A stretch of 64,000 nucleotides of DNA, taken from Sporopachydermia quercuum. Its lineage: Eukaryota; Ascomycota; Sporopachydermiomycetes; Sporopachydermiales; Sporopachydermiaceae. How positions within the stretch are numbered: the first letter of the stretch is position 1; each line of letters starts with the position of its first letter. The stretch spans positions 620,001 to 684,000 of the forward strand of contig BCGN01000005.1 of NCBI GenBank assembly GCA_001599295.1, in the 5' to 3' direction. Below, in pieces: positions 1 to 64,000 of the stretch. A program made the translations under genes and the position numbers. The notes under the pieces were generated by a model. That model was given only the letters and a program-made list of their open reading frames with translations. It did not search any database and was not told where the DNA came from.

Positions 1-319
1 ATAGATTCAAGAAATAGACTATAACGGAAAGCAGTATTATACCTGTTTCTTAGGCCTAGAAGATGTATACATGCATATTCATATCATTCTCTATCAACAT
101 AAGATAGTAATATCATAACTCACTGTATCAATAACTGGTGTAGATTACGATGTTCTAACTAGATGATTAGAAAGATAGTGATTGATATTCTGAAGCTATG
201 GAATTAAATGATCGCTGTGGTTTGTTCTATATAATTCATCTTTCTTGAAATTCACGTACCACTATCGCTGAATGGTCGTATTATATTGTTTTAATATTCT
301 AATTGACATGCTTTCCCAA
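1..319. other. Non-coding left edge, 3' of CDH1
   Basis: AT-rich sequence with no convincing open frame. It holds the CDH1 3' untranslated region and whatever lies to the left of the window. I see no repeat or RNA gene in it. Confidence 0.5.
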
Positions 320-2164
320 CTACCTTAATTGTGAGAACGCATCTAGAAGACCTGAAGAACCAGCGGTTTGGATTTTATTCTTTTCAAACACTTTCCAGAA
401 TCTAAGTGTCTCGTCACCAGCTCCTGTAACTATTGTTTGACCATCTGGGCTCATTGCTAGGTATAACACTCTATAACTATGGCCGGTGAGAGCTGCAGCC
501 TGCTGCATAGATGGGTATTTCCAAATAACGATTTGATTCTTAGAGAAACCATGTGTAGAAACTAATTCATTGGAATTCTTAGACCAAACCAAATTGCACA
601 CTTGAGAACCTGTGTCCACATCAGAAATTTTTTGTCCCGTTACTGTATTCCATATTTTGATCCTACGATCTGCTGTTCCTCCTCCTGACGCTAGTAAACC
701 CCTTTGATGAGTACTCCAGGCTACTGCTTTGACTGCGGCAACATGCCCCATAAGCTTGTGCAGAGGTTGTCTCGCCATTGCTCCATCCCATACTAGTAAT
801 TTATTATCATTACCACCAGATGCAAGCTTATTATCTTCAAGGTTCCATTTTAACCCACAGACCTCTTGTCGATGTTCAGTTAATTGTCCCATATAATGAG
901 CAGCTTCTCGTACGTCTCTTTGAAATATAATTTTGTCTCTACCTCCAGATGAAAGTATATGTTCGTTCCAAGCCAAGGCACCTACTCTTTCTGTATGACC
1001 AGTCATTGTTCTTGTTTTCTTACATAGTTCTGCATCCCAAATTTCCACCAGTCCCTTAGATGTTCCTACAGCCACATGGGTCCCTGCACCAATCCACGAT
1101 ACACTGGTGACTGAATCTTGTGGTCCTAGGTCGCATAGTCTATTTACACTTCCTGATTGAGCATCCCATAGATAAACACACGTGCCTAGTCCAACTGAAA
1201 GTATATCTGTCGACCCCCAATCGACCAGGTTCAAATAAAAATCGTCCGCTAATTCAGGAGCATCAAGAACACGATATGGTAACTTAGAAATGTCTCTTTG
1301 CTTCTTATGTGGTGATAAAAGTAATTTCTGACTATCCATTCTTACCGGAGATAAAGAATAGAGATCTGTTTCTGGTGTATATGCTGACATGTTTACCCTT
1401 GATGGTGATTTGTAGGTAAAAATGTTAGTGCTTTTTCCCCTCGGTGTTGTTACTATGTTAGGTCCTGGGAAGGGATTTTGTTCTGAAGGTGGTGTGCGCT
1501 GAAGAGGATCTGAGGGCTCTGGTCTTTGAGGTGGCACATCTGGTATTTGAGCTCCGGAGCCTGCCGAAAGTTGTTGTTGCTGTTGCTGTTGGATTAAGGA
1601 GCGGGTTTCAATTGAACCATCCCATGAAGCTGCAGAGTTGTTTAATGAAGATATTGATGTTGATGTTGAAGGTCTTGATAGACTTGTAGATGGTATGGCT
1701 GCAAATGGAACATTATCACCGAATATCTCAGCCTTAAGGATTGTTGAAAACGTTCGATCAGCAGTTTCTTGTTTCCTTAGATCTATATCGTTATCTGCTG
1801 TGTTTGGATTTACTCCTGTTGGTCCTGTTACTCCTGCTGTCAGACCTCCATCCAAATCGTTATCGCCACGACCATTGTTCCCATTGGTAGATGTAGAATT
1901 AATACTGTTTGAACTTCTGGATTGTCTGAAAGATGAGTTCTCGTCTTTCAGACTAAAAGCTGCCTGTAGATCAATACCAGTTCTGTTAGGAATGTATCTA
2001 TCTCCATATTTCTTCTTTTTCTTTTGCCTCGTGGGGGAGAATGTTGGGGAGCCCAATAAGCCCAATGAGCTACTTGATGATGGTCTTTCTGGAGACAGCA
2101 TCAAGCCTCTATCAACGGACCCTATAGGTGGTGTTGTACTTCTGAAAGGAGGTGTTGTGGGCAT
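320..2164 (-). CDS. CDH1: Cdh1/Hct1, WD40 activator of the anaphase-promoting complex
   Basis: A 614-aa substrate adaptor that brings destruction-box and KEN-box proteins to the APC/C in late mitosis and G1. The N-terminal third is Ser/Pro-rich with many SP/TP sites, as expected of a CDK-controlled Cdh1. The C-box, GDRYIPNR, lies near residues 54-61, and a glutamine run near residues 191-197. The Cdc20/Fizzy seven-blade WD40 propeller starts near KLPYRVLDAPELADDFYLN and fills the C-terminal half. The chain ends in Leu-Arg where the family normally has the Ile-Arg tail that docks on APC TPR subunits. The long N-terminus and the DRYIP form of the C-box favour Cdh1 over Cdc20. Neighbours SWD1 and ERP agree with the CEN7/CEN1 gene order of S. 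cerevisiae, where CDH1 is YGL003C. No intron seen. Confidence 0.93.
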   Translation of the reverse strand: MPTTPPFRSTTPPIGSVDRGLMLSPERPSSSSSLGLLGSPTFSPTRQKKKKKYGDRYIPNRTGIDLQAAFSLKDENSSFRQSRSSNSINSTSTNGNNGRGDNDLDGGLTAGVTGPTGVNPNTADNDIDLRKQETADRTFSTILKAEIFGDNVPFAAIPSTSLSRPSTSTSISSLNNSAASWDGSIETRSLIQQQQQQQLSAGSGAQIPDVPPQRPEPSDPLQRTPPSEQNPFPGPNIVTTPRGKSTNIFTYKSPSRVNMSAYTPETDLYSLSPVRMDSQKLLLSPHKKQRDISKLPYRVLDAPELADDFYLNLVDWGSTDILSVGLGTCVYLWDAQSGSVNRLCDLGPQDSVTSVSWIGAGTHVAVGTSKGLVEIWDAELCKKTRTMTGHTERVGALAWNEHILSSGGRDKIIFQRDVREAAHYMGQLTEHRQEVCGLKWNLEDNKLASGGNDNKLLVWDGAMARQPLHKLMGHVAAVKAVAWSTHQRGLLASGGGTADRRIKIWNTVTGQKISDVDTGSQVCNLVWSKNSNELVSTHGFSKNQIVIWKYPSMQQAAALTGHSYRVLYLAMSPDGQTIVTGAGDETLRFWKVFEKNKIQTAGSSGLLDAFSQLR

Positions 2165-3769
2165 TTTGCTGATGATGGTGTTGAATCTGATTGTGTGGCA
2201 ATGAATAAATTGCTATTGGCTATACTAACAATAAGTTATTCGGTTGATATAGCAAATTGGACTTTAATCGCCAGATCTGAATATAATCTAATGTACAGAG
2301 TAGTTGTGAAACTACCATTTAGTTTGATTATCTCACAGTTGATACGTAAAGCTGCCAATTGAAGATGTAGTGGTAAACAAGACTGTACAAACCTTTCCTT
2401 GTGGTACAGTACTCTACTGTTCTTCTTTGTTATTCCTTGTATTTCTGTCAGATGGATGGTACAACAAAAAGAATTAATAAGACTTCATTAGAATAAATCC
2501 TGAAGAGAGTTCAATTGATATTTGTGCTTAATACTTCTTTCTCTGGTTTATTCTTTTATCGCAGATGATCTAGTGTTCCGTCTGGACCTTCAATACATGC
2601 ACTATGCGTTTCCTATCAGTTGCCCAACAGCTAAGCTTATTTTGTTGGACTTTTTTNAATATTCCAAAATATCTTTCGCAATCTGTTTATATCAATCCTT
2701 TTGGTGGTTTGAATCTTCTCAGTTTACTGCTTTAATTGCTTGTCTCTGTTGTCGTCAAGCCAGCTTTTTGCTGGTACTTGTTCTACCTTTTGTAATGATA
2801 GGATTATTCGTTTCCAATACTAGCCTCTTTCCCTTCCCCGCTATAAATGCTAATTCAGTGCCTTTATTTGCAATTAGCATTTTTTTTTTTAAGGAAATGA
2901 AATTGATTTTTCATTAGCAGTTAATAAATGTTTGATAATAAAATGATGAACGTGCATAGTGATGATAGTTTAAAGTAATCATATGCGTTTAAAAAGATGG
3001 CATTTAAGGTGTTCAAAACCTTTCTTGTGCATTTGGTTTAAGATTTTTGGGAGCTTATCGATAAAGTGAGGTGACTGGGTGGAAAAGAACAGAAAAAGGG
3101 TCTAGTTAACCTTTTCCCAACGGTTACAAGACCCTTTTTCTGTTCTTGAATAAGGAGTGAGATGCAATGTGATGGAGACTGGAGAAGAAGCAAGAGAAGG
3201 TGCGTAAATGATTGTGAACGGATAGAGAACAGATGTTAATAGTTTATGCGGACAGACCAGGAGAAAGGGAAATAGATAAAATGTTTATCCCAACTGATGG
3301 CGCTATGGTATAAGCATGCTGGTTAGTCGTAATGTGGAATGGAATGGAAGCAGGTGGGAGGCGTGACCGTATAGCGGAAGTGATATAGAGTGGACTGGAA
3401 TTTACATCTTTTCCGAAATATGTTAGGCATTTGATGGTCAAAATACTGAGCAAGGAGGGAGTAGAAGAAATGATGGTAGAAATGAAGAAAGTATACAAAA
3501 GGAACGATAAAATTTACTATTAAAAGGCAATAATCACCATTGGATGTTTCCGTAAGTAGTTTAACTGGATGCTACCTTCTGCTAGTGTTATTTGTAGCAC
3601 GTAANGAGAACATCACTATATTGGCTTAGTATTTCCTTTCTATTATTACTGTAAACACATTACTTTTATTGTTCTTTTTCATTCAGAATATCAGAACATG
3701 AGATATCCTTGCTATGATTCTATATCGTCGCGTTCTATCATATAATACAAATCAGAGATCAGTGAAGAT
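2165..3769. other. 1.6 kb non-coding region upstream of CDH1
   Basis: CDH1 and SWD1 both run leftward, so this is the CDH1 promoter plus the SWD1 3' flank. It is long for this genome. It holds a strong perfect inverted repeat (3085-3147), a poly-T run near 2880-2891 and two single-base ambiguities (2657, 3605). The open frames present (for example 2522-2917) lack a good start and resemble nothing known. Confidence 0.6.
3085..3147. repeat. 19-bp perfect inverted repeat (potential hairpin)
   Basis: The left arm (3085-3103) reads aagaacagaaaaagggtct and the right arm (3129-3147) is its exact reverse complement. The 25-nt spacer has its own short inner pair (taacc...ggtta), so a long stem-loop can form. 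It lies in non-coding DNA about 0.9 kb upstream of CDH1. It could be a terminator, a remnant of a small transposable element or a protein-binding palindrome. No flanking target-site duplication is obvious. Confidence 0.85.
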
Positions 3770-5329
3770 CTAATCGTCGTCACTTTCAGGTTCCTGAATC
3801 TCTTCTTCCTCTAAACCAACCGGTATAACAAAAGAATTCAACATGATTTGATCAGCATAGGACCAATCTTCAGAACCCGATTGTCCATCATTATTAACAT
3901 AAGCTTTAGCACCATTNACACCATAGCTCTTGGTGATAACATCAACCTCAACATCTTCTTCGTCTTCTAACAGTCTTTGATTGATTCCTTCTTCAGATTC
4001 TATATCAAATTCGTCTTCTTTCTCTTCATATTCTACATTTTCTTCGATTTCCACGAAATCCGGTGCTAATGCGCTCCATTGTTGAGGTATCGGAACACCC
4101 CATATATAAACAGAGCCACTAATGTCACAACCAGCAATCATAGCTTTCCGGGGATTCCAAGCAACATTGACAATCTCATCTCTTGGACACTCCAAGATCT
4201 TTAATAGTGTGCCAGTGCCAGTTTCCCATAAATATATCTTCTTCTCAGTATCATGTGTGGATGCACATAAGAAGTCACCTTTTAAAGAGAAAGATATCGA
4301 GTTCCAAGAGATCTTGCCAATAATTACTTGATAGGACAAAACCACTCTCAGTCTTTGTTCATTCCCCGGTTTGATTTCACCGTTTTCTACATCAAATTCA
4401 GATTTTACCTCATTCTCGTTTCTGCCTTCGCGTTCATTATCACTTTCATCATCATCACTGTCAGACTCGTTCTTACTATTTGCCATTGTTGACCATTCTT
4501 TAACTCGATCTACTGTGTAATTATTAAAGCCCACAGGTAGGTTCATCTGTCTAACTACTTTATCACTGCAATTGAGGGCAAGGTAATTTCCCANTGTATT
4601 GATTATCATTCCAAGTATAGCAAAAGAACCAGAGAGCTTGTTACTTGATATTAGTTTCTTTGTTTCAGTAGATATAATACCTAAAGTTCCTCTTGAAGTC
4701 CCTACGAAAATATAGTTGCCATGAGGCTTCGAGAAAACTAAAGATGTAGGTTTTATAGATCCTGGATAGAACCTTTTTCTAACTGATGATCCTCGTGAAT
4801 GATCTTCAGGTGATGCAGAACCTCCAGCTGGAGACGATACACTTGAGTCAATGGATTTTTCTTCTTCTTCCATGATAGTACTCAGGGGGACAACTAATGG
4901 GTTGAACTGATTTGAGAAATCAACATAAAAAGGACCTGATCCTTGTAGAATAACAACAAATGCAAATTTATTCGAAGGATGCATTTCGGCCATTACAACA
5001 TTTTCCTCAAAATCATATCTCCGTAATGTTGATCCTGTAGATAAATCCCATAGAACTACTGTGCAGTCCTTGCTTGATGATAGTAAATACCTACCGCACG
5101 AGGACCATTGTAAAGATCGAATGATTTGNGTGTGACCTTTCAACACTTTCACTACACGATTGGTACCAAAATCATATATTCCAATCAATCCATAGTCGCT
5201 TCCGCATGCTAGATAGTCACCACTGAGATTGAATTGTGTTATATAATTATGCCCAAAATCTATTGAATGCACCAATGTGTCTGGGAAATCTTGGGCCACA
5301 GCAAATGGGTCTAATAGTGATAGATTCAT
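3770..5329 (-). CDS. SWD1: Swd1/RbBP5-like WD40 subunit of COMPASS
   Basis: A 519-aa WD40 protein of the Set1 histone H3-K4 methyltransferase complex (COMPASS). The start MNLSLLDPFAVAQDFPDTL matches the family N-terminus (MN-L-DPFAV), and the WD40 repeats follow. A diagnostic stretch near residue 420 reads PQQWSALAPDFVEIEENVEY and continues into an acidic EKEDEFD segment, almost as in S. cerevisiae Swd1. The C-terminal tail is strongly acidic. It is longer than yeast Swd1 (about 426 aa), mainly through acidic and serine-rich inserts around residues 150-180 and 290-325. Three single-base ambiguities fall inside the gene. It is divergent from the p24 gene at 5879, as SWD1 is from ERP1 at YAR003W/YAR002C-A. 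Confidence 0.94.
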   Translation of the reverse strand: MNLSLLDPFAVAQDFPDTLVHSIDFGHNYITQFNLSGDYLACGSDYGLIGIYDFGTNRVVKVLKGHXQIIRSLQWSSCGRYLLSSSKDCTVVLWDLSTGSTLRRYDFEENVVMAEMHPSNKFAFVVILQGSGPFYVDFSNQFNPLVVPLSTIMEEEEKSIDSSVSSPAGGSASPEDHSRGSSVRKRFYPGSIKPTSLVFSKPHGNYIFVGTSRGTLGIISTETKKLISSNKLSGSFAILGMIINTXGNYLALNCSDKVVRQMNLPVGFNNYTVDRVKEWSTMANSKNESDSDDDESDNEREGRNENEVKSEFDVENGEIKPGNEQRLRVVLSYQVIIGKISWNSISFSLKGDFLCASTHDTEKKIYLWETGTGTLLKILECPRDEIVNVAWNPRKAMIAGCDISGSVYIWGVPIPQQWSALAPDFVEIEENVEYEEKEDEFDIESEEGINQRLLEDEEDVEVDVITKSYGXNGAKAYVNNDGQSGSEDWSYADQIMLNSFVIPVGLEEEEIQEPESDDD

Positions 5330-5878
5330 TACGTGTTCATTTCATGAATACTTAAGGCACAAACCCAATATCTACCACTTTTATCGTTTTTATCCTTCTC
5401 ATTAGAACTTATTGATAGTTTACCTATTTCTTCAATCTGTAAATGATATGATAGTATAATTATCCTGTTATACTTCACATTTGATTATGAATTGGATGAT
5501 GAGGATTTGATAGTATGCAAAGTGATGCACCACAGCTGTACCAAGGAAATAAAGTTTTTCAATAGCGACACCTCCTTCCCTCCACCACAAACACGAAATC
5601 CCAACGCGAACTTTTCAAATTTTCAGATAGCATAATCACAAATCATTAATTTTATTTATTCTGGACAGAAAACGCCAAAACTAAAATGAAACGAAATCTT
5701 ACAATGACAAGGCAAGACATTCGAACTATCTTTGTATTTCATAAGGTGTCACTTGAAGGTATTACAATATAAGGTGATGGATTATCACATTTAAAACTAT
5801 TGGTCAAGGGGAGGATTTGTTGGATAAATTGTATCATCTATTACTATAGAAAAGGCTCATTCTGGTTGTAAATATACA
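5330..5878. promoter_or_regulatory. Shared divergent promoter of SWD1 and the p24 gene
   Basis: 549 bp between divergent starts. It includes a C-rich/pyrimidine-rich patch around 5563-5605. No specific operator could be named. Confidence 0.5.
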
Positions 5879-6757
5879 ATGCGTGGGATTACATTAGTGG
5901 TGGCTATGATGGCCTACTTGGCATCAGCACAAGCATTTCATTTCTATTTAAGTGGTAGTGAGGGCAAATGCTTTTATCACGAGCTGACAGAAGGAACATT
6001 GGTTGTTGGTATGTAGAGTTGCTGTGATAGGATCAAGCTGGATTGAAATGAATTGAAATGATTGGAACAGGATAACTAACAAGTTCACTCTATAGGCAAG
6101 TACCAAGTTGATGAATGGGATGCTCGTATGCAAAACTATATCCAACACGATGATCTTGGATTAGCTATTACTGTTGAAGTACGTTCACACGTTTGAAAGT
6201 TCACTTGAAATTTCACAATGGCAACAATCCCATACTAACTAGTTTTCTATTTAGGAAGTATTTGATAACAATCACCGGGTGATGAATCAACGGGTGAAGG
6301 CCAATGGAGAATTTGCATTCACTGCATTAGACTCCGGTGAACATAGAATCTGTTTCAGACTTACTTCTAAAGGCTGGTTCTCATCTTCTAAAGGCCGTAT
6401 GTTCCTTGACTTCGTTGTTGGTGAAGACCAAGAATGGGATTCAAAGGGAGAAAACAAAATCAACTCTTTATCTTTGAAAGTCAAAGAATTGAACCATAAA
6501 GTTAGAGACATCAAAAGAGAACAAGCTTTAATGAGAGTATGTTAAATATAATTTATAGCAGATACCGATTTTGCAGTCTATTGTTTCTNTTACTAACATT
6601 GCTCTAGGAACGCGAAGCCAGCTTCAGAGATCAAAGTGAATCAACGAACGCTAGAGTTGTAAGATGGACATTTATTCAAGTTTTTGTCTTGGGTGTTACT
6701 TGTGCCTGGCAATTAAATCACCTCAGAGGTTTTTTCATGAAACAGAAATTAGTCTAA
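5879..6757 (+). CDS. ERP1: p24-alpha family cargo receptor (Erp1/Erp5/Erp6 type), 4 exons
   Basis: A p24/TMED protein of COPII/COPI vesicles, sorting secretory and GPI-anchored cargo between ER and Golgi. Coding exons: 5879-6008, 6096-6178, 6255-6536, 6608-6757 (214 aa). Donors are gtatgt, gtacgt and gtatgt; branch sites are aactaac or tactaac; acceptors are tag. The order is a signal peptide ([19 protein letters not shown]), a GOLD domain with the usual cysteine pair (GKCFYHEL and HRICFRLT), a coiled coil around residues 130-160, one membrane span and a short cytosolic tail, FFMKQKLV. That tail has the FF and dilysine-like signals plus the terminal Leu-Val of the p24-alpha class. Its place between SWD1 and VPS8 matches ERP1/ERP6 of S. 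cerevisiae. Only the third exon is apparent as a long open frame. Confidence 0.9.
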
Positions 6758-7523
6758 TTACTTCATTTAATAATATCTCCAAACAATAACTCATTTAATT
6801 CTATTCATTCTATACTATTTCTTATATACTCTTTATCACGTACGTGTAAACTTCATTTCCATTGCCGCCCTCCTTCTACCAGTATTACACTCAGTTTCCA
6901 TTCAATTCTCTACCAAACACTAGTCAATTTTCACGAAACTTACGCTTTTGGTTTTCATTTCTCTCCAGCATCCTCTTGCTTTCTAACGTTAACAGTTCAG
7001 TGTTGTTCAATTGCTTTCTCTTCGTCCCCCAGCACGCATTTCTGCTTGCTTGTTCATTACTCAAAATGCATTCATTTTCTAGTACTGGCACCCTGATATA
7101 AGACAGCTCAATTGCAGTTGAACTTCATATCTCGTCTTAGAAATATATTACCAACTAAATAAGTCAATATCCATGATATAAGACGGAAATCTTATTGGAT
7201 TTTCTGTCGGAGACTTTAAAACAACTACTATAATAAGGAGTCATTTTCTTTGAAGTAACAATGATAACTGAAGGAACAGAGCACTAAATTTCTTTAAAGG
7301 AAAAGAAATTGGATCAAACGGTATTTCGGTCTATTTTGCTTTTTAAGACACCTCAGGAAGAATTCGGGGTCTCAGATCAACGGCGTGCGGCAATTGCTAA
7401 CCTATGAAATGTCATTCAACATAGACTCATTATCTTGAATCAAATGGAGCGCACATCATAATCATCCAGAGCACACTGTAAATACATATTGCATTGCGTT
7501 GATAATATTGAAAACACATAAAA
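6758..7523. promoter_or_regulatory. VPS8 upstream region
   Basis: 766 bp between co-directional genes. It holds a TATA-like stretch (cttatatact, about 6819-6830), a pyrimidine-rich block (6855-6900) and the word tgatataagac twice (about 7093 and 7174). No gene is supported here. Confidence 0.45.
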
Positions 7524-10500
7524 ATGACAAGATTGGAGGAAACTGGACAGCTTTNGGAAGCCAGCAACTCAACTGAATCCGTTGCAGTTGCAAACGGAAC
7601 CACCAGCGACCAGAAACTACTGGAAGATAATACCGGAGATAATGTTTCACTAGCATCGGATCAAAACGGATTTCTACGGATAAACTCTCCATCAATCCAA
7701 GGTAGTGCTCCGACGACACCCGAAAGAAAATTCCCGTATCTACTAAGACATTCACCTTCCGCTTTCTCTCCTGGTGGCTTAAGTGTTGCATCACCAGGTA
7801 GAAGACGCTTAGATGATCGGTTCCAAACTCGTATAAGTTCATTATACTCTCATCGACCGACGTCACGTACAAACTCACTATTATCCATATCTACCACATC
7901 CGAAGACCCTTTGTATTCGGATTCAAAGCTTAATGCCTTAGAACCAGTTAGATGGACCAAACTACGGCGGATATCGTCGTATTTGTTTTCTGCTACCATA
8001 ACATCTCTTTACGGATCCCCAACGACAATTCTACCTGCGGCAACGATATGTGTCGGTACCACAAAAGGATACGTGCTNGTTTTTGACTATCATCAAATTC
8101 TCCGAGCGGTTTTAGGTTACGGCACCAAAGCAGAAGAGTCCGGAGAAGTATCCGCTTTAGCCGTATCAGCCGATTCCACTGTTCTGGCCTCGGCACATGC
8201 TTCGGGTCATATCTTCACGTGGGATTTAACCCAAGCAATAAATATCGGAGCGGGAATATCCGCGGCTCGGAGTTCCAACAATTTTGGCACCGGTTCCGGT
8301 CCCGGGTTAAAACCTTCCATAGAAATACCTCCTCAGAGTAAATCCGGTTCCGGACATCAACCGGGGGCCAATATTTTACATGTAAACTTTATTGGTAAAC
8401 GACATTCCGCTTTGGTTTCTGCTGATGTTTTCGGAATGTGTTATGCCCATGAATTGGTTAGAGGAGTTCTCGGCAAATCGGTAAAAACGTCTCGAGTTCT
8501 TGGCCGACCTCCATCAGCTAATCAAAATGCCAAAGTACCGAACTCCAAACTCACAACCATTCTAGATTGTTCCGCAATGCCTCTGGGTCCTGTTGTTGAT
8601 CCGTGTGATGAACTTGGGCTCGTCGCTCTTTTAACTCCCCATGTATTGGTGATTGTGTCTACAGTCCCAGTACCTGCTACACAATATAAAACGGGTCGTC
8701 CCAAAGTTCTCGATACCAGATTGGGTATCTCGGGATGTCTTGCCTGGTTCCCCCCCTTGAAGACTCGAGATTCGGGATCAGATTCAGGAAAACACACCGA
8801 ATCAGGATATCCGAGGTTGGCTTACGGATGGGGTAATATTCTAACGGTTTTATCCGTCAAGTCAACCGAGACAAAGAACGGAAAAGATAGCAAGAAGACT
8901 ATTTCATTAGAGTTCAGTAGTAAGAAACGATGGGTAAGTTCAGAAACAATAGTAGCTGTACAATGGGTTTCCTCTAAGATAATTGCCGCTTTAACCAAAA
9001 CTCAACAACTAAGCCTTATAAACGCGGAAAAGATGACGGAATGTGCTTCTGCTGATCTTTTAACTCGACATATTCTTCACAGAGACGTATTTTCGTCACA
9101 ATTGTCTGGTTTGAAGTTTGATACTTCGGCTGAACAAGTTAAGATTTCCGATTTATTTGCTCAATCATTTCGCAGTTTCAAAGGTCGTTTATTCCTTTTA
9201 GGAAGATATGAATTTATGGTGGGCGCATTAGCGAATTGGGCCGATCGGCTGTTAAGTATAATGTCCCAAGGCAGGTATGTGGATGCTATTGAATTAGCTA
9301 GAGAGTATTATATAGGCGAAGAGACTGATTTGGTGATAGTGGGGTTACCAGAAGATGATAAAACAAGACATAAGATGCTTTATAATCAAATACTGGAGAT
9401 GGTAATGGCATCATTAAGGTATACGTTCAGAAAGGCTAGTAAGGATAGCGGAGAAGATAATACAAACAATTTCGGAAATGATATTGAGAATAGGAAACCC
9501 AAAAATATCGGAGATGATGTGTTTACGAATTTCGGAGAACATAGTGATTATTCANGACATGGAAGTGAGACTGGAAGTGAGACTGGAAGAGAATTGGGGA
9601 CTTTAACCGAACTATTACCCGTTTGTTTCCGGGCTTGTGTTGCTGTTGGAGCTCCTGAATTTTTAACCGAACAAATATTCGATTATTTCAATTACGGAAA
9701 TCATTTGGGTTTGTTCTTTGATCTATTAGCACCATTTATTCTCAACAAAGATCTCACAGTATTACCACCTACAGTACTAGAAGCGATGGTTTCTTATTAT
9801 ATCTCTTCCGGTCAAGGAGATAAACTAGAAGAGATAATATGCACAATAGATCTCCGGAATTTAGACTTGCATCTAGCTATTTCTTTGTGCGAAAAACATC
9901 ATCTTCGAGATGCCTTAAGTTATATATGGAATGTGGCATTAAATGATTACATAACGCCATTTATGGAATTTATTAGCCTAATGAATANCGGAAACTATGA
10001 AGATGAAAGGGAACCAAATAAAGTATACGGCTATATTTCCTATATACTAACCGGACGGCAATATCCAACTGATTATATGATTTCTGATGGAGATGTTACT
10101 CTTGTGTCGCGGGCGAAAGCTCAACTTTACTATGCTATCTTCCGAGGTTCCGCTATTGAGTGGCCTCAAGGATCGGACAAGATAGTTGCCGAAGTCATAA
10201 ACGGAAGAAATGATACATCTTTTCCGTATTTATATCTCCTGGTTAAATTCAACCCACAAGAGCTTTTGGCATCTTTTAATGAAGCATTAGAAGATGAATT
10301 TCTCAACTATGATGAACAGGAAGGTGCGCTGTTTGATACGCTTGATTCTCATTCGAATACCATGAAAGTAAGCCGACAATATATTGTGGATATTCTATTT
10401 GAACTATTTGATAGCACTGATTTATCCGAAGATGCGGAAGCGGTTACATATTTTTGGATTTTTATTGCCCGGAACTATCCGAAGTATCCGCAGTTTATTG

Positions 10501-12392
10501 TGCTTCGGGATTCCATTCTAGACAGCGTTATCCGAGGGTTGTCGTCGGTTACGAAGCCGGAATGGAAAGAGGATTGTGAACTGAGTTTACAAAGTCTTCT
10601 TTCGGTGTATCAATCGCCTAATATAGATGTGATTATACCTATTTTGGAAGAATCTAAATTCTATGACGTGTTATTTATGTTGTTTCGGTCGGAACGGAGA
10701 TATCCAGAATTATTACAACTAGCATTCCGGCAAATATCAGAACCACAACCCGAATTTTCTCCCGAATTTTCTTCGGACGGAAACTCCCAGTTACTTTCAA
10801 TCGTGAAGAAATGCCTCGTTGCCACGTCAAATCCCAACATGTCCCGTGAACGGTACGCCCTACATCAAATCATCTCCGATAACCTGGAAGTGCTTCTACT
10901 ATTAGATCTTAAGTTCACCGTCTCTTTGCTTGATCAATATGCACCAGAATTACACTCAAAAGTGTTTCAGCTCAAGAACGACAAGCTGAAATACAACTAT
11001 CTAGCGGCAAGAATATTAGTTAATGGGAAAACTTTAGGGGACGGAATAACTACAAGGAAACCTTTCTCCAACAGAGAGTTGCTTCTGTTTGTTAAACTAA
11101 TGATTCAATTTGATCCTCTTCAAGTACGCCGACTGCTAGAGCTATTAGGGCCCAGAGCACCATTGGCCCATGAGATCCACGATGAACTAGTCGCTGGCAA
11201 ATGTATTGAAAGCTTGATATACTTGCTAGTTAAAGAAGACCAATTCAAAGCTGCAACCGATGAATGTATCAAATACTGTAAGGAATTATTAGCACAATTG
11301 TTGGAAACGTTGGAAACAGGTACCGGAAAGGATGAAGAAGAAGAACAAGAAGAAGAAGAAGAAGAAGAAAAAGCAGCTGAATGGCAAGAAATAGAAACAG
11401 TTCAAGAAACAATAAGCAAATATCTTCATTTGGGATTGAATGTGTGCAGCAATGACAAAATACTATACGAAAATATTAATCATGACAAAGAAGAATTGTC
11501 ACTAGGACAAGAATTGGACTTAGAAATGATAGAATATGCTGTTGAGTTATTCAAATCTGTTACCAGGCTGAAACCAGACAAGGTACCTGACAACACAACA
11601 TCACGTGATGAGAATATAGTTTCCGTTATTGACTTCGGTAAGAAATTGGTTCAGGAGACTTTCACAGCAGCTGCTAATAGATCAAATAAAACATGGAAAC
11701 TGTTTAATGAAAAGCATTCTCAAGACGGAAATAATACTGGTTTCACAACAACATCCAAAGCTGTTTCAATTATGAGTAATGAATCCTTTGCTAAAATATT
11801 CATGGAGTTCCTTCATAGAGCTGAACAGAAACACGAAACAACACTAGGTGATATTAGAACAGTCATGCAAGAGGTTTTCGTTGGATATACGTTTGAAAAG
11901 CATATATTTAGACTAGCATTGAAGTTGCTGAATGAAGACGTTTATAAGGATCTGACGTACCTTAGTATGGAAAGATTGAGAGGATGGAGAGTTAGTAGCG
12001 TTGAATGTGAAGCCTGTGGCAAGAATGTTTGGGGCCATGGAGTTTCTGATGATGTTTATATAGCATGGGAGAACAAGAAACGAGGGGAAATTCGAGCTTT
12101 GGTGTCAAATACTGAGGAGAGGATGGGCAGAGCAAAATTGGTCTATGAGTCGTTGAAAGCTGAAGGTGAAATTGTGGATACTAATGATAATAGTGGTACA
12201 GGGGAGGAAACCGGAAATAATGCTGAAGGGGGACAAAATGAAACCGGGAATGAGTTTGCTAGTCTTGAACTGGTCGTGTTTCAATGTCGTCACAGCTATC
12301 ACTGTAACTGCTTGAAGAACTTGGGGGCGTTCAATGGAGGACGATACACCTGTATTGTGTGCGAAGCTAATCATCGTGAGACTGCCAATTGA
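7524..12392 (+). CDS. VPS8: Vps8, CORVET tethering complex subunit with C-terminal RING
   Basis: A 1622-aa endosomal tether subunit that binds the Rab5-type GTPase Vps21 and promotes early-endosome fusion. The N-terminal half has WD40-like sequence after a Ser/Thr-rich head. The centre carries the Vps8 signature (LLGRYEFMVGALANWADRLL, then QGRYVDAIELAREYYIG) and continues as an alpha-solenoid. A polyglutamate run sits near residues 1270-1290. The C-terminus is a split RING-H2-like zinc finger: CEAC at about residue 1495, then CRHSYHCNC and a CIVC pair from about residue 1587. It is longer than S. cerevisiae Vps8 (1274 aa). Four single-base ambiguities lie inside. In S. cerevisiae VPS8 (YAL002W) is next to TFC3; here it is 5.6 kb away, with three genes between. 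Confidence 0.93.
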   Translation: MTRLEETGQLXEASNSTESVAVANGTTSDQKLLEDNTGDNVSLASDQNGFLRINSPSIQGSAPTTPERKFPYLLRHSPSAFSPGGLSVASPGRRRLDDRFQTRISSLYSHRPTSRTNSLLSISTTSEDPLYSDSKLNALEPVRWTKLRRISSYLFSATITSLYGSPTTILPAATICVGTTKGYVXVFDYHQILRAVLGYGTKAEESGEVSALAVSADSTVLASAHASGHIFTWDLTQAINIGAGISAARSSNNFGTGSGPGLKPSIEIPPQSKSGSGHQPGANILHVNFIGKRHSALVSADVFGMCYAHELVRGVLGKSVKTSRVLGRPPSANQNAKVPNSKLTTILDCSAMPLGPVVDPCDELGLVALLTPHVLVIVSTVPVPATQYKTGRPKVLDTRLGISGCLAWFPPLKTRDSGSDSGKHTESGYPRLAYGWGNILTVLSVKSTETKNGKDSKKTISLEFSSKKRWVSSETIVAVQWVSSKIIAALTKTQQLSLINAEKMTECASADLLTRHILHRDVFSSQLSGLKFDTSAEQVKISDLFAQSFRSFKGRLFLLGRYEFMVGALANWADRLLSIMSQGRYVDAIELAREYYIGEETDLVIVGLPEDDKTRHKMLYNQILEMVMASLRYTFRKASKDSGEDNTNNFGNDIENRKPKNIGDDVFTNFGEHSDYSXHGSETGSETGRELGTLTELLPVCFRACVAVGAPEFLTEQIFDYFNYGNHLGLFFDLLAPFILNKDLTVLPPTVLEAMVSYYISSGQGDKLEEIICTIDLRNLDLHLAISLCEKHHLRDALSYIWNVALNDYITPFMEFISLMNXGNYEDEREPNKVYGYISYILTGRQYPTDYMISDGDVTLVSRAKAQLYYAIFRGSAIEWPQGSDKIVAEVINGRNDTSFPYLYLLVKFNPQELLASFNEALEDEFLNYDEQEGALFDTLDSHSNTMKVSRQYIVDILFELFDSTDLSEDAEAVTYFWIFIARNYPKYPQFIVLRDSILDSVIRGLSSVTKPEWKEDCELSLQSLLSVYQSPNIDVIIPILEESKFYDVLFMLFRSERRYPELLQLAFRQISEPQPEFSPEFSSDGNSQLLSIVKKCLVATSNPNMSRERYALHQIISDNLEVLLLLDLKFTVSLLDQYAPELHSKVFQLKNDKLKYNYLAARILVNGKTLGDGITTRKPFSNRELLLFVKLMIQFDPLQVRRLLELLGPRAPLAHEIHDELVAGKCIESLIYLLVKEDQFKAATDECIKYCKELLAQLLETLETGTGKDEEEEQEEEEEEEKAAEWQEIETVQETISKYLHLGLNVCSNDKILYENINHDKEELSLGQELDLEMIEYAVELFKSVTRLKPDKVPDNTTSRDENIVSVIDFGKKLVQETFTAAANRSNKTWKLFNEKHSQDGNNTGFTTTSKAVSIMSNESFAKIFMEFLHRAEQKHETTLGDIRTVMQEVFVGYTFEKHIFRLALKLLNEDVYKDLTYLSMERLRGWRVSSVECEACGKNVWGHGVSDDVYIAWENKKRGEIRALVSNTEERMGRAKLVYESLKAEGEIVDTNDNSGTGEETGNNAEGGQNETGNEFASLELVVFQCRHSYHCNCLKNLGAFNGGRYTCIVCEANHRETAN

Positions 12393-12921
12393 TTCAAATA
12401 TGTTGATCTAATTTCCAGTTTTTGTTAGTTAAGAGTTTGACTTTATAAATAGAGTTTGTAAGTGGTGTCAACTTAAAACTGAATTGCTAAACCCTAAATC
12501 TAGAGCGTTAACTTTAAAAAGTCATCTTCACAAAACTGATCATTGATTTGCTTCGTTTATACTTTTGTTTCCTCTTCAATTTCTTCCCTGTTTAAGAAAT
12601 CTCCTGATTAATAGCTAGTATAATACATGAACATAATTATAGACTTTAAATAGCATAAGAATTATTCTAAGAATCGCCTGACGCGAAAACAATTGAAACT
12701 CCAGCTGATTTGACAGTAACTTTGNTGATCCAAAAGTTAAGCCACCTACAATTGTTCAGTTGAGAGTACGAANACAATACGCCTATTTCGTTAACTGTCA
12801 GGTAGTTCAGTAAATCATTACTTGGGTACTACTGTCGAACTGCTATATCTCTGTTTATGCTGCTGCTGCCAACCTTTCTTAACTAGCAAGATTAATAAAA
12901 AGGAGGTACATCACTAGCAAA
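12393..12921. other. VPS8-CFEM gene intergenic region
   Basis: 529 bp of AT-rich sequence with two ambiguous bases (12725, 12773). It serves as VPS8 3' flank and as promoter of the spliced gene that follows. No repeat or RNA gene is seen. Confidence 0.45.
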
Positions 12922-13948
12922 ATGACTAGCTTCAATCAAATCCTTCTTTTATGGATGAAAATAAGCGTTTGTCTTGCATTTCTGCCAACATATGTTTATG
13001 CTGCTAACAATCAAAACGTACTTCTACCATCTTACTACACTCTCCTTCAGGGCGCTTGTGTTTCTTTCATTGCTTGAAATCCGGAAAGAAATATCTGTAA
13101 ACCCCTTGATCAAACAGTACTAACATTCAAAAACAATCTTTTTCTAGAATAATGAATGTTTACAACTGATGGCAAAAAGTATTGCTTCTTGTTCTGAGTC
13201 TGACTTAGTTTGCCATTGTTGTGTTGTCCTTCATGGCGACACTAGTTGTTCCACAAGTTTTAAAGATAGCGTAAGTGTATTATTACAGTAATCAGAACAG
13301 TTAGACAGACCCAATATTGTTTTCTGTACTGAAGAAGAAATGATTAGACCTTAGAATCTTCAATTAACGTGATAAACATTGTAATATAGGAGATTGAATT
13401 ATTAGTGAANGCATTAGAAGAGAAATGTAAAGACATCTCAGCTGAGACATGCAAAGAGTTCAGTAAGAATTTAAGTGATGAAAAGGGAAAACCAAGTAGT
13501 ACCATAACTGATACTTTAAAAGAGTTAACTACAGGTATGTCATAACAATTCTTATAATCACAGCACCCGCAATTGAAATCCTATATGTCGATTGGTACTA
13601 ACTGTCTGAACCATCCAAGAGTCATCTAAAATCAGCCCCGATGAAATAAAACCAACTTCTCCGTCAAAACCACCATCAATAATATCAACTTTCAACAACT
13701 CTGAAACCTTCAAAACAAAGAAGGTCCTGATTTCCACCAGAACAGTCACCGATGAATCAGGAATATTTATCACAACCCAGACTTTAGCAAGTGATCCTAG
13801 AAAATCTTATCCTCATCATTCATCAGTAATAGAGCTTGCAAACCAAGGAAATGGTTTGTTTGGTTTTTCTGTTGTATTCACAGTATTTATCTCAATGATT
13901 GTTATCATATTAAGTATTGTCCTACAGCTTGTGTTCCTGACGGACTGA
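12922..13948 (+). CDS. Secreted CFEM-type cysteine-rich, probable GPI-anchored protein, 4 exons
   Basis: Assembled from the sequence, because no single frame is long. Proposed exons: 12922-13059, 13148-13270, 13390-13534, 13620-13948 (244 aa). It has a signal peptide (MTSFNQILLLWMKISVCLAF, ending near YAAN), then a cysteine pattern C-x3-C-x10-C-x3-D-x2-C-x-C across the first junction. This is the CFEM signature, including the aspartate that coordinates haem iron in characterised CFEM proteins. More cysteines follow (TSC, EEKC, AETC), then a Ser/Thr/Pro-rich stalk. The end is a small-residue site (ANQGNG) and a hydrophobic tail running to the stop, like a GPI signal. Introns 2 and 3 have gtaagt and gtatgt donors; introns 1 and 3 have TACTAAC. 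The first donor (gtttct) is weak. Function (haem or iron capture, or wall structure) is inferred only from the family. Confidence 0.65.
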
Positions 13949-14070
13949 TCAATAATGGCCAGGTATTGGCAATAAAGCTTATTCAACTGACTTGACAACA
14001 AATACCATTATTTGATTTACTTCACTTAATGACTTCTGTTTCACATTTAATAGCTGATCTATCTAACTAT

Positions 14071-14108
14071 ATTAACATTCATTAACATTCATTAACATTC
14101 ATTAACAT
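14071..14108. repeat. Tandem repeat attaacattc, 3.8 copies
   Basis: Three exact copies of the 10-mer attaacattc plus a partial fourth. They lie in the short convergent gap between the CFEM gene and ERG26. Confidence 0.9.
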
Positions 14109-14145
14109 GATATCAAATGAATTCTTTTATTGATATACAACACAT

Positions 14146-15219
14146 CTATTTACTTTCTTTGCTTTCCTGTTCATCCATCCATTCAAGCGTTTTCCTAATA
14201 CCTGCTTCTAAATCAACAGCTGGTTTATACCCCAAAATAGTCTTTGCTTTAGTAATATTATGATATCTATAAGCACATACAATCTTAACTCTGAACGGAG
14301 TCAGTCCTGGTTCTCTACCTAAAAGCTTTGAGACACCTGCAGATAAATAACCAGCTAAAATAGCTACAGGACGATTTAAAACAATAACCTTCTTATCGAT
14401 ATGTCCATCAGCTTTCCAAACTGTTCTAGCCAAAGTCCAGAAGTAAGTAGGAGCATCATTAGTAATAAAAAATGTTTGACCACCAACATCTTTGGCTACA
14501 GAGGGATCATCACTTAATAGCTTTTCTGCTGCTAAAACATGAGCGTCTGCAACATTTCCAACGTACGTCCAATCGAACAAATTATTATTGTCACCAATCT
14601 GAAATTTAGACTGTCCAAGCTTTGCTACTTGTCGTAAACCAGGGACAAGCTGTCGATCTCCAGGACCAAAAATACCAGCTGGTCTTAAGGCAACAGTTAG
14701 AAAGATGCTGTCGGGATCATTTGCTTCTAACACCATAACTTCAGCTCTTGCTTTGGTATCATTATATGCATCCATTGGAACCGCAGGATATGGATATGTC
14801 TCGTCAGCATTTCTGATGTCTTGACCATTGAAAATTACCCCTGCTGATGATGTATAAACAACTGCTTTGATCCCTAATTCTTTAGCGACCTTCAATAAAT
14901 TAGAAGTTCCATCAATGTTGACTTTTTCGTAAATTTCTTTCTGTTGACCATGAATTGGTGATGCTGAATGAACAATTACATCCGGTTTAGCAGCTTTGAT
15001 TGCTTTACTGACATCTTCCGAGGATGACAAATCTCCTTGATGGAATTCTATCTCTGAGGGATCAAATGTAAAAGATTTTGATAAATGTTCTTTGTCAGGG
15101 AGACCTCTTACGTCAAATACGTGCACTTTTGGTTGTGGTGATAGATCATGAAACTTTTGAACAAGATGTAACCCGAGGAAGCCCGCTCCTCCTATTAAAA
15201 GGACCGATTTGATAGCCAT
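14146..15219 (-). CDS. ERG26: Erg26, C-3 sterol dehydrogenase (C-4 decarboxylase)
   Basis: A 357-aa short-chain dehydrogenase of ergosterol synthesis. It acts in the ER with Erg25/Erg27/Erg28 to remove the C-4 methyl groups by NAD-dependent oxidation and decarboxylation. The Rossmann motif GGAGFLG lies near residue 10. TSSAGVIFNGQD and the catalytic Tyr-x3-Lys (AYNDTKARAE) follow, then ALRPAGIFGPGDRQLVPGLR, which is nearly identical to yeast Erg26. I start at MAIKSVLL (ATG at 15219): the upstream frame to 15315 adds 32 residues absent from the 349-aa yeast protein. In S. cerevisiae ERG26 is YGL001C, the gene next to CEN7, which fits the surrounding block. Confidence 0.96.
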   Translation of the reverse strand: MAIKSVLLIGGAGFLGLHLVQKFHDLSPQPKVHVFDVRGLPDKEHLSKSFTFDPSEIEFHQGDLSSSEDVSKAIKAAKPDVIVHSASPIHGQQKEIYEKVNIDGTSNLLKVAKELGIKAVVYTSSAGVIFNGQDIRNADETYPYPAVPMDAYNDTKARAEVMVLEANDPDSIFLTVALRPAGIFGPGDRQLVPGLRQVAKLGQSKFQIGDNNNLFDWTYVGNVADAHVLAAEKLLSDDPSVAKDVGGQTFFITNDAPTYFWTLARTVWKADGHIDKKVIVLNRPVAILAGYLSAGVSKLLGREPGLTPFRVKIVCAYRYHNITKAKTILGYKPAVDLEAGIRKTLEWMDEQESKESK

Positions 15220-15677
15220 TGTGAAAATCGAATGACCAGAAAGCTTGAATCTTAACAAATTATAGGCCAAGACGAGCGAGTAAAAATAATNACTTTTTAT
15301 AAAGAATCTTGCCACAATTCAATGGTTTTTACGCTAGAGAAGAAAAGTGTTTATTGATTTGTTGCTGCATGATCAGCCTATTGATCAATGCTGAACGCGT
15401 GGAAATGAAAGGTTGGAGTTTGTGTCAATTGGTATGACATGTTATGTCACACCATGTTGTGTTATGACTGGGATGTTCATGACATATTAAAATCACGCGA
15501 CTTAACACGTGATCGCAAGGGTAACTGCTGCTTTTATATTTATTGAATAAACTACAATTGATAGAGAGTAATAGGAATAAAGGAGTCACGCAAAATGTTT
15601 ACAAAATGTTTACTGTATTAATTTAGTCTCGGCTCCTTGATCTTGTATATTATTATGTTATGTAATGTAGTATATAA
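15220..15677. promoter_or_regulatory. ERG26 promoter
   Basis: 458 bp between co-directional ERG26 and NUP60. It contains an MluI-type hexamer ACGCGT (15395-15400), several acatgt/gtcaca-like words around 15433-15470 and an E-box (15506-15511). One ambiguous base lies in the discarded ERG26 extension (15291). Confidence 0.5.
15506..15511. promoter_or_regulatory. CACGTG E-box (Cbf1/bHLH type)
   Basis: CACGTG with flanking bases reads ATCACGTG on the minus strand, a full RTCACRTG match. It lies about 290 bp upstream of ERG26, so it may be a bHLH or Cbf1 site. The presence of the motif is certain; its use is not. Confidence 0.35.
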
Positions 15678-17162
15678 CTAAAATGCGAACAGTGAGATTG
15701 GTAAAGTCTTTGCAAGAGTCTTGTCTTCCTCAGAGATTGGCTTACCATTAATTCCGGAAAACTGCTTACTAAAATAGTCAACATATTTTTCTTTGTCTTC
15801 TACTGTATCCTCAGTTGTGGAAGTAGAGGGGGAAGTAAGAGTAGAAGAAGAACTGGAACCGGAACCGGAAGTGGTATTGATAGGTGCAGGTTCTTCCTTG
15901 GTAGCAGTATTTTTGGCACCAAAACTAACATTAGCAGTACCAAAGCTTTGATTAGTTGTGTTNAGCGTAAAGCTTGGTTTACTGCTATCTGATTTGCTAT
16001 TGACTGCAGCTAAAGGTGTTTCCGGCTTACTATCTAACGTTGATGTAGTTGCAGATGTGGTACTTGGTTTAAAGGAGCTGGGAGCAGGATTTGAAACCGG
16101 TTTCTCTTCAGCTTGGTTTCCTGTAGAATTCTCATTGCTTTGTTTGGTTTTCCCTTCACCATTGGATTCGCCATTTACATCTATGCTTTCACGTAATTGA
16201 GACGGTTTCAATGGTTTGAACTTGAACAGGTTGTCATTACTCTTTGGAACAGGGGAAGCAGTGTTTGAATATGATACAGGTGTAGGTGAAAAGGACATTG
16301 GTTCCGGTCTTGAAGAAGGTTTATCAAAAGACAGCTTAGGAGGACTGGTAGGTCTTGGTTCAATAGCTTTTATATCTTTGTCGCTTCCTTTGATAACAGG
16401 GAATTCTTCATTATCACTAATTAACGATAACAGAGTTGATGCAGTTTGACTGAGATTTTGCTGTGAATCTGATTTATTGGCCTCTGAAGATTGAATTTGC
16501 TTTCTAACACTATTTTTGTCATACCTATCGCTAGGATCAGTCATTGCTGATGATCTGAATGGCGATGGCACACTAGAAAACTGAAACCCCGATCTACGCC
16601 TCTCAGATGATAATTTTCCAACAGAAACAACCAGTGGAGACCTTGTCCTCTTTGTCACGTCCTTATAAGGACTTTCCGTTAACTTTGAAATTGGTGTCTG
16701 GGCTTCTGATTTGTGACTTTCTTCTGTTACTTGTTTCGATGCGCTTTCATCTAGTTTGTTCTGCTCTTTCAGTAACGATAGAACTCCTTGCATTTCTATG
16801 TCAGATAACGGTTCCTTACCCTTCTGAGCAAAAAAAGCAGAGAGCCTTTCATTTGGAGATCTTGCACTTATTTCGGACGTATTTTCAATTATTTGTGCAG
16901 GCGTTGATGGTCCTAAATCATTGAATGATGGATATTTCTTAGGTTCTTCCTCGATTGTTTTCTTAGTTGGGAGTTCATCTTTTCTACCATAGAAAAAACT
17001 ACGGACTTTCGACAGCAATGATGATGGCGTACTTGTTTGTTTAACAACTCTCCTCTGGGGTGTAGATGGTCCTGATCGAGCGTAAGGCGAGGATGACGAT
17101 GCACCAAACCTACGGTTCGTTCTCATCACTCTGCTCTGGTCTTGAGATTGGAAAGGGTTCAT
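15678..17162 (-). CDS. NUP60: Nup60-like FG nucleoporin of the nuclear basket
   Basis: A 494-aa, highly polar, Ser/Thr/Pro-rich, largely disordered protein. Near residues 48-60, SLLSKVRSFFYG is an amphipathic segment like the one Nup60 uses to bind the inner nuclear membrane (LFSKIKTFF in S. cerevisiae). A FKFKPL motif and sparse FG sites (SFGTANVSFGAK) lie in the C-terminal half. Sequence similarity alone is modest because such proteins evolve fast. Position is strong support: it is divergent from TFC3 and lies near ERP and SWD1, exactly as NUP60 (YAR002W) does across CEN1 in S. cerevisiae. Length is close to yeast Nup60 (539 aa). Nup1 or Nup2 are less likely alternatives. One ambiguous base at 15963. 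Confidence 0.72.
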   Translation of the reverse strand: MNPFQSQDQSRVMRTNRRFGASSSSPYARSGPSTPQRRVVKQTSTPSSLLSKVRSFFYGRKDELPTKKTIEEEPKKYPSFNDLGPSTPAQIIENTSEISARSPNERLSAFFAQKGKEPLSDIEMQGVLSLLKEQNKLDESASKQVTEESHKSEAQTPISKLTESPYKDVTKRTRSPLVVSVGKLSSERRRSGFQFSSVPSPFRSSAMTDPSDRYDKNSVRKQIQSSEANKSDSQQNLSQTASTLLSLISDNEEFPVIKGSDKDIKAIEPRPTSPPKLSFDKPSSRPEPMSFSPTPVSYSNTASPVPKSNDNLFKFKPLKPSQLRESIDVNGESNGEGKTKQSNENSTGNQAEEKPVSNPAPSSFKPSTTSATTSTLDSKPETPLAAVNSKSDSSKPSFTXNTTNQSFGTANVSFGAKNTATKEEPAPINTTSGSGSSSSSTLTSPSTSTTEDTVEDKEKYVDYFSKQFSGINGKPISEEDKTLAKTLPISLFAF

Positions 17163-17995
17163 TGCTATGATGTTTCTAATTCCTATGGCAAATATAAACC
17201 TGAAAACACTCAGAAATCTCCTCTGATACCACCAAAAGTATTTGAAGCAATTTTTTGAAAGAATCTACTCGTTTCCCATTCTTTTTCATCTTTACTTGAG
17301 CTGAATGTAGAAAATAAGTACGAAGAATGACAAAACGGTATAAAAGTTCTATATGTGCGAAACAAAACCGGAAGTTAGGTATCAGGTGTTCAGGTGTTCA
17401 GTGAAAATGTCGGAAACTATACCAAACGAGATTTTCTCCTATACTATAAGATTTGGGGTGACACATCAGCTGTTTAATTCAAAATATTTTATAATCTTAA
17501 AACCGCCAATACTACGTTTCAAATTCAACTTTTACATACTTTAGTTCTACACTCCAAGCGGAATTCACTACCTCCCCACCAAGATTAAATAGATTCTGCG
17601 AAATTCCGGAAACTATTACATTTCCCTACTTGAAATCTAAAATCTCACTTCAGAAGTACTTCTCCACATCGAGACCTCATATTAGCATTCCTTCACATCT
17701 CTCTCCGTTTCACTCTTATCGTACCAAATAGATTTCTCTATGAGAGAGCAACGCGAGACAATGTCATCCTTCATATTTACTATCTATGTTAGTGTTATTG
17801 ATGTTACTACTGTCAACAGCCTGTTAATATTATTAGCTAGGTGAAATTCTTTCTTGAAATTCGCTGAATAATGTTTTCCAGTTGTTATTATTTCTGACCC
17901 GGTATATGCTTCTATTTTTCCTGCCTCAATAAATAGTAATATCGATATTGATACAGTGCACTTTTGGATGCAATGATTGCTTGGGGTGAGCTACA
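17163..17995. promoter_or_regulatory. NUP60/TFC3 divergent promoter; positional equivalent of CEN1
   Basis: 833 bp between divergent starts. In S. cerevisiae this junction holds CEN1. The sequence is of ordinary AT content. I find no RTCACRTG followed by about 80 bp of nearly pure AT and a TTTCCGAA core. A palindrome ttccgga lies at about 17604-17611. Short direct repeats (caggtgttcaggtgttcagtg, about 17383-17403) are present. Confidence 0.6.
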
Positions 17996-20900
17996 ATGAC
18001 TGAACCTACAAAACGGAGGAAGAAGCCTCTGACTCCAGCGCTCATTATTAAATCAATTATTCACGAGCTTTCATTTTTTGGCCTACAAGGCGCAACCCTT
18101 GATGAACTTTGGGCCCTTGTCGCAGAGTTTTCAGGAGACATTGATCAAATACTGAAATGCGCAATATGGGCATGGCTTATGAGCCATCCGAAATGCTTTG
18201 TGTATGTTGATCGTAAACCTATGGACAAATCGGATTTGAACGACTATGAATATGTGTTTTCATCATTCTCTGAAACCCTCAGAGTTTGCTCTGACGAAGA
18301 AAGTATCTATCTAGCTTTAACTAAACATCCCAAGCAAAACAATCCTATACCTGCGGGTCCTTTTGCTATATTGAGTGATATAGCAAGAACTAGACATTTA
18401 GGCATAACATCTACAAAACTTGCTTTACAAACCAATCAACAACCGAGAAATCTCGGCGCCAAGCTAAAAAGAATTATGGCCGCTAATCTTGTTGTTAGAT
18501 ATCCAGTAGTTATGGCTGGCCACCTTCAGTTCTTGCTGGTTCATTCTAACTTCACTGATAGAGTGCAATTTGACAAATCAGACGCTGTACGTAAAGCGAA
18601 TAAATTAGGGACCGAGGAACTAGAAAAATTGGCGTTGACCTTGATAGAAAAACTGAAAAGCAAAAATAGCTCAGGAATCTACGGAGAACGGAGATTATAT
18701 GAAGAGTTAACGGCTGTGGGAGCTACAACCGAGAATCTGAAAACAGTAAAGAAGTCCCTAGTGAAAATAGGTGTTCTGAAGGAAGTCGTAGCTGTAGCAA
18801 AGAACTCTGCTACGTCCAAACGTTATAGATGTTTACAATACGTCAAGGAGTTTCACCCTGGAGATCTAACGGATAGACATGATGCTAGTGACGATGACAG
18901 CGAGAACGATGAAGATCTCATTGGAGATCACGACCATAATGAAACAGAATACAATGATGATTCTGTCAATAACAGTGATTTAATGCCTGATCCTGACGAT
19001 ACCATTGAACTAGAGATATCAAACCAGCCTTTTTCTTTATCGTCAACAGACGAAAATACCATAAAAGATGATGTTTCTACTACCAATATAACTATCAGAA
19101 GAGCCATTGGATACAATCCCGATTTTGGTCCTTGTCTCAACAGATTTGTCCCATTGGAAACTCAGTTTTTCTCAGTGATTCAACGTAATCCTGGCATATC
19201 TTCTATGCAGACACGAAGAATTCTCCTGGGTGATTATTGTAAGAAGGTGTTTGATCGTTTGGTCGACAATTTGATCATAGATTATACTAATATAAACAAA
19301 TCAATTCAACCAGAAGTATTAAAACATTTAACTCTAGTTAAGGGTTATGATTTCAAACTTAAAGTGCGTTTCTGGAGGCTATTCACTTACGAGGACTATG
19401 CACAATCTCATAATATAAATATACCTTCCGATTCTCGCTGGGGCGAGTTCTTTGATGATCCTTCTACTGATTTTGTTTCTTACCTGGCTGTAACAGAGGA
19501 TTGCACATTATTAGGTTCAATGAGATCTCTGCGGCTATTGAATGAATCTCTGAAGATGAAATTCAAGAACAGGATGGTTTCTGGAGTAAAGAAAGGCAGG
19601 CCGAGGCTAACAGAAGAACAGCTTAGAGAGAGAGAAGACAAGGCCAATGCTAAAGGGAAAGGGAAAGGCAAAGGATCAACAGTGAAGACAGAAACTGGTA
19701 AAGGCAGAGGACGACCGAGGAAGAACCCTGCCATTGTTAAGAGTGAAAATGGTGAGAATGCAGTTAAAATTGAGAATGAAAACGAAAATAACGGTATAAT
19801 TGATGAGGATTTGCCTGTTAGAGCAGCATTGGGTACGAACATTGAGGAGGATCACAGCACTGAGAGTCTGGAAATGACAAATAAGACAGAGATGGAAGTA
19901 AGCAGGAAAAGAGGAAGACCACGGAAGACAAGTAATACAAATGAAGCTAAGAGTAAGAAAGCGAAGACAGAAAATGCTGGGAAAACGGGGATAATAAATG
20001 AACCAAAAACCATAACGGAGACTTTGGAAACCTCGGAAACAATGGAAACCATGGAAATAATACCAGGAACAATCCCGGAAAATATATCGAGAACAACAGG
20101 GTCCTTAGATATCGAGCCGAGTTTACAATCACATAATTCTTCTCACACTCGTGCAATCTCACCAGCTACTTCGTCATCTTCTAACCAAATTTTCCCCCAA
20201 GGAAACGCAGTTGAAACATTATCTGCATCTACATCCGCAACTGCATCAAACTTAACTATGCCTGTTGAAACACACCCACAAGAAATGCGTTCTGTTTCAT
20301 CATTTCTCTCCTCTCAAACATATACACCTATACCAAACAGGAAAACAATTACATCAAAAACAATCAATTCCACCTGGAAAAGCAAACTTAAGCAACTCGA
20401 AAAAGAGAAGAAGCAAAACAGCAGTCATATCTTTACCAATAAAAGCTTCAATTCAAAATCCAGACAGTCCATGATTTTAGGCATAGTAAAGGATAAAAAA
20501 CTAGCCTTTGGTGGTAGCCATATGATTAGAAGCCTGAAAGATAAGTTAGGCAGATCGATTGATAAGAAAACGCTTGACAGAGATGTTGATGTATTAGTAG
20601 CCGAGAAGAAAATAAGAAGAGTGGTAATAGCTTTACCAGCCGATGCAACGGGGGGAATTTCCTACAGATCTGTGCTTATATATGGCAGTTCTGGCGAAGA
20701 GACAGATGAATTAATTAGTAAGCTTAAACAGAGAGTACTGGAATTAGAACGGAAGAACAANAGTGAGATTGCCAGTGAATTGAGTAAAGCCCGAGAGATC
20801 GTAGTATTAGATAAAAGCCATTCGGTTTGGGACCAACAGAGAAAAGCAGCGGAGAAGAGGAAAAAACGATTAGAGTCGCTAAAGGGAAATGGCCAGCCAA

Positions 20901-22708
20901 CTAGGGATAGGGAAAATAGCCGAAATAGTACCAAGCTTGTTCCGCTGAAAGAAGGGTTTGGGGAAAAGAGCTTGCGACTGTCGGATGAGCCTGATGGAAA
21001 AGAGAAAGAAAAAGAATGGAAAGAACGACGGAAAATGGCAGTAAAGACAGAGGGAAAAACGACCGTAAAAACGAGGGGAACATCAGAGGTCAGACCAACG
21101 GAGCTAAACTCATCCGAAAGCAAGGTCAAAAGCATTTCCGAGAAATCTCGAAAACCAAAACCTCGGAAGAAACGGAATAACAGCACTCAGGATATCTCCG
21201 ACCCGCTCTTAACCTTAAACATAGTCCATGCTAAAGGCAGCAAACTGAAAGAGAGGAAACATGAGCCTAAAACTCAAGCAACAAGCAATGATGACTCAAA
21301 GGTTTTCCCCAGAAGAATAAGGCTTTCCGAAGGGGTAAATATTAATGTCGAATTGCTGTTTAGACTGGTGATCGTATCGAAGATGCTCTCAAACAATGGC
21401 GGCATTGATTGGGATCGGCTGAGTATTTTACTAGATGGGCTGCCAGTGTTTTTATTGAAAGCCAAATGGACGTCAGTGAGGTCCAAAATTGGTGGCCAAG
21501 CTACAGTTTTTTTTGCTTCTCAAGCTTTTGAGAAAATCGTTCTGGAAAGCATTGCTGATGGTTCATTAGAAGTTAACGATTTAGAACATATGGATTATGA
21601 GTATTTGGTGGCATTCTGGAAACAGAAGGACAATTTGTTCACAGAAGATGTGGTCGTTCCTTTGTTCAGCGATGTTGAAGCTATTGAAGCAAACTACGAG
21701 TTCAATGCTACTGCAAATGAATCGGTCGACTTCCTAGCCAGCTATGAGAATGCTTATTCAACAATCACCAGGACCGAGATAATAGCTGAGTGTGATTTTT
21801 CATGTATCAGTTATAATAGTGCACAGCTACAGATAACCAGTGGAAACAAAGAGCGAGAAGTTAAATCAGATAGATCAGATGGACAACTGGAAGAGGTGAT
21901 TCAGACTATTAAAGGAATAACAGCTACCATTGAAAAAGAATATGAAAGTGAAAAGGCTAAAGAGGTGTTACTACAGTATGGCGAATCAACCGTTGAAAAC
22001 GCAGTAAGGAAAATGGAAGAGGATAAAATTGTTATTTATGTTCCTGGGGACCATGAGAAACGAATTCCTGGTAGAAGTTTTACATTTTCTGAGAAATTCT
22101 ACGGTTCATTGCAAACAAAGATGCCTGAATGTAATTTACAAGATGTTTTTATGTTTCATGATGTAATGAAACGAGAATTAATCAAAAGAAATGGCATAAT
22201 GCTTGATTATGTTCAGACAGACAGCGCAATGATCAGTTTGTTGAGCATGATAAGTAATCAGGAGATCGATCTCATAAGAGTTGATTTGAAAACGAGTCCT
22301 GATAAATTGATAGATGGCTACGTCTCAAGAGTAGTTGATAGATCTAAACTTGACTGTGGACTTTTAGTAAAGCAAACGGGGAAACTTAAAATAGAACCAA
22401 AAGACAAAGTTTTGAATATCCAGCCTCTGCTGGATAAAAATGGTTGTACAAGGATTTGGATTTCATTGTCAGGTGGACTAAATAAGGATATATTCCATGA
22501 TTTGATTAGAAGCTTATTGTTTAATATATGTTTAAGACCAGGTATACCATACAAGGTGCTGAAAAGCATTATGTCTATCACACTGACCACCGATGAATTT
22601 GATGAATTGCTATGTTGGCTTGAAGATAATAAGATTATCCATAGGGGACCATTAGATGGTCTATGGGTTGAAGATGTGTGGTATAGAGCATTGAATATTG
22701 GAGTATGA
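17996..22708 (+). CDS. TFC3: Tfc3, tau138 (B-box binding) subunit of TFIIIC
   Basis: A 1570-aa subunit of the RNA polymerase III factor TFIIIC, which contacts the B box of tRNA genes. Winged-helix-like segments fill the N-terminus. The middle contains KKTLDRDVDVLVAEKKIRRV, matching yeast Tfc3 DKKTVRGDVDLMVESEKL. The C-terminus (IPYKVLKSIMSITLTTDEFD, then LCWLEDNKIIH and WVEDVWYRAL) parallels the yeast end (RCREVLSLHEISEICKWLLE). A disordered basic linker around residues 525-650 holds three AT-hook cores: KKGRPR, GRGRPRK and KRGRPRK. It is longer than the S. cerevisiae protein (1160 aa), largely because of the linkers. Its location beside NUP60 agrees with YAL001C next to CEN1. No intron seen; one ambiguous base at 20761. 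Confidence 0.92.
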   Translation: MTEPTKRRKKPLTPALIIKSIIHELSFFGLQGATLDELWALVAEFSGDIDQILKCAIWAWLMSHPKCFVYVDRKPMDKSDLNDYEYVFSSFSETLRVCSDEESIYLALTKHPKQNNPIPAGPFAILSDIARTRHLGITSTKLALQTNQQPRNLGAKLKRIMAANLVVRYPVVMAGHLQFLLVHSNFTDRVQFDKSDAVRKANKLGTEELEKLALTLIEKLKSKNSSGIYGERRLYEELTAVGATTENLKTVKKSLVKIGVLKEVVAVAKNSATSKRYRCLQYVKEFHPGDLTDRHDASDDDSENDEDLIGDHDHNETEYNDDSVNNSDLMPDPDDTIELEISNQPFSLSSTDENTIKDDVSTTNITIRRAIGYNPDFGPCLNRFVPLETQFFSVIQRNPGISSMQTRRILLGDYCKKVFDRLVDNLIIDYTNINKSIQPEVLKHLTLVKGYDFKLKVRFWRLFTYEDYAQSHNINIPSDSRWGEFFDDPSTDFVSYLAVTEDCTLLGSMRSLRLLNESLKMKFKNRMVSGVKKGRPRLTEEQLREREDKANAKGKGKGKGSTVKTETGKGRGRPRKNPAIVKSENGENAVKIENENENNGIIDEDLPVRAALGTNIEEDHSTESLEMTNKTEMEVSRKRGRPRKTSNTNEAKSKKAKTENAGKTGIINEPKTITETLETSETMETMEIIPGTIPENISRTTGSLDIEPSLQSHNSSHTRAISPATSSSSNQIFPQGNAVETLSASTSATASNLTMPVETHPQEMRSVSSFLSSQTYTPIPNRKTITSKTINSTWKSKLKQLEKEKKQNSSHIFTNKSFNSKSRQSMILGIVKDKKLAFGGSHMIRSLKDKLGRSIDKKTLDRDVDVLVAEKKIRRVVIALPADATGGISYRSVLIYGSSGEETDELISKLKQRVLELERKNXSEIASELSKAREIVVLDKSHSVWDQQRKAAEKRKKRLESLKGNGQPTRDRENSRNSTKLVPLKEGFGEKSLRLSDEPDGKEKEKEWKERRKMAVKTEGKTTVKTRGTSEVRPTELNSSESKVKSISEKSRKPKPRKKRNNSTQDISDPLLTLNIVHAKGSKLKERKHEPKTQATSNDDSKVFPRRIRLSEGVNINVELLFRLVIVSKMLSNNGGIDWDRLSILLDGLPVFLLKAKWTSVRSKIGGQATVFFASQAFEKIVLESIADGSLEVNDLEHMDYEYLVAFWKQKDNLFTEDVVVPLFSDVEAIEANYEFNATANESVDFLASYENAYSTITRTEIIAECDFSCISYNSAQLQITSGNKEREVKSDRSDGQLEEVIQTIKGITATIEKEYESEKAKEVLLQYGESTVENAVRKMEEDKIVIYVPGDHEKRIPGRSFTFSEKFYGSLQTKMPECNLQDVFMFHDVMKRELIKRNGIMLDYVQTDSAMISLLSMISNQEIDLIRVDLKTSPDKLIDGYVSRVVDRSKLDCGLLVKQTGKLKIEPKDKVLNIQPLLDKNGCTRIWISLSGGLNKDIFHDLIRSLLFNICLRPGIPYKVLKSIMSITLTTDEFDELLCWLEDNKIIHRGPLDGLWVEDVWYRALNIGV

Positions 22709-23354
22709 CCCTAGAGTGGGAAAAGTTATGCAATAATAAGATCAAGAAAGATAATCGATATATGCCATATGTTTTCTATTCTTTCGGATGACTGGAAATA
22801 CGTTTGATGTGTTTTAAGCTTGAAAGAGAAATTTCGCAGAAGATGACTATAATTTGATTTAATGTGACTGAATTTCGGAGATTATATAAAATTACGGAAA
22901 TAATGTTTGATCCGCTATTGCTAAGCATCATAAGTTCGGCACGATAGAACACCATAGTTCTGGAATAACTTGTTTAATTGATTAAACTTGCAAATATTTC
23001 ATATTTGAATGTATTATAATTTATATAATTGTACCATTATGTACACTATGATGTATAATAAAAAATCCATCTATGCTGGCCGGCAACGCTACTTGGGCAA
23101 TCATGTATCCTCCCTTATTTTCTCCGAATTTATTTTCTCCGTTATTCTTTGTTTCATGTCTTCGGTTCGTTTAGGTTCATTATTTTCTTTCTATCATTAT
23201 CATTTCAATTTCTTATTATCTTAATATATAAGCAAATCTCTCGCCGAAAGCTAAACCAAAACAAAACTTACCTTCTGTATTATCTTTGATTTTCTCCTGG
23301 CTCTCCTACCTATAAATCATCTTCGCTCTCTTTAAATTCATACACACAGCAATA
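22709..23354. promoter_or_regulatory. TFC3-EFM5 intergenic region
   Basis: 646 bp of AT-rich sequence with a small palindrome gtttaattgattaaac (about 22971-22986). Words of the form cggagatt or ctccgaat occur at about 22876, 23123 and 23133. No gene is supported here. Confidence 0.45.
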
Positions 23355-24314
23355 ATGGATGACGAACTGTAAGTATCAGCTGATAGTGATTATCAACTTA
23401 TCTTCAGAATAAACATTCCAACAAACATTCCATTATAATGAAAGCATCAAAAATCATCATATCACTAAATCTGACACTAACAAATGCTCTTTGTAGATCT
23501 CTAAGTGCATCAACATTAGCTGCATTAACAGAGTTCCGTCAGGAGCAGAAGCAAAGGGAAGAACATTTTGCAAAGCTATATCAAACAGCAGAGAACCAAT
23601 TTGAAGAAACCGATGATGATGAAGTGAAAGAAAAAGGGATGGAATTATTTCAGGAAGATTGGAATTTGTCCCAATTTTGGTATAACGACGAAACATCAAG
23701 AATCCTTGCTGAATCAATTCTGGAAGGTGCTACAAAAGATACATATATAGCTGTTATCAGCGCTCCATCAGCATATGCTGCTATATTGAAACTGCCACAA
23801 CAAAAAATTCCCACTCAAAACATTTATCTACTAGAGCATGATAACAGATTCAAATTGTTAGGAAAAGATAAGTTTCTGTTTTATGATTTCGCCAAGCCAT
23901 TTGATCTACCAAAGGAACTTAAAGGCAAGTTTGATAGACTGATAGTCGATCCGCCATTCTTATCAGAAGAATGCCAGACAAAAGGTAAGTTGGCTTTGAT
24001 CAGCATTTGATTGGATTTTATGTTGTTTGTCAATGTAATAATTTCCATAAGAAAGAATAAAAAGAACTGATTCTAACAACTGTCAAGCATCATTGACTGC
24101 ACGATGGATGCAGAAGCTCGGTGAGGATAATATGCCATCAAAGGACAACAGAGTTGTGATTTGCACTGGTGAAAGAATGGAACATTTGATTGTTGACAAG
24201 CTTTATCCTGGTATGAGGACAACTTCTTTCTATCCTGGACATACTAACGGGCTGAGCAATGAGTTTAGATGCTATGCTAATTTTGAGTCCAAGCACTGGA
24301 AGTACTCCCCGTAA
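23355..24314 (+). CDS. EFM5: Efm5 (EEF1AKMT1-type) lysine methyltransferase, 3 exons
   Basis: A 242-aa methyltransferase of the N6AMT2/Efm5 family, which methylates translation elongation factor eEF1A on lysine. Exons: 23355-23368 (only 14 nt, encoding MDDE plus two bases), 23497-23984, 24088-24314. Donors are gtaagt in both introns; acceptors are tgtag and caag. The catalytic motif DPPF with its family context (VDPPFLSEECQTK) ends exon 2, and exon 3 begins ASLTARWMQKLG. The length agrees with S. cerevisiae Efm5 (248 aa), whose gene (YGR001C) is next to CEN7 and also spliced near its start. The tiny first exon is inferred from phase and consensus: ATG GAT GAC GAA CT joins A TCT to give LSLSASTLAALTEF, the family N-terminus. 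Confidence 0.9.
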
Positions 24315-25429
24315 ATGCAAGACAAAAGAGCTTGAGAGCTCGAAAGGAGCCATTGGAACGTGTAGGTTAGATGACTATTGTACTTGTATTATAATTTCAT
24401 ACGATTTGAAGCACTTATAGAGATGTTTGGATGAGAAAGCGCTGAAATATAGTAAAAATAAATACTGTTCTTTGATCTGACATATGCGTATATGCACAAC
24501 TATGCAGAGGGCACATGCACATACATCTTTATACATATTGGATATTTCGAATCACTCAATAGTTTCTCCATCGAAGATACGAATTATTAATCAACGCAAT
24601 AGTAAATAACATAATCAGACTCCCTCCCTATTTTACCAGTCAAACATACCGCTACCTAACACTTAATCTACTTACCCATTAACTCTCCTACCCTTATCTT
24701 TTTCTATCACGTAATCATTTGGCCTCACTTTGTACCGATTTCCTATGACATAATCATGTAATCTTATTAATATCTATTTACAATCACATAATCACATAAT
24801 CACATAATCACACCTATATCTATTTCCTATCACGTCATCTTTTATCTCACCTTCGCCTCGTTATCTGAAAAGCCGACAAATCGTTCATCCTAATTATTGT
24901 ATGTATCGTTAGCCTTATGAATCTTTCTTCTATTCAACTATCAACCATAATTTTCTATTTGCCATTACGATTCAATCAATCATCAGCAATAGCAGATAAG
25001 GCCCACTAAGTATCAATAACTCACCCATCATACAATTGTGGCAACAATTGGATGGATTGCTGTTCAGATTGTTTTTCCGAAGACTGTTTACTGGTATCAG
25101 TAAAGAGCCAACTGTGAGACACATAACATCAATCTATTAGATATTCTGTCTACTAGCTACTATTATAATAATACAAAACAGTGACTTCCAAACTGAATAG
25201 AATTCAATTTGAAATTTAACAAGGTCGCCAGTTTGCTATTTGTTTCAACTCACTGTTTCTTGTTTTTTATCACCCAGTGCTATTACTACCATCAAAATAA
25301 CATCTATAAGGGTTATCTATCACATACATACACGGAATCCGATAGAATTGAAATTTCATCCAGTGATAATAAACTGTTGATTGAGAAAACAGCAGCATTA
25401 TTGAATATATCAAGTAAACTTTTTACATA
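24315..25429. promoter_or_regulatory. ENT1 upstream region with repeated cacgtaatca-like words
   Basis: 1115 bp between co-directional genes. It contains four related words of the type TATSACRTMATC (24705-24717, 24744-24756, 24828-24839 and the tandem array 24783-24813), then AT-rich sequence. The open frame at 25209-25430 lacks an ATG and ends on the ENT1 start; it is not counted as a gene. Confidence 0.5.
24783..24813. repeat. Tandem repeat atcacata, 3.9 copies
   Basis: An 8-bp unit repeated without change and ending atcacac. It lies within a 140-bp patch that holds three dispersed relatives of the same word. Confidence 0.9.
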
Positions 25430-27490
25430 ATGTCTAAATCAATTGTCAGATCAATGAAAAACCTCACAGGGGGTTACAACTCCGCTGAGGTTAAAGTGAG
25501 AAATGGTATGTGAAAGAGTTTTGAGCGTTCAAATGAACATTTTAATGAGAATTTAGCATATTGTCGGTATTATGAATATATGAAAAAGCCTACGATTATA
25601 TGTCCAATTATTCATAGACGTTAAATTCAAATGAATAGATTCTAACAGACTAATAGCTACTTCCAATGACCCATCTGGACCTGCTACTTATGAAATGGAA
25701 GAGATTGCTGAGTTGACACATGATCAGTAAGTAATAGCAAAAGGAAATCAGTTTTCGACAAACAAATGCTTATATAGGTGATAGTTAATGCTAACAATTG
25801 GTTAGGGCTGTTTTCTTTGATATTATGAACATGCTGGATAAAAGACTTAACGATAAAGGCAAGAACTGGAGACATGTTGCTAAAGTATGTATTAACAGTT
25901 ATATCAAAATTGCTATTATAATTAAACTAGTTTAAGTATGATCCTTTTGTTACTAACATCAGAAAGTCTATGACTGTTCTAGATTACCTTGTCAGATGCG
26001 GAGATGAAAACGTTGTCCTTTGGGCTCAAGACAATCTCTACATTATCAAAACTCTAAGAGAATTTCAATACATCGATGAAACAGGTCATGATCGTGGCTC
26101 TGTAGTAAGAGCTAAAGCCAAAGAATTAACAACATTATTAAGAGACAACGATGCATTGAGAGAAGAACGATTAGCTCGTAAGAATGCAAAGCGCGGTAAA
26201 AACTTAGATAGGAAAGGCTCTAGAAGCCGAAAAGATGACTTCGGTTTTGATGATGACGAAAGAAAAAAAAGCGGTGATGACGAAAGAAGAACAAGAAGTG
26301 ATGGTGACGAAAGAAGAAGAAGAAGTGATGATGAGTATGACAGTGAATTGGAAAAAGCTTTAGAAATAAGCAGAAGAACAGCAGAAGAGGATGAGAGAAA
26401 ACGCCATAATAAAAACGATAAAAGTTTGGAAATGGCTTTGAAATTAAGCGCTGAAGAAGAAGAAGCAAGAAGACAACAACAACTCCAAGAAGCCCAAAGC
26501 TTCCAAAACGCTCCTTTGATAGACTTGGATTCTCAGCCTCAGCCTCAGCTTCAAGCTCAATTTCAACCCCAATACTCACACCAATACCAACTCCCTCAGG
26601 TAACAGGCTTTATGGGATTCCAAGGTCAACAGCAACCACAACAGACTGGATTCTTTCCTGCACAGTCACAAGGTCAATTAGGTGTTATAAACAATCAAAC
26701 TTTTATACCCAATCAAGTGCAGTCAATGCAGCCAATGGCAACAGGATTATTGCAGAATGCATATGGAACAGGAATTACTGGTATGAATGGAATGATGCCT
26801 CAAACCACAGGATTCAACCAAATTGGATACTCTAACAATAACTTACCTTATGCAAACATGAATGGATTGTCAGGATGGTCTCAGCCGCTGTTTGGTGCTC
26901 AACAACAGCAAGGACAACAGGATAATCAGCCATTAAAACCTTTGAAAACAGGTAGTAACAATCCCTTTGCTGCAACAATTGGCGGAGCTAACTCTGAACC
27001 AGATGAGCTATCATTTGCTGAGCAACAAGCTCAACAGTTCAGACAACAACAAGCTCAACAACAAGCTCAACAGCAAGCTCAACAACAATTGTTTCAAAAT
27101 AATCAACAACAATCTCAATTCACTTCCAACCCTTTGGCAGCTCAATTGACAGCTGGCAAACAACAGAAATCTCAACAATTCTCAGAACTGAACGCTTTGC
27201 TTGCGACTGGTGATGGTATTGATACATTTGGTAACACAGGAGAAACAAGAATCCCAGCCCAGTTTACTCACAGTGCATCTTTCATCAACTCTTCAGGTAC
27301 AGGAATTAGACCACAATCAACGGGCGCTGCCAATGCTTCCAGCAATCCTTTCTTTGCTATGCAATATGGACCTACACCTGGAGCTGGACAAGGAGCAATA
27401 GTTGCAGCTCCTACAGGTTTTGGCTTTGGTAATTCAACACCCCAGCAACAGCAGCAAGCAGGAAACGCCAATAGATTACTTGATTTATAA
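25430..27490 (+). CDS. ENT1: Epsin (Ent1/Ent2), ENTH-domain endocytic adaptor, 4 exons
   Basis: A 582-aa clathrin adaptor of the plasma membrane that binds PtdIns(4,5)P2, ubiquitinated cargo and clathrin. Exons: 25430-25505, 25657-25726, 25806-25884, 25967-27490. The first three encode most of the ENTH domain (MSKSIVRSMKNLTGGYNSAE ... MNMLDKRLNDKGKNWRHVAK), matching yeast Ent1 throughout. A charged linker follows, then two ubiquitin-interacting motifs (SELEKALEIS and SLEMALKLS). A Gln-rich tail has NPF motifs (NNPFA, SNPFF) for EH proteins and repeated TG sites. IRPQSTG fits the Prk1/Ark1 kinase consensus [LI]xx[QN]xTG. The chain ends NRLLDL, a terminal clathrin box. CTG at 25834 encodes the invariant Leu of MLDKRL, so CTG is leucine here. 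ENT1 and ENT2 are duplicates in S. cerevisiae; this is their common counterpart. Confidence 0.95.
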
Positions 27491-28261
27491 GGGGAAGTAG
27501 AATGTTGAGAATGTCAACTATTGGTAGGTTTTATTATAAATGAATAAACGAATTAATTGCATTGGTTGTTAAGGTGTGAGATGTGAGATGTGAGATGTGA
27601 GACTTTTGATGGCGATAGTAGATGTTTCTTTTGAAGTATTTTATTTATCTTATCTTCATGTTTTATGTGTGTTCTATATTTTATATTACTTTATGTTTCT
27701 TCATTTTTTTGTTTCTCTGTTTCTTTATCAAAAATAATTCTATGTGAGTTCCTTTTCTATTGATTATGCGATATATTATAGATTATTTTACTACCTTACA
27801 ATCTACTCTGTTATTCTATGTTATATTTAGACATAGCACATTATGTTTTACATTGCTTAATTTGTTATTTGAAAAGTTATTACTAATGATACGTTGTAGA
27901 AAAGTGTAGTAGAATATGTAATAGGCTGTATGAGAGTCCAATTTTTAATACCTTCTACCATAGACTAACAATAGGGCCATCGATTAACAAATACTTCAGG
28001 TTTTTAGCAAGTTTTTTAATGTTGATAGGAAATATTAATACTATCAATAAAAAGATTGCAAGTAAATCAATCTGTTTCTTTTCTTTCGGTTTTTGCCAAA
28101 AAAAATTCTTCTATTGAACTGATAAGCGCTGGTCCACAAAAACGCTGAAACCACTTCACGTGGATTAATACTCTTTTCCCGACAATTAACAAAGTAGCAA
28201 AGGGTTAGAAAGTATTCATAAGTACGATTAGTTTATTTTGGTCACAATATACAATTGCAAG
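27491..28261. other. ENT1 3' region
   Basis: 771 bp of very AT-rich sequence: 3' flank of ENT1 and upstream of the doubtful small gene. It contains the gtgagat tandem repeat. No gene is supported here. Confidence 0.5.
27576..27603. repeat. Tandem repeat gtgagat, 4 copies
   Basis: A 7-bp unit, three exact copies and a fourth ending in c, in the ENT1 3' flank. Confidence 0.9.
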
Positions 28262-28584
28262 ATGTGGAAATGGGAAACTCACGAAGTTCATACTAATTCA
28301 CTTGAAATGAATATGGTAGATCAAACACAAATTCCTATGATGAAAAGGTAAGAATAAAAGCTGGCTCACTAGAATAGTAGCTTATGATAACTCCACCATT
28401 AATCAAATAATCAGCTACCATACAAATCTCAACATTCTGATAACTAAATTCCTTTCCCTTTTTTGCCTCATATGTTTATGTTTATGTTCATCAACTGTGA
28501 AGGCATCAACAAACGACATGGTTGTGTCGTCTACCTTTCATCGCCTATGTCACTTTATGGGTTCTCTACTGCTGGCCTTACTGA
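28262..28584 (+). CDS. Doubtful small spliced membrane protein (55 aa)
   Basis: Proposed exons: 28262-28347 and 28503-28584, with a gtaaga donor and a tgaag acceptor. The product starts MWKWETHEVHTNSLEMNM and ends in an aromatic hydrophobic segment, LPFIAYVTLWVLYCWPY, which could be a C-terminal membrane anchor. I do not recognise it. Weak points: the only branch-like site (aactaaa) is about 55 nt from the acceptor, unlike the other introns here. A different frame from ATG 28518 across the second exon also encodes a hydrophobic 87-residue peptide. Either, or neither, may be real. Confidence 0.25.
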
Positions 28585-29211
28585 TAAGGAATAACGAAGA
28601 GCAATTTGTAATCCTAGAAAGAACCATAATAAGCATATCTTTTGAATTTACATTGCTTGTTATTATCTTTTCTACTTGTAAAACAATATTATTCGTATGG
28701 CATATTGCTCTTATGCTAATCGTTGGGGTAATATTGTATCACAATACAATCAATCGCTGCAAACAACCACCAAAATACTGAAACATGTGACAGGAGGCTC
28801 TTCGAGCTGCTTTGCTTCTGGGCAGTGCATAACTGTTACCATTAAAAGAATCCATGTTAAATCTCACACTGGAATTAATGTTCCTAGCCTTTGTTTTCAG
28901 CTTCATGAATGAGCCTCCGGATTTCTTAGGAAGAAGTAAGAGGTTCATTATATATCCTGATTCAGAGACAAGCGTAAATCTATATCACCTATTATAAACT
29001 ACTGTTCTCTCACTGATTATAGGCATAACTACTCCATCATTAAATTCAAATTCAATATCTTATTTGCAGGCAAATATAGTAAATATAATGCTATATTCCA
29101 TCAATAATATAGCACAGAACACTATATGTATATTCATGTATTTATTTATTTCATCTATACTTCATTTCAAAATTACTTTCCTCAGTATAATCAATCAACT
29201 GATTGAATTCG
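28585..29211. other. Region 3' of ILV1
   Basis: 627 bp preceding the ILV1 stop. Hydrophobic open frames occur on the plus strand (28518-28781) without a recognisable family. Otherwise AT-rich non-coding. Confidence 0.4.
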
Positions 29212-31020
29212 TCAACTTGCTAAAAACTTCTTATAAACCGAGTTACCAGTTTCTTCCTTGTATCGGAAATCTAGATTCTTCAAAAACTCTTCGAACTTCT
29301 TGGAATCCTCAGGAGGTACATTAACACCAGCTAATACTTTGCCAATGTCACTACCTTGATTTCTATAATGGAACAAGGTAATATTCCAGCTTGACTTTAT
29401 CCCTTTTAGAAATTTAAGCAGAGCTCCTGGTTTCTCAGGGAAACTAAAACTGATCAATCTTTCATTTGGTACATGAGCTCTACCACCAACCATATAACGA
29501 CCATGGGTCTTTGCCATTTCGTTCTCGGAAATATCTTGTCCTTCAAATCCATTTTCTTTCAACTCAGTCATAACTTGTCCTAATTCTTTCTTTCGATCTC
29601 TGACCGAAAATGATGTATAAACATATGCCTCACCAGCAGCTGAACCATCAGGATTCAATGTGCCTTGGTTATCGCTAAATCTATAACAGAATTCAGTGAT
29701 ATCTCTTGGATAAATAATGGAATGAAGCTTTTGGAACGAGCCTGGTTCCTCAGGGATACGCACGTACATGAATACTTCTTTCCCTTCTCCTAATCTCGCT
29801 CTTTCCGATACAAAACGTAATCTATCAAAATTCATGTTAGCGCCAGATAAAACAGGGATATAAGTTTTGGAAGAATGGTCGATTTCTGGATGAAGTTCAA
29901 TATATTTCTTCATTGCAGCAACACTCATTGCACCGGAAGGCTCAACAATTGAGCGAGTATCTTGGAAAATATCCTTAATTGCGGCACATATTTCATCAGT
30001 AGAAACAAGAATGATCTCATCAACGAATTTTTGACATAATCTGAATGTTTCGGTACCAGGTACCTTAACTGCAGTGCCATCAGCAAATACACCAACGTCT
30101 TCAATAGTAACCGGCTCACCTTGTCTTAAAGATTGAGCCATTGCATCAGCGTCGTAAGTTTCAACACCAATGACTTTCACATGGGGAGCCAAACGTTTAA
30201 TATAAGAAGCGATTCCAGCAGCTAAACCACCACCGCCAACAGCGCAAAATATAGCACCTATTTTCTCGGCATTAACTTGTCTCAACAATTCTAAAGCGAT
30301 TGTTCCTTGTCCAGCAATAACATATGGATGATCAAAAGGTGGGATATTAGTCCAACCATGCTCAGCAGCTAAACGGTTGCATTCAGTCTTAGCTGAATCA
30401 AAGTCATCTCCGTACAAAACAACTTGAGAACCAAGTCTGGAAACATTCTGATACTTAATTGAAGGAGTTGCAACAGGCATGACAATTGTAGCTCTAGCAC
30501 CTAAATGTTTAGCTGAATAAGCGACACCTTGAGCATGATTACCAGCAGAGCAAGCAATAACACCTTTGTTACGTAATTCTGATGGAAGCTTGGCCATCAT
30601 ATTATATGCACCTCGAAGCTTGAATGAGAAAACTGGTTGGAGATCTTCTCGCTTGAGCATAACGGTTGAACCTGTATGATGAGAAAGTGATACAGCATAA
30701 GTAACAGGTGTTTCGTCAATAACATCATAAACTCGGGACGTTAAAATCAATTTCACATAATCTGGATAGCCCGAATCAAGAAAATCATCTTGTTCTAAAC
30801 CTGCGTACAAACTTTTCACGTTCTCAGGATGGTACTCTTTCGCTGGTTTTTCTACTATGAACTCTGTGACTGGCTCAGTAGAAAGGTCAGTACTGGTTGA
30901 ATAATGTCTTGATTTTAAATTCGATGAGACATTGAAATAAGTAAAATTCCTTGAATAGGCCCTTAGATTTCGGCTGAAGGACCGACTGGTCGCTCGGAAT
31001 GCTCTTGAGGCACATGCCAT
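29212..31020 (-). CDS. ILV1: Ilv1, mitochondrial threonine deaminase
   Basis: A 602-aa PLP enzyme that converts threonine to 2-oxobutanoate and ammonia, the first step of isoleucine synthesis. The first 40 residues are rich in Arg and Ser without acidic residues (ending RHYSTS), a mitochondrial presequence. The PLP lysine is K134 in [12 protein letters not shown]. The SAGNHAQG loop follows at about 159-166, and the glycine-rich phosphate-binding loop GGGGLAAG lies near 260. The C-terminal third has two ACT-like regulatory modules ([16 protein letters not shown] and [16 protein letters not shown]), which in this family mediate isoleucine inhibition. Length agrees with yeast Ilv1 (576 aa). A Gcn4-type half site lies about 180 bp upstream of the start. 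Confidence 0.97.
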
Positions 31021-33078
31021 ATCTTTGTCAATGTTTCTTGTGTTGAGCTTTTGACTGTTGGACTTGTTTAAAGCATCTACAGAGAAATGTAGAACAAACG
31101 CAAGATACTATGATCCAGTGAATTGTCAGCTACTATTCAGTTTGTTTTCAATCGATGAACCCATAGTTGGATTTGAGTCTATTATGAAAGGTATAAGAGT
31201 CACAACGGTCTTAGTTGTGATGACTACCAGTTGGTTGAGTTTCGGATGGAAACTTGCTATTTACTGCAATAATCTGCAATATTTATGCAATGAAAACAAG
31301 GGGTTACATGTACTTTGTTTAGCAGCAACAAAAATGGGGTGTTAATAGAATGAGTGGAACTAATTAATGATGAAGTGATACGGAAAAAGAAGTTATAAAT
31401 GATTATGTTATAATATAATATTATATGGCTATTCTCTCTGATAAGGAATATGCCATAATGAGAAGATAAAAGAAGTTATTGTCATACAATTTAGGACTAT
31501 TTGTCCCGATTCAAGACGCGTTCCAAGAAATACTGATTGACTTCAACAGGAATGGTTATATGCCATCTCTATGACAATTACAAAGAGACAATCACCAAAT
31601 GCACCTTTTGTGACGCGCAGCTGATACAGATTAGGTGCCAAGAACTTTGCTTCCTGTTAACGAATGGAAACTTTGGGGTACAGGGTCTGAACAATCTCTA
31701 TACGGAATGTTGAAACCGTGCACTCTCAAGACTTAGTAAGAATGCTGCAGACAGGAACAAGTGATAAATATTTGGGAAAGAGTAAACTGTTAATATATTC
31801 TTATAGTAGAAAGAGTATTTTTGTTACTATTCAAATAGCTGTTCGACTAATTAGAAGAAGCCGTCAAGTTGCTTCAGTGTATGTGTTAACAGCAACAAAG
31901 TTCATGTAGTTAATAACCTGCATATGAAGAGAACCCAAAATATATCGTGACATATCACTCATACAAATCAGTGATTTTCGCACAATGGATGATTTTCACG
32001 GTAAGAGAATCTTTCATGTCATCCTGTTAAAGAAAGACAAANTTTTACTATTCTCTGACTCTAATACTCTAACATTGGCAAAAAAAAAACACTCTTCTTT
32101 TACCTGCTAGTGAAGCAAATATTCATTTCCTCATAGAGCACAGCCATGTTTTCATCCCTCCACTTTCACCACAAATTTCAAATAAACTTTCAACTTATTT
32201 TCGACCATTATGTAAAAGTTTCCCTAAACCCCAAACTCTAACGCATTATATTTTCCCTTCAGAACCTTATTGTTCATTGCTTTCTCAACGGTCCTTCAAC
32301 TATCACCATTAATCATCATTGATTCCAACAAAATTCAATCATTGTTACAGAATATTGAACATTTAACCTTGCATTTCATAGGATTACATTCAAATACTCT
32401 TCACACCAGCTTCTAGGATAAAATTCGGGCATTTGAATATCCCTTTCCCTTCAAACCTTTCCTCATCTCTCCGACAGGTTATAGTTTCTCAACTGCCTCT
32501 AGCTTTTCTTGGCTCTTTAAAGTCTTACGCCAGAAGAAAAATAATCAACAAGTTTTTTCTATTGACAAAAAATAACACGCAAAGATCTATTCGGACTTTC
32601 ACCTACTAATTGTTCACCGTTAAAAATGGGTTTGTCTCCTTTCTTTATATTTGCTTGCTCTACGGAAGAGCTTGTTAACAATTGTATGACCGATTGTTTG
32701 TAGCAGGAAGCTTTGTTATATGAGTTACATTAGATAAAGGAAGAAATCTGATGCAGCTGAGAATACATTATAAATAGAATACAAGGAAGTCTTTCAGAAG
32801 TGTTAGTTGCGTTTGTCTGTTCATAACTGGAAATCTTTGGACGTACAGAAGAACGAAGAGTAAAACGCAAGAGTTATTAGAAGAGAGCTTAGAGAACAGG
32901 AATAAATATAGATTTCTTGTAGATTTAATCATTTTGGTAAAATTGTTGGGTAGAAATACAGGCTGTTTGGTTTAACAGAAGCAGAAGCTATTCATTAATT
33001 TGACAGTTTGATTGCGAATATCGTGTTCTTCACAAGACATTCATGAATCTATAGACCAAAATAAGATAATAGTTGAAA
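31021..33078. promoter_or_regulatory. 2.06 kb divergent intergenic region ILV1/DCW1
   Basis: Long for this genome and without a credible gene on either strand. The DCW1 side (about 32090-32560) is strongly pyrimidine-rich on the plus strand, like yeast promoters and 5' leaders. A short ATG frame of 22 codons at 32626 could be an upstream ORF. The 31500-31730 stretch is less AT-rich than its surroundings and could hide an RNA gene, but no box elements or tRNA fold are evident. Confidence 0.5.
31197..31202 (-). promoter_or_regulatory. Gcn4-type core TGACTC upstream of ILV1
   Basis: TGACTC on the minus strand, about 177 bp upstream of the ILV1 start in the sense direction. A related word (tgagtct) lies nearby at about 31174. 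Amino-acid synthesis genes are typical Gcn4 targets; use here is inferred. Confidence 0.35.
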
Positions 33079-34461
33079 ATGATATACAGGCACAATATCA
33101 TTTCAGAGAAGCTGTTCACGTCAATATTAAGTCTATTCCTTGGACTTATGACCCAACTTCAATTGAGTGAAGCAATTGAACTTGATGTCAATAGCATTCA
33201 ATCAATCAAAGATGCATCAAAGACTGTAGCCCATGGTTTAATGGATTATTACAATGGATTAGACCCTGGACGACCTATTGGTATGTTTGCTGATCCTTAT
33301 TATTGGTGGGAAGCAGGTTCTGCTTGGAACAGTATGATTGATTATTGGTTTTACACGGGTGATGATCAATACAATGATCAAATCCGTCAGGCTTTGCTAT
33401 ACCAAGTTGGGGACAACTGGGATTATGTACCTGCAAATCAATCAACAACTGAAGGAAATGACGATCAAGCATTTTGGGGCTTCACTGTTATGACAGCCTG
33501 TGAAAGAAACTTCCCTGATCCTGATCCTGAGGAGCCTCAATGGTTATATCTTGCTCAAGCAGTGTTTAATACTATGGCTTCTAGATGGGATGAAGAGCAT
33601 TGCTATGGTGGTTTAAGATGGCAAATTTTTGCTTGGAATTCAGGATACAACTACAAGAATACTGTTTCTAATGGTTCCTTATTCCATTTAGGTGCTCGAT
33701 TAGCTAGATACACTAATAATGATACATTTGCAGAATGGGCAGATAAAGTATGGGATTGGTTAGTTTTGCATAACCTTATCACTGTAAATGATGACTGGTG
33801 GTTAGTGTATGATGGTGCTGGTATTGAATCTGGTTGTGATGATATCGATATGTTGCAATGGAGTTACAATGCTGCCTTGATGTTCAGTGGTAGTGCATAT
33901 ATGTATAACTATACTAAAGATGAGAAATGGTTAGAAAGAACTGAGAAATTAATTTTTAGTGCCTCAGTTTTCTTCAACAATTCAGTTATGTATGAAGCAG
34001 CATGTCAACCAGTATTAACTTGTAACAATGATCAACGATCTTTCAAGGCGATTTTCTCAAGATTCTTAGGATTGACCTCATTAATGGTCCCTCAAATCAA
34101 CGGAACCGCTAGAGAATGGTTAGAAACATCGGCAGAAGCTGCTGCCAGGAGTTGTTCTGGTGGTACTGACGGTGTTACTTGTGGATTAAATTGGTTCGAA
34201 GACGGTTGGGATGGCTTCTATGGTTTAGGTGAACAAATGTGCGCTCTAGAAGTTATGACGAATTTACTAGTGTGGACCAAACCACCACCTGTCACAGCTT
34301 CCACTGGTGGTACATCTATTGGAGATCCAAATGCCGGTGCTTCTAGAGCTTTCAATCCTGAACCATTAGATCTTGACACTGGTGATATTGTTGGTGCTTC
34401 TATAATTACTGCAGTAATTGGTATTGTTCTACTGGGAGGTTCTATTTGGCTGCTGATATGA
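33079..34461 (+). CDS. DCW1: Dcw1/Dfg5 GPI-anchored GH76 mannosidase-like wall protein
   Basis: A 460-aa cell-surface enzyme of glycoside hydrolase family 76, thought to transfer GPI-anchored mannoproteins onto wall glucan. The ATG is at 33079; in-frame codons before it lack an ATG. It has a hydrophobic signal sequence, then the GH76 barrel with GMFADPYYWWEAG, GDNWDYVPANQS, the catalytic Asp pair in ESGCDDIDMLQWSYN, and FKAIFSRFLGL. It ends with a Ser/Gly/Pro spacer and a hydrophobic tail (IVGASIITAVIGIVLLGG), a GPI-attachment signal. Cysteines and N-glycosylation sites suit a secreted protein. In S. cerevisiae DCW1 and DFG5 are redundant paralogues; this could be either. Confidence 0.95.
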   Translation: MIYRHNIISEKLFTSILSLFLGLMTQLQLSEAIELDVNSIQSIKDASKTVAHGLMDYYNGLDPGRPIGMFADPYYWWEAGSAWNSMIDYWFYTGDDQYNDQIRQALLYQVGDNWDYVPANQSTTEGNDDQAFWGFTVMTACERNFPDPDPEEPQWLYLAQAVFNTMASRWDEEHCYGGLRWQIFAWNSGYNYKNTVSNGSLFHLGARLARYTNNDTFAEWADKVWDWLVLHNLITVNDDWWLVYDGAGIESGCDDIDMLQWSYNAALMFSGSAYMYNYTKDEKWLERTEKLIFSASVFFNNSVMYEAACQPVLTCNNDQRSFKAIFSRFLGLTSLMVPQINGTAREWLETSAEAAARSCSGGTDGVTCGLNWFEDGWDGFYGLGEQMCALEVMTNLLVWTKPPPVTASTGGTSIGDPNAGASRAFNPEPLDLDTGDIVGASIITAVIGIVLLGGSIWLLI

Positions 34462-34917
34462 AAACATTGAGGTTTTTCTGTTGGGGCGGTTACTTTTTTG
34501 GATGTTACAATTTATTCATTCTTTCATTTTTCAAAGCTTTATGAACAGGTTTTTGTCGTTCGTTATCATTGTCATGTATATTAGTAACTATTTTTGAACA
34601 TAGGGGATTTTCATTACAGTTATATATCTTTACCGGGAATAGTCCATTTATTATCTTGTCTAGTTTTCCTTAAATACTAGAAAGTAGCAGTAGTCTTCAT
34701 TTGTCAGTGTTTATGTGCTCTCACTATCGTTTTAATGTAGTCAGTACATCTGTGCGCTATATGCCATTCATACGTTTCCTTTGAGCAAAACACCTAGATC
34801 ACTTTACAATATAAAAACCAGATAATTCCTGAACTATTTTACAGTATATGATCTATAGAAACCCAACGATAAAGAAAATTAATTGAAAGATGGCATGTAG
34901 AAAAGTAAACGAAAGAC
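34462..34917. other. DCW1 3' region
   Basis: 456 bp between the DCW1 stop and the Pol III terminator of the tRNA gene. AT-rich, nothing recognised. Confidence 0.45.
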
Positions 34918-34924
34918 AAAAAAA
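34918..34924 (-). terminator. Pol III terminator of the tRNA-iMet gene
   Basis: Seven T residues on the minus strand (an A run on plus), starting two bases past the tRNA 3' end. This is the standard RNA polymerase III stop. Confidence 0.85.
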
Positions 34925-34926
34925 CA

Positions 34927-34998
34927 TAGCGATGCGTAGTTTCGATCTACGGACATCAGGGTTATGAGCCCTGCGCGCTTCCACTGCGCCACATCGCT
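34927..34998 (-). tRNA. Initiator tRNA-Met (CAT)
   Basis: A 72-nt intronless tRNA. It begins AGCGATGTGGCGCAGTGG. The acceptor stem AGCGATG pairs exactly with CATCGCT, followed by discriminator A. Initiator hallmarks are all visible: the A1-U72 pair, three consecutive G-C pairs below the CAT anticodon loop (GGG CTCATAA CCC), and ATCG instead of TTCG in the T loop (GATCGAAAC). The T stem CGTAG/CTACG is perfect. It is very close to yeast initiator tRNA. A T7 tract follows. Confidence 0.98.
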
Positions 34999-35825
34999 GA
35001 AAGTAAATGTAGTAAACTCCATTATCAGAGAGTGAACAGAGAGTGAATATTTATATGCATTTACGAATATGGACGAGGCCACCAAAAGACTATATCATGT
35101 AAACTTTTTCGATTTTATAATGAAATAGTAAAAAGAAGGAAAAGAAGTGGGTGATTATGCTTTTTTTTATATCCGTAGAAAAACTATCTGGTTCATTCCA
35201 GAAGTTATTCAGAACTAGTTTATAACGCGAGTCTAGATGGTGAATTGGCTGGTGGTAGATTATACAAGCTTATTGTATGAGCTTATTAGTCAAATGCCAT
35301 TCCACTTACAATAAAAGTGACTTGATTTGACCCTAAATTCAGGCAACAATTGGATAAAGAAGTATGAATATAAGACTCAAATTTATGTTCAATACTAGGA
35401 ACAAATGAATAGAATATGTGATGAGGCGCTTCCTACCGCATTAGGAAGCTAAGCCACAATCTATATTAAAGATGCCTAGAGATACCGAGTTAACAGCAAT
35501 ATCCAATCAAACTCATGGTCTTTTCTGAGTATGCTGCAATTACTTTAAATATTTTTTGTTCTAGCTCATCTGGTTATAATGAACATCAAAAGAAAAAAAC
35601 AAGGAGCTTATATAATTGAGATCATGATTCCAAATGTGTAAATACGGTGTACTTAAAATAGTACATGCATAATTAGACATATTGTTGCAGATAACTGGAG
35701 AACTAACCTTCAATTAACGTATTATGAAAAGGGGAATGATGGTAATGTCTATTTGACCAGCTACATACGTTAAATGATTGCCATTGATTCTGTAACACAG
35801 ATCAATCATTCCACTTGCTTCGTAT
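34999..35825. other. Region between the tRNA and the MAPR gene
   Basis: 827 bp: 5' flank of the tRNA gene and 3' flank of the leftward MAPR gene. No credible gene. An atgatgg word at about 35738 recalls a box C, but no matching box D was found. Confidence 0.4.
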
Positions 35826-36506
35826 TCAAATACCACCAGGTTTTCGTAACCCTTGGCAAGGTGTTGGTGGATCCCCCTCTGGAACCTTATGATGAACAGT
35901 ACCTACTCTGAAGTAATTTGGATTTGTCTCATAGAATTTCTGCCAACCAGTCAATTGTTGGGTAGCATCTTTCATATTCAATCCTCTAAGGTCGTAAGTC
36001 AGCTCATCTTCTTTGTTGAAACATCCTGTAACAAAAACTCTAGCGGCATCTTTCCCAGCCAATGCACTATAGCCTCCACCTGGTCCGTATATCCTTCTAT
36101 TCGCCGAAACATCATATACATTATTCAGAACACCAACATATATAGGTAAATTAGGATCGCTACCATTATACAAAGCAAGCTCTTCGTCCGTGAACTCCAT
36201 CAAACTTGGGTGAAATAAACGAAACTTCAGATAATGTAGATTTGTAGCTTTTATATCATATCCCCAAGTGAATGTCGATGTGATGAAGTATGATCCTAAG
36301 AGTGATAATACCAATAAAGATACAATTACTTCCAAAGTATCTTTTATCAGCGTCGAGTGTCTCAGCTTTTCATCCGTTTTTACTCCCGGCCTCTTTTCGT
36401 TGGGCGTATCAACCTCTTGATTTCTTCGTTTATTCATGGATTCGTGCTCATGAATAACTCTTTCTCGGGGCACATCACTTGGCTGGTGTCTACTTGTTGA
36501 TGACAT
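35826..36506 (-). CDS. MAPR/cytochrome b5-like haem-binding membrane protein
   Basis: A 226-aa protein with a charged N-terminal tail, one membrane span near residues 58-80 (LEVIVSLLVLSLLGSYFIT) and a C-terminal cytochrome b5-like domain of the membrane-associated progesterone receptor (MAPR) class. It shows FTDEELALYNGSDPNLPIYV, VYDVSANRRIYGPGGGYSAL and AGKDAARVFVTGCF. The YGPGGGY tyrosines correspond to those that bind haem in Dap1/PGRMC1, where the b5 histidines are absent. It is a paralogue of Dap1 rather than Dap1 itself: the N-terminus is different and the chain longer than 152 aa. In relatives such proteins support P450 enzymes of sterol synthesis; that role is only inferred here. A Gcn4-like site lies upstream. 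Confidence 0.85.
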   Translation of the reverse strand: MSSTSRHQPSDVPRERVIHEHESMNKRRNQEVDTPNEKRPGVKTDEKLRHSTLIKDTLEVIVSLLVLSLLGSYFITSTFTWGYDIKATNLHYLKFRLFHPSLMEFTDEELALYNGSDPNLPIYVGVLNNVYDVSANRRIYGPGGGYSALAGKDAARVFVTGCFNKEDELTYDLRGLNMKDATQQLTGWQKFYETNPNYFRVGTVHHKVPEGDPPTPCQGLRKPGGI

Positions 36507-36675
36507 TTCAACAGGTAGTCTGAATATAGATTATAAAGTAAGCCTAAGCACCCTTGTATATCAACTAATTTTTAGTATACCTTTCATACTACCAGAATAA
36601 ATAACTAGAGTCTTGATAGTTATAACCGCTCAAACGGTGTGTTTGTTGTTTCATATATGTAAATAAATACATTTT

Positions 36676-36746
36676 CTAACGCCCCATATCAAATTTTGAG
36701 TCAACTTATTTAGAGTTACATACATCTACATGCAGAAAGGGGCGTT
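36676..36746. repeat. 10-bp inverted repeat ctaacgcccc, 51-bp spacer
   Basis: Left arm 36676-36685 and right arm 36737-36746 (ggggcgttag) are exact reverse complements, GC-rich in an AT-rich setting. They flank a TGAGTCA site. The spacing suits two binding sites of one factor (opposite orientation) better than a hairpin. Confidence 0.8.
36697..36703. promoter_or_regulatory. TGAGTCA, Gcn4/AP-1 type site
   Basis: A full 7-bp match to TGASTCA, about 190 bp upstream of the MAPR-family gene and inside the ctaacgcccc inverted repeat. The function is inferred. Confidence 0.4.
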
Positions 36747-36824
36747 AGGTTTGAAACCTTAACCCTAGGAGTAAAACTTAAATGTTCAGCTATGAAGCTT
36801 ATTCAAATTAGAGATAGAAGTTAC

Positions 36825-36880
36825 CGTTATAGTCTTAGCGTTATAGTATTAGCATTATAGAATAAACACTATAGTATTAG
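36825..36880. repeat. 14-bp degenerate tandem repeat (cgttatagtmttag), 4 copies
   Basis: Four units in exact 14-bp register: cgttatagtcttag, cgttatagtattag, cattatagaataaa, cactatagtattag. A faint fifth copy follows. Confidence 0.8.
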
Positions 36881-37207
36881 AATTATAATATATTAATTAT
36901 TATTGATTGATCCTCGGAGTATCAGAATGCGATTTCATATTTAGAGAGTGTATGATATATTACTGACGATGTAGCTTACTACCGTTTTTATCAGTTAGGT
37001 AGGTTACTTTCATATTGTGGCCATCATTTCAGCAATAAGCAGCATTGACATATCTATTTGTCTGATAAACAAGCCAATGTCTATAACCACCACAAAACTA
37101 ATTTCCTTCGACAATATCAATAAACTGCCAACGTCAAGCTCAAAATCAAGATCAAAAGTAATTAAAACCAAAACAACCACCCCAATACCTTCTTATAGTT
37201 CCAGAAA

Positions 37208-40200
37208 CTATGCAAGATCGGAGAACTCCATATTGAATAGTAAATCAGTGCAGAACTCATCAGTATATTGCCAGTCAGTAAAATTGTAATTCAAGTCATT
37301 TTCAATGTTCTGAATAGCATTGGAATACTGTGCCCCATAATCCCCTAAGCCAAGATCGCCATTGTCATCGGGATTGCCATTCACTGTTTGAGAAATCTGA
37401 TCAACGTTCTGTAGTCCTTCTCCTTCAGTCTGTTGATTAGTTGTATCTCTGGAGCTATCTATATTATTCATAGGATAGTTATTGTAGTCTCCTGATAATT
37501 GTCCTTGCTGCTGTTCCTGTTCTCGTTGAAAAGCATCTTGATTTTCTTGTTGCTTTGATAACTGTAGTGTTTCCCGTTCTACTTCTTTCAGATGACCATT
37601 AAACGTCATATCAGTGAAAGGATTCTTTGATGAGCCAATTGGAACATCTTTCCCAAGCATACCTGCATTATTGAACGTATCAATCTGCGTGATGTATGTG
37701 CGAAGGAAAAGGCCAATTAGAAACCCAATTTTCAACATGAAAGTTCCACCTGAATACTCCTCATATGTAGCAAGCATCAAATTGCTGATCTTCGATACCA
37801 ACCTCACAGCTTTCAAGGGCACCAAGGCAGTATTTTCTTGCAATAATCTATCAGGAGTAAAATTGACATCTGAGAACGTTTCAACACTATTGTCATGCTT
37901 AATCACTGACACTGGAGTTCGACCAGTTGCTGAAGAAGGTCCCATTCCAGCTCCGACATTCTCATGATCCAGTGATTCATCAAAATGGTCTTCCCCATCA
38001 TCTTCTTCAACATAGAAAAAATAGTCAACAGTGCGCATAAGAAACCTTAGACGGAGAATCATGCCTGATATGTATATCATACGACTGGCAGCAGCAACAG
38101 GCAGGACAGCTATATCTTCTGTTGACATGAAAATAAACTGGTATAAAGATTTAATACACATTTCAGAACATCTTTGAATATAGAGATAAAATCTTGGCCT
38201 ATTCGCAACTTCATTCTCGTCAATTTCTCTATTCTGCTTTTGAATTTGACCTCTAACGAAACTGTATACAAATGGTTCATATAACGATGCTTGAACAGAA
38301 TAACAAAAACTATTGAATTGACGAGGGTCGCAGTCATATTCGTTGAAGAAAGCTTTACCTTCCTCATCAGCATTCATATTAACAAAACTCATTAGTTCAT
38401 TCATCTTCTCGTTTCTATAACCGTGAACACAGTCAATTTCTCTTTGTAATCGGTCGACTGTTTCCTGAATTACTGTTGGATCCTGTGAGAAGAAAAACCT
38501 GAACTCGTCCTCGTCGCTATCTATATCAGAATTCATTCTAAATAGTCTGTGTATTTTTTCCAAAATGAAGTTTAGCCTTGCAAACGCAACGATACGCACA
38601 TCGTCCCTATAATCTCTCAACCATGCCAATTGACTCTTAGTTAATGGCTTGGCAGTTCGGCTACTTAAATCAAAACTCTCTTCAGAGCCAAAATTAGGAT
38701 CCTCTAGAAGTTCACAGCACTCTTCTAAATATTCGTCCCAAGATACGCTTATATACTTCCTGATCAATATACATATTGTGACACCTGAGTAGTATGTGCA
38801 TAATGCCATTTTCCGGCTAACTCTGCTTCTAACTGAACTATTCTGTAAAATAGTGTGATTAGTAGTAGGAAAAGTATTACCGATAATATTAACTCCAGTC
38901 CTCCTTTTTCCGTCTGATTCATAATTGACACTAGAATTTGGAGCAGTATCAAAACCATTGTTGCCATTTCCAATATTTATATTATTGTTACCATTGTTAT
39001 TGTTGTCATCAGTTCCACTATTATTATACCTTAATAAAATACTTCTGTTACTACTGATTTCACTTTTCAGTAGATTACAATTCACATTACCTGACCCGAA
39101 CCTTTTGGCAGTGATTCCTAAATCATTAGCCATAGAAACACACAAATCATTGATTATATGTGACCTTCTCTGTTGGAAAAGCTCTGGTGAATTATACCAA
39201 AAACCAAGCAACAGGATACTTTCTAGAATATCTAATGATTTATTGCCAACAATAATAACATTCCAAGCTATGGCTTGAAACGCAATTCCTTCAATTTCCA
39301 CATTTTTCTTCAAGGATTCTTCCGATTGGTTTTCCATGCATATTGATGATACTGCCATTACTGCAAGAAACAATAGAGGCTCGTTATTCTTAAAGTCGGT
39401 GATATTATAGTTATATTGTTCTTTGATCTTAACAACAGGATGTCGAGGATAAATGACTGTTTGGTACTTCATCAAACGCAATTTCGCTTCTTCTTCATCC
39501 AAGAGACCACCAGGAAAGAATCCTTGATATGAGTTCATCTGTCCTATGCAATCGAGAAACAGTTTTGATTCTAACGTCTGAAGCCTTAATGATTTCAATG
39601 AGGATAAAAGTTGAAATAATCTTAAGAACTTGGCTTTTTCTTTTTGCCTATCAACGCCTGTTTTCATTTTATGAAATCTGCTGCTTGATTTATTTGATGT
39701 ACTACCATTACTTTCTTGCTCTTGTTTGAAAGTAGGATCCAACATGATATTTGGATTCTGATCAAGATTTTGTTGCTGCCCCTGTTTTTTTGTTGGATAT
39801 GATTCTTTTGTAGTCTTGATAGCCTTAGGAGTAGCTGAAGATTCAATAGCATGAGTTCCTTGATCCGTAGGAGCGCCTGGAATATTATTACTTGTTATAG
39901 GAACGTTATTATTATAGCCATAAGATAATCGGGATGATGATAGCGGTTGTGTATACATTGGATTGGAGGTTGCACCAGAATGTAATGGAGAAGACGCCCG
40001 ATAATGATGTTGTAAATTAGATATGCGATTAATAGGGTCAATATTGGGATTGAAGCAAGTCCCCGCCACTGGGGCTGGTGGTAAAGACATCGAATGAGCC
40101 AAAGGAGTAGCAGCTAAAGGAAAATATGTTACATTTTTGTTGATTGACTCGATAGAAGGAGAAATCGACTGAATAGTATTAGCAGACCTAGTAGTACCAT

Positions 40201-40840
40201 ACACTGGAACACTATTACTAGATAGCCTTGAGTCAGATGCAGGTGATGATAAAGGTAGATTATTGGAATAAGGTAAAGATATGTTCTGTGAAGGATATAA
40301 TCCATTAAATGATTGTAATTCTTTGAATTGAGCTTCTTGATTCTTAGCATTAAGTGCAGCTATCAGAGACTCAATCTTTTTCTCCAACACAGCAACTCTT
40401 TCATTTGATGAATCATCCTGCTTAGAATCTTCAGAAACGTTATCTGAGTCATGAGAATCTTCCTGGTCCTTCTTTCTTCTTTTTCTTCTTCTTAGTGACA
40501 TATTAAATATGCAAACCTTATTACCTTTGAGACATCTAGAACAGGTGCCATATGGATTATTGATATCCGCAGGGATACATTTCACTTTTAATTGATGACA
40601 GTTATCACATGCTGTTGACCTTCTTTTAGTACCAGAACAATGAACAGAAGTTCCCCCGGGATTATTAACAATTAAATTACCACTTCTTCCTGATGAATCT
40701 TTCTCGCTATTATTAGTAGTAGTGTTGTTATCACTAGTATCAACGCCCGCTGGTTTAGTGTCTGTGGTATTGGCAAAGGAATTGGCTGGATTTGAATTGG
40801 TAGTGTTTCCACCATTTGTTGATTTANTATTAGGACTCAT
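37208..40840 (-). CDS. Zn(II)2Cys6 transcription factor, 1210 aa
   Basis: A fungal binuclear zinc-cluster regulator. The DNA-binding domain has Cys at 78, 81, 88, 100, 103 and 110 (C-x2-C-x6-C-x11-C-x2-C-x6-C). A basic patch follows (SLRRRKRRKKD), then a short coiled coil near residues 148-166 (VAVLEKKIESLIAALN) that probably sets dimer spacing. The centre resembles the Leu3/War1/PrtT-like middle region (FFPGGLLDEEEAKLRLMKY ... IYPRHPVVKI). Asn/Gln-rich low-complexity stretches and an acidic C-terminus (FTDWQYTDEFCTDLLFNMEF) suggest an activation region. The x11 spacing between Cys 3 and 4 is longer than the usual x5-9. I cannot name the orthologue. It has a very long upstream region shared with CAB1. 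Confidence 0.88.
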   Translation of the reverse strand: MSPNXKSTNGGNTTNSNPANSFANTTDTKPAGVDTSDNNTTTNNSEKDSSGRSGNLIVNNPGGTSVHCSGTKRRSTACDNCHQLKVKCIPADINNPYGTCSRCLKGNKVCIFNMSLRRRKRRKKDQEDSHDSDNVSEDSKQDDSSNERVAVLEKKIESLIAALNAKNQEAQFKELQSFNGLYPSQNISLPYSNNLPLSSPASDSRLSSNSVPVYGTTRSANTIQSISPSIESINKNVTYFPLAATPLAHSMSLPPAPVAGTCFNPNIDPINRISNLQHHYRASSPLHSGATSNPMYTQPLSSSRLSYGYNNNVPITSNNIPGAPTDQGTHAIESSATPKAIKTTKESYPTKKQGQQQNLDQNPNIMLDPTFKQEQESNGSTSNKSSSRFHKMKTGVDRQKEKAKFLRLFQLLSSLKSLRLQTLESKLFLDCIGQMNSYQGFFPGGLLDEEEAKLRLMKYQTVIYPRHPVVKIKEQYNYNITDFKNNEPLLFLAVMAVSSICMENQSEESLKKNVEIEGIAFQAIAWNVIIVGNKSLDILESILLLGFWYNSPELFQQRRSHIINDLCVSMANDLGITAKRFGSGNVNCNLLKSEISSNRSILLRYNNSGTDDNNNNGNNNINIGNGNNGFDTAPNSSVNYESDGKRRTGVNIIGNTFPTTNHTILQNSSVRSRVSRKMALCTYYSGVTICILIRKYISVSWDEYLEECCELLEDPNFGSEESFDLSSRTAKPLTKSQLAWLRDYRDDVRIVAFARLNFILEKIHRLFRMNSDIDSDEDEFRFFFSQDPTVIQETVDRLQREIDCVHGYRNEKMNELMSFVNMNADEEGKAFFNEYDCDPRQFNSFCYSVQASLYEPFVYSFVRGQIQKQNREIDENEVANRPRFYLYIQRCSEMCIKSLYQFIFMSTEDIAVLPVAAASRMIYISGMILRLRFLMRTVDYFFYVEEDDGEDHFDESLDHENVGAGMGPSSATGRTPVSVIKHDNSVETFSDVNFTPDRLLQENTALVPLKAVRLVSKISNLMLATYEEYSGGTFMLKIGFLIGLFLRTYITQIDTFNNAGMLGKDVPIGSSKNPFTDMTFNGHLKEVERETLQLSKQQENQDAFQREQEQQQGQLSGDYNNYPMNNIDSSRDTTNQQTEGEGLQNVDQISQTVNGNPDDNGDLGLGDYGAQYSNAIQNIENDLNYNFTDWQYTDEFCTDLLFNMEFSDLA

Positions 40841-43364
40841 TATTATTATTATGGTTATGAGTAATTCTTTTATGTGTTTCGTTTATTGTAATGTCAAATC
40901 AAGGGTTCACCAGAGCATACCATAACATAACGTAGCATACAACACAAGTATTATATAAACGCTCAAACAAACAAGGTATGACTGTTAACCAAATTGATTA
41001 TCTATTTTCCTATCGCCACTCTGCTATTTGCTCCGAATCCTCTTTAATCTATTCTTTCTACCAGATGTAGCTATCATTAACAGAATGTTTCTTTGATCAG
41101 TTCATTATCGATTAAAAGGTCTCCCTCTTTTGGTGTCGTAACTTGCTATAGATACTTCTACTGATACTACAGTTCGCCCAACTCACTTTCAATCAGAAAA
41201 CACTTTGTTCCCCGTACTTTGTGTTCAAATTGAGCACTCTCTTGCGTTAACGCTTTTTTTTCTTTCCTTTCTTCCTTTTTGCTTACTTCCTTTCTTGCTT
41301 CAAAATATCCACCACTCAACCAATCATGAAATACTTATTATCTATTTTAATGTAGGATAAGCCTATCAAACTATATCAACTGTTTGTATACCTTGATCTT
41401 TCCTACTCTTATTTATTTCACTACAAGTAGCTAACTTTGTTATTGCCAAATCATGTATAACAACACGAATGTCTGACTTACAGCGAAAATTTTACTTTCA
41501 ACTGCTCGAGATAATAAACACTTTCCTCATTCTTTCTATTCATAAGGCTTTTACACACTTTAATGTATTGGTTATTGGGGACCTTCCAGCCAAAAATCCT
41601 CAAGTGAAACTGGAAAAAAGTGAATTTCTGATTATGTGATAACTTAAGTATCTGCACGTGAGAGAAGGAAACTTAGGGAGAAAGGATAAAAGAAGAGTGA
41701 CATGAGAGAAGATGGTAGAATCAAATAAACCGAGAAAGATAAGTAAATTTGGATTATAGGTTGATTATGGACGATGAGATAGATGGATTTCTGTGGATTT
41801 AAATGGCATTGTTAGAGTGAATGATGAAAGAAATAAATGTCCAGTACGCGTGTGGGGTTCGTTAGACTGGATACTGGGAAGACTACCATATTGTTATCTT
41901 GTTGAGAGGAAAAGTAGAAAATTGATGATTGAATTTAATGTAACGGAACATTATGTCAGATAGTAAATTATTGCTTCCCCGATTCATCTAGTCGTGCCTG
42001 GTGGATTCCAAGATTCATACACCTATCGCACATCTCCGGTAAGTAGCAAGCTACGCCTTATCCAGTTATCCAAGATGTCAACACATTTTCTGTTTGAGTT
42101 TACTGGAATTGCAATCATTGAGTGTTTTATTGATTGATCGTTTGACAAGACCATATATCTGTATGGATTATGGCGTTTGATAAGATTCAACTTTTAGTAG
42201 TTCGCGTCTCACCGTAGTGATCATTATGAGTAAGTGGTGTCATACATAGAAAGTCTGAAAAGAATCAGAGATCCTTTAACTGACAATCAATAGAGAGCAC
42301 AACTACAACATTTTACTACACTTAACCAGGGAAATGTATTGAAATCTGAATAGAACTGTCTGTCAAAATCAGTTAACTCATTTATATAACAACTATCATT
42401 TCCATCGATTTATTCCCGGCATATATCCCTTCCTCTTCCCGCCTACCCTGTAAGCTTTTCAACCTCGGCACGACAAATACTATCTATCGCTGTATACTCA
42501 TCATTCACTTTGAAGAAGTCTTTTATGAATCAATACAACGCTTAAACTATCTGCAGGTCCTTTAATGAATAGCATTAATTTTCATCAAAATATATGCAAA
42601 TTTCTGCCATCTATTCTACTTTCATTCACTTCATACCACTCCATGCAGTACTATCTAGTACGCATTATTACTCTTACAAAGCATTTTTCCTGAGCACCAT
42701 TTCCTAGCAAACTCTTTTCTCCAGCTATGAGCGACATGTAACTCCAGTAGAGACACACTTTCATATCTCAACAATGATTTCTTATCTATGAAGCCATAGA
42801 TATCCATTCAAGTTTCAATCATTCCGTTTACTTCAGTCACTCTTTCACCCATTTCTCCGAAATGAGAGGCTTTTCATTCAACAGACCCTTAGTTGTGGTC
42901 CCTTTCCGGCCCTTATCTCCATAAAAACACAGTTATAACAGACCCTTTTCTCCACATTTTTGTCACGCTCTCTAAGCCGTATAATAATCCCCAGACTCCC
43001 GAGGAATTTAAATATTCAAGTCACTCAAAAGCGTTAGAATGCTATGTATAATACTTTCCTATAAGTTGGATATTTCATCACACAGCAATTTCATGATCTA
43101 TTTTTTCTGTTTCTCTTTCTTCGAACCTTTCGTATTACTTATCAACTACTCTCTTTTCTATCTTATTATCCCATACGGCCAATCTCTACCCAACAATGTC
43201 ATATATATGTCTCTCTCGCGTGACAAACTTGTAAGGTATCTACTGTGACAATATTCGGATTCAACCAAGCAAGTAAAAAAATAACGAAAAAGAAAAAGTG
43301 ACAAAAAAAAAGGACACGAAACGAAGGATACAAACGAAAAGGACTATTATTTGTGAATATAAGG
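40841..43364. promoter_or_regulatory. 2.5 kb divergent intergenic region Zn-cluster gene/CAB1
   Basis: The largest gap in the window, without a credible gene on either strand. It holds a CACGTG E-box (41655-41660), an ACGCGT (about 41846) and pyrimidine-rich blocks near 41220-41310 and 42400-42480. A-rich sequence (43277-43311) lies just before CAB1. Long promoters are typical of fungal regulators with complex control. An unrecognised non-coding RNA is possible, but no fold is evident by eye. Confidence 0.5.
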
Positions 43365-44943
43365 ATGCTTCATGAATCTCCTGTTCACTGGGTTGGAGAC
43401 AAATACAATCATTTCATTACCTCTGAAGCTATTAGAGGTTGTAAGCAAATGCCAGTAATCAATCAACAAGTGGAGTTCAACCCTGAAGAAGCGTTCAGTA
43501 TGCCTGTGTCAGGTCGAAAGGCAGGAGAACAGGGATCAGTGTTGGAAGTAGTAGATCATGGGTCATCGGGAGCTCATTCATCGTCAGATTATGAGAAAAT
43601 ATTATATCCTGGAGCAATTCAAATCAATGTTGCTGGTGCATTCATTGTAGATGATTACGAGGATACAGATAGTGATGGGAACAGTATTTCTAGTTCCACG
43701 CCTCCAGAGACTAAAGATATAGCTTTACCTCATCAGACGGATGAAGTTTCTCACATAGCTGTTGATGTATGTTGGCAATTTTTAAAAATTATACATTTGA
43801 ATTTGTTATTCATCAGTCTAATGGTTCTCTTCTCCGGGATTTTTAACTAACAATTTTTAATAGATTGGTGGATCGCTGGCTAAAGTCGTATATTTCACCA
43901 AAGACCCAAGTGGAAGAGGTGGTCGATTGAATTTCATCAAATTTGAAACGGATAAACTACATGAATGTATAGCTTTTATGAAAAATCTAATAGGAGGGCA
44001 TGAAAGTGAGAAAAATGACAGTAAAATCTCATCCAGCAAGCGGATGACAATAATGGCTACTGGTGGAGGTGCACATAAATTTTATGATTTGATGACAAAC
44101 GAAATACAGGTGAAAGTCATTCAAGAGGACGAAATGGAATGTTTAATAGTTGGATTGGATTTTTTTATTACTGAAATCCCTGGAGAGGTTTTCGTTTACT
44201 CAGAAGACAATCCAATGCAATTTGTTGAAGCAAGACCAAACATATATCCGTATCTACTAGTTAACATAGGTTCAGGAGTCAGTATGATCAAAGTCATAGG
44301 ACCAAAACAATTTAAAAGAATTGGTGGCTCATCGTTAGGTGGGGGTACACTATGGGGATTATTGTCATTGCTTACAGATGCTGATTCATATGACGAAATG
44401 TTAGAAATGGCAGGTAACGGTAATAACGCCAATGTTGATATGTTAGTTGGTGATATATACGGCACAGATTATTCAAGAATTGGGCTTAAAGCCACAACGA
44501 TTGCATCATCGTTTGGTAAAGTGTTCAAAAAGGCAACAGGTCAGAATTCATTTGATAGCCATGATCATCAACACGAACATCATAGTAATAAACAATCGAC
44601 CAAAGTCGAAAGATTAGCTAAATTCAACGATGAAGATATATCAAGATCTTTACTATACGCCATCTCAAATAATATTGGTCAAATTGCTTATTTACAAGCT
44701 CAAAAACATAGTTTGGAACATATATATTTTGGAGGTTCATATATTCGTGGGCATCCTCAGACTATGAACACCCTTTCATACGCTATCAATTTCTGGTCTG
44801 AAGGAGTCAAGAAAGCATACTTTTTACGTCATGAAGGATTTCTAGGTGCTGTTGGTGCATTTTTGCGAAGGCAACCTGAAGGATGGGGAAGAAGAAACTC
44901 TGGTGGTGGCTCAGAGGAGTTGGGGTTCAAAACATTTGGTTGA
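43365..44943 (+). CDS. CAB1: Cab1, pantothenate kinase, 2 exons
   Basis: A 493-aa kinase that phosphorylates pantothenate, the first and controlling step of coenzyme A synthesis. Exons: 43365-43766 and 43864-44943. The donor is gtatgt; aactaac and aatag mark the intron end. The intron splits the first phosphate-binding motif (AVD / IGGSLAKVVYF). Other motifs are TIMATGGGAHKFYDLM, YLLVNIGSGVSMIKV and RIGGSSLGGGTLWGLLSLLT, which form the acetate/sugar kinase-fold core of eukaryotic type II pantothenate kinases. The C-terminus has IYFGGSYIRGHPQTMNTL. About 130 residues precede the catalytic core, with no counterpart in the 367-aa S. cerevisiae enzyme. CTG at 43876 encodes the conserved Leu of GGSLAK. 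It is convergent with KRE28, as YDR531W is with YDR532C. Confidence 0.95.
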
Positions 44944-44959
44944 AAGCTTGTGATAGTAA

Positions 44960-44980
44960 AATATATATATATATATATAA
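44960..44980. repeat. (AT)n microsatellite
   Basis: About ten AT units, just after the CAB1 stop in the 288-bp convergent gap with KRE28. Confidence 0.9.
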
Positions 44981-45231
44981 TAAGGGTACTTTCTAGTTTC
45001 ACAACTCACCTTTGCATTCATTTTTCATGTTTCATTTCTTAATTTTTTTCTTTCGGGACAGCTGATTTCTGGAAAATACAGGCTCATATGTATATAAAGA
45101 ATAGAGAGCAAAAATGCTTTAACATAACCTAATAATATACAGTACTATAATACAATGCAATATAAATGATATCAAGGAAACGACATCTGTAGGAATGAAA
45201 ATAAAGCGAAACCAGGATCAATATAGAAGGA

Positions 45232-46512
45232 TTATAAATGTTTCGATACCTNCTCAATAAAAATACCCAGTGCAAATGATGTTAGCTTGCTATTGGCTTT
45301 ATCTTTTGCTTCATTTATGCTATTCTCATTGATGGCATGATCCATCTCAGTAACAGACACGGCAATAATTGTCATAAAATTGTAATTGACAGTCACTGTG
45401 AACTTATAATCTTTAATAGTAAATCTTACCTCATAATACGTATTTGACAAATATTTCCGTAGGGAATCATCAAGGCCACTATATAGCGAGCTCTGTTTAT
45501 CAGGAGTAAATTCTTTAACATGTACATCTCCAACAGAAACAAAATTCGATTCCCATAAATTTATTAACGATTTGAATTTATAACCCGTACTTTCATACTG
45601 TTTATATCTTCTTGTGCTTTCTTTCTCTGGTAAACTAGTACTTTGTTCATCTAACACTTTTTTCGATTCCACACTCTCATTTGCTTTAACTGTATATCTA
45701 TTATTGAGGTCGTGCTTTTTTTCCAGCTCCGCTTTCAGCTGTTGCTTTTCCTTCTCTAAGCTTTGTTGCTTTTCATTATTAACTGACAAACTATCCTCCA
45801 TTTCAGTTTGTTTTTCTTTCTCTTTATCAAGAAGGTTCTGTAAAAGAATTGAAGAATTGAAGTCTGATTGAGTAAAAGAGATATCAGAACCTTTGAATAT
45901 TCCGGAGATCTTTTCAAATAGAACCGATTCACTATCATTCTTAGGTCCGTCGTTGAACTCTTCAGATTCCAACCGCTGTATCTCATTTTCCATTTCTTGT
46001 AACTCTTTGTTCATATTACCTATCTCTTTTCTTTTGATAGTTAATTCATCATAAACAGAACAGAGCTTTTTAGCTTTGCTCTCTATTTCCTCTTGTTGCA
46101 ACTCAGTTTTTCTTTTCTTTGTTTTCAGCTCTTTCTTAAGTTCATCATTTTTAGCTTCCAGTTCATCAATTCCAGATTGTTCTACATATATCGGTGGATC
46201 ATTGAGAATAGCTCTCAGAAACTTTTCTTTGGTTTCTTGTTCCAAGTATGAAAACTTCAGCTTAGCGAAAAACTCCTGATGATTATGTTAGTATGAAAAA
46301 GACAAAAGGAGTTTCATTTGGTTTCAATCTAATAATTTGAATCTTACTTTCTTGTTGTTAATGAAGTCATCTATCAGTCTAGGATCAGGATTTAAATAGT
46401 CATCATGGTTGTCATGGTTTTCTTCTTCGCTATGTTTCTTCTGTTTGCTTCTTTTCTCAAATTCTTCTTTGAAAGAGAAAAGCTTTGTTGAGGATGATGA
46501 TAAAAGCTCCAT
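45232..46512 (-). CDS. KRE28: Kre28 (Zwint-like) kinetochore subunit, 2 exons
   Basis: A 402-aa coiled-coil protein of the Spc105/KNL1 outer-kinetochore complex. Exons: 46348-46512 and 45232-46275, with a gtaaga donor, a tactaac branch and an atcag acceptor. The second exon opens EFFAKLKFSYLEQETKEKFL, matching yeast Kre28 [20 protein letters not shown]. Heptad-rich coiled coil follows through about residue 270. The C-terminal globular part includes LINLWESNFVSVG, paralleling INLLTKFWEKHFLLKG. Similarity is low elsewhere, as usual for this family, but the convergent pairing with CAB1 (YDR531W-YDR532C) confirms the call. One ambiguous base near the C-terminus (45252). Confidence 0.9.
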
Positions 46513-47208
46513 TGCTGTAATACTCTAAGAGAAATTCCTCCAGATGTATATGTAGAAGTATCAGATGTAGCTTGACCTAAGCCCAAGGAAAGATAGAACA
46601 ACTGTATAAAAAAGTACAATTCTATTCTAGAGAATCAAACAAAACCACCTATAGAACAGGAAAATCAACTTGCCGCCTGTCTCTCATTTCCTCACTAGCG
46701 AACGTCTTCTTCTCGACCAATGATCAATCATAAAGTAAATATATAATGCCATAAGGCAGTGTTAATACTGTTGTTTCTGTTACTTCCTTTGCTTGGTTTA
46801 TTTATCGACTGCTGAATGAAGGAGTATACACCCTGTAATGAGATGAGAGATAATGGGGCGACTCTGAAGATATAAATGAGGCTTACGTTTTATCATCTTT
46901 AGAATATTCCCCGATTGTGCTTTGACCTCGGTTCATGCATGTGATACATATTCATACATATTGTCACTTTGCGCGTACATGCACCCAAACTTCTCACAGC
47001 TACTCCTCTCAGTCCAACATGATATTAAACTCAGCATAAAGGGAAAGACAGATTGAGGTACCATGAGAGCCAAATGAATCGTATACTGTAGATAATAGAT
47101 TCGAGGACTTCTTGTCTTTTGAAAAGTTATGGTTTGTAGAAATTGAGGCTATGTGTAAGCTTGTGATGGTTTCTGAGAGTAGGAATAAGATAAAGCGCAA
47201 CCATCAGT
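46513..47208. promoter_or_regulatory. KRE28/PEX11-family divergent promoter
   Basis: 696 bp between divergent genes. AT-rich with no specific site named; no gene supported. Confidence 0.45.
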
Positions 47209-48135
47209 ATGAGTCAAATGATCAAACCATCAAAATGTGCTAGTAGTTTCAATGCTTTAAGCCATGCAGCTGATGCAAAGGATGACCTAGTACGATTATT
47301 GCTTTATACCAGTCAAATTGCCGCTTGGGCGACGAGGAAGAAACCAGAAAAATCAGCAGGAGATACAGGCAGAGTTGCAGGAAAGGAAGGGAAAACCATT
47401 ACACGAAATGGCACTACTGATACATCTTTTGTCTGGATGATGGTCACAAGGTTAAAGAAATTTTTAATAAGCATAAACGATCCAGAGTCTCAATTCATAG
47501 AAATAATTGAGTTTATTAACACATTTTTTGATGATTTATATTTGCTCACAAGCCTAGGATTAATAAAGAACGAAAGAATTTCTGATTTTGCATCTAATCA
47601 AGCTAGCAAAGCATGGCTTGTGACGATCATCTTTTCCTTGAAGAAGAACGTTCAAAAGATCGCTCGCTGCAACAGAAAACTAAAACTACTAGATCATGAA
47701 GCTTTACTAAAAAATGAATTATTAGGTGTTGTGGTCTCAAATAATAAGAAGAGAAATCAGAACGATGATGACGAAGGTAATAGAGGTATCATGGATATAT
47801 TTCAAGGACTATTCGTTGATGAGAATAAAGTGAGATTAGAAAATCTGGAATATTCAAGAGGGCTGAATGTACTCAATGGCCAAACAAAAGAAGGTGATAT
47901 CTTTTATTCAATCGATATAAGAAGGCAACAAATATTGAATGAAAAGTACATGATGAAGCTGGAGATATTGAATCTGATGAATGATCTTCTGTACTGTAGT
48001 ATTGATGTGTTTAAATTGAAATTTCCTCCATATGTTCAAAAAACAAGCGGTATAATTTCAGGTTTATTAAGTGGATACAGAATGATTAAGGGATCTATTC
48101 TTGAAGCATCCACTCCGAAAGATGATGAGAAATGA
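47209..48135 (+). CDS. Pex11-family peroxisome proliferation protein
   Basis: A 308-aa protein with the layout of Pex11. The N-terminus has an amphipathic stretch with LVRLLLYTSQIAAWATRKK, like Pex11 KVLRLLQYLARFLAVQ. A central WMMVTRLKKFLISIN and FFDDLYLLTSLGLIKN follow, and then KAWLVTIIFSLKKNVQKI. The C-terminal third (NEKYMMKLEILNLMNDLLYC, then FPPYVQKTSGIISGLLSGYR) parallels the yeast Pex11 end, where the last segment crosses or lies on the peroxisomal membrane. A hydrophilic insert rich in Asn/Asp lies near residue 185. The family shapes and divides peroxisomes. It could be Pex11 itself, a Pex11C form or Pex25/27-like, so no symbol is given. Confidence 0.72.
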   Translation: MSQMIKPSKCASSFNALSHAADAKDDLVRLLLYTSQIAAWATRKKPEKSAGDTGRVAGKEGKTITRNGTTDTSFVWMMVTRLKKFLISINDPESQFIEIIEFINTFFDDLYLLTSLGLIKNERISDFASNQASKAWLVTIIFSLKKNVQKIARCNRKLKLLDHEALLKNELLGVVVSNNKKRNQNDDDEGNRGIMDIFQGLFVDENKVRLENLEYSRGLNVLNGQTKEGDIFYSIDIRRQQILNEKYMMKLEILNLMNDLLYCSIDVFKLKFPPYVQKTSGIISGLLSGYRMIKGSILEASTPKDDEK

Positions 48136-49702
48136 AAACAAGAACTTCAAAAAGAGATATTACCGGATGATTAATATCAAGACAAATCTATCATTCGTTA
48201 GCCAACATGGTTATACAAAATTTATGTTACTATTTGAATTCTAATTGCTGGTTGATTGTAAAAGCTAGTGGTATAATTCTTTCACGATGACTCTTCTCTC
48301 CCTTGTAATGGCTTATAGAAGATGAAATGAACTTACTGTATATAGGATGTATGCGCTCTGACACAATATAAGGACTAAGTGTTTACTCAAATTAGTCTTA
48401 TACTCTTTTGGCAGCTGCCTAAAAGTCATTTAAAGCACTGTTATAACTATGGAATTGTTTGTAATCATCCATAAACTACCAAAGCATCTTTGAAAGCCCA
48501 TCTCGAACAGTTACAGTTGCAGTTTAAATTCGATTAAGGTTTCGGTCCGCGCCATTTAAAGAGAATCTGATCGGCTTTTACTAAAACTTTAAATAAGTTT
48601 AGACAAACGAAACAGGAAAAAATCATAAACCCTAATTTAAGTTCACAACGGTTGCACTGTACTGCCAGTGATTTTCTAATCAGTCCATCAAAGGGACTTT
48701 ATTAGTCTCTTTTGAACTGAATGCGTCAAAAGAATGAGAAAACCCAATTGATGATCTTGATCAGATTGTTATTCAAATGTTCAAAACTTCGCCTGAATAG
48801 TTGTTTCATTGTTGACAAAAGTGCTCACTCTTCGAAGCAAGGAGTTTTTTTCTCTTGCTACACCTCACTGTAGGTATAACATAAAACGTTCCTTTATACA
48901 TTCTTCTACACGTGATAATAGAAGAAACTTATTTAATGTTGTTCAAATCATATGGGTCAGAATGTCATCATAACCGAAGCTTAACCAAGCCCGAAAGTAT
49001 TCTGAGCTACTTATTACATACTTGCATATGGAAGAGTATCAATTCTACATCGTTATGAGTAACCAAAAGAAGTAGTTCGCACTATTCACGTATGACACTT
49101 CCCCATATATAGAATTCCATTTTAAATCAATTGCCTGGCAATTGTAATATCAATTCCAAAGTGGTTCTTATAGAACTAGGTTTCATATCCCTCAAAATAG
49201 TTCTTGAATATTAAAATGGCTTCTTTCTGGCTTTCGTATCAAGTCAATAGAGTTGCATTCACTCAAATTTTAACTGAATTTTTCGGTTTTAGCTTGCCGG
49301 TTTCGAAATAAAGTTCAGTCTTGAACATTTTATAAACCTTATTCTCACTCTTATAAATTGTTAGAACGGCTTGCAGTTTTCAACTGTTCCATCATCAATT
49401 ATCAACTTCTGTTCCAGTTAGTCTTTTTTTCGTTTATTAAACACCAGGAGAACACATTCACAAGTTTAGAACACTAACCATCATACTAATTGGTTAGGTA
49501 CGAAATTGAAATAACAAGAAAAAAGGTAGAGAAGAAGATCCATACATTACAACAATGATAACTCTAGTGCGACCATCAGATCGATAAACATACTAATATT
49601 CATTCTACAAACATAACAACATTACAGCAACGAAACAATCCTAACAGAATATTCAAGTAATTTTAAGTAATACATTGAAGTCATTAAGAGTATTGGTTTG
49701 AA
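48136..49702. promoter_or_regulatory. 1.57 kb region upstream of the mitochondrial carrier gene
   Basis: Lies between co-directional genes; no credible gene found. It contains an imperfect hairpin (48681-48719) and a relatively GC-rich word ggtccgcgcc (about 48544-48553). An A-rich leader precedes the carrier start. Confidence 0.45.
48681..48719. repeat. Imperfect inverted repeat
   Basis: cagtccatcaaagggact pairs with agtctcttttgaactg across a 5-nt loop (ttatt), with a few mismatches and a bulge. It lies in the long upstream region of the carrier gene. Confidence 0.55.
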
Positions 49703-50704
49703 ATGGTTCTGAAAACACTACAAGTTCAAGATATCGCTTGGATTCCGACTTCATCAGAAGATTCCAAAGATACCACTAAATCAAAAATGATTCCTACAAA
49801 ATCAAGGCAAATTGCAGATCATGACCTGGTAGATGAAAGTCTTGAAACCAAAGTGAAAGACTCTATTGCCGGGTTTATGGGTGGTGTTTCACAAGTAATG
49901 GTAGGACAGCCATTGGATTTGGTTAAAGTACTACTGCAGACTAATCAATACAAGACACCACAACAAGCAGTCATCCAAACATTCAAAACAGAAGGTATCA
50001 AAGGTTTCTATAAGGGCACATCTGGTCCTTTGCTTGGTGTTGGTGTTGTTAATTCTTTGATTTTTAACACCAGTTTCGAAGCTAGAAGGCAGATAATGAA
50101 ATATAATCCAGGCCAGACAGACTTAACCATTGGCCAGTTCTATTTAGCAGGTACTGCAGCAGGTGTTTTAACCTCATTTATAACAAGTCCCATAGAACAA
50201 GTAAGAATTCTAATTCAAGCACAGAATCCAGAGAAAAAACTATATAATGGCACTATGGATGCATTTAAAAAGATTTACCAATCCACGGGTTATAGGGGTT
50301 TGTTCAGAGGTTTAAATATGACAATATTAAGAGATGCACATGCTCATGGTATTTGGTTTAGTAGCTATGAGTTGATGATGCATAAAAGATGCCAATTAAC
50401 AGGAATAAAGAGGGAGGATATCCCAACATGGGAAGTCTTATTATACGGTGGTATAGCTGGTGATACGTTATGGATAAGTACTTATCCAGCAGATATCGTT
50501 AAAACGGTGTATCAAAATGATAAATTTGGTTCAGAGGCTAAATTTAAGAGTGGTTTCGATGTAGCCAGATGGATATATCGTACCGAAGGTTTCAAAGGGT
50601 TTTGGAAAGGAGTTGGGCCTGCATTAGTTAGAGCTTTCCCTGTAAATGCAGCAGTTTTCGCCACGGTTGAAATATGCATGAGATTTATGGATAATAAGAA
50701 ATAA
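49703..50704 (+). CDS. YMC1: Ymc1/Ymc2-type mitochondrial carrier
   Basis: A 333-aa SLC25 inner-membrane carrier with three repeats. Signature motifs are PLDLVK, PIEQVR and PADIVK, each followed by the GFYKG / GLFRG / GFWKG element. The N-terminal matrix-facing extension is about 55 residues. Best recalled match is yeast Ymc1: VGQPLDLVKVLLQT to VGQPFDTTKVRLQT, and FWKGVGPALVRAFPVNAAVF to FFKGFGPTMLRAAPANGATF. Ymc1/2 are linked to glutamate and glycine-related transport. In the first repeat the usual Arg after the motif (KVRLQ) is Leu (KVLLQ), which may change substrate use. A related carrier such as Crc1 is less likely. Confidence 0.8.
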   Translation: MVLKTLQVQDIAWIPTSSEDSKDTTKSKMIPTKSRQIADHDLVDESLETKVKDSIAGFMGGVSQVMVGQPLDLVKVLLQTNQYKTPQQAVIQTFKTEGIKGFYKGTSGPLLGVGVVNSLIFNTSFEARRQIMKYNPGQTDLTIGQFYLAGTAAGVLTSFITSPIEQVRILIQAQNPEKKLYNGTMDAFKKIYQSTGYRGLFRGLNMTILRDAHAHGIWFSSYELMMHKRCQLTGIKREDIPTWEVLLYGGIAGDTLWISTYPADIVKTVYQNDKFGSEAKFKSGFDVARWIYRTEGFKGFWKGVGPALVRAFPVNAAVFATVEICMRFMDNKK

Positions 50705-51144
50705 TGGTACTTTCATTGGTGATCATAATAAGGGCATTAGCAATAATAATACAAAGAATTGATGATGATTGAAAGAGCAAAGGATAACTTTTACAGTTCA
50801 TTGTATAGACTATGTAATTAACGTTGGGGTACGGTTAAAACTCTAATTTGCATTTGCATTAATCTTGCATTAATCTTGCATCCTCACTTTGTCTGTAGTT
50901 GTAGAAATAGCAAAAATCAATCTTTCGACAGAAAACTTGCACTAAATAAATAATAGGGTGACCAGTATAAATTGACGCTTCAATCATTAATTATAAACTC
51001 ATCTCATTACCTATAGCAGTTTTACGGTTTCTGCAGAATCCTATAGCTATCTAGCATTGGACTCACAAATCAATCCACCGAACTTTCACCCTACAACTGA
51101 TCATTTCCTCATAATGGACAAATTACCTAGTATCAACCATACAA
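50705..51144. other. Convergent gap between the YMC1-type gene and NMT1
   Basis: 440 bp where both transcripts end. It has a direct repeat attaatcttgc twice (about 50858-50880); otherwise AT-rich. Confidence 0.5.
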
Positions 51145-52778
51145 TTAAAACATAACAACATTGTTTTTACTTCCGTTACCATAATCGATATTTTTATCTT
51201 CTTTCAATCCACCGGAAACTGGGAATGCCTTGTAGTTAAACAAATAGTAGTTAAGAAAGCCATCACCAACGCCAAATTTCAGTTCGCTCAAGAACTTAGT
51301 ATTATCTTGTGAGCTTAAAGCGTTAAAGACATCACACTTATAATCAGTCTTTGCAATAATAAGAGCATCAGTAATTAATTCTTGTAATCGTTTTGAAATT
51401 CTTGCTTCATCCCCATCTACTAATCCAGTACTTGTTGCATAGTAAAACAAGTATGCAATTTCTATATCTTTATGCTGACTGTGATCCAACACTTGGAAAG
51501 GTAGTAAATAAAATGAAAAAAAATCGGTGATTTTACCGGATTCCTCATCAGTAACAACATATGAGCACAAGATCTTCTTATTCTCTTCAGCGGAATTATC
51601 TTCTGATCCAAGCATCCAATGCTTGAACTCATGTAATTCAAAGGTTTGATTGAGATCGAACCTCTTAGAATAGTTTTTGAAAAGTTCTAAAACTTCAGGA
51701 ATGTCATTTTCTTCCATTTTCCTTAATCCTTTCAAAGATGGAGTATTTGGTAAGGAATATTTTGCAATCATCTTACTTTTCGTCATTCCATCAGGCAAAG
51801 GACTAAATCCAACTTCATAAAGCTTCGTCCAATTCAATGGTCTGTGATTGTATCTACATACAGATAAAGGTGTTGGTAAAACCGTACCTGACGTATATAA
51901 AGCTTGCCAGATGTTGTGTAAGTTGACTCTTCTGGTTATTTCTTTAATAAGAACAGGAGCCAAACGTTTTGATCTCAGCTTTTTATGCACACAGAGGAAA
52001 TTAATCCCCACTGACCTGATGTAATTATCTCGTACTTTAAGATTGAGGGGAATACCAGATATGAATCCAATTAACTTTTTGGAGGACTTAACTCTTACCC
52101 CCAAGTTCCATTCTTCACGCCATCCTGGTGGTTTTAAAGCATAATTGAAGAACTCCTTTGAATAGTGGAATCTGAATGTTGCATCTTTATCTTCGACGTA
52201 ATGATCATGTAATAACATGAATATATCTTCCATATCATCCTTATTAGTTAAATCCATTGTTGCCCACTCAAAGTCTGCAAGAAGAGGATACGGTTGAGTT
52301 GGAATGTCTTTGACTTCTTTATTGTCAATTGGTCCTTCCTTATCAAAAGATTCATCTACCGGGTAATTGTTAGTAAAACTGTTCAGCCACTGAATAGGCA
52401 CATAAAAATACACAATAGAACAATTTTATAGTTCTAATGTTAGTCTCTCCTCAGGTAATAAGAAAACATACCAAATTTTGGTACCGGCTGAGTTTTCCAG
52501 AACTTATAATCTTTCATCTCTTTATGTTGATCTTCTGTGAGCTGATCTCTGTTAGTAACTAATGCTTGAATTACAAGGATGCATAGCCAAATAGTTTGTA
52601 TAGCTACTTGACTATAGCGAAGAGGAAAATAAAATTGGAACATAGTCGTATTCAACTAACAAGCTAATGAACTTACTGATGCACCAGAAGCCAATAGCTT
52701 CAGTAATTGTTCTAGCTTGGCTGATATTTCTTGATCAGCATTGCCAGATTTCTCATTCCCATTGTTTGAGGAACTCAT
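51145..52778 (-). CDS. NMT1: Nmt1, glycylpeptide N-myristoyltransferase, 3 exons
   Basis: A 460-aa cytosolic enzyme that transfers myristate to N-terminal glycines (Arf proteins, Vps15, Gpa1). Exons: 52677-52778, 52472-52541, 51145-52355. Exon 1 gives [20 protein letters not shown] and ends LLASGAS; exon 2 runs [20 protein letters not shown]; exon 3 resumes [11 protein letters not shown]. Donors are gtaagt and gtatgt; each branch site is tactaac within 20 nt of the acceptor. The catalytic core shows [38 protein letters not shown] with VLIKEITRR, and [20 protein letters not shown]. The chain ends NNVVMF; the family's C-terminal carboxylate acts in catalysis and is usually a Leu. Length agrees with the S. 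cerevisiae enzyme (455 aa). Confidence 0.96.
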
Positions 52779-53376
52779 TTTAACAGTTGAGACATTCAAC
52801 TCACAAATGGTTGACTTTACATGAACCCAATGTTGATATCACAATTTAGCCTATAGAAAAATGAATAAACGGTATGAACTCTCAAAGGAGATAGTAGCTC
52901 TATAAACTATCAAGTAGGAAAAAGAAATGATTAGGTTGACTTCCTGGACAACTGTTGGTTTTTGGACTCAGCAATAGAAATGTGTAAAGTTTACGTAATC
53001 CATATTGATGGTTCAAAATCATGCACCTCGTATGCGTGGAACCTGCATAAGAGTCACATGTNGCTTCTTATGATGTATATGAGAAGGTGTCCGGTAGTGA
53101 ATTTGAGACTCGCAGTATTAATAAAATTGATTCATAGTGTATTATAGTGCATAATGAAGCACAATGAATGAATGAAACCATAAAAATGAAATGATTGAAC
53201 GATATTTATTAGTTTTAGAATTACATATAGCGATAGAACGTCAATTACATGCAACTTCGTCTTCATTCCATAGACGCTCAAACTCAACTCGACCGAACTC
53301 AACACTCAGCCCTGACTCTGTAAACTTTCTCCTCCATAGGGGCAATCATATCATGCCCCTAAATATCATTCCGGAA
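52779..53376. promoter_or_regulatory. NMT1 upstream region
   Basis: 598 bp between co-directional SSS1 and NMT1. One ambiguous base (53062). No gene or strong motif is seen. Confidence 0.45.
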
Positions 53377-53710
53377 TTACACCAACAAGTATCTAATAGG
53401 GATATGGATTAATTTCACACCGTAGCCAACAATTCCCATAATGACGAAACCAACACCAACAGCTCTTAGAGTTCTCAAGTATTCTACAATGCGGTGTTAG
53501 TATTCCTGGTATCTTGATCTATAGTAGACTAAAAAACTCGTGGAGCAGTTTCTGTAACTTCTCCAAATTCAAATATTCGTCCGTTTACTTCATCGTATCA
53601 GTATTCTACTAACCTTTTCTGTCAGGCTTAGTGCACTTCTTCATGAAACTAACACCATCCTTGACGAATTCAACAGGAACTTCAGTAATCTTCTCTAATC
53701 CTTCAGCCAT
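53377..53710 (-). CDS. SSS1: Sss1 (Sec61 gamma), translocon subunit, 2 exons
   Basis: A 67-aa tail-anchored protein of the ER Sec61 and Ssh1 translocons, found by joining two short exons: 53614-53710 and 53377-53483. Exon 1 encodes MAEGLEKITEVPVEFVKDGV and ends CTKPDRK. Exon 2 continues with EYLRTLRAVGVGFVIMGIVG, then YGVKLIHIPIRYLLV. These are the invariant Sec61-gamma elements, including the amphipathic helix, the KCTKPDRKE turn and the single membrane span. The intron has a gttagt donor, aatactaac branch and tgtag acceptor. It is slightly shorter at the N-terminus than yeast Sss1 (80 aa). Adjacent and co-directional with RRP1, as YDR086C with YDR087C. Confidence 0.97.
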
Positions 53711-54349
53711 TTTGATTTTTGCTATGGGTATCTTACGATGATTGTCAGAATTGAATTAATTCAGGCAATGATCAGAATAACAAACGGAATATAGTAAATT
53801 TTATCAAATGTTGGTAAAACATGAGCAACGGTAATAATAAAGTACTGGTGGCAGAACGAGTGACAAAGATTGCGATAATAAGTTACCCTGTTCTTGGAGG
53901 GGTGTTCTAAATACTTAAGGGTATAGTTATCAGTTGCTATTTTACTACTACTGGAAGAGCTAACGATACTAATTCAAGATGGACTTAATAAACGAAGTAT
54001 ATTATTACTGGTTGGGAATAATAGAGATGTTGTATCTTTGAAACTGATGAAACGTTTATTCACAATGAACTATTTGAGCTATTTGAAGTCAATTGATAGC
54101 TGGACCTAACGTTCCAGAGGTGACTGGTTTTATCTGAGCACGTCATCATTAAATAATTGAATCGCCAAAGAATGTCGGAGATTATGTCAATTAATAGGGT
54201 TTCCGAAATTTCTTGGTCACATATTCAAGGAAATCAAGAGCATAGAGCATTAGTATATCAAAAGGGAGCTACAGTTGGATACAAATTACTATATTCTAGG
54301 CCTGAAATTTCAGGTGAAATGCTTATTATACTACACGTTTTGCTTGCAC
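53711..54349. promoter_or_regulatory. SSS1 upstream region
   Basis: 639 bp between SSS1 and the RRP1 stop. A plus-strand ATG frame (54172-54357, 61 codons) overlaps the RRP1 end but resembles nothing known. No strong motif. Confidence 0.4.
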
Positions 54350-55257
54350 TTAGTTAAATCCGTTCCATTCATCTTCTTGATCCTCTTCGTCATTACCTGA
54401 TTCTTCCTCTGGATTCACAACACCCCATGCTAGAAGTCTTTCATCACTAATGAAATCTTCACTCAATCTTTCCCTAATAATCTTTTGAATCGACTTGTCC
54501 TTCAACTGAACAAATGGTTTGTATAAATCATCTAATGGAACATCATCTAAGGCTTCTTTCAACTCGTCGCCTTCAAGATCTTGCAATTTCAATACCTTTT
54601 CCAACTCGTCTGTATATATATCAGCGATATGAAATGTAATACCCAGAGGATATCTCGCAAGACTGTTTTCAGGGTTTAATGGTTGATCTGACAGTTGCTC
54701 TATAAACGTAGAGACTTGTTCTTCATCCCAATTCGAATCCTTCAATTTCTTCAAAATGGCATTAAAAAGCCTCCTGATAAGCATATAAAATTTATCAACC
54801 CTAAGGGAGTCGATCGAATTCCATTGTCGTCCCATTATAGTCCAAAATCCTTCAATAAATGCCCAAAAGTTGTTAGGATGAACAATCTCTATCAATCCAC
54901 TCAGATCGTCGGCTAGTCTTTGTTGCGGCAATGGTCTATCACAGAACCACATTGTGTAGAACAATCCTTTCCATAATTTCTTGATGGGTAGTGGTTCAAG
55001 TTTCTTTGGTTTTTGTAGGAATAAGCGCAACGAATCTAACGCTGCCATACGAGTTGCCCTATCTACCAAAAGTTAGCTTTATTTTCATTAGTCGAGTGTC
55101 ATTTCTAGCTATAGCTCAAAAGTAACTTACCATTAGCTGCTAATGCCTTTACAAAAGGTGCAGCATTTGATGCCTCCTTCAGCTTAGTCACATCTGATCT
55201 TGGGGTAGAAACTTTTCTAATCTTAGCTTTACCCATGTTTCCCAATTGCTTCCCCAT
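54350..55257 (-). CDS. RRP1: Rrp1 (NNP-1/Nop52) ribosome biogenesis factor, 2 exons
   Basis: A 279-aa nucleolar protein needed to process 27S pre-rRNA for the large subunit. Exons: 55131-55257 and 54350-55062; the intron is 68 nt with gtaagt donor, gctaac branch and ggtag acceptor. Exon 1 starts MGKQLGNMGKAKIRKVSTPR and ends FVKALAAN. Exon 2 has DRATRMAALDSLRLFL and the family hallmark KLWKGLFYTMWFCDRPLPQQ (yeast [20 protein letters not shown]), then SLRVDKFYMLIRRLFNAIL and YPLGITFHIADIYTDELEKV. The tail is acidic. Adjacent to SSS1 in the same direction, as in S. cerevisiae. Confidence 0.96.
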
Positions 55258-55815
55258 TGTTTCCCTTATATTTAATTCCAAACTAATGAATTCTTAGGTC
55301 CATCAATACTCTAAAAGATAAAAGTCACGAGACGGCAAGATTAAACATATATACATCTTTCATTAAATTTGCAAGACTGTTCAGTATGTAAGAACAGTTT
55401 CTTTTTCTTTAAGCAAACAAAAATTTTTATGTCTTATTTCGGGGGCCATGAAATTGTTTTGACCATTTCCGCAATTTTAATTGTATGTACAAATATGTTC
55501 ACATATGCGCGTATACATACGCATACAGGAATAATTCACATGTACTGTCAGTGATATTATTATTGCTGTTCAAAGAATCATGAAGAGTGAGGTAACGTAT
55601 CCAGATTTATAGTCCTCTTGTATGGGTACTGAAAAAAGAGGTATCGCAATATTCTAAGCTCTAGTAAATATCACTTTAGTTTCCAGCTTCTGGTTTCCAC
55701 CAAGCAGAGGCTGGCACATAAAAAACATCCTATTAAGATGCTGTAAGCTGTTCACAAAGCAAAAACCCCAGATTCCTCATAAGATAAAGATTATTAATTA
55801 TAGTTCGTGATTTAA
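55258..55815. promoter_or_regulatory. RRP1 upstream / ARP6 3' region
   Basis: 558 bp between co-directional genes; AT-rich with no recognised element or gene. Confidence 0.45.
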
Positions 55816-57309
55816 TCAGAAAACATAGTGACCGAAATACTTCTCTTGACAGTATGCCTCTCCTGATTCAAAATATTCTTCTCTCGTCACAGCCAATTGG
55901 TTATATAAAGAAGGCTCTTCAGCCAATCTTTTACCTCCATTCCAAGCATATGTGATAGGACTAATTCACCATTCCTTGTTAGTATACTCTTATAATAAAC
56001 ATAAACAATTTTCAAACTTCTAAATTGTACTCACTCGTCTGGTAATGCGACATTAAGCCTAGCTTCTTGGGGAACGAGTTTTCTCAAATCGTTATATCTA
56101 GTAAATTTCTTGTTAGTACTCTCAGTCTTCCAAACCTCTTTTTATTTCTTTTGCATTATACTTACATTCTCTCTTTGAATCCAGGTAATTTCGCCGTTCC
56201 TCCTACTAATACAATATTCGAATACAATAGTGACCTATGAATTGGATCCGATATTGAACTAATTACTTGATCAATCGACTCAGGTATACCACTTTGTTTA
56301 AGTTGTATAACGTTAGGATTGAATAAATACTCAGGAATCATAAAACGTTCTTCAACTAGAGAAAGAACTTGTTGGTCTGATTTTGCTGTCTCTCCTAGTT
56401 TTAACGGGTACCCTGTCAAAGTTGTCTTGTAATCAGGTAGAACATAATCCGCACGACACTTATGTGATTTTTTCTGTAGTGGACTCAATTTATGTATTGC
56501 ATCAATATCTTTATAGTAATCTATTGAGACAAAGCAGAGCTTTTCTTTTATGTTGTTTATCAAAAATGTTTCATCCATCACATTGTAGTATTTATATGAT
56601 ATATTTTCCTTTAGCAAACTTGTAAGCATTTTTCCTGCAATACTCATCCGTTTTACAGATTTCCATGATACCTCTCCATCAGTAACTGGTATAATGCTAG
56701 TGAAAGTAAATCCACAGTCAACAATCAGTGAGAAGTTGCTGAAACCTTCTGTGTATGCTTGATTATTATTGTTCAATTCGCGGTAATTATTGAAGCGTAC
56801 CAAATTTCCTGCTGGGCATTTCACCATTGATTCAAATCCATATTCTTCAAACACTATTTGATTCATATTCGCTGAAAGGATAGGTAGAGAGAAACATGAT
56901 TCCGTGAGTATAAGATTAGTATCACCAGGTGTGACGTTCAAATTCGTATCAGAACCAAAAAATGTATAATCCCAAATAGCTTTTTCACATTCCATGCTCA
57001 CCAACTGACCCTGAGTTTAGAAAATCACATTTGGTTAGTACCAGTTGACGAGTTATTGAGTACTCTCTGTACTTATCAGTGAGGAAAAGAAGAAATGAAT
57101 TACATGAGAGCCAAACATACCTTTTCTATTGGACGTCTTATCACTAATTGTGAATAATCTTTACACAGCAAATCTAACTGTTTGCCAACATATGTCAATC
57201 GATCTCTCGTTCTAACAATGCAATTTGGTACAACCTGACAGTCTGGATTTGAAGCAAACCCAGCTTTAATGCCGTATGCACCATTATCTACAATTAGCGT
57301 CTGGGACAT
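55816..57309 (-). CDS. ARP6: Arp6, actin-related subunit of SWR1, 4 exons
   Basis: A 413-aa nuclear actin-related protein of the SWR1 complex, which deposits histone H2A.Z. Exons: 57121-57309, 56166-57010, 56035-56097 (63 nt) and 55816-55960. It starts MSQTLIVDNGAYGIKAGFAS, the actin-fold phosphate loop. The first junction makes RRPIEK-GQLVSMECEKAIWDY, matching yeast RRPHELGQLTLWELESCIWD. FSLIVDCGFTFTSIIPV is phosphate loop 2, and SNIVLVGGTAKLPGFKER leads through exon 3 (IYNDLRKLVPQEARLNVALP) to exon 4 (PITYAWNGGKRLAEEPSLYN, then VTREEYFESGEAYCQEKYFG). Donors are gtatgt, gtaagt and gtgagt. It is divergent from SMC4, as YLR085C is from YLR086W. Confidence 0.96.
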
Positions 57310-57978
57310 TGCAAATGCTTCTCACGATTTCAATAAAACATTTAGCACATAATCAACCATTCTGAGAACGAAATTTAAATCTTGCAGCTTTCACAAATAG
57401 ATAATTGACAATAGCTATTACTCTACGTGCTAACTTGTACTATATAAATCCATTACTGCTCGAACATATACTTGTCCCAATATAGGTCATAGTTAGTCTA
57501 AAAATACTAACATATTATCTCGGAAATTATATATGCACTTAAAATCAAATCGGAGATTATAATATCCGCTTTTAAATTAAATGCTTACCTTATACTTATT
57601 TCATAAGTAAACTCAGTTGCTATGACAACCACATCATGTGACCAAATATTTCGTATTTGGTCAAATTGATAAACATTGTATTTCCTATTCCAGTTTAATA
57701 AACAATCAAAAACTCCGATTCTTTTGTATTGATCAAGAGTATTTGATGAGGTCTACTATTCTACTTTCAACTACCAGTATTTTACGTTCATTTTGTCCTG
57801 TCATTTGGGCTTCGTGATCCTAGTAAACCTAGATTACAAGCTAGTCAATCGAAAATCTACATCCACAGCAAAATCGACCTAAACCCAGAATCAACTGCAC
57901 TGATTGATTAGCCTATTTTTTTTTTTTTGACTGGTGTGATCATAGCTGCTGGTGCCCATATGCCACATACTAATCAGA
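57310..57978. promoter_or_regulatory. ARP6/SMC4 divergent promoter
   Basis: 669 bp. It carries two related words (ctcggaaattatat at about 57516 and cggagattataata at about 57551) and a 13-T tract (57916-57928) about 50 bp before the SMC4 start. An out-of-frame ATG lies at 57960. Confidence 0.55.
57916..57928. repeat. Poly-T tract (13 T)
   Basis: Homopolymer T run about 50 bp upstream of the SMC4 start, of the nucleosome-excluding dA:dT type common in yeast promoters. Confidence 0.8.
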
Positions 57979-58010
57979 ATGTCTTCTGTAGGAATAAGGG
58001 GAGGGCGTAG
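57960..58010 (+). other. Short upstream ORF overlapping the SMC4 start
   Basis: ATG at 57960, sixteen codons, stop TAG at 58008-58010, in a different frame from SMC4 and spanning its ATG at 57979. If the mRNA start lies upstream of it, ribosomes must leak past this ATG. The frame is certain; transcription start and use are unknown. Confidence 0.35.
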
Positions 58011-61000
58011 CAAAGTGATTGAAGAACCTGATGACGATGAGATAAGTGAAAGTGGCTCAATTAACAACTCAATGGTAGAAAATCAACCACCAATCTCTGA
58101 ACCTCTACCACATAAGATCACTGAAACTCGGCCTATTCCCCCAAGGAAAACTATAGGTCCATTATCAGACGTATCAAATATTCAAAATGTGCAGGAAACA
58201 ATTGCAAGAAGGCTAAGTATCAAAGAGCCAACTCCTTTGGTTGAACCTCCAAGCGTCGATATGGAGCTTGAAACTGTTGCTCTTACACCAAATATTCAGG
58301 AATCAGAATCCATCATTAGAAATTTAGCAACTAAGAAAGTAGCACCTAAAGAAGAAACACATGGCCCAAGATTAGTTATCCGAAAGCTAGTATTAACTAA
58401 CTTCAAGTCATATGCCGGAGAACAAACCATTGGTCCATTTCATTCATCTTTCTCAGCAGTTGTTGGTCCTAATGGTTCAGGCAAATCAAACGTTATTGAT
58501 TCGTTGTTGTTTGTATTTGGTTTCCGAGCCTCTAAGATGAGACAAACAAAATTATCTTCATTAATTCATTACTCTGAAGCATTTCCAAACTTAGATTTTT
58601 GCTCGGTCGATATTCATTTCCAAGCCGTCATTGACAATGACGATGGAACAGTCACCGAAATACAAGATAGTGAATTAATGGTTTCTCGAAAAGCCTTCAA
58701 AAACAACAGCTCCAAATACTATATTAATAGTAGGGAAAGTACATACTCTATTGTAACAAGTATGCTGAAAGAGAAGGAAATTGATCTTGATCATAAAAGA
58801 TTCTTGATTTTACAGGGTGAAGTCGAAAGTATTGCCCAAATGAAACCCAAAGCAGAGAAGGAGAATGATGACGGGTTATTGGAATATTTGGAAGATCTTA
58901 TCGGGACTGCTCAATATAAACAACCAATTGAAGACTCTATTGTTAAAGTAGAACAACTAAATGATATCTGTCTTGAGAAAGAGAATAGATTTAATATTGT
59001 GGACACAGAGTTGAAAGCTCTAGAAGAAAAGAAAGATTCTGTCATTTCATATCTGTCACACGAAAATGATTTGGTCATGAAAAAATCAGCATGTTTACAA
59101 CTAGAACGCTATAACAGTCTTAGAAATATAGATACTGGAAAGCAAGTATTACATGAACTTACTGCTAAGCTAAATGAAGAGCAAGAGAAAAATAAAGGAT
59201 CACAAGAAATAATCAACCAACTTAAGAGCGCTTACGAAATTTTCCAAAAGGACCAGTCACTTCTAAACAAACATGTTGAGGCTTTAAAGAAGAAGCATAA
59301 AGAAGCTGAGAGAAAATCGATTGCATTAGAAACTAAGAAACGTCACTTGGAAAGTACTTTAAATAAAAGCGAGAAACAGTTAGCTGCAGCTTTAACAGCC
59401 AAAAATCAAGCTGAAAATCGGATAGTCGATTATAATCAAGAAGTTCAGGAGACTCAAGAGAAGATTGCTAACTTTGAGAAAGAGTTAGAGCAAGAAAATC
59501 ATTTATTAGAAGAAATTCGTATCAAGTTAAAAGATAAAACTCAGCCTTTTACAGATAAAATTGGACGATATCAAAAGGAATTAGAACCTTGGAGGAATAA
59601 AATCAAAGAAAAATCAGCTGAAATAGAAGTGACGAAGTCTCAAATTGATTTGTTCAATGATAAGAAAGCTCAACTGGAAAGACAAGTTGAAGAAGCCAAG
59701 CTAAGAATTGAATCAATCATGAAACAAGGGCGAAGCAAAGAAAGAGAAATGTTAGCCTTAACAAAAGAACAGGATCATGTCAAGGAACAAATTAAACTTG
59801 GTGGAGAAGAATGTAGCCATGCTTCACAGAAACTTGAAGAGATGAAAGTTGAGTTATCAAATATTCGTCAGAGAGTAAATGATGCGAAATCTGCTATTGA
59901 CACAACTCAGAATCAAAGCAAAGTGTTGAAAGGATTGACCCGTCTTGCAGAATCTGGTAGGGTTGATGGGTTTTATGGAAGATTAGGAGATTTGGGAACT
60001 ATTGATAAGAAGTATGATATAGCAATCTCTACTGCTTGTCCTCAATTGAATAACATGGTGGTTAGAACTGTTGAAGTTGGTCAGCAATGTATCGAACATC
60101 TAAAGAAACATAATTTAGGAAGAGCTAAATTTATTCTATTAGACAAGTTACCAAAGAGAGATCTCTCCCCTATTTCAACGCCTCAAAATGTTCCAAGACT
60201 TTTTGATCTGATTAAATTCCAAGATGATCAGTTTGCTCCTGCTTTTTATAGTGCGTTATACGATACTCTTGTTGCTAAAGATATTGAGCAGGCTAAAGCT
60301 ATTGCTTATGGTGCTAAGCGGTGGAGAGTTGTCACGTTGGACGGTAAATTAATCGACAAGTCAGGAACATTAACTGGTGGTGGTCATTCAGTAGCTAAAA
60401 GTGGTATGAGATCATCAGATAGAGCTAGTGTCAGTGCATCTGACATGGCAAAAATGGAAGAAGCGTTAACTGCTAAAGAAAAAAAAGTTGCTCTCGGTGA
60501 AAAGGCTTATGAAGAAATGATTGAAATGTTCAATAGTCTCAAAGATAAAGAACCACAAATTGAGTTACAAATATCTAAAAGTAACCTCGAAATCGAAAGT
60601 TTGACTAAAGAATTAGCTGATAGGCAAAAATCATTTAAAGAGTTAAGCAAAGAATTAGAACAACCAGATGTTGATGAATCAAAGAAGGCTTTGGTTGAAG
60701 AACAGTACAATTTGTTGAAACAAGAGGTTGAATCATTGAAAGCTCAAACAAAGGAAAAGGAATCATTAATCGAGGAACTTCAAGAACAAATTATGGACGC
60801 CGGTGGGTTGGAACTTAGACAACAAAAATGCAAAGTAGATAGTATTTCTGAGAGAATGGAGATTCTCAAAGAGAAGTTAAATGCGAACGTAATGGCATTT
60901 ACCAAGACTAAGAACCAGTTGAAGAAGCAAATTAAAATCTCAGAATCAGCTGAAGAAGAAATCAATACTGTAAAACAAGAATTTGACCGGATAACCGGTG

Positions 61001-62163
61001 AACATGAGACTCTAGTGAAAGAAATAAATGTTATAATAACTGAAATTCAAGAGTTGGAGAGTAAATTCGATGCTAAACGAGCAGAAGCTGAAGAAACAAA
61101 AGAACATTTAGAAGAACTGGTAGCAGCAGCACAAGGAACAGAATTTCTGAAAATAGAACTTGAAGGTCAAATCAATCAACAAAAGGATATAATTAGTAGA
61201 GAAGAGAAATCGATTCAGTCAATTCAAAACACTCTATCCTCATTGTCGTTACACAATATTGAGGATTTGACGCCATGGGAAAAAGAGAGGGATTCAAAAG
61301 ATAACGACGAGAATGATGAAGAAGAAAATGATGAAGAAACCGAGAAACAGAAAGAACGTGGACCCGTTAAGGAAAATGGTAATGATCCAGCTGAAAATCC
61401 TGATGCAGAAAATGCAATGGATATTGATGAAGATAATGATGAACCAGCAAATACTCAATCAGCCTATACATTGGTTGAGCTATCAAACGATGAACTAGAA
61501 TCAATCAATGGTAAACGATTAAGAAAAGATATTGAGGAGTTGGAGCATGAGATTGCTAACTCTGTTGTGGATTATGATATCTTGGAAGAATACTCTAGAA
61601 GATTCAACGAGTATAGAAAGAGAAAACATGAGCTGAATCAAGCGGTCAATGAAAGAGATGTCATTAGAAAGAATGCTGATGAGTTGAGGAAAAGAAGATT
61701 AGATGAATTCATGGAAGGATTCAATACAATCTCTGTTTATCTCAAGGAAATGTATCAAATGATTACCATGGGTGGTAATGCTGAATTGGAACTAGTTGAT
61801 AGTTTAGATCCATTTTCTGAAGGTATTCTATTCTCAGTAATGCCACCAAAAAAGAGTTGGAGAAACATCTCTAATCTTTCTGGTGGTGAAAAGACTCTAA
61901 GTTCGTTAGCTCTAGTTTTCGCTTTACACCGTTACAAGCCAACTCCGTTATATGTTATGGATGAAATTGATGCTGCATTGGATTTCAGAAATGTGTCAAT
62001 TGTTGCTAACTATATCAAGGAGAAAACCAAGAATGCTCAGTTTATTGTTATTTCATTACGAAACAATATGTTCGAGTTAGCACAACAGCTCGTTGGTATT
62101 TATAAAGTCAACAACATGACTAGAAGTGTTGCTTTACAAAATAAGGAACTCCTTCATAATTAA
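57979..62163 (+). CDS. SMC4: Smc4, condensin ATPase subunit
   Basis: A 1394-aa SMC ATPase that pairs with Smc2 in condensin to compact mitotic chromosomes. The in-frame open region extends to 57952, but the first in-frame ATG is 57979 (MSSVGIRGGRSKV). Domains: disordered head with SP/TP-like sites (1-125), Walker A GPNGSGKSN (about 163), coiled coil, hinge around 655-770 (SGRVDGFYGRLGDLGTIDKK; TLTGGGHSVAKSGM just after), second coiled coil, then an acidic insert near 1105-1160. The ABC signature LSGGEKTLSSLALVFALH (about 1299) and Walker B PLYVMDEIDAALDFRN (about 1322) follow. The RQTKLSSLIHYSE and FGFRASKMRQ context is typical of Smc4 rather than Smc1-3. No intron. Divergent from ARP6 as in S. 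cerevisiae. Confidence 0.97.
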   Translation: MSSVGIRGGRSKVIEEPDDDEISESGSINNSMVENQPPISEPLPHKITETRPIPPRKTIGPLSDVSNIQNVQETIARRLSIKEPTPLVEPPSVDMELETVALTPNIQESESIIRNLATKKVAPKEETHGPRLVIRKLVLTNFKSYAGEQTIGPFHSSFSAVVGPNGSGKSNVIDSLLFVFGFRASKMRQTKLSSLIHYSEAFPNLDFCSVDIHFQAVIDNDDGTVTEIQDSELMVSRKAFKNNSSKYYINSRESTYSIVTSMLKEKEIDLDHKRFLILQGEVESIAQMKPKAEKENDDGLLEYLEDLIGTAQYKQPIEDSIVKVEQLNDICLEKENRFNIVDTELKALEEKKDSVISYLSHENDLVMKKSACLQLERYNSLRNIDTGKQVLHELTAKLNEEQEKNKGSQEIINQLKSAYEIFQKDQSLLNKHVEALKKKHKEAERKSIALETKKRHLESTLNKSEKQLAAALTAKNQAENRIVDYNQEVQETQEKIANFEKELEQENHLLEEIRIKLKDKTQPFTDKIGRYQKELEPWRNKIKEKSAEIEVTKSQIDLFNDKKAQLERQVEEAKLRIESIMKQGRSKEREMLALTKEQDHVKEQIKLGGEECSHASQKLEEMKVELSNIRQRVNDAKSAIDTTQNQSKVLKGLTRLAESGRVDGFYGRLGDLGTIDKKYDIAISTACPQLNNMVVRTVEVGQQCIEHLKKHNLGRAKFILLDKLPKRDLSPISTPQNVPRLFDLIKFQDDQFAPAFYSALYDTLVAKDIEQAKAIAYGAKRWRVVTLDGKLIDKSGTLTGGGHSVAKSGMRSSDRASVSASDMAKMEEALTAKEKKVALGEKAYEEMIEMFNSLKDKEPQIELQISKSNLEIESLTKELADRQKSFKELSKELEQPDVDESKKALVEEQYNLLKQEVESLKAQTKEKESLIEELQEQIMDAGGLELRQQKCKVDSISERMEILKEKLNANVMAFTKTKNQLKKQIKISESAEEEINTVKQEFDRITGEHETLVKEINVIITEIQELESKFDAKRAEAEETKEHLEELVAAAQGTEFLKIELEGQINQQKDIISREEKSIQSIQNTLSSLSLHNIEDLTPWEKERDSKDNDENDEEENDEETEKQKERGPVKENGNDPAENPDAENAMDIDEDNDEPANTQSAYTLVELSNDELESINGKRLRKDIEELEHEIANSVVDYDILEEYSRRFNEYRKRKHELNQAVNERDVIRKNADELRKRRLDEFMEGFNTISVYLKEMYQMITMGGNAELELVDSLDPFSEGILFSVMPPKKSWRNISNLSGGEKTLSSLALVFALHRYKPTPLYVMDEIDAALDFRNVSIVANYIKEKTKNAQFIVISLRNNMFELAQQLVGIYKVNNMTRSVALQNKELLHN

Positions 62164-62471
62164 AAGTGCTCTTGTCATTTTGCTAAGCTGTACTCCCTTT
62201 CTTGAACTAATTTATTTCTTACGTTGTCATTTACACGAGAATGTGTTTTGTTTACTTTTTGTTTGTTTATTGTTAATACTATATGTATTAGTTTTATTGG
62301 CATTGTGATTATGATATCATAATCACGATAATCGTCTTCCATCTTTCACTAAAAATTTTTATGTAGTATTATTCAATTCAATGTAATATATATAGTTACA
62401 GAGATCTTTATAAAACCTGAAATCATATAAGACGATTGAACTTCACTACTGCCTTCTTTTCCCCTCGTTTG
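62164..62471. other. Convergent gap SMC4/VTC5
   Basis: 308 bp holding both 3' ends; T-rich on the plus strand after SMC4. A palindrome gattatgatatcataatc lies at about 62307-62325, a possible bidirectional 3'-end element. Confidence 0.5.
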
Positions 62472-64000
62472 TCACACAGCACTCAACGTCCACACTATTC
62501 CGCCAACAGCAACACATATAACAACAAAAACTGAGCAAATCACAGTAAATTGATGTCCTAGACCTGGAACTTCAGTTCTCCGTAGAAATAACACGGTTGC
62601 AAATCCACACAACAATAGCGAGAATAATAAACCAGTAATAATCAAACCAACCAAGGTTGGTGTCAACACATTAATAGGTGGATTGAGTGATGGATCCGGT
62701 TGGGAAGGCGATGAAGTAGATACAATGACCCCAGTGACAATGGCTGATATTAATGCAGATAAAAACAATGCAATAGTATAGAAAAAGGTCAATACAGCAT
62801 CATGCTGTTGTACCTTTATTTGATAATAATCAAATTCATCCTGTAATGCATATGAACGAGGCACCACGCCTCTACGATTAGACAACAGTCTATCTGTTTC
62901 ATATCCATTATCGTCTTCATCTTCGTCGCCAGTAAATGATGATTGGGATGACGCCGTCTCAATTCCCAACCAGTTCTTTATCTTCTGTTTACCATGATTT
63001 AAGGAACTAGCAATTTTCATCAAGAAATCCAACGACGTATCATTAAAGAAAGAGATTTCACTACCATCTTCTTGTGAGATAAAGAACCCAGGATCGTCTT
63101 CTTCGTCAGGATGATCAAATTCATTCCAGTAACGGATCTGAGAAGGTTGGTTGGCGACTTCTGCATTGTGTTGTTGATTTTTCACAGCTACAGCTAATTG
63201 AGATTTCACTGTTCCATTATTAATGTCGTAGGCACTTTTCCGCTTGACAACAGGACGTTCTGGGACTTTTCTAATATCCGTACCATTATCTAACAAATGC
63301 TGCCAGCTGACTGGGAAACTCAAGGCATCTTGTTTAAATGATGCTATACTCTGTAAAAATAAAGAAAAACCAGGAATACAATAAACTAGATGTGATTTGG
63401 AGAATTGGGTGACCCATTCAGGAGGAGACTTTAAAGAAGGGTGCCATCTGATTTGAAGAACATTATGAGGAAATTGATAACCTGAAGAGTCATCTGCTTC
63501 AAAATCAATGCTCTTTCGTGACTCGTCGTCACCATAAAGACGAATATTAGTATCTAAAACAGCGTGTATTTTAGATTGACCATTACTTTGAGTAAGTGGG
63601 CTATTATCTATCGACTCATATTTCAGCTGGGTAGAAACTGATTTTGCAATTGATGATACTTTTCTTTGTTTAATCCATTGAACAGCCATTCTATCCATAT
63701 TACTCAGTTCATTCAATTCAGCTTGTAATTCTTCATCAGTCTGATCGGTTGATTGTAAAGAGTTATCGACAATCTTGGAAGCCAAAGGCTTTTTCAGTAA
63801 AGCAGTAGCATAACCTCTAAGACCACCTATAGGGGAGTAAAGAAAGTACTCATTGGTGTTCACTGAATCTATCCAACGAACTTGAGCTGGCTCAGAGTTA
63901 TTTTGCAATGAATAGAGCTTTCTTTCGTCATCTAAGTAGACTGTTTTGATTTCTTTACTGCCATCATCAATGGGAACATCCTCATTGTCAATATTTTCAG
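62472..64000 (-). CDS. VTC5: Vtc5-like subunit of the vacuolar transporter chaperone complex (partial)
   Basis: The C-terminal part of a gene that continues past the right edge; the frame stays open to 64000, so the visible start at 63908 is not real. The first visible part matches the polyphosphate-polymerase-like (TTM) domain of VTC proteins: YFLYSPIGGLRGYATALLK, KIHAVLDTNIRLYGDDES, and PPEWVTQFSKSHLVYCIPGF (yeast Vtc4 [20 protein letters not shown]). The catalytic glutamate/lysine strand (VLEVKL in Vtc4) is VLQIRW here, and the NRTAFQ motif is missing, which fits the non-catalytic accessory subunit Vtc5. Three membrane spans end the protein. The N-terminal SPX domain would lie outside. In S. 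cerevisiae VTC5 (YDR089W) is close to SSS1-RRP1. Confidence 0.85.
   Translation of the reverse strand, partial: ENIDNEDVPIDDGSKEIKTVYLDDERKLYSLQNNSEPAQVRWIDSVNTNEYFLYSPIGGLRGYATALLKKPLASKIVDNSLQSTDQTDEELQAELNELSNMDRMAVQWIKQRKVSSIAKSVSTQLKYESIDNSPLTQSNGQSKIHAVLDTNIRLYGDDESRKSIDFEADDSSGYQFPHNVLQIRWHPSLKSPPEWVTQFSKSHLVYCIPGFSLFLQSIASFKQDALSFPVSWQHLLDNGTDIRKVPERPVVKRKSAYDINNGTVKSQLAVAVKNQQHNAEVANQPSQIRYWNEFDHPDEEDDPGFFISQEDGSEISFFNDTSLDFLMKIASSLNHGKQKIKNWLGIETASSQSSFTGDEDEDDNGYETDRLLSNRRGVVPRSYALQDEFDYYQIKVQQHDAVLTFFYTIALFLSALISAIVTGVIVSTSSPSQPDPSLNPPINVLTPTLVGLIITGLLFSLLLCGFATVLFLRRTEVPGLGHQFTVICSVFVVICVAVGGIVWTLSAV

Follow-up and report, generated by a model that had tools for sequence, protein, structure and literature searches.

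Genes found beside two separate centromeres of Saccharomyces cerevisiae, CEN1 and CEN7, lie in a single row in this yeast, which raises the questions of whether the row preserves an ancestral gene order and whether it still marks a centromere. S. cerevisiae CEN1 (1+) and CEN7 (7−), with opposite signs, have been assigned to one ancestral centromere, Anc_CEN4 (Table 1 of Gordon et al. 2011, PMC3141009). Centromere-flanking genes have stayed together for ~208 million years across Saccharomycetales, Saccharomycodales and Phaffomycetales, and Starmera quercuum has 1–5 adjacent genes in common at 6 of 7 centromeres (Hession et al. 2025, PMC12711049). In the stretch of 64,000 nucleotides analyzed here (the window), eight loci lie side by side at positions 320–24314, together with one insert:

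320–2164, minus strand: CDH1, APC/C activator (Pfam WD40_CDC20-Fz, 8e-124; CDH1/FZR1 ahead of CDC20 in the PDB)
3770–5329, minus strand: SWD1, COMPASS (top PDB match COMPASS SWD1, 4e-62)
5879–6643, plus strand: p24 gene of ERP1/ERP6 type, four exons, end approximate (splice model; Pfam EMP24_GP25L, 4e-51)
7524–12392, plus strand: VPS8 (Pfam Beta-prop_VPS8, 2e-63; PDB Vps8, 5e-75)
12393–13948, plus strand: extra gene or genes with no Pfam family (open reading frame 13610–13948 plus a piece containing CSESDLVCHC)
14146–15231, minus strand: ERG26 (Pfam 3Beta_HSD, 1e-82; PDB sterol-4-alpha-carboxylate 3-dehydrogenase, 8e-51)
15678–17162, minus strand: putative NUP60 (alignment to S. cerevisiae Nup60, E 4e-16)
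17996–22708, plus strand: TFC3, tau138 (PDB tau138, 2e-22; Pfam B-block_TFIIIC)
23438–24314, plus strand: EFM5, two exons with an intron at 23985–24087 (Pfam N6-adenineMlase, 1.9e-59)

A preliminary description had named these eight genes, at these positions and on these strands, as consecutive except for one insert, and the Pfam and PDB matches bear it out, with NUP60 as the weakest identification. The top PDB matches of CDH1 are Fizzy-related/CDH1 proteins (7e-149, 6e-148 and 4e-143), against 1.5e-102 at best for CDC20. The ERP splice model (214 amino acids; ATG at 5879; introns at 6009–6095, 6179–6254 and 6537–6607) matches TMED9 best in the PDB (1.3e-33, versus 1.5e-14 for TMED10 and 1.4e-10 for TMED2), and TMED9 is a class alpha p24 protein, as are ERP1, ERP5 and ERP6. 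A PDB search with EFM5 gave no relative. The NUP60 product matched no Pfam family, had no homologue at E ≤ 0.001 among 7981 scored candidates and returned a single chance-level row from the PDB (E 0.58); its weak assignment draws on position and on one comparison with S. cerevisiae Nup60 (80 of 280 identical, E 4e-16 for that single comparison). The insert had been described as a CFEM gene, an identity that our searches did not confirm: apart from one chance-level row (E 3), Pfam returned nothing for the three pieces tried, and no gene model came out of a simple splice search. The sequence CSESDLVCHC, which we liken to the CFEM core, is present in an open piece at about 13.15–13.29 kb.

Gene order was compared with that of S. 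cerevisiae by gene name, map position and strand. Orthologues of CEN1 and CEN7 neighbors are mutually adjacent here (eight loci and one insert, NUP60 being the least certain), and NUP60 and TFC3, which bracket CEN1 in S. cerevisiae, are immediate divergent neighbors separated by 833 bp. Relative strands, which had been described as kept for SWD1–ERP–NUP60–TFC3 and for CDH1–ERP–ERG26, agree with those of S. cerevisiae in 7 of 9 gene comparisons, and the two that disagree are the inverted VPS8 and EFM5. VPS8 sits on the NUP60 side, as had been noted, across the NUP60–TFC3 junction from its S. cerevisiae side, and this displacement may date to this lineage or to the other one. The inversion of EFM5 was absent from the preliminary description. 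That unrelated genes came together by chance or by function is practically negligible as an explanation for a row of eight consecutive loci with one insert, agreement in seven of nine strand comparisons and functions that have nothing in common; we found nothing in its favor.

Because CEN1 and CEN7 both descend from Anc_CEN4, the row corresponds to the unduplicated order, which was later split in S. cerevisiae by gene loss. After the genome duplication, S. cerevisiae would have dropped one copy of each gene alternately, leaving survivors at CEN1 and at CEN7. Gene order around Anc_CEN4 has very probably been retained in a lineage that split off before the duplication on the S. cerevisiae line. 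As in the Anc_CEN4 flank, the CEN1 and CEN7 genes form a single row and NUP60 adjoins TFC3, whereas VPS8 across the junction, the inverted EFM5, one extra gene and a point centromere that we did not find set this locus apart (compared with the Anc_CEN4 entries of PMC3141009).

How distant this lineage is can be gauged from its genes. Multi-exon genes, CUG read as leucine, and trees of SMC4 and VPS8 that place the query outside the sampled groups fit an intron-bearing, distant yeast, which had earlier been described as intron-rich and seemingly distant. In the SMC4 tree, Kuraishia, two named Wickerhamomyces and nine further rows form a group that excludes the query (support 100/99); query and group are together separated from Dipodascales, Lipomycetales and Pezizomycotina (100/100). 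A quick VPS8 tree places the query outside a group of Komagataella, Pachysolen, Brettanomyces and Ogataea (support 100); the top-scoring VPS8 match, among the matches listed, is from Pachysolen. Both are single-gene, midpoint-rooted trees with few named yeasts, built from 31 of 120 (SMC4) and 23 of 120 (VPS8) listed matches. From these sequences, the yeast appears to fall outside the sampled named Pichiales, Alaninales, Dipodascales and Lipomycetales, and we infer that its split probably also predates the separation of Pichiales and Phaffomycetales.

The block is not the only conserved group. Among 60 nameable genes in 264 kb, with gene families checked for 27 of them, 43 belong to 14 groups that are linked in S. 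cerevisiae. When these genes were shuffled 2000 times, linked pairs numbered 8.0 on average and 19 at most, against the observed 44. One group served for comparison:

54350–63998: RRP1, an actin-related gene (ARP6 by position), SMC4 and a VTC5-like gene (Pfam Nop52, Actin, VTC; SMC4 homologues)

It is followed by SLU7 at C5:687434 (Pfam Slu7). Some of the 14 groups are interleaved and lie away from centromeres. The preliminary reading of the block as a pre-duplication pericentromere stands in part, for the unduplicated Anc_CEN4 order; since other interleaved ancestral groups occur nearby, interleaving is no mark of a pericentromere at this site, and no centromere feature was found there. Slow rearrangement, extending across all 264 kb read, would be enough to account for the conservation, with no need for a special mechanism. 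The block is the largest group, with 8 genes against 4 in the next largest, and added stability beside the ancestral centromere may account for this difference.

Our search of the open-licence literature, preprints being outside it, found no earlier report of the block in such a lineage. The three-order centromere study resembles ours in that neighbors of ancestral centromeres stay together; there, Hi-C and ChIP-seq located the centromeres, whereas we followed gene order alone, in an apparently deeper-branching yeast (PMC12711049, in part). Conservation of gene order, rather than of the centromere, would thereby extend beyond the three orders. Blastobotrys adeninivorans is likewise an intron-rich, distant yeast with small conserved gene blocks, and 92% of its blocks shared with Yarrowia hold fewer than four genes, compared with one block of eight here against S. 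cerevisiae, although the counting methods differ (PMC4022394, in part). A deeper lineage with an eight-gene row and much local order would suit as an outgroup for reconstruction of the ancestral yeast genome, and the block provides a definite site for asking whether centromere positions predate 208 million years.

The place at which such a centromere would be sought is the interval between NUP60 and TFC3:

17163–17995: NUP60–TFC3 interval, orthologous to the S. cerevisiae CEN1 interval (833 bp, GC 0.348)

This interval could be a present-day centromere of a compact, sequence-defined and undescribed type, with selection on the site holding the flanking order. In favor of this, the CEN1-bracketing pair retains its divergent arrangement intact, none of the other 13 groups is as long as the block, and centromere locations have been kept despite changing structures (Hession et al. 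2025, PMC12711049, in part). Against this, the interval is the 5th shortest among 26 divergent gaps, is not AT-rich (its AT maximum is lower than in 88 of 97 intergenic pieces) and holds no repeats. It has no second copy in the genome, so that shared DNA as a sign of a centromere was discarded. The block as a whole shows neither a gene-free expansion nor a long repeat, and it lacks an AT-rich core and any point-centromere motif; no coding-free stretch in it exceeds 1.8 kb. No pair of CDEI and CDEIII cores 40–300 bp apart occurs in the window, and the strict point-centromere pattern has one match in the genome, on C2. The NDC10_II profile (Ndc10, CBF3) gave no match in a search run without a positive control. 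We consider a centromere between NUP60 and TFC3 unlikely.

We give about even chances to a centromere that lies elsewhere, moved or regional, with gene order marking its former place. The featureless block fits this account; against it stand the report of just one long-range relocation across 49 centromeres of Phaffomycetales (Hession et al. 2025, PMC12711049, in part) and the lack of a positive pointer to another location. Across 264 kb, no inverted repeat extends beyond about 63 bp at 1e-5. The largest gene-poor gap there (8.5 kb, C5:582918–591413) is 37 kb away; it is single-copy over the 7.1 kb searched and occupies the upstream region of a regulator of APSES type, a class with long promoters, and for its copy number and position we rejected it as a clear candidate for a regional centromere. 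Ty5-like clusters were set aside as centromere markers, the only two RVT_2 matches in the genome both being at C9:836–841 kb.

A second ancestral centromere flank is kept in part on contig C3, where a TRAP-alpha/IRC22-like gene adjoins URM1. The interval between these two genes, a flank of Anc_CEN7, shares a word with the NUP60–TFC3 interval, a further point for a centromere at the latter:

17643–17656, plus strand: 14-bp word TCTCACTTCAGAAG, with an exact match in the IRC22–URM1 interval of contig C3

These are its two exact occurrences in 16.4 Mb. Such sharing is expected in 1.3% of random pairs (53 of 4000), and two of four examined one-mismatch copies lie inside long open frames, both of which argue against a centromeric role. 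Twelve further copies occur at one mismatch, against 8 for a control word, with none on C4, C6, C10 or C11, and we regard the sharing as weakly unusual. It is unlikely that the 833-bp NUP60–TFC3 and about 0.7-kb IRC22–URM1 intervals are working compact centromeres with a common short motif, in a yeast that belongs to neither Pichiales nor Phaffomycetales. If both were true centromeres, centromere places would be older than the three studied orders, and small centromeres would not be restricted to the S. cerevisiae side.

In 20 kb read around RER1 (Anc_CEN1), no further gene was recognized as an immediate Anc_CEN1 neighbor, which weighs against the account of a retained ancestral order. Like RER1, the other ancestral centromere genes NOC3, RRP6 and trehalase were located in the genome. 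A DNA match at 28161–28372, considered as a centromere element, proved to be part of a RasGEF gene.

The eight genes that the preliminary description placed in one block (window 320–24314) are present with the gene order and strands that it gave: CDH1 (−), SWD1 (−), a p24 gene (+), VPS8 (+), an extra gene (+), ERG26 (−), NUP60 (−), TFC3 (+) and EFM5 (+). Seven of them have Pfam support, and all of those but EFM5 also have a correctly named solved relative; the CFEM label of the extra gene received no confirmation. The p24 protein matches TMED9 better than either TMED10 or TMED2, which suits ERP1/ERP6, members of the same p24 class. Introns are short with GTATGT-like donors, and splice models give three to the p24 gene and one to EFM5. 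The NUP60 candidate is without support in Pfam, the PDB and the protein database. Its alignment to S. cerevisiae Nup60 has an E value of 4e-16 and includes NERLSAFFAQKGKEPLSDIEMQGVLSLL in the window gene opposite NAKLANFFSKKGNEPLSEIEIEGVMSLL in Nup60; we take this gene, with caution, as NUP60.

S. cerevisiae CEN1 (+) and CEN7 (−) both descend from the ancestral centromere Anc CEN4 (Table 1 of Gordon et al. 2011, PMC3141009). Because their signs are opposite, the arms that correspond are the right one of chromosome I and the left one of chromosome VII, an arrangement exemplified by ERP1 and ERP6. With chromosome I turned in this way, relative orientation compared with S. cerevisiae is kept for SWD1, ERP1, NUP60, TFC3, CDH1, ERP6 and ERG26, as initially proposed, and not for VPS8 and EFM5. 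NUP60 and TFC3 are divergent and immediately adjacent, 833 bp apart, the same arrangement as around CEN1.

The interleaved block had been read as the likely pre-duplication pericentromere. As a control we named 60 genes by eye across C5:520001–784000 (the window plus 200 kb), omitting uncertain or nameless genes, a procedure biased toward well-known genes, and grouped those whose S. cerevisiae gene names lie at most 8 numbers apart. Forty-three of the 60 fall into 14 linked groups (sizes 8, 4, 4, five of 3 and six of 2), with 44 linked pairs; 2000 shuffles of these 60 genes gave 8.0 on average and never more than 19. Some of the links may be accidental where they run through the names of paralogues (DPP1/LPP1, SAM1/2). 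Pfam family agreed for all 27 scanned named genes outside the block, a level that leaves the paralogue unsettled; the actin-related protein is called ARP6 by position only. The MIG-CHZ1-YPT31-SPT16 and COY1-RPL17-ATG27-ATP12 groups each mix two S. cerevisiae chromosomes, and a further set, counted by the script as two groups, interleaves chromosomes IV and XII:

Window 54350–63998 plus L019:3437–4927 (the stretch of C5 beyond the window that holds SLU7): RRP1, actin-related protein (ARP6), SMC4, VTC5-like gene, SLU7

All of these groups are distant from S. cerevisiae centromeres. Because mixed groups thus occur away from centromeres, the interleaving seen in the window is characteristic of pre-duplication order in general and, with other cases in the same 264 kb, does not hold as a pericentromeric signature; the block is simply the longest case of conserved interleaved order among the 14 groups. 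In the same region, CAB1 (pantothenate kinase, Fumble family) adjoins a Sos7/Kre28-family kinetochore protein gene (window 43927–46287), as it does in S. cerevisiae. A PEX11-family gene (window 47209–48132) lies outside any conserved group.

On contig C3, URM1 is adjoined by an IRC22-like gene (Pfam TRAP_alpha, 3e-15), and this pair represents a second, partly kept ancestral centromere flank. IRC22 lies beside CEN5 in S. cerevisiae. Anc CEN7 is the ancestor of both CEN5 and CEN9 (Gordon et al. 2011, PMC3141009), and URM1 is named as centromere-adjacent by Hession et al. (2025, PMC12711049). A 20-kb stretch at RER1 on C1 includes genes for a kinase and a PQ-loop protein, among others, but no immediate Anc_CEN1 neighbour was recognised in it. 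NOC3, RRP6 and a trehalase were also located in the genome, with about 1.5 kb read per side.

SMC4 contains seven CTG codons, three of them in alignment columns with Leu in 31/31, 31/31 and 29/31 homologues (the remaining two Met), so that CUG is decoded as Leu. In a 32-row SMC4 tree (31 homologues out of 120 matches listed), Kuraishia, Wickerhamomyces ciferrii, W. mucosus and nine other rows form a group that excludes the query (support 100/99), and this group plus the query is separated from Dipodascales, Lipomycetales and Pezizomycotina (100/100). In a quick 24-row tree of VPS8 (23 homologues out of 120 matches listed), the query again branches outside a group, here one with Komagataella, Pachysolen, Brettanomyces and Ogataea. 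Set against the tree of yeast orders, this position would fit Sporopachydermiales or Alloascoideales, neither of which has a named member among the listed matches. Hession et al. (2025, PMC12711049) describe centromeres mapped in nine species, with locations conserved across three orders and about 208 million years; in Starmera quercuum, six of seven have 1–5 common adjacent genes, against which the eight-gene block here is long. Conserved centromere-flank order is of an already known kind, and what is new is one more lineage, apparently deeper, that keeps it.

The NUP60–TFC3 interval (window 17163–17995), orthologous to the CEN1 interval, is shorter than 21 of 25 other divergent gaps, in a comparison that overlooks genes made up of many short exons and so lengthens those other gaps. 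Within 100 bp its AT content reaches at most 72, a lower maximum than in 88 of 97 intergenic pieces. It contains no CDEI–CDEIII pair and has no second copy in the genome (12 contigs, 16.39 Mb) in a search that skips simple repeats; no long inverted repeats were found in the 264 kb. The strict CDEI-gap-CDEIII point-centromere pattern matches the genome once (C2:995232–995335), and the NDC10_II profile, searched without a positive control, gave zero matches. The word TCTCACTTCAGAAG is exact in both the Anc_CEN4- and Anc_CEN7-orthologous intervals and nowhere else in the genome; a shared word of that length also turns up in 53 of 4000 random intergenic pairs. One-mismatch copies number 12 versus 8 for a control word, with none on four contigs, and two of four fetched lie in long open frames. 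We treat this shared word as no more than a lead.

Elsewhere on C5 (1,485,630 bases; the window is C5:620001–684000 and includes 20 N), the CDH1–SWD1 gap holds a perfect 19-bp inverted repeat with a 25-bp centre (window 3085–3147). An 8.5-kb gap without long reading frames (C5:582918–591413), single-copy over the 7.1 kb searched, lies upstream of an APSES-type regulator gene. The genome's only two copia-type reverse transcriptase matches sit side by side at C9:836294–840884, one with two internal stops. Between an ENTH gene and ILV1, about 210 bp (window 28161–28372) have 70% DNA identity to part of a RasGEF-type, LTE1-like frame (C6:471236–471452) and are probably a gene fragment.
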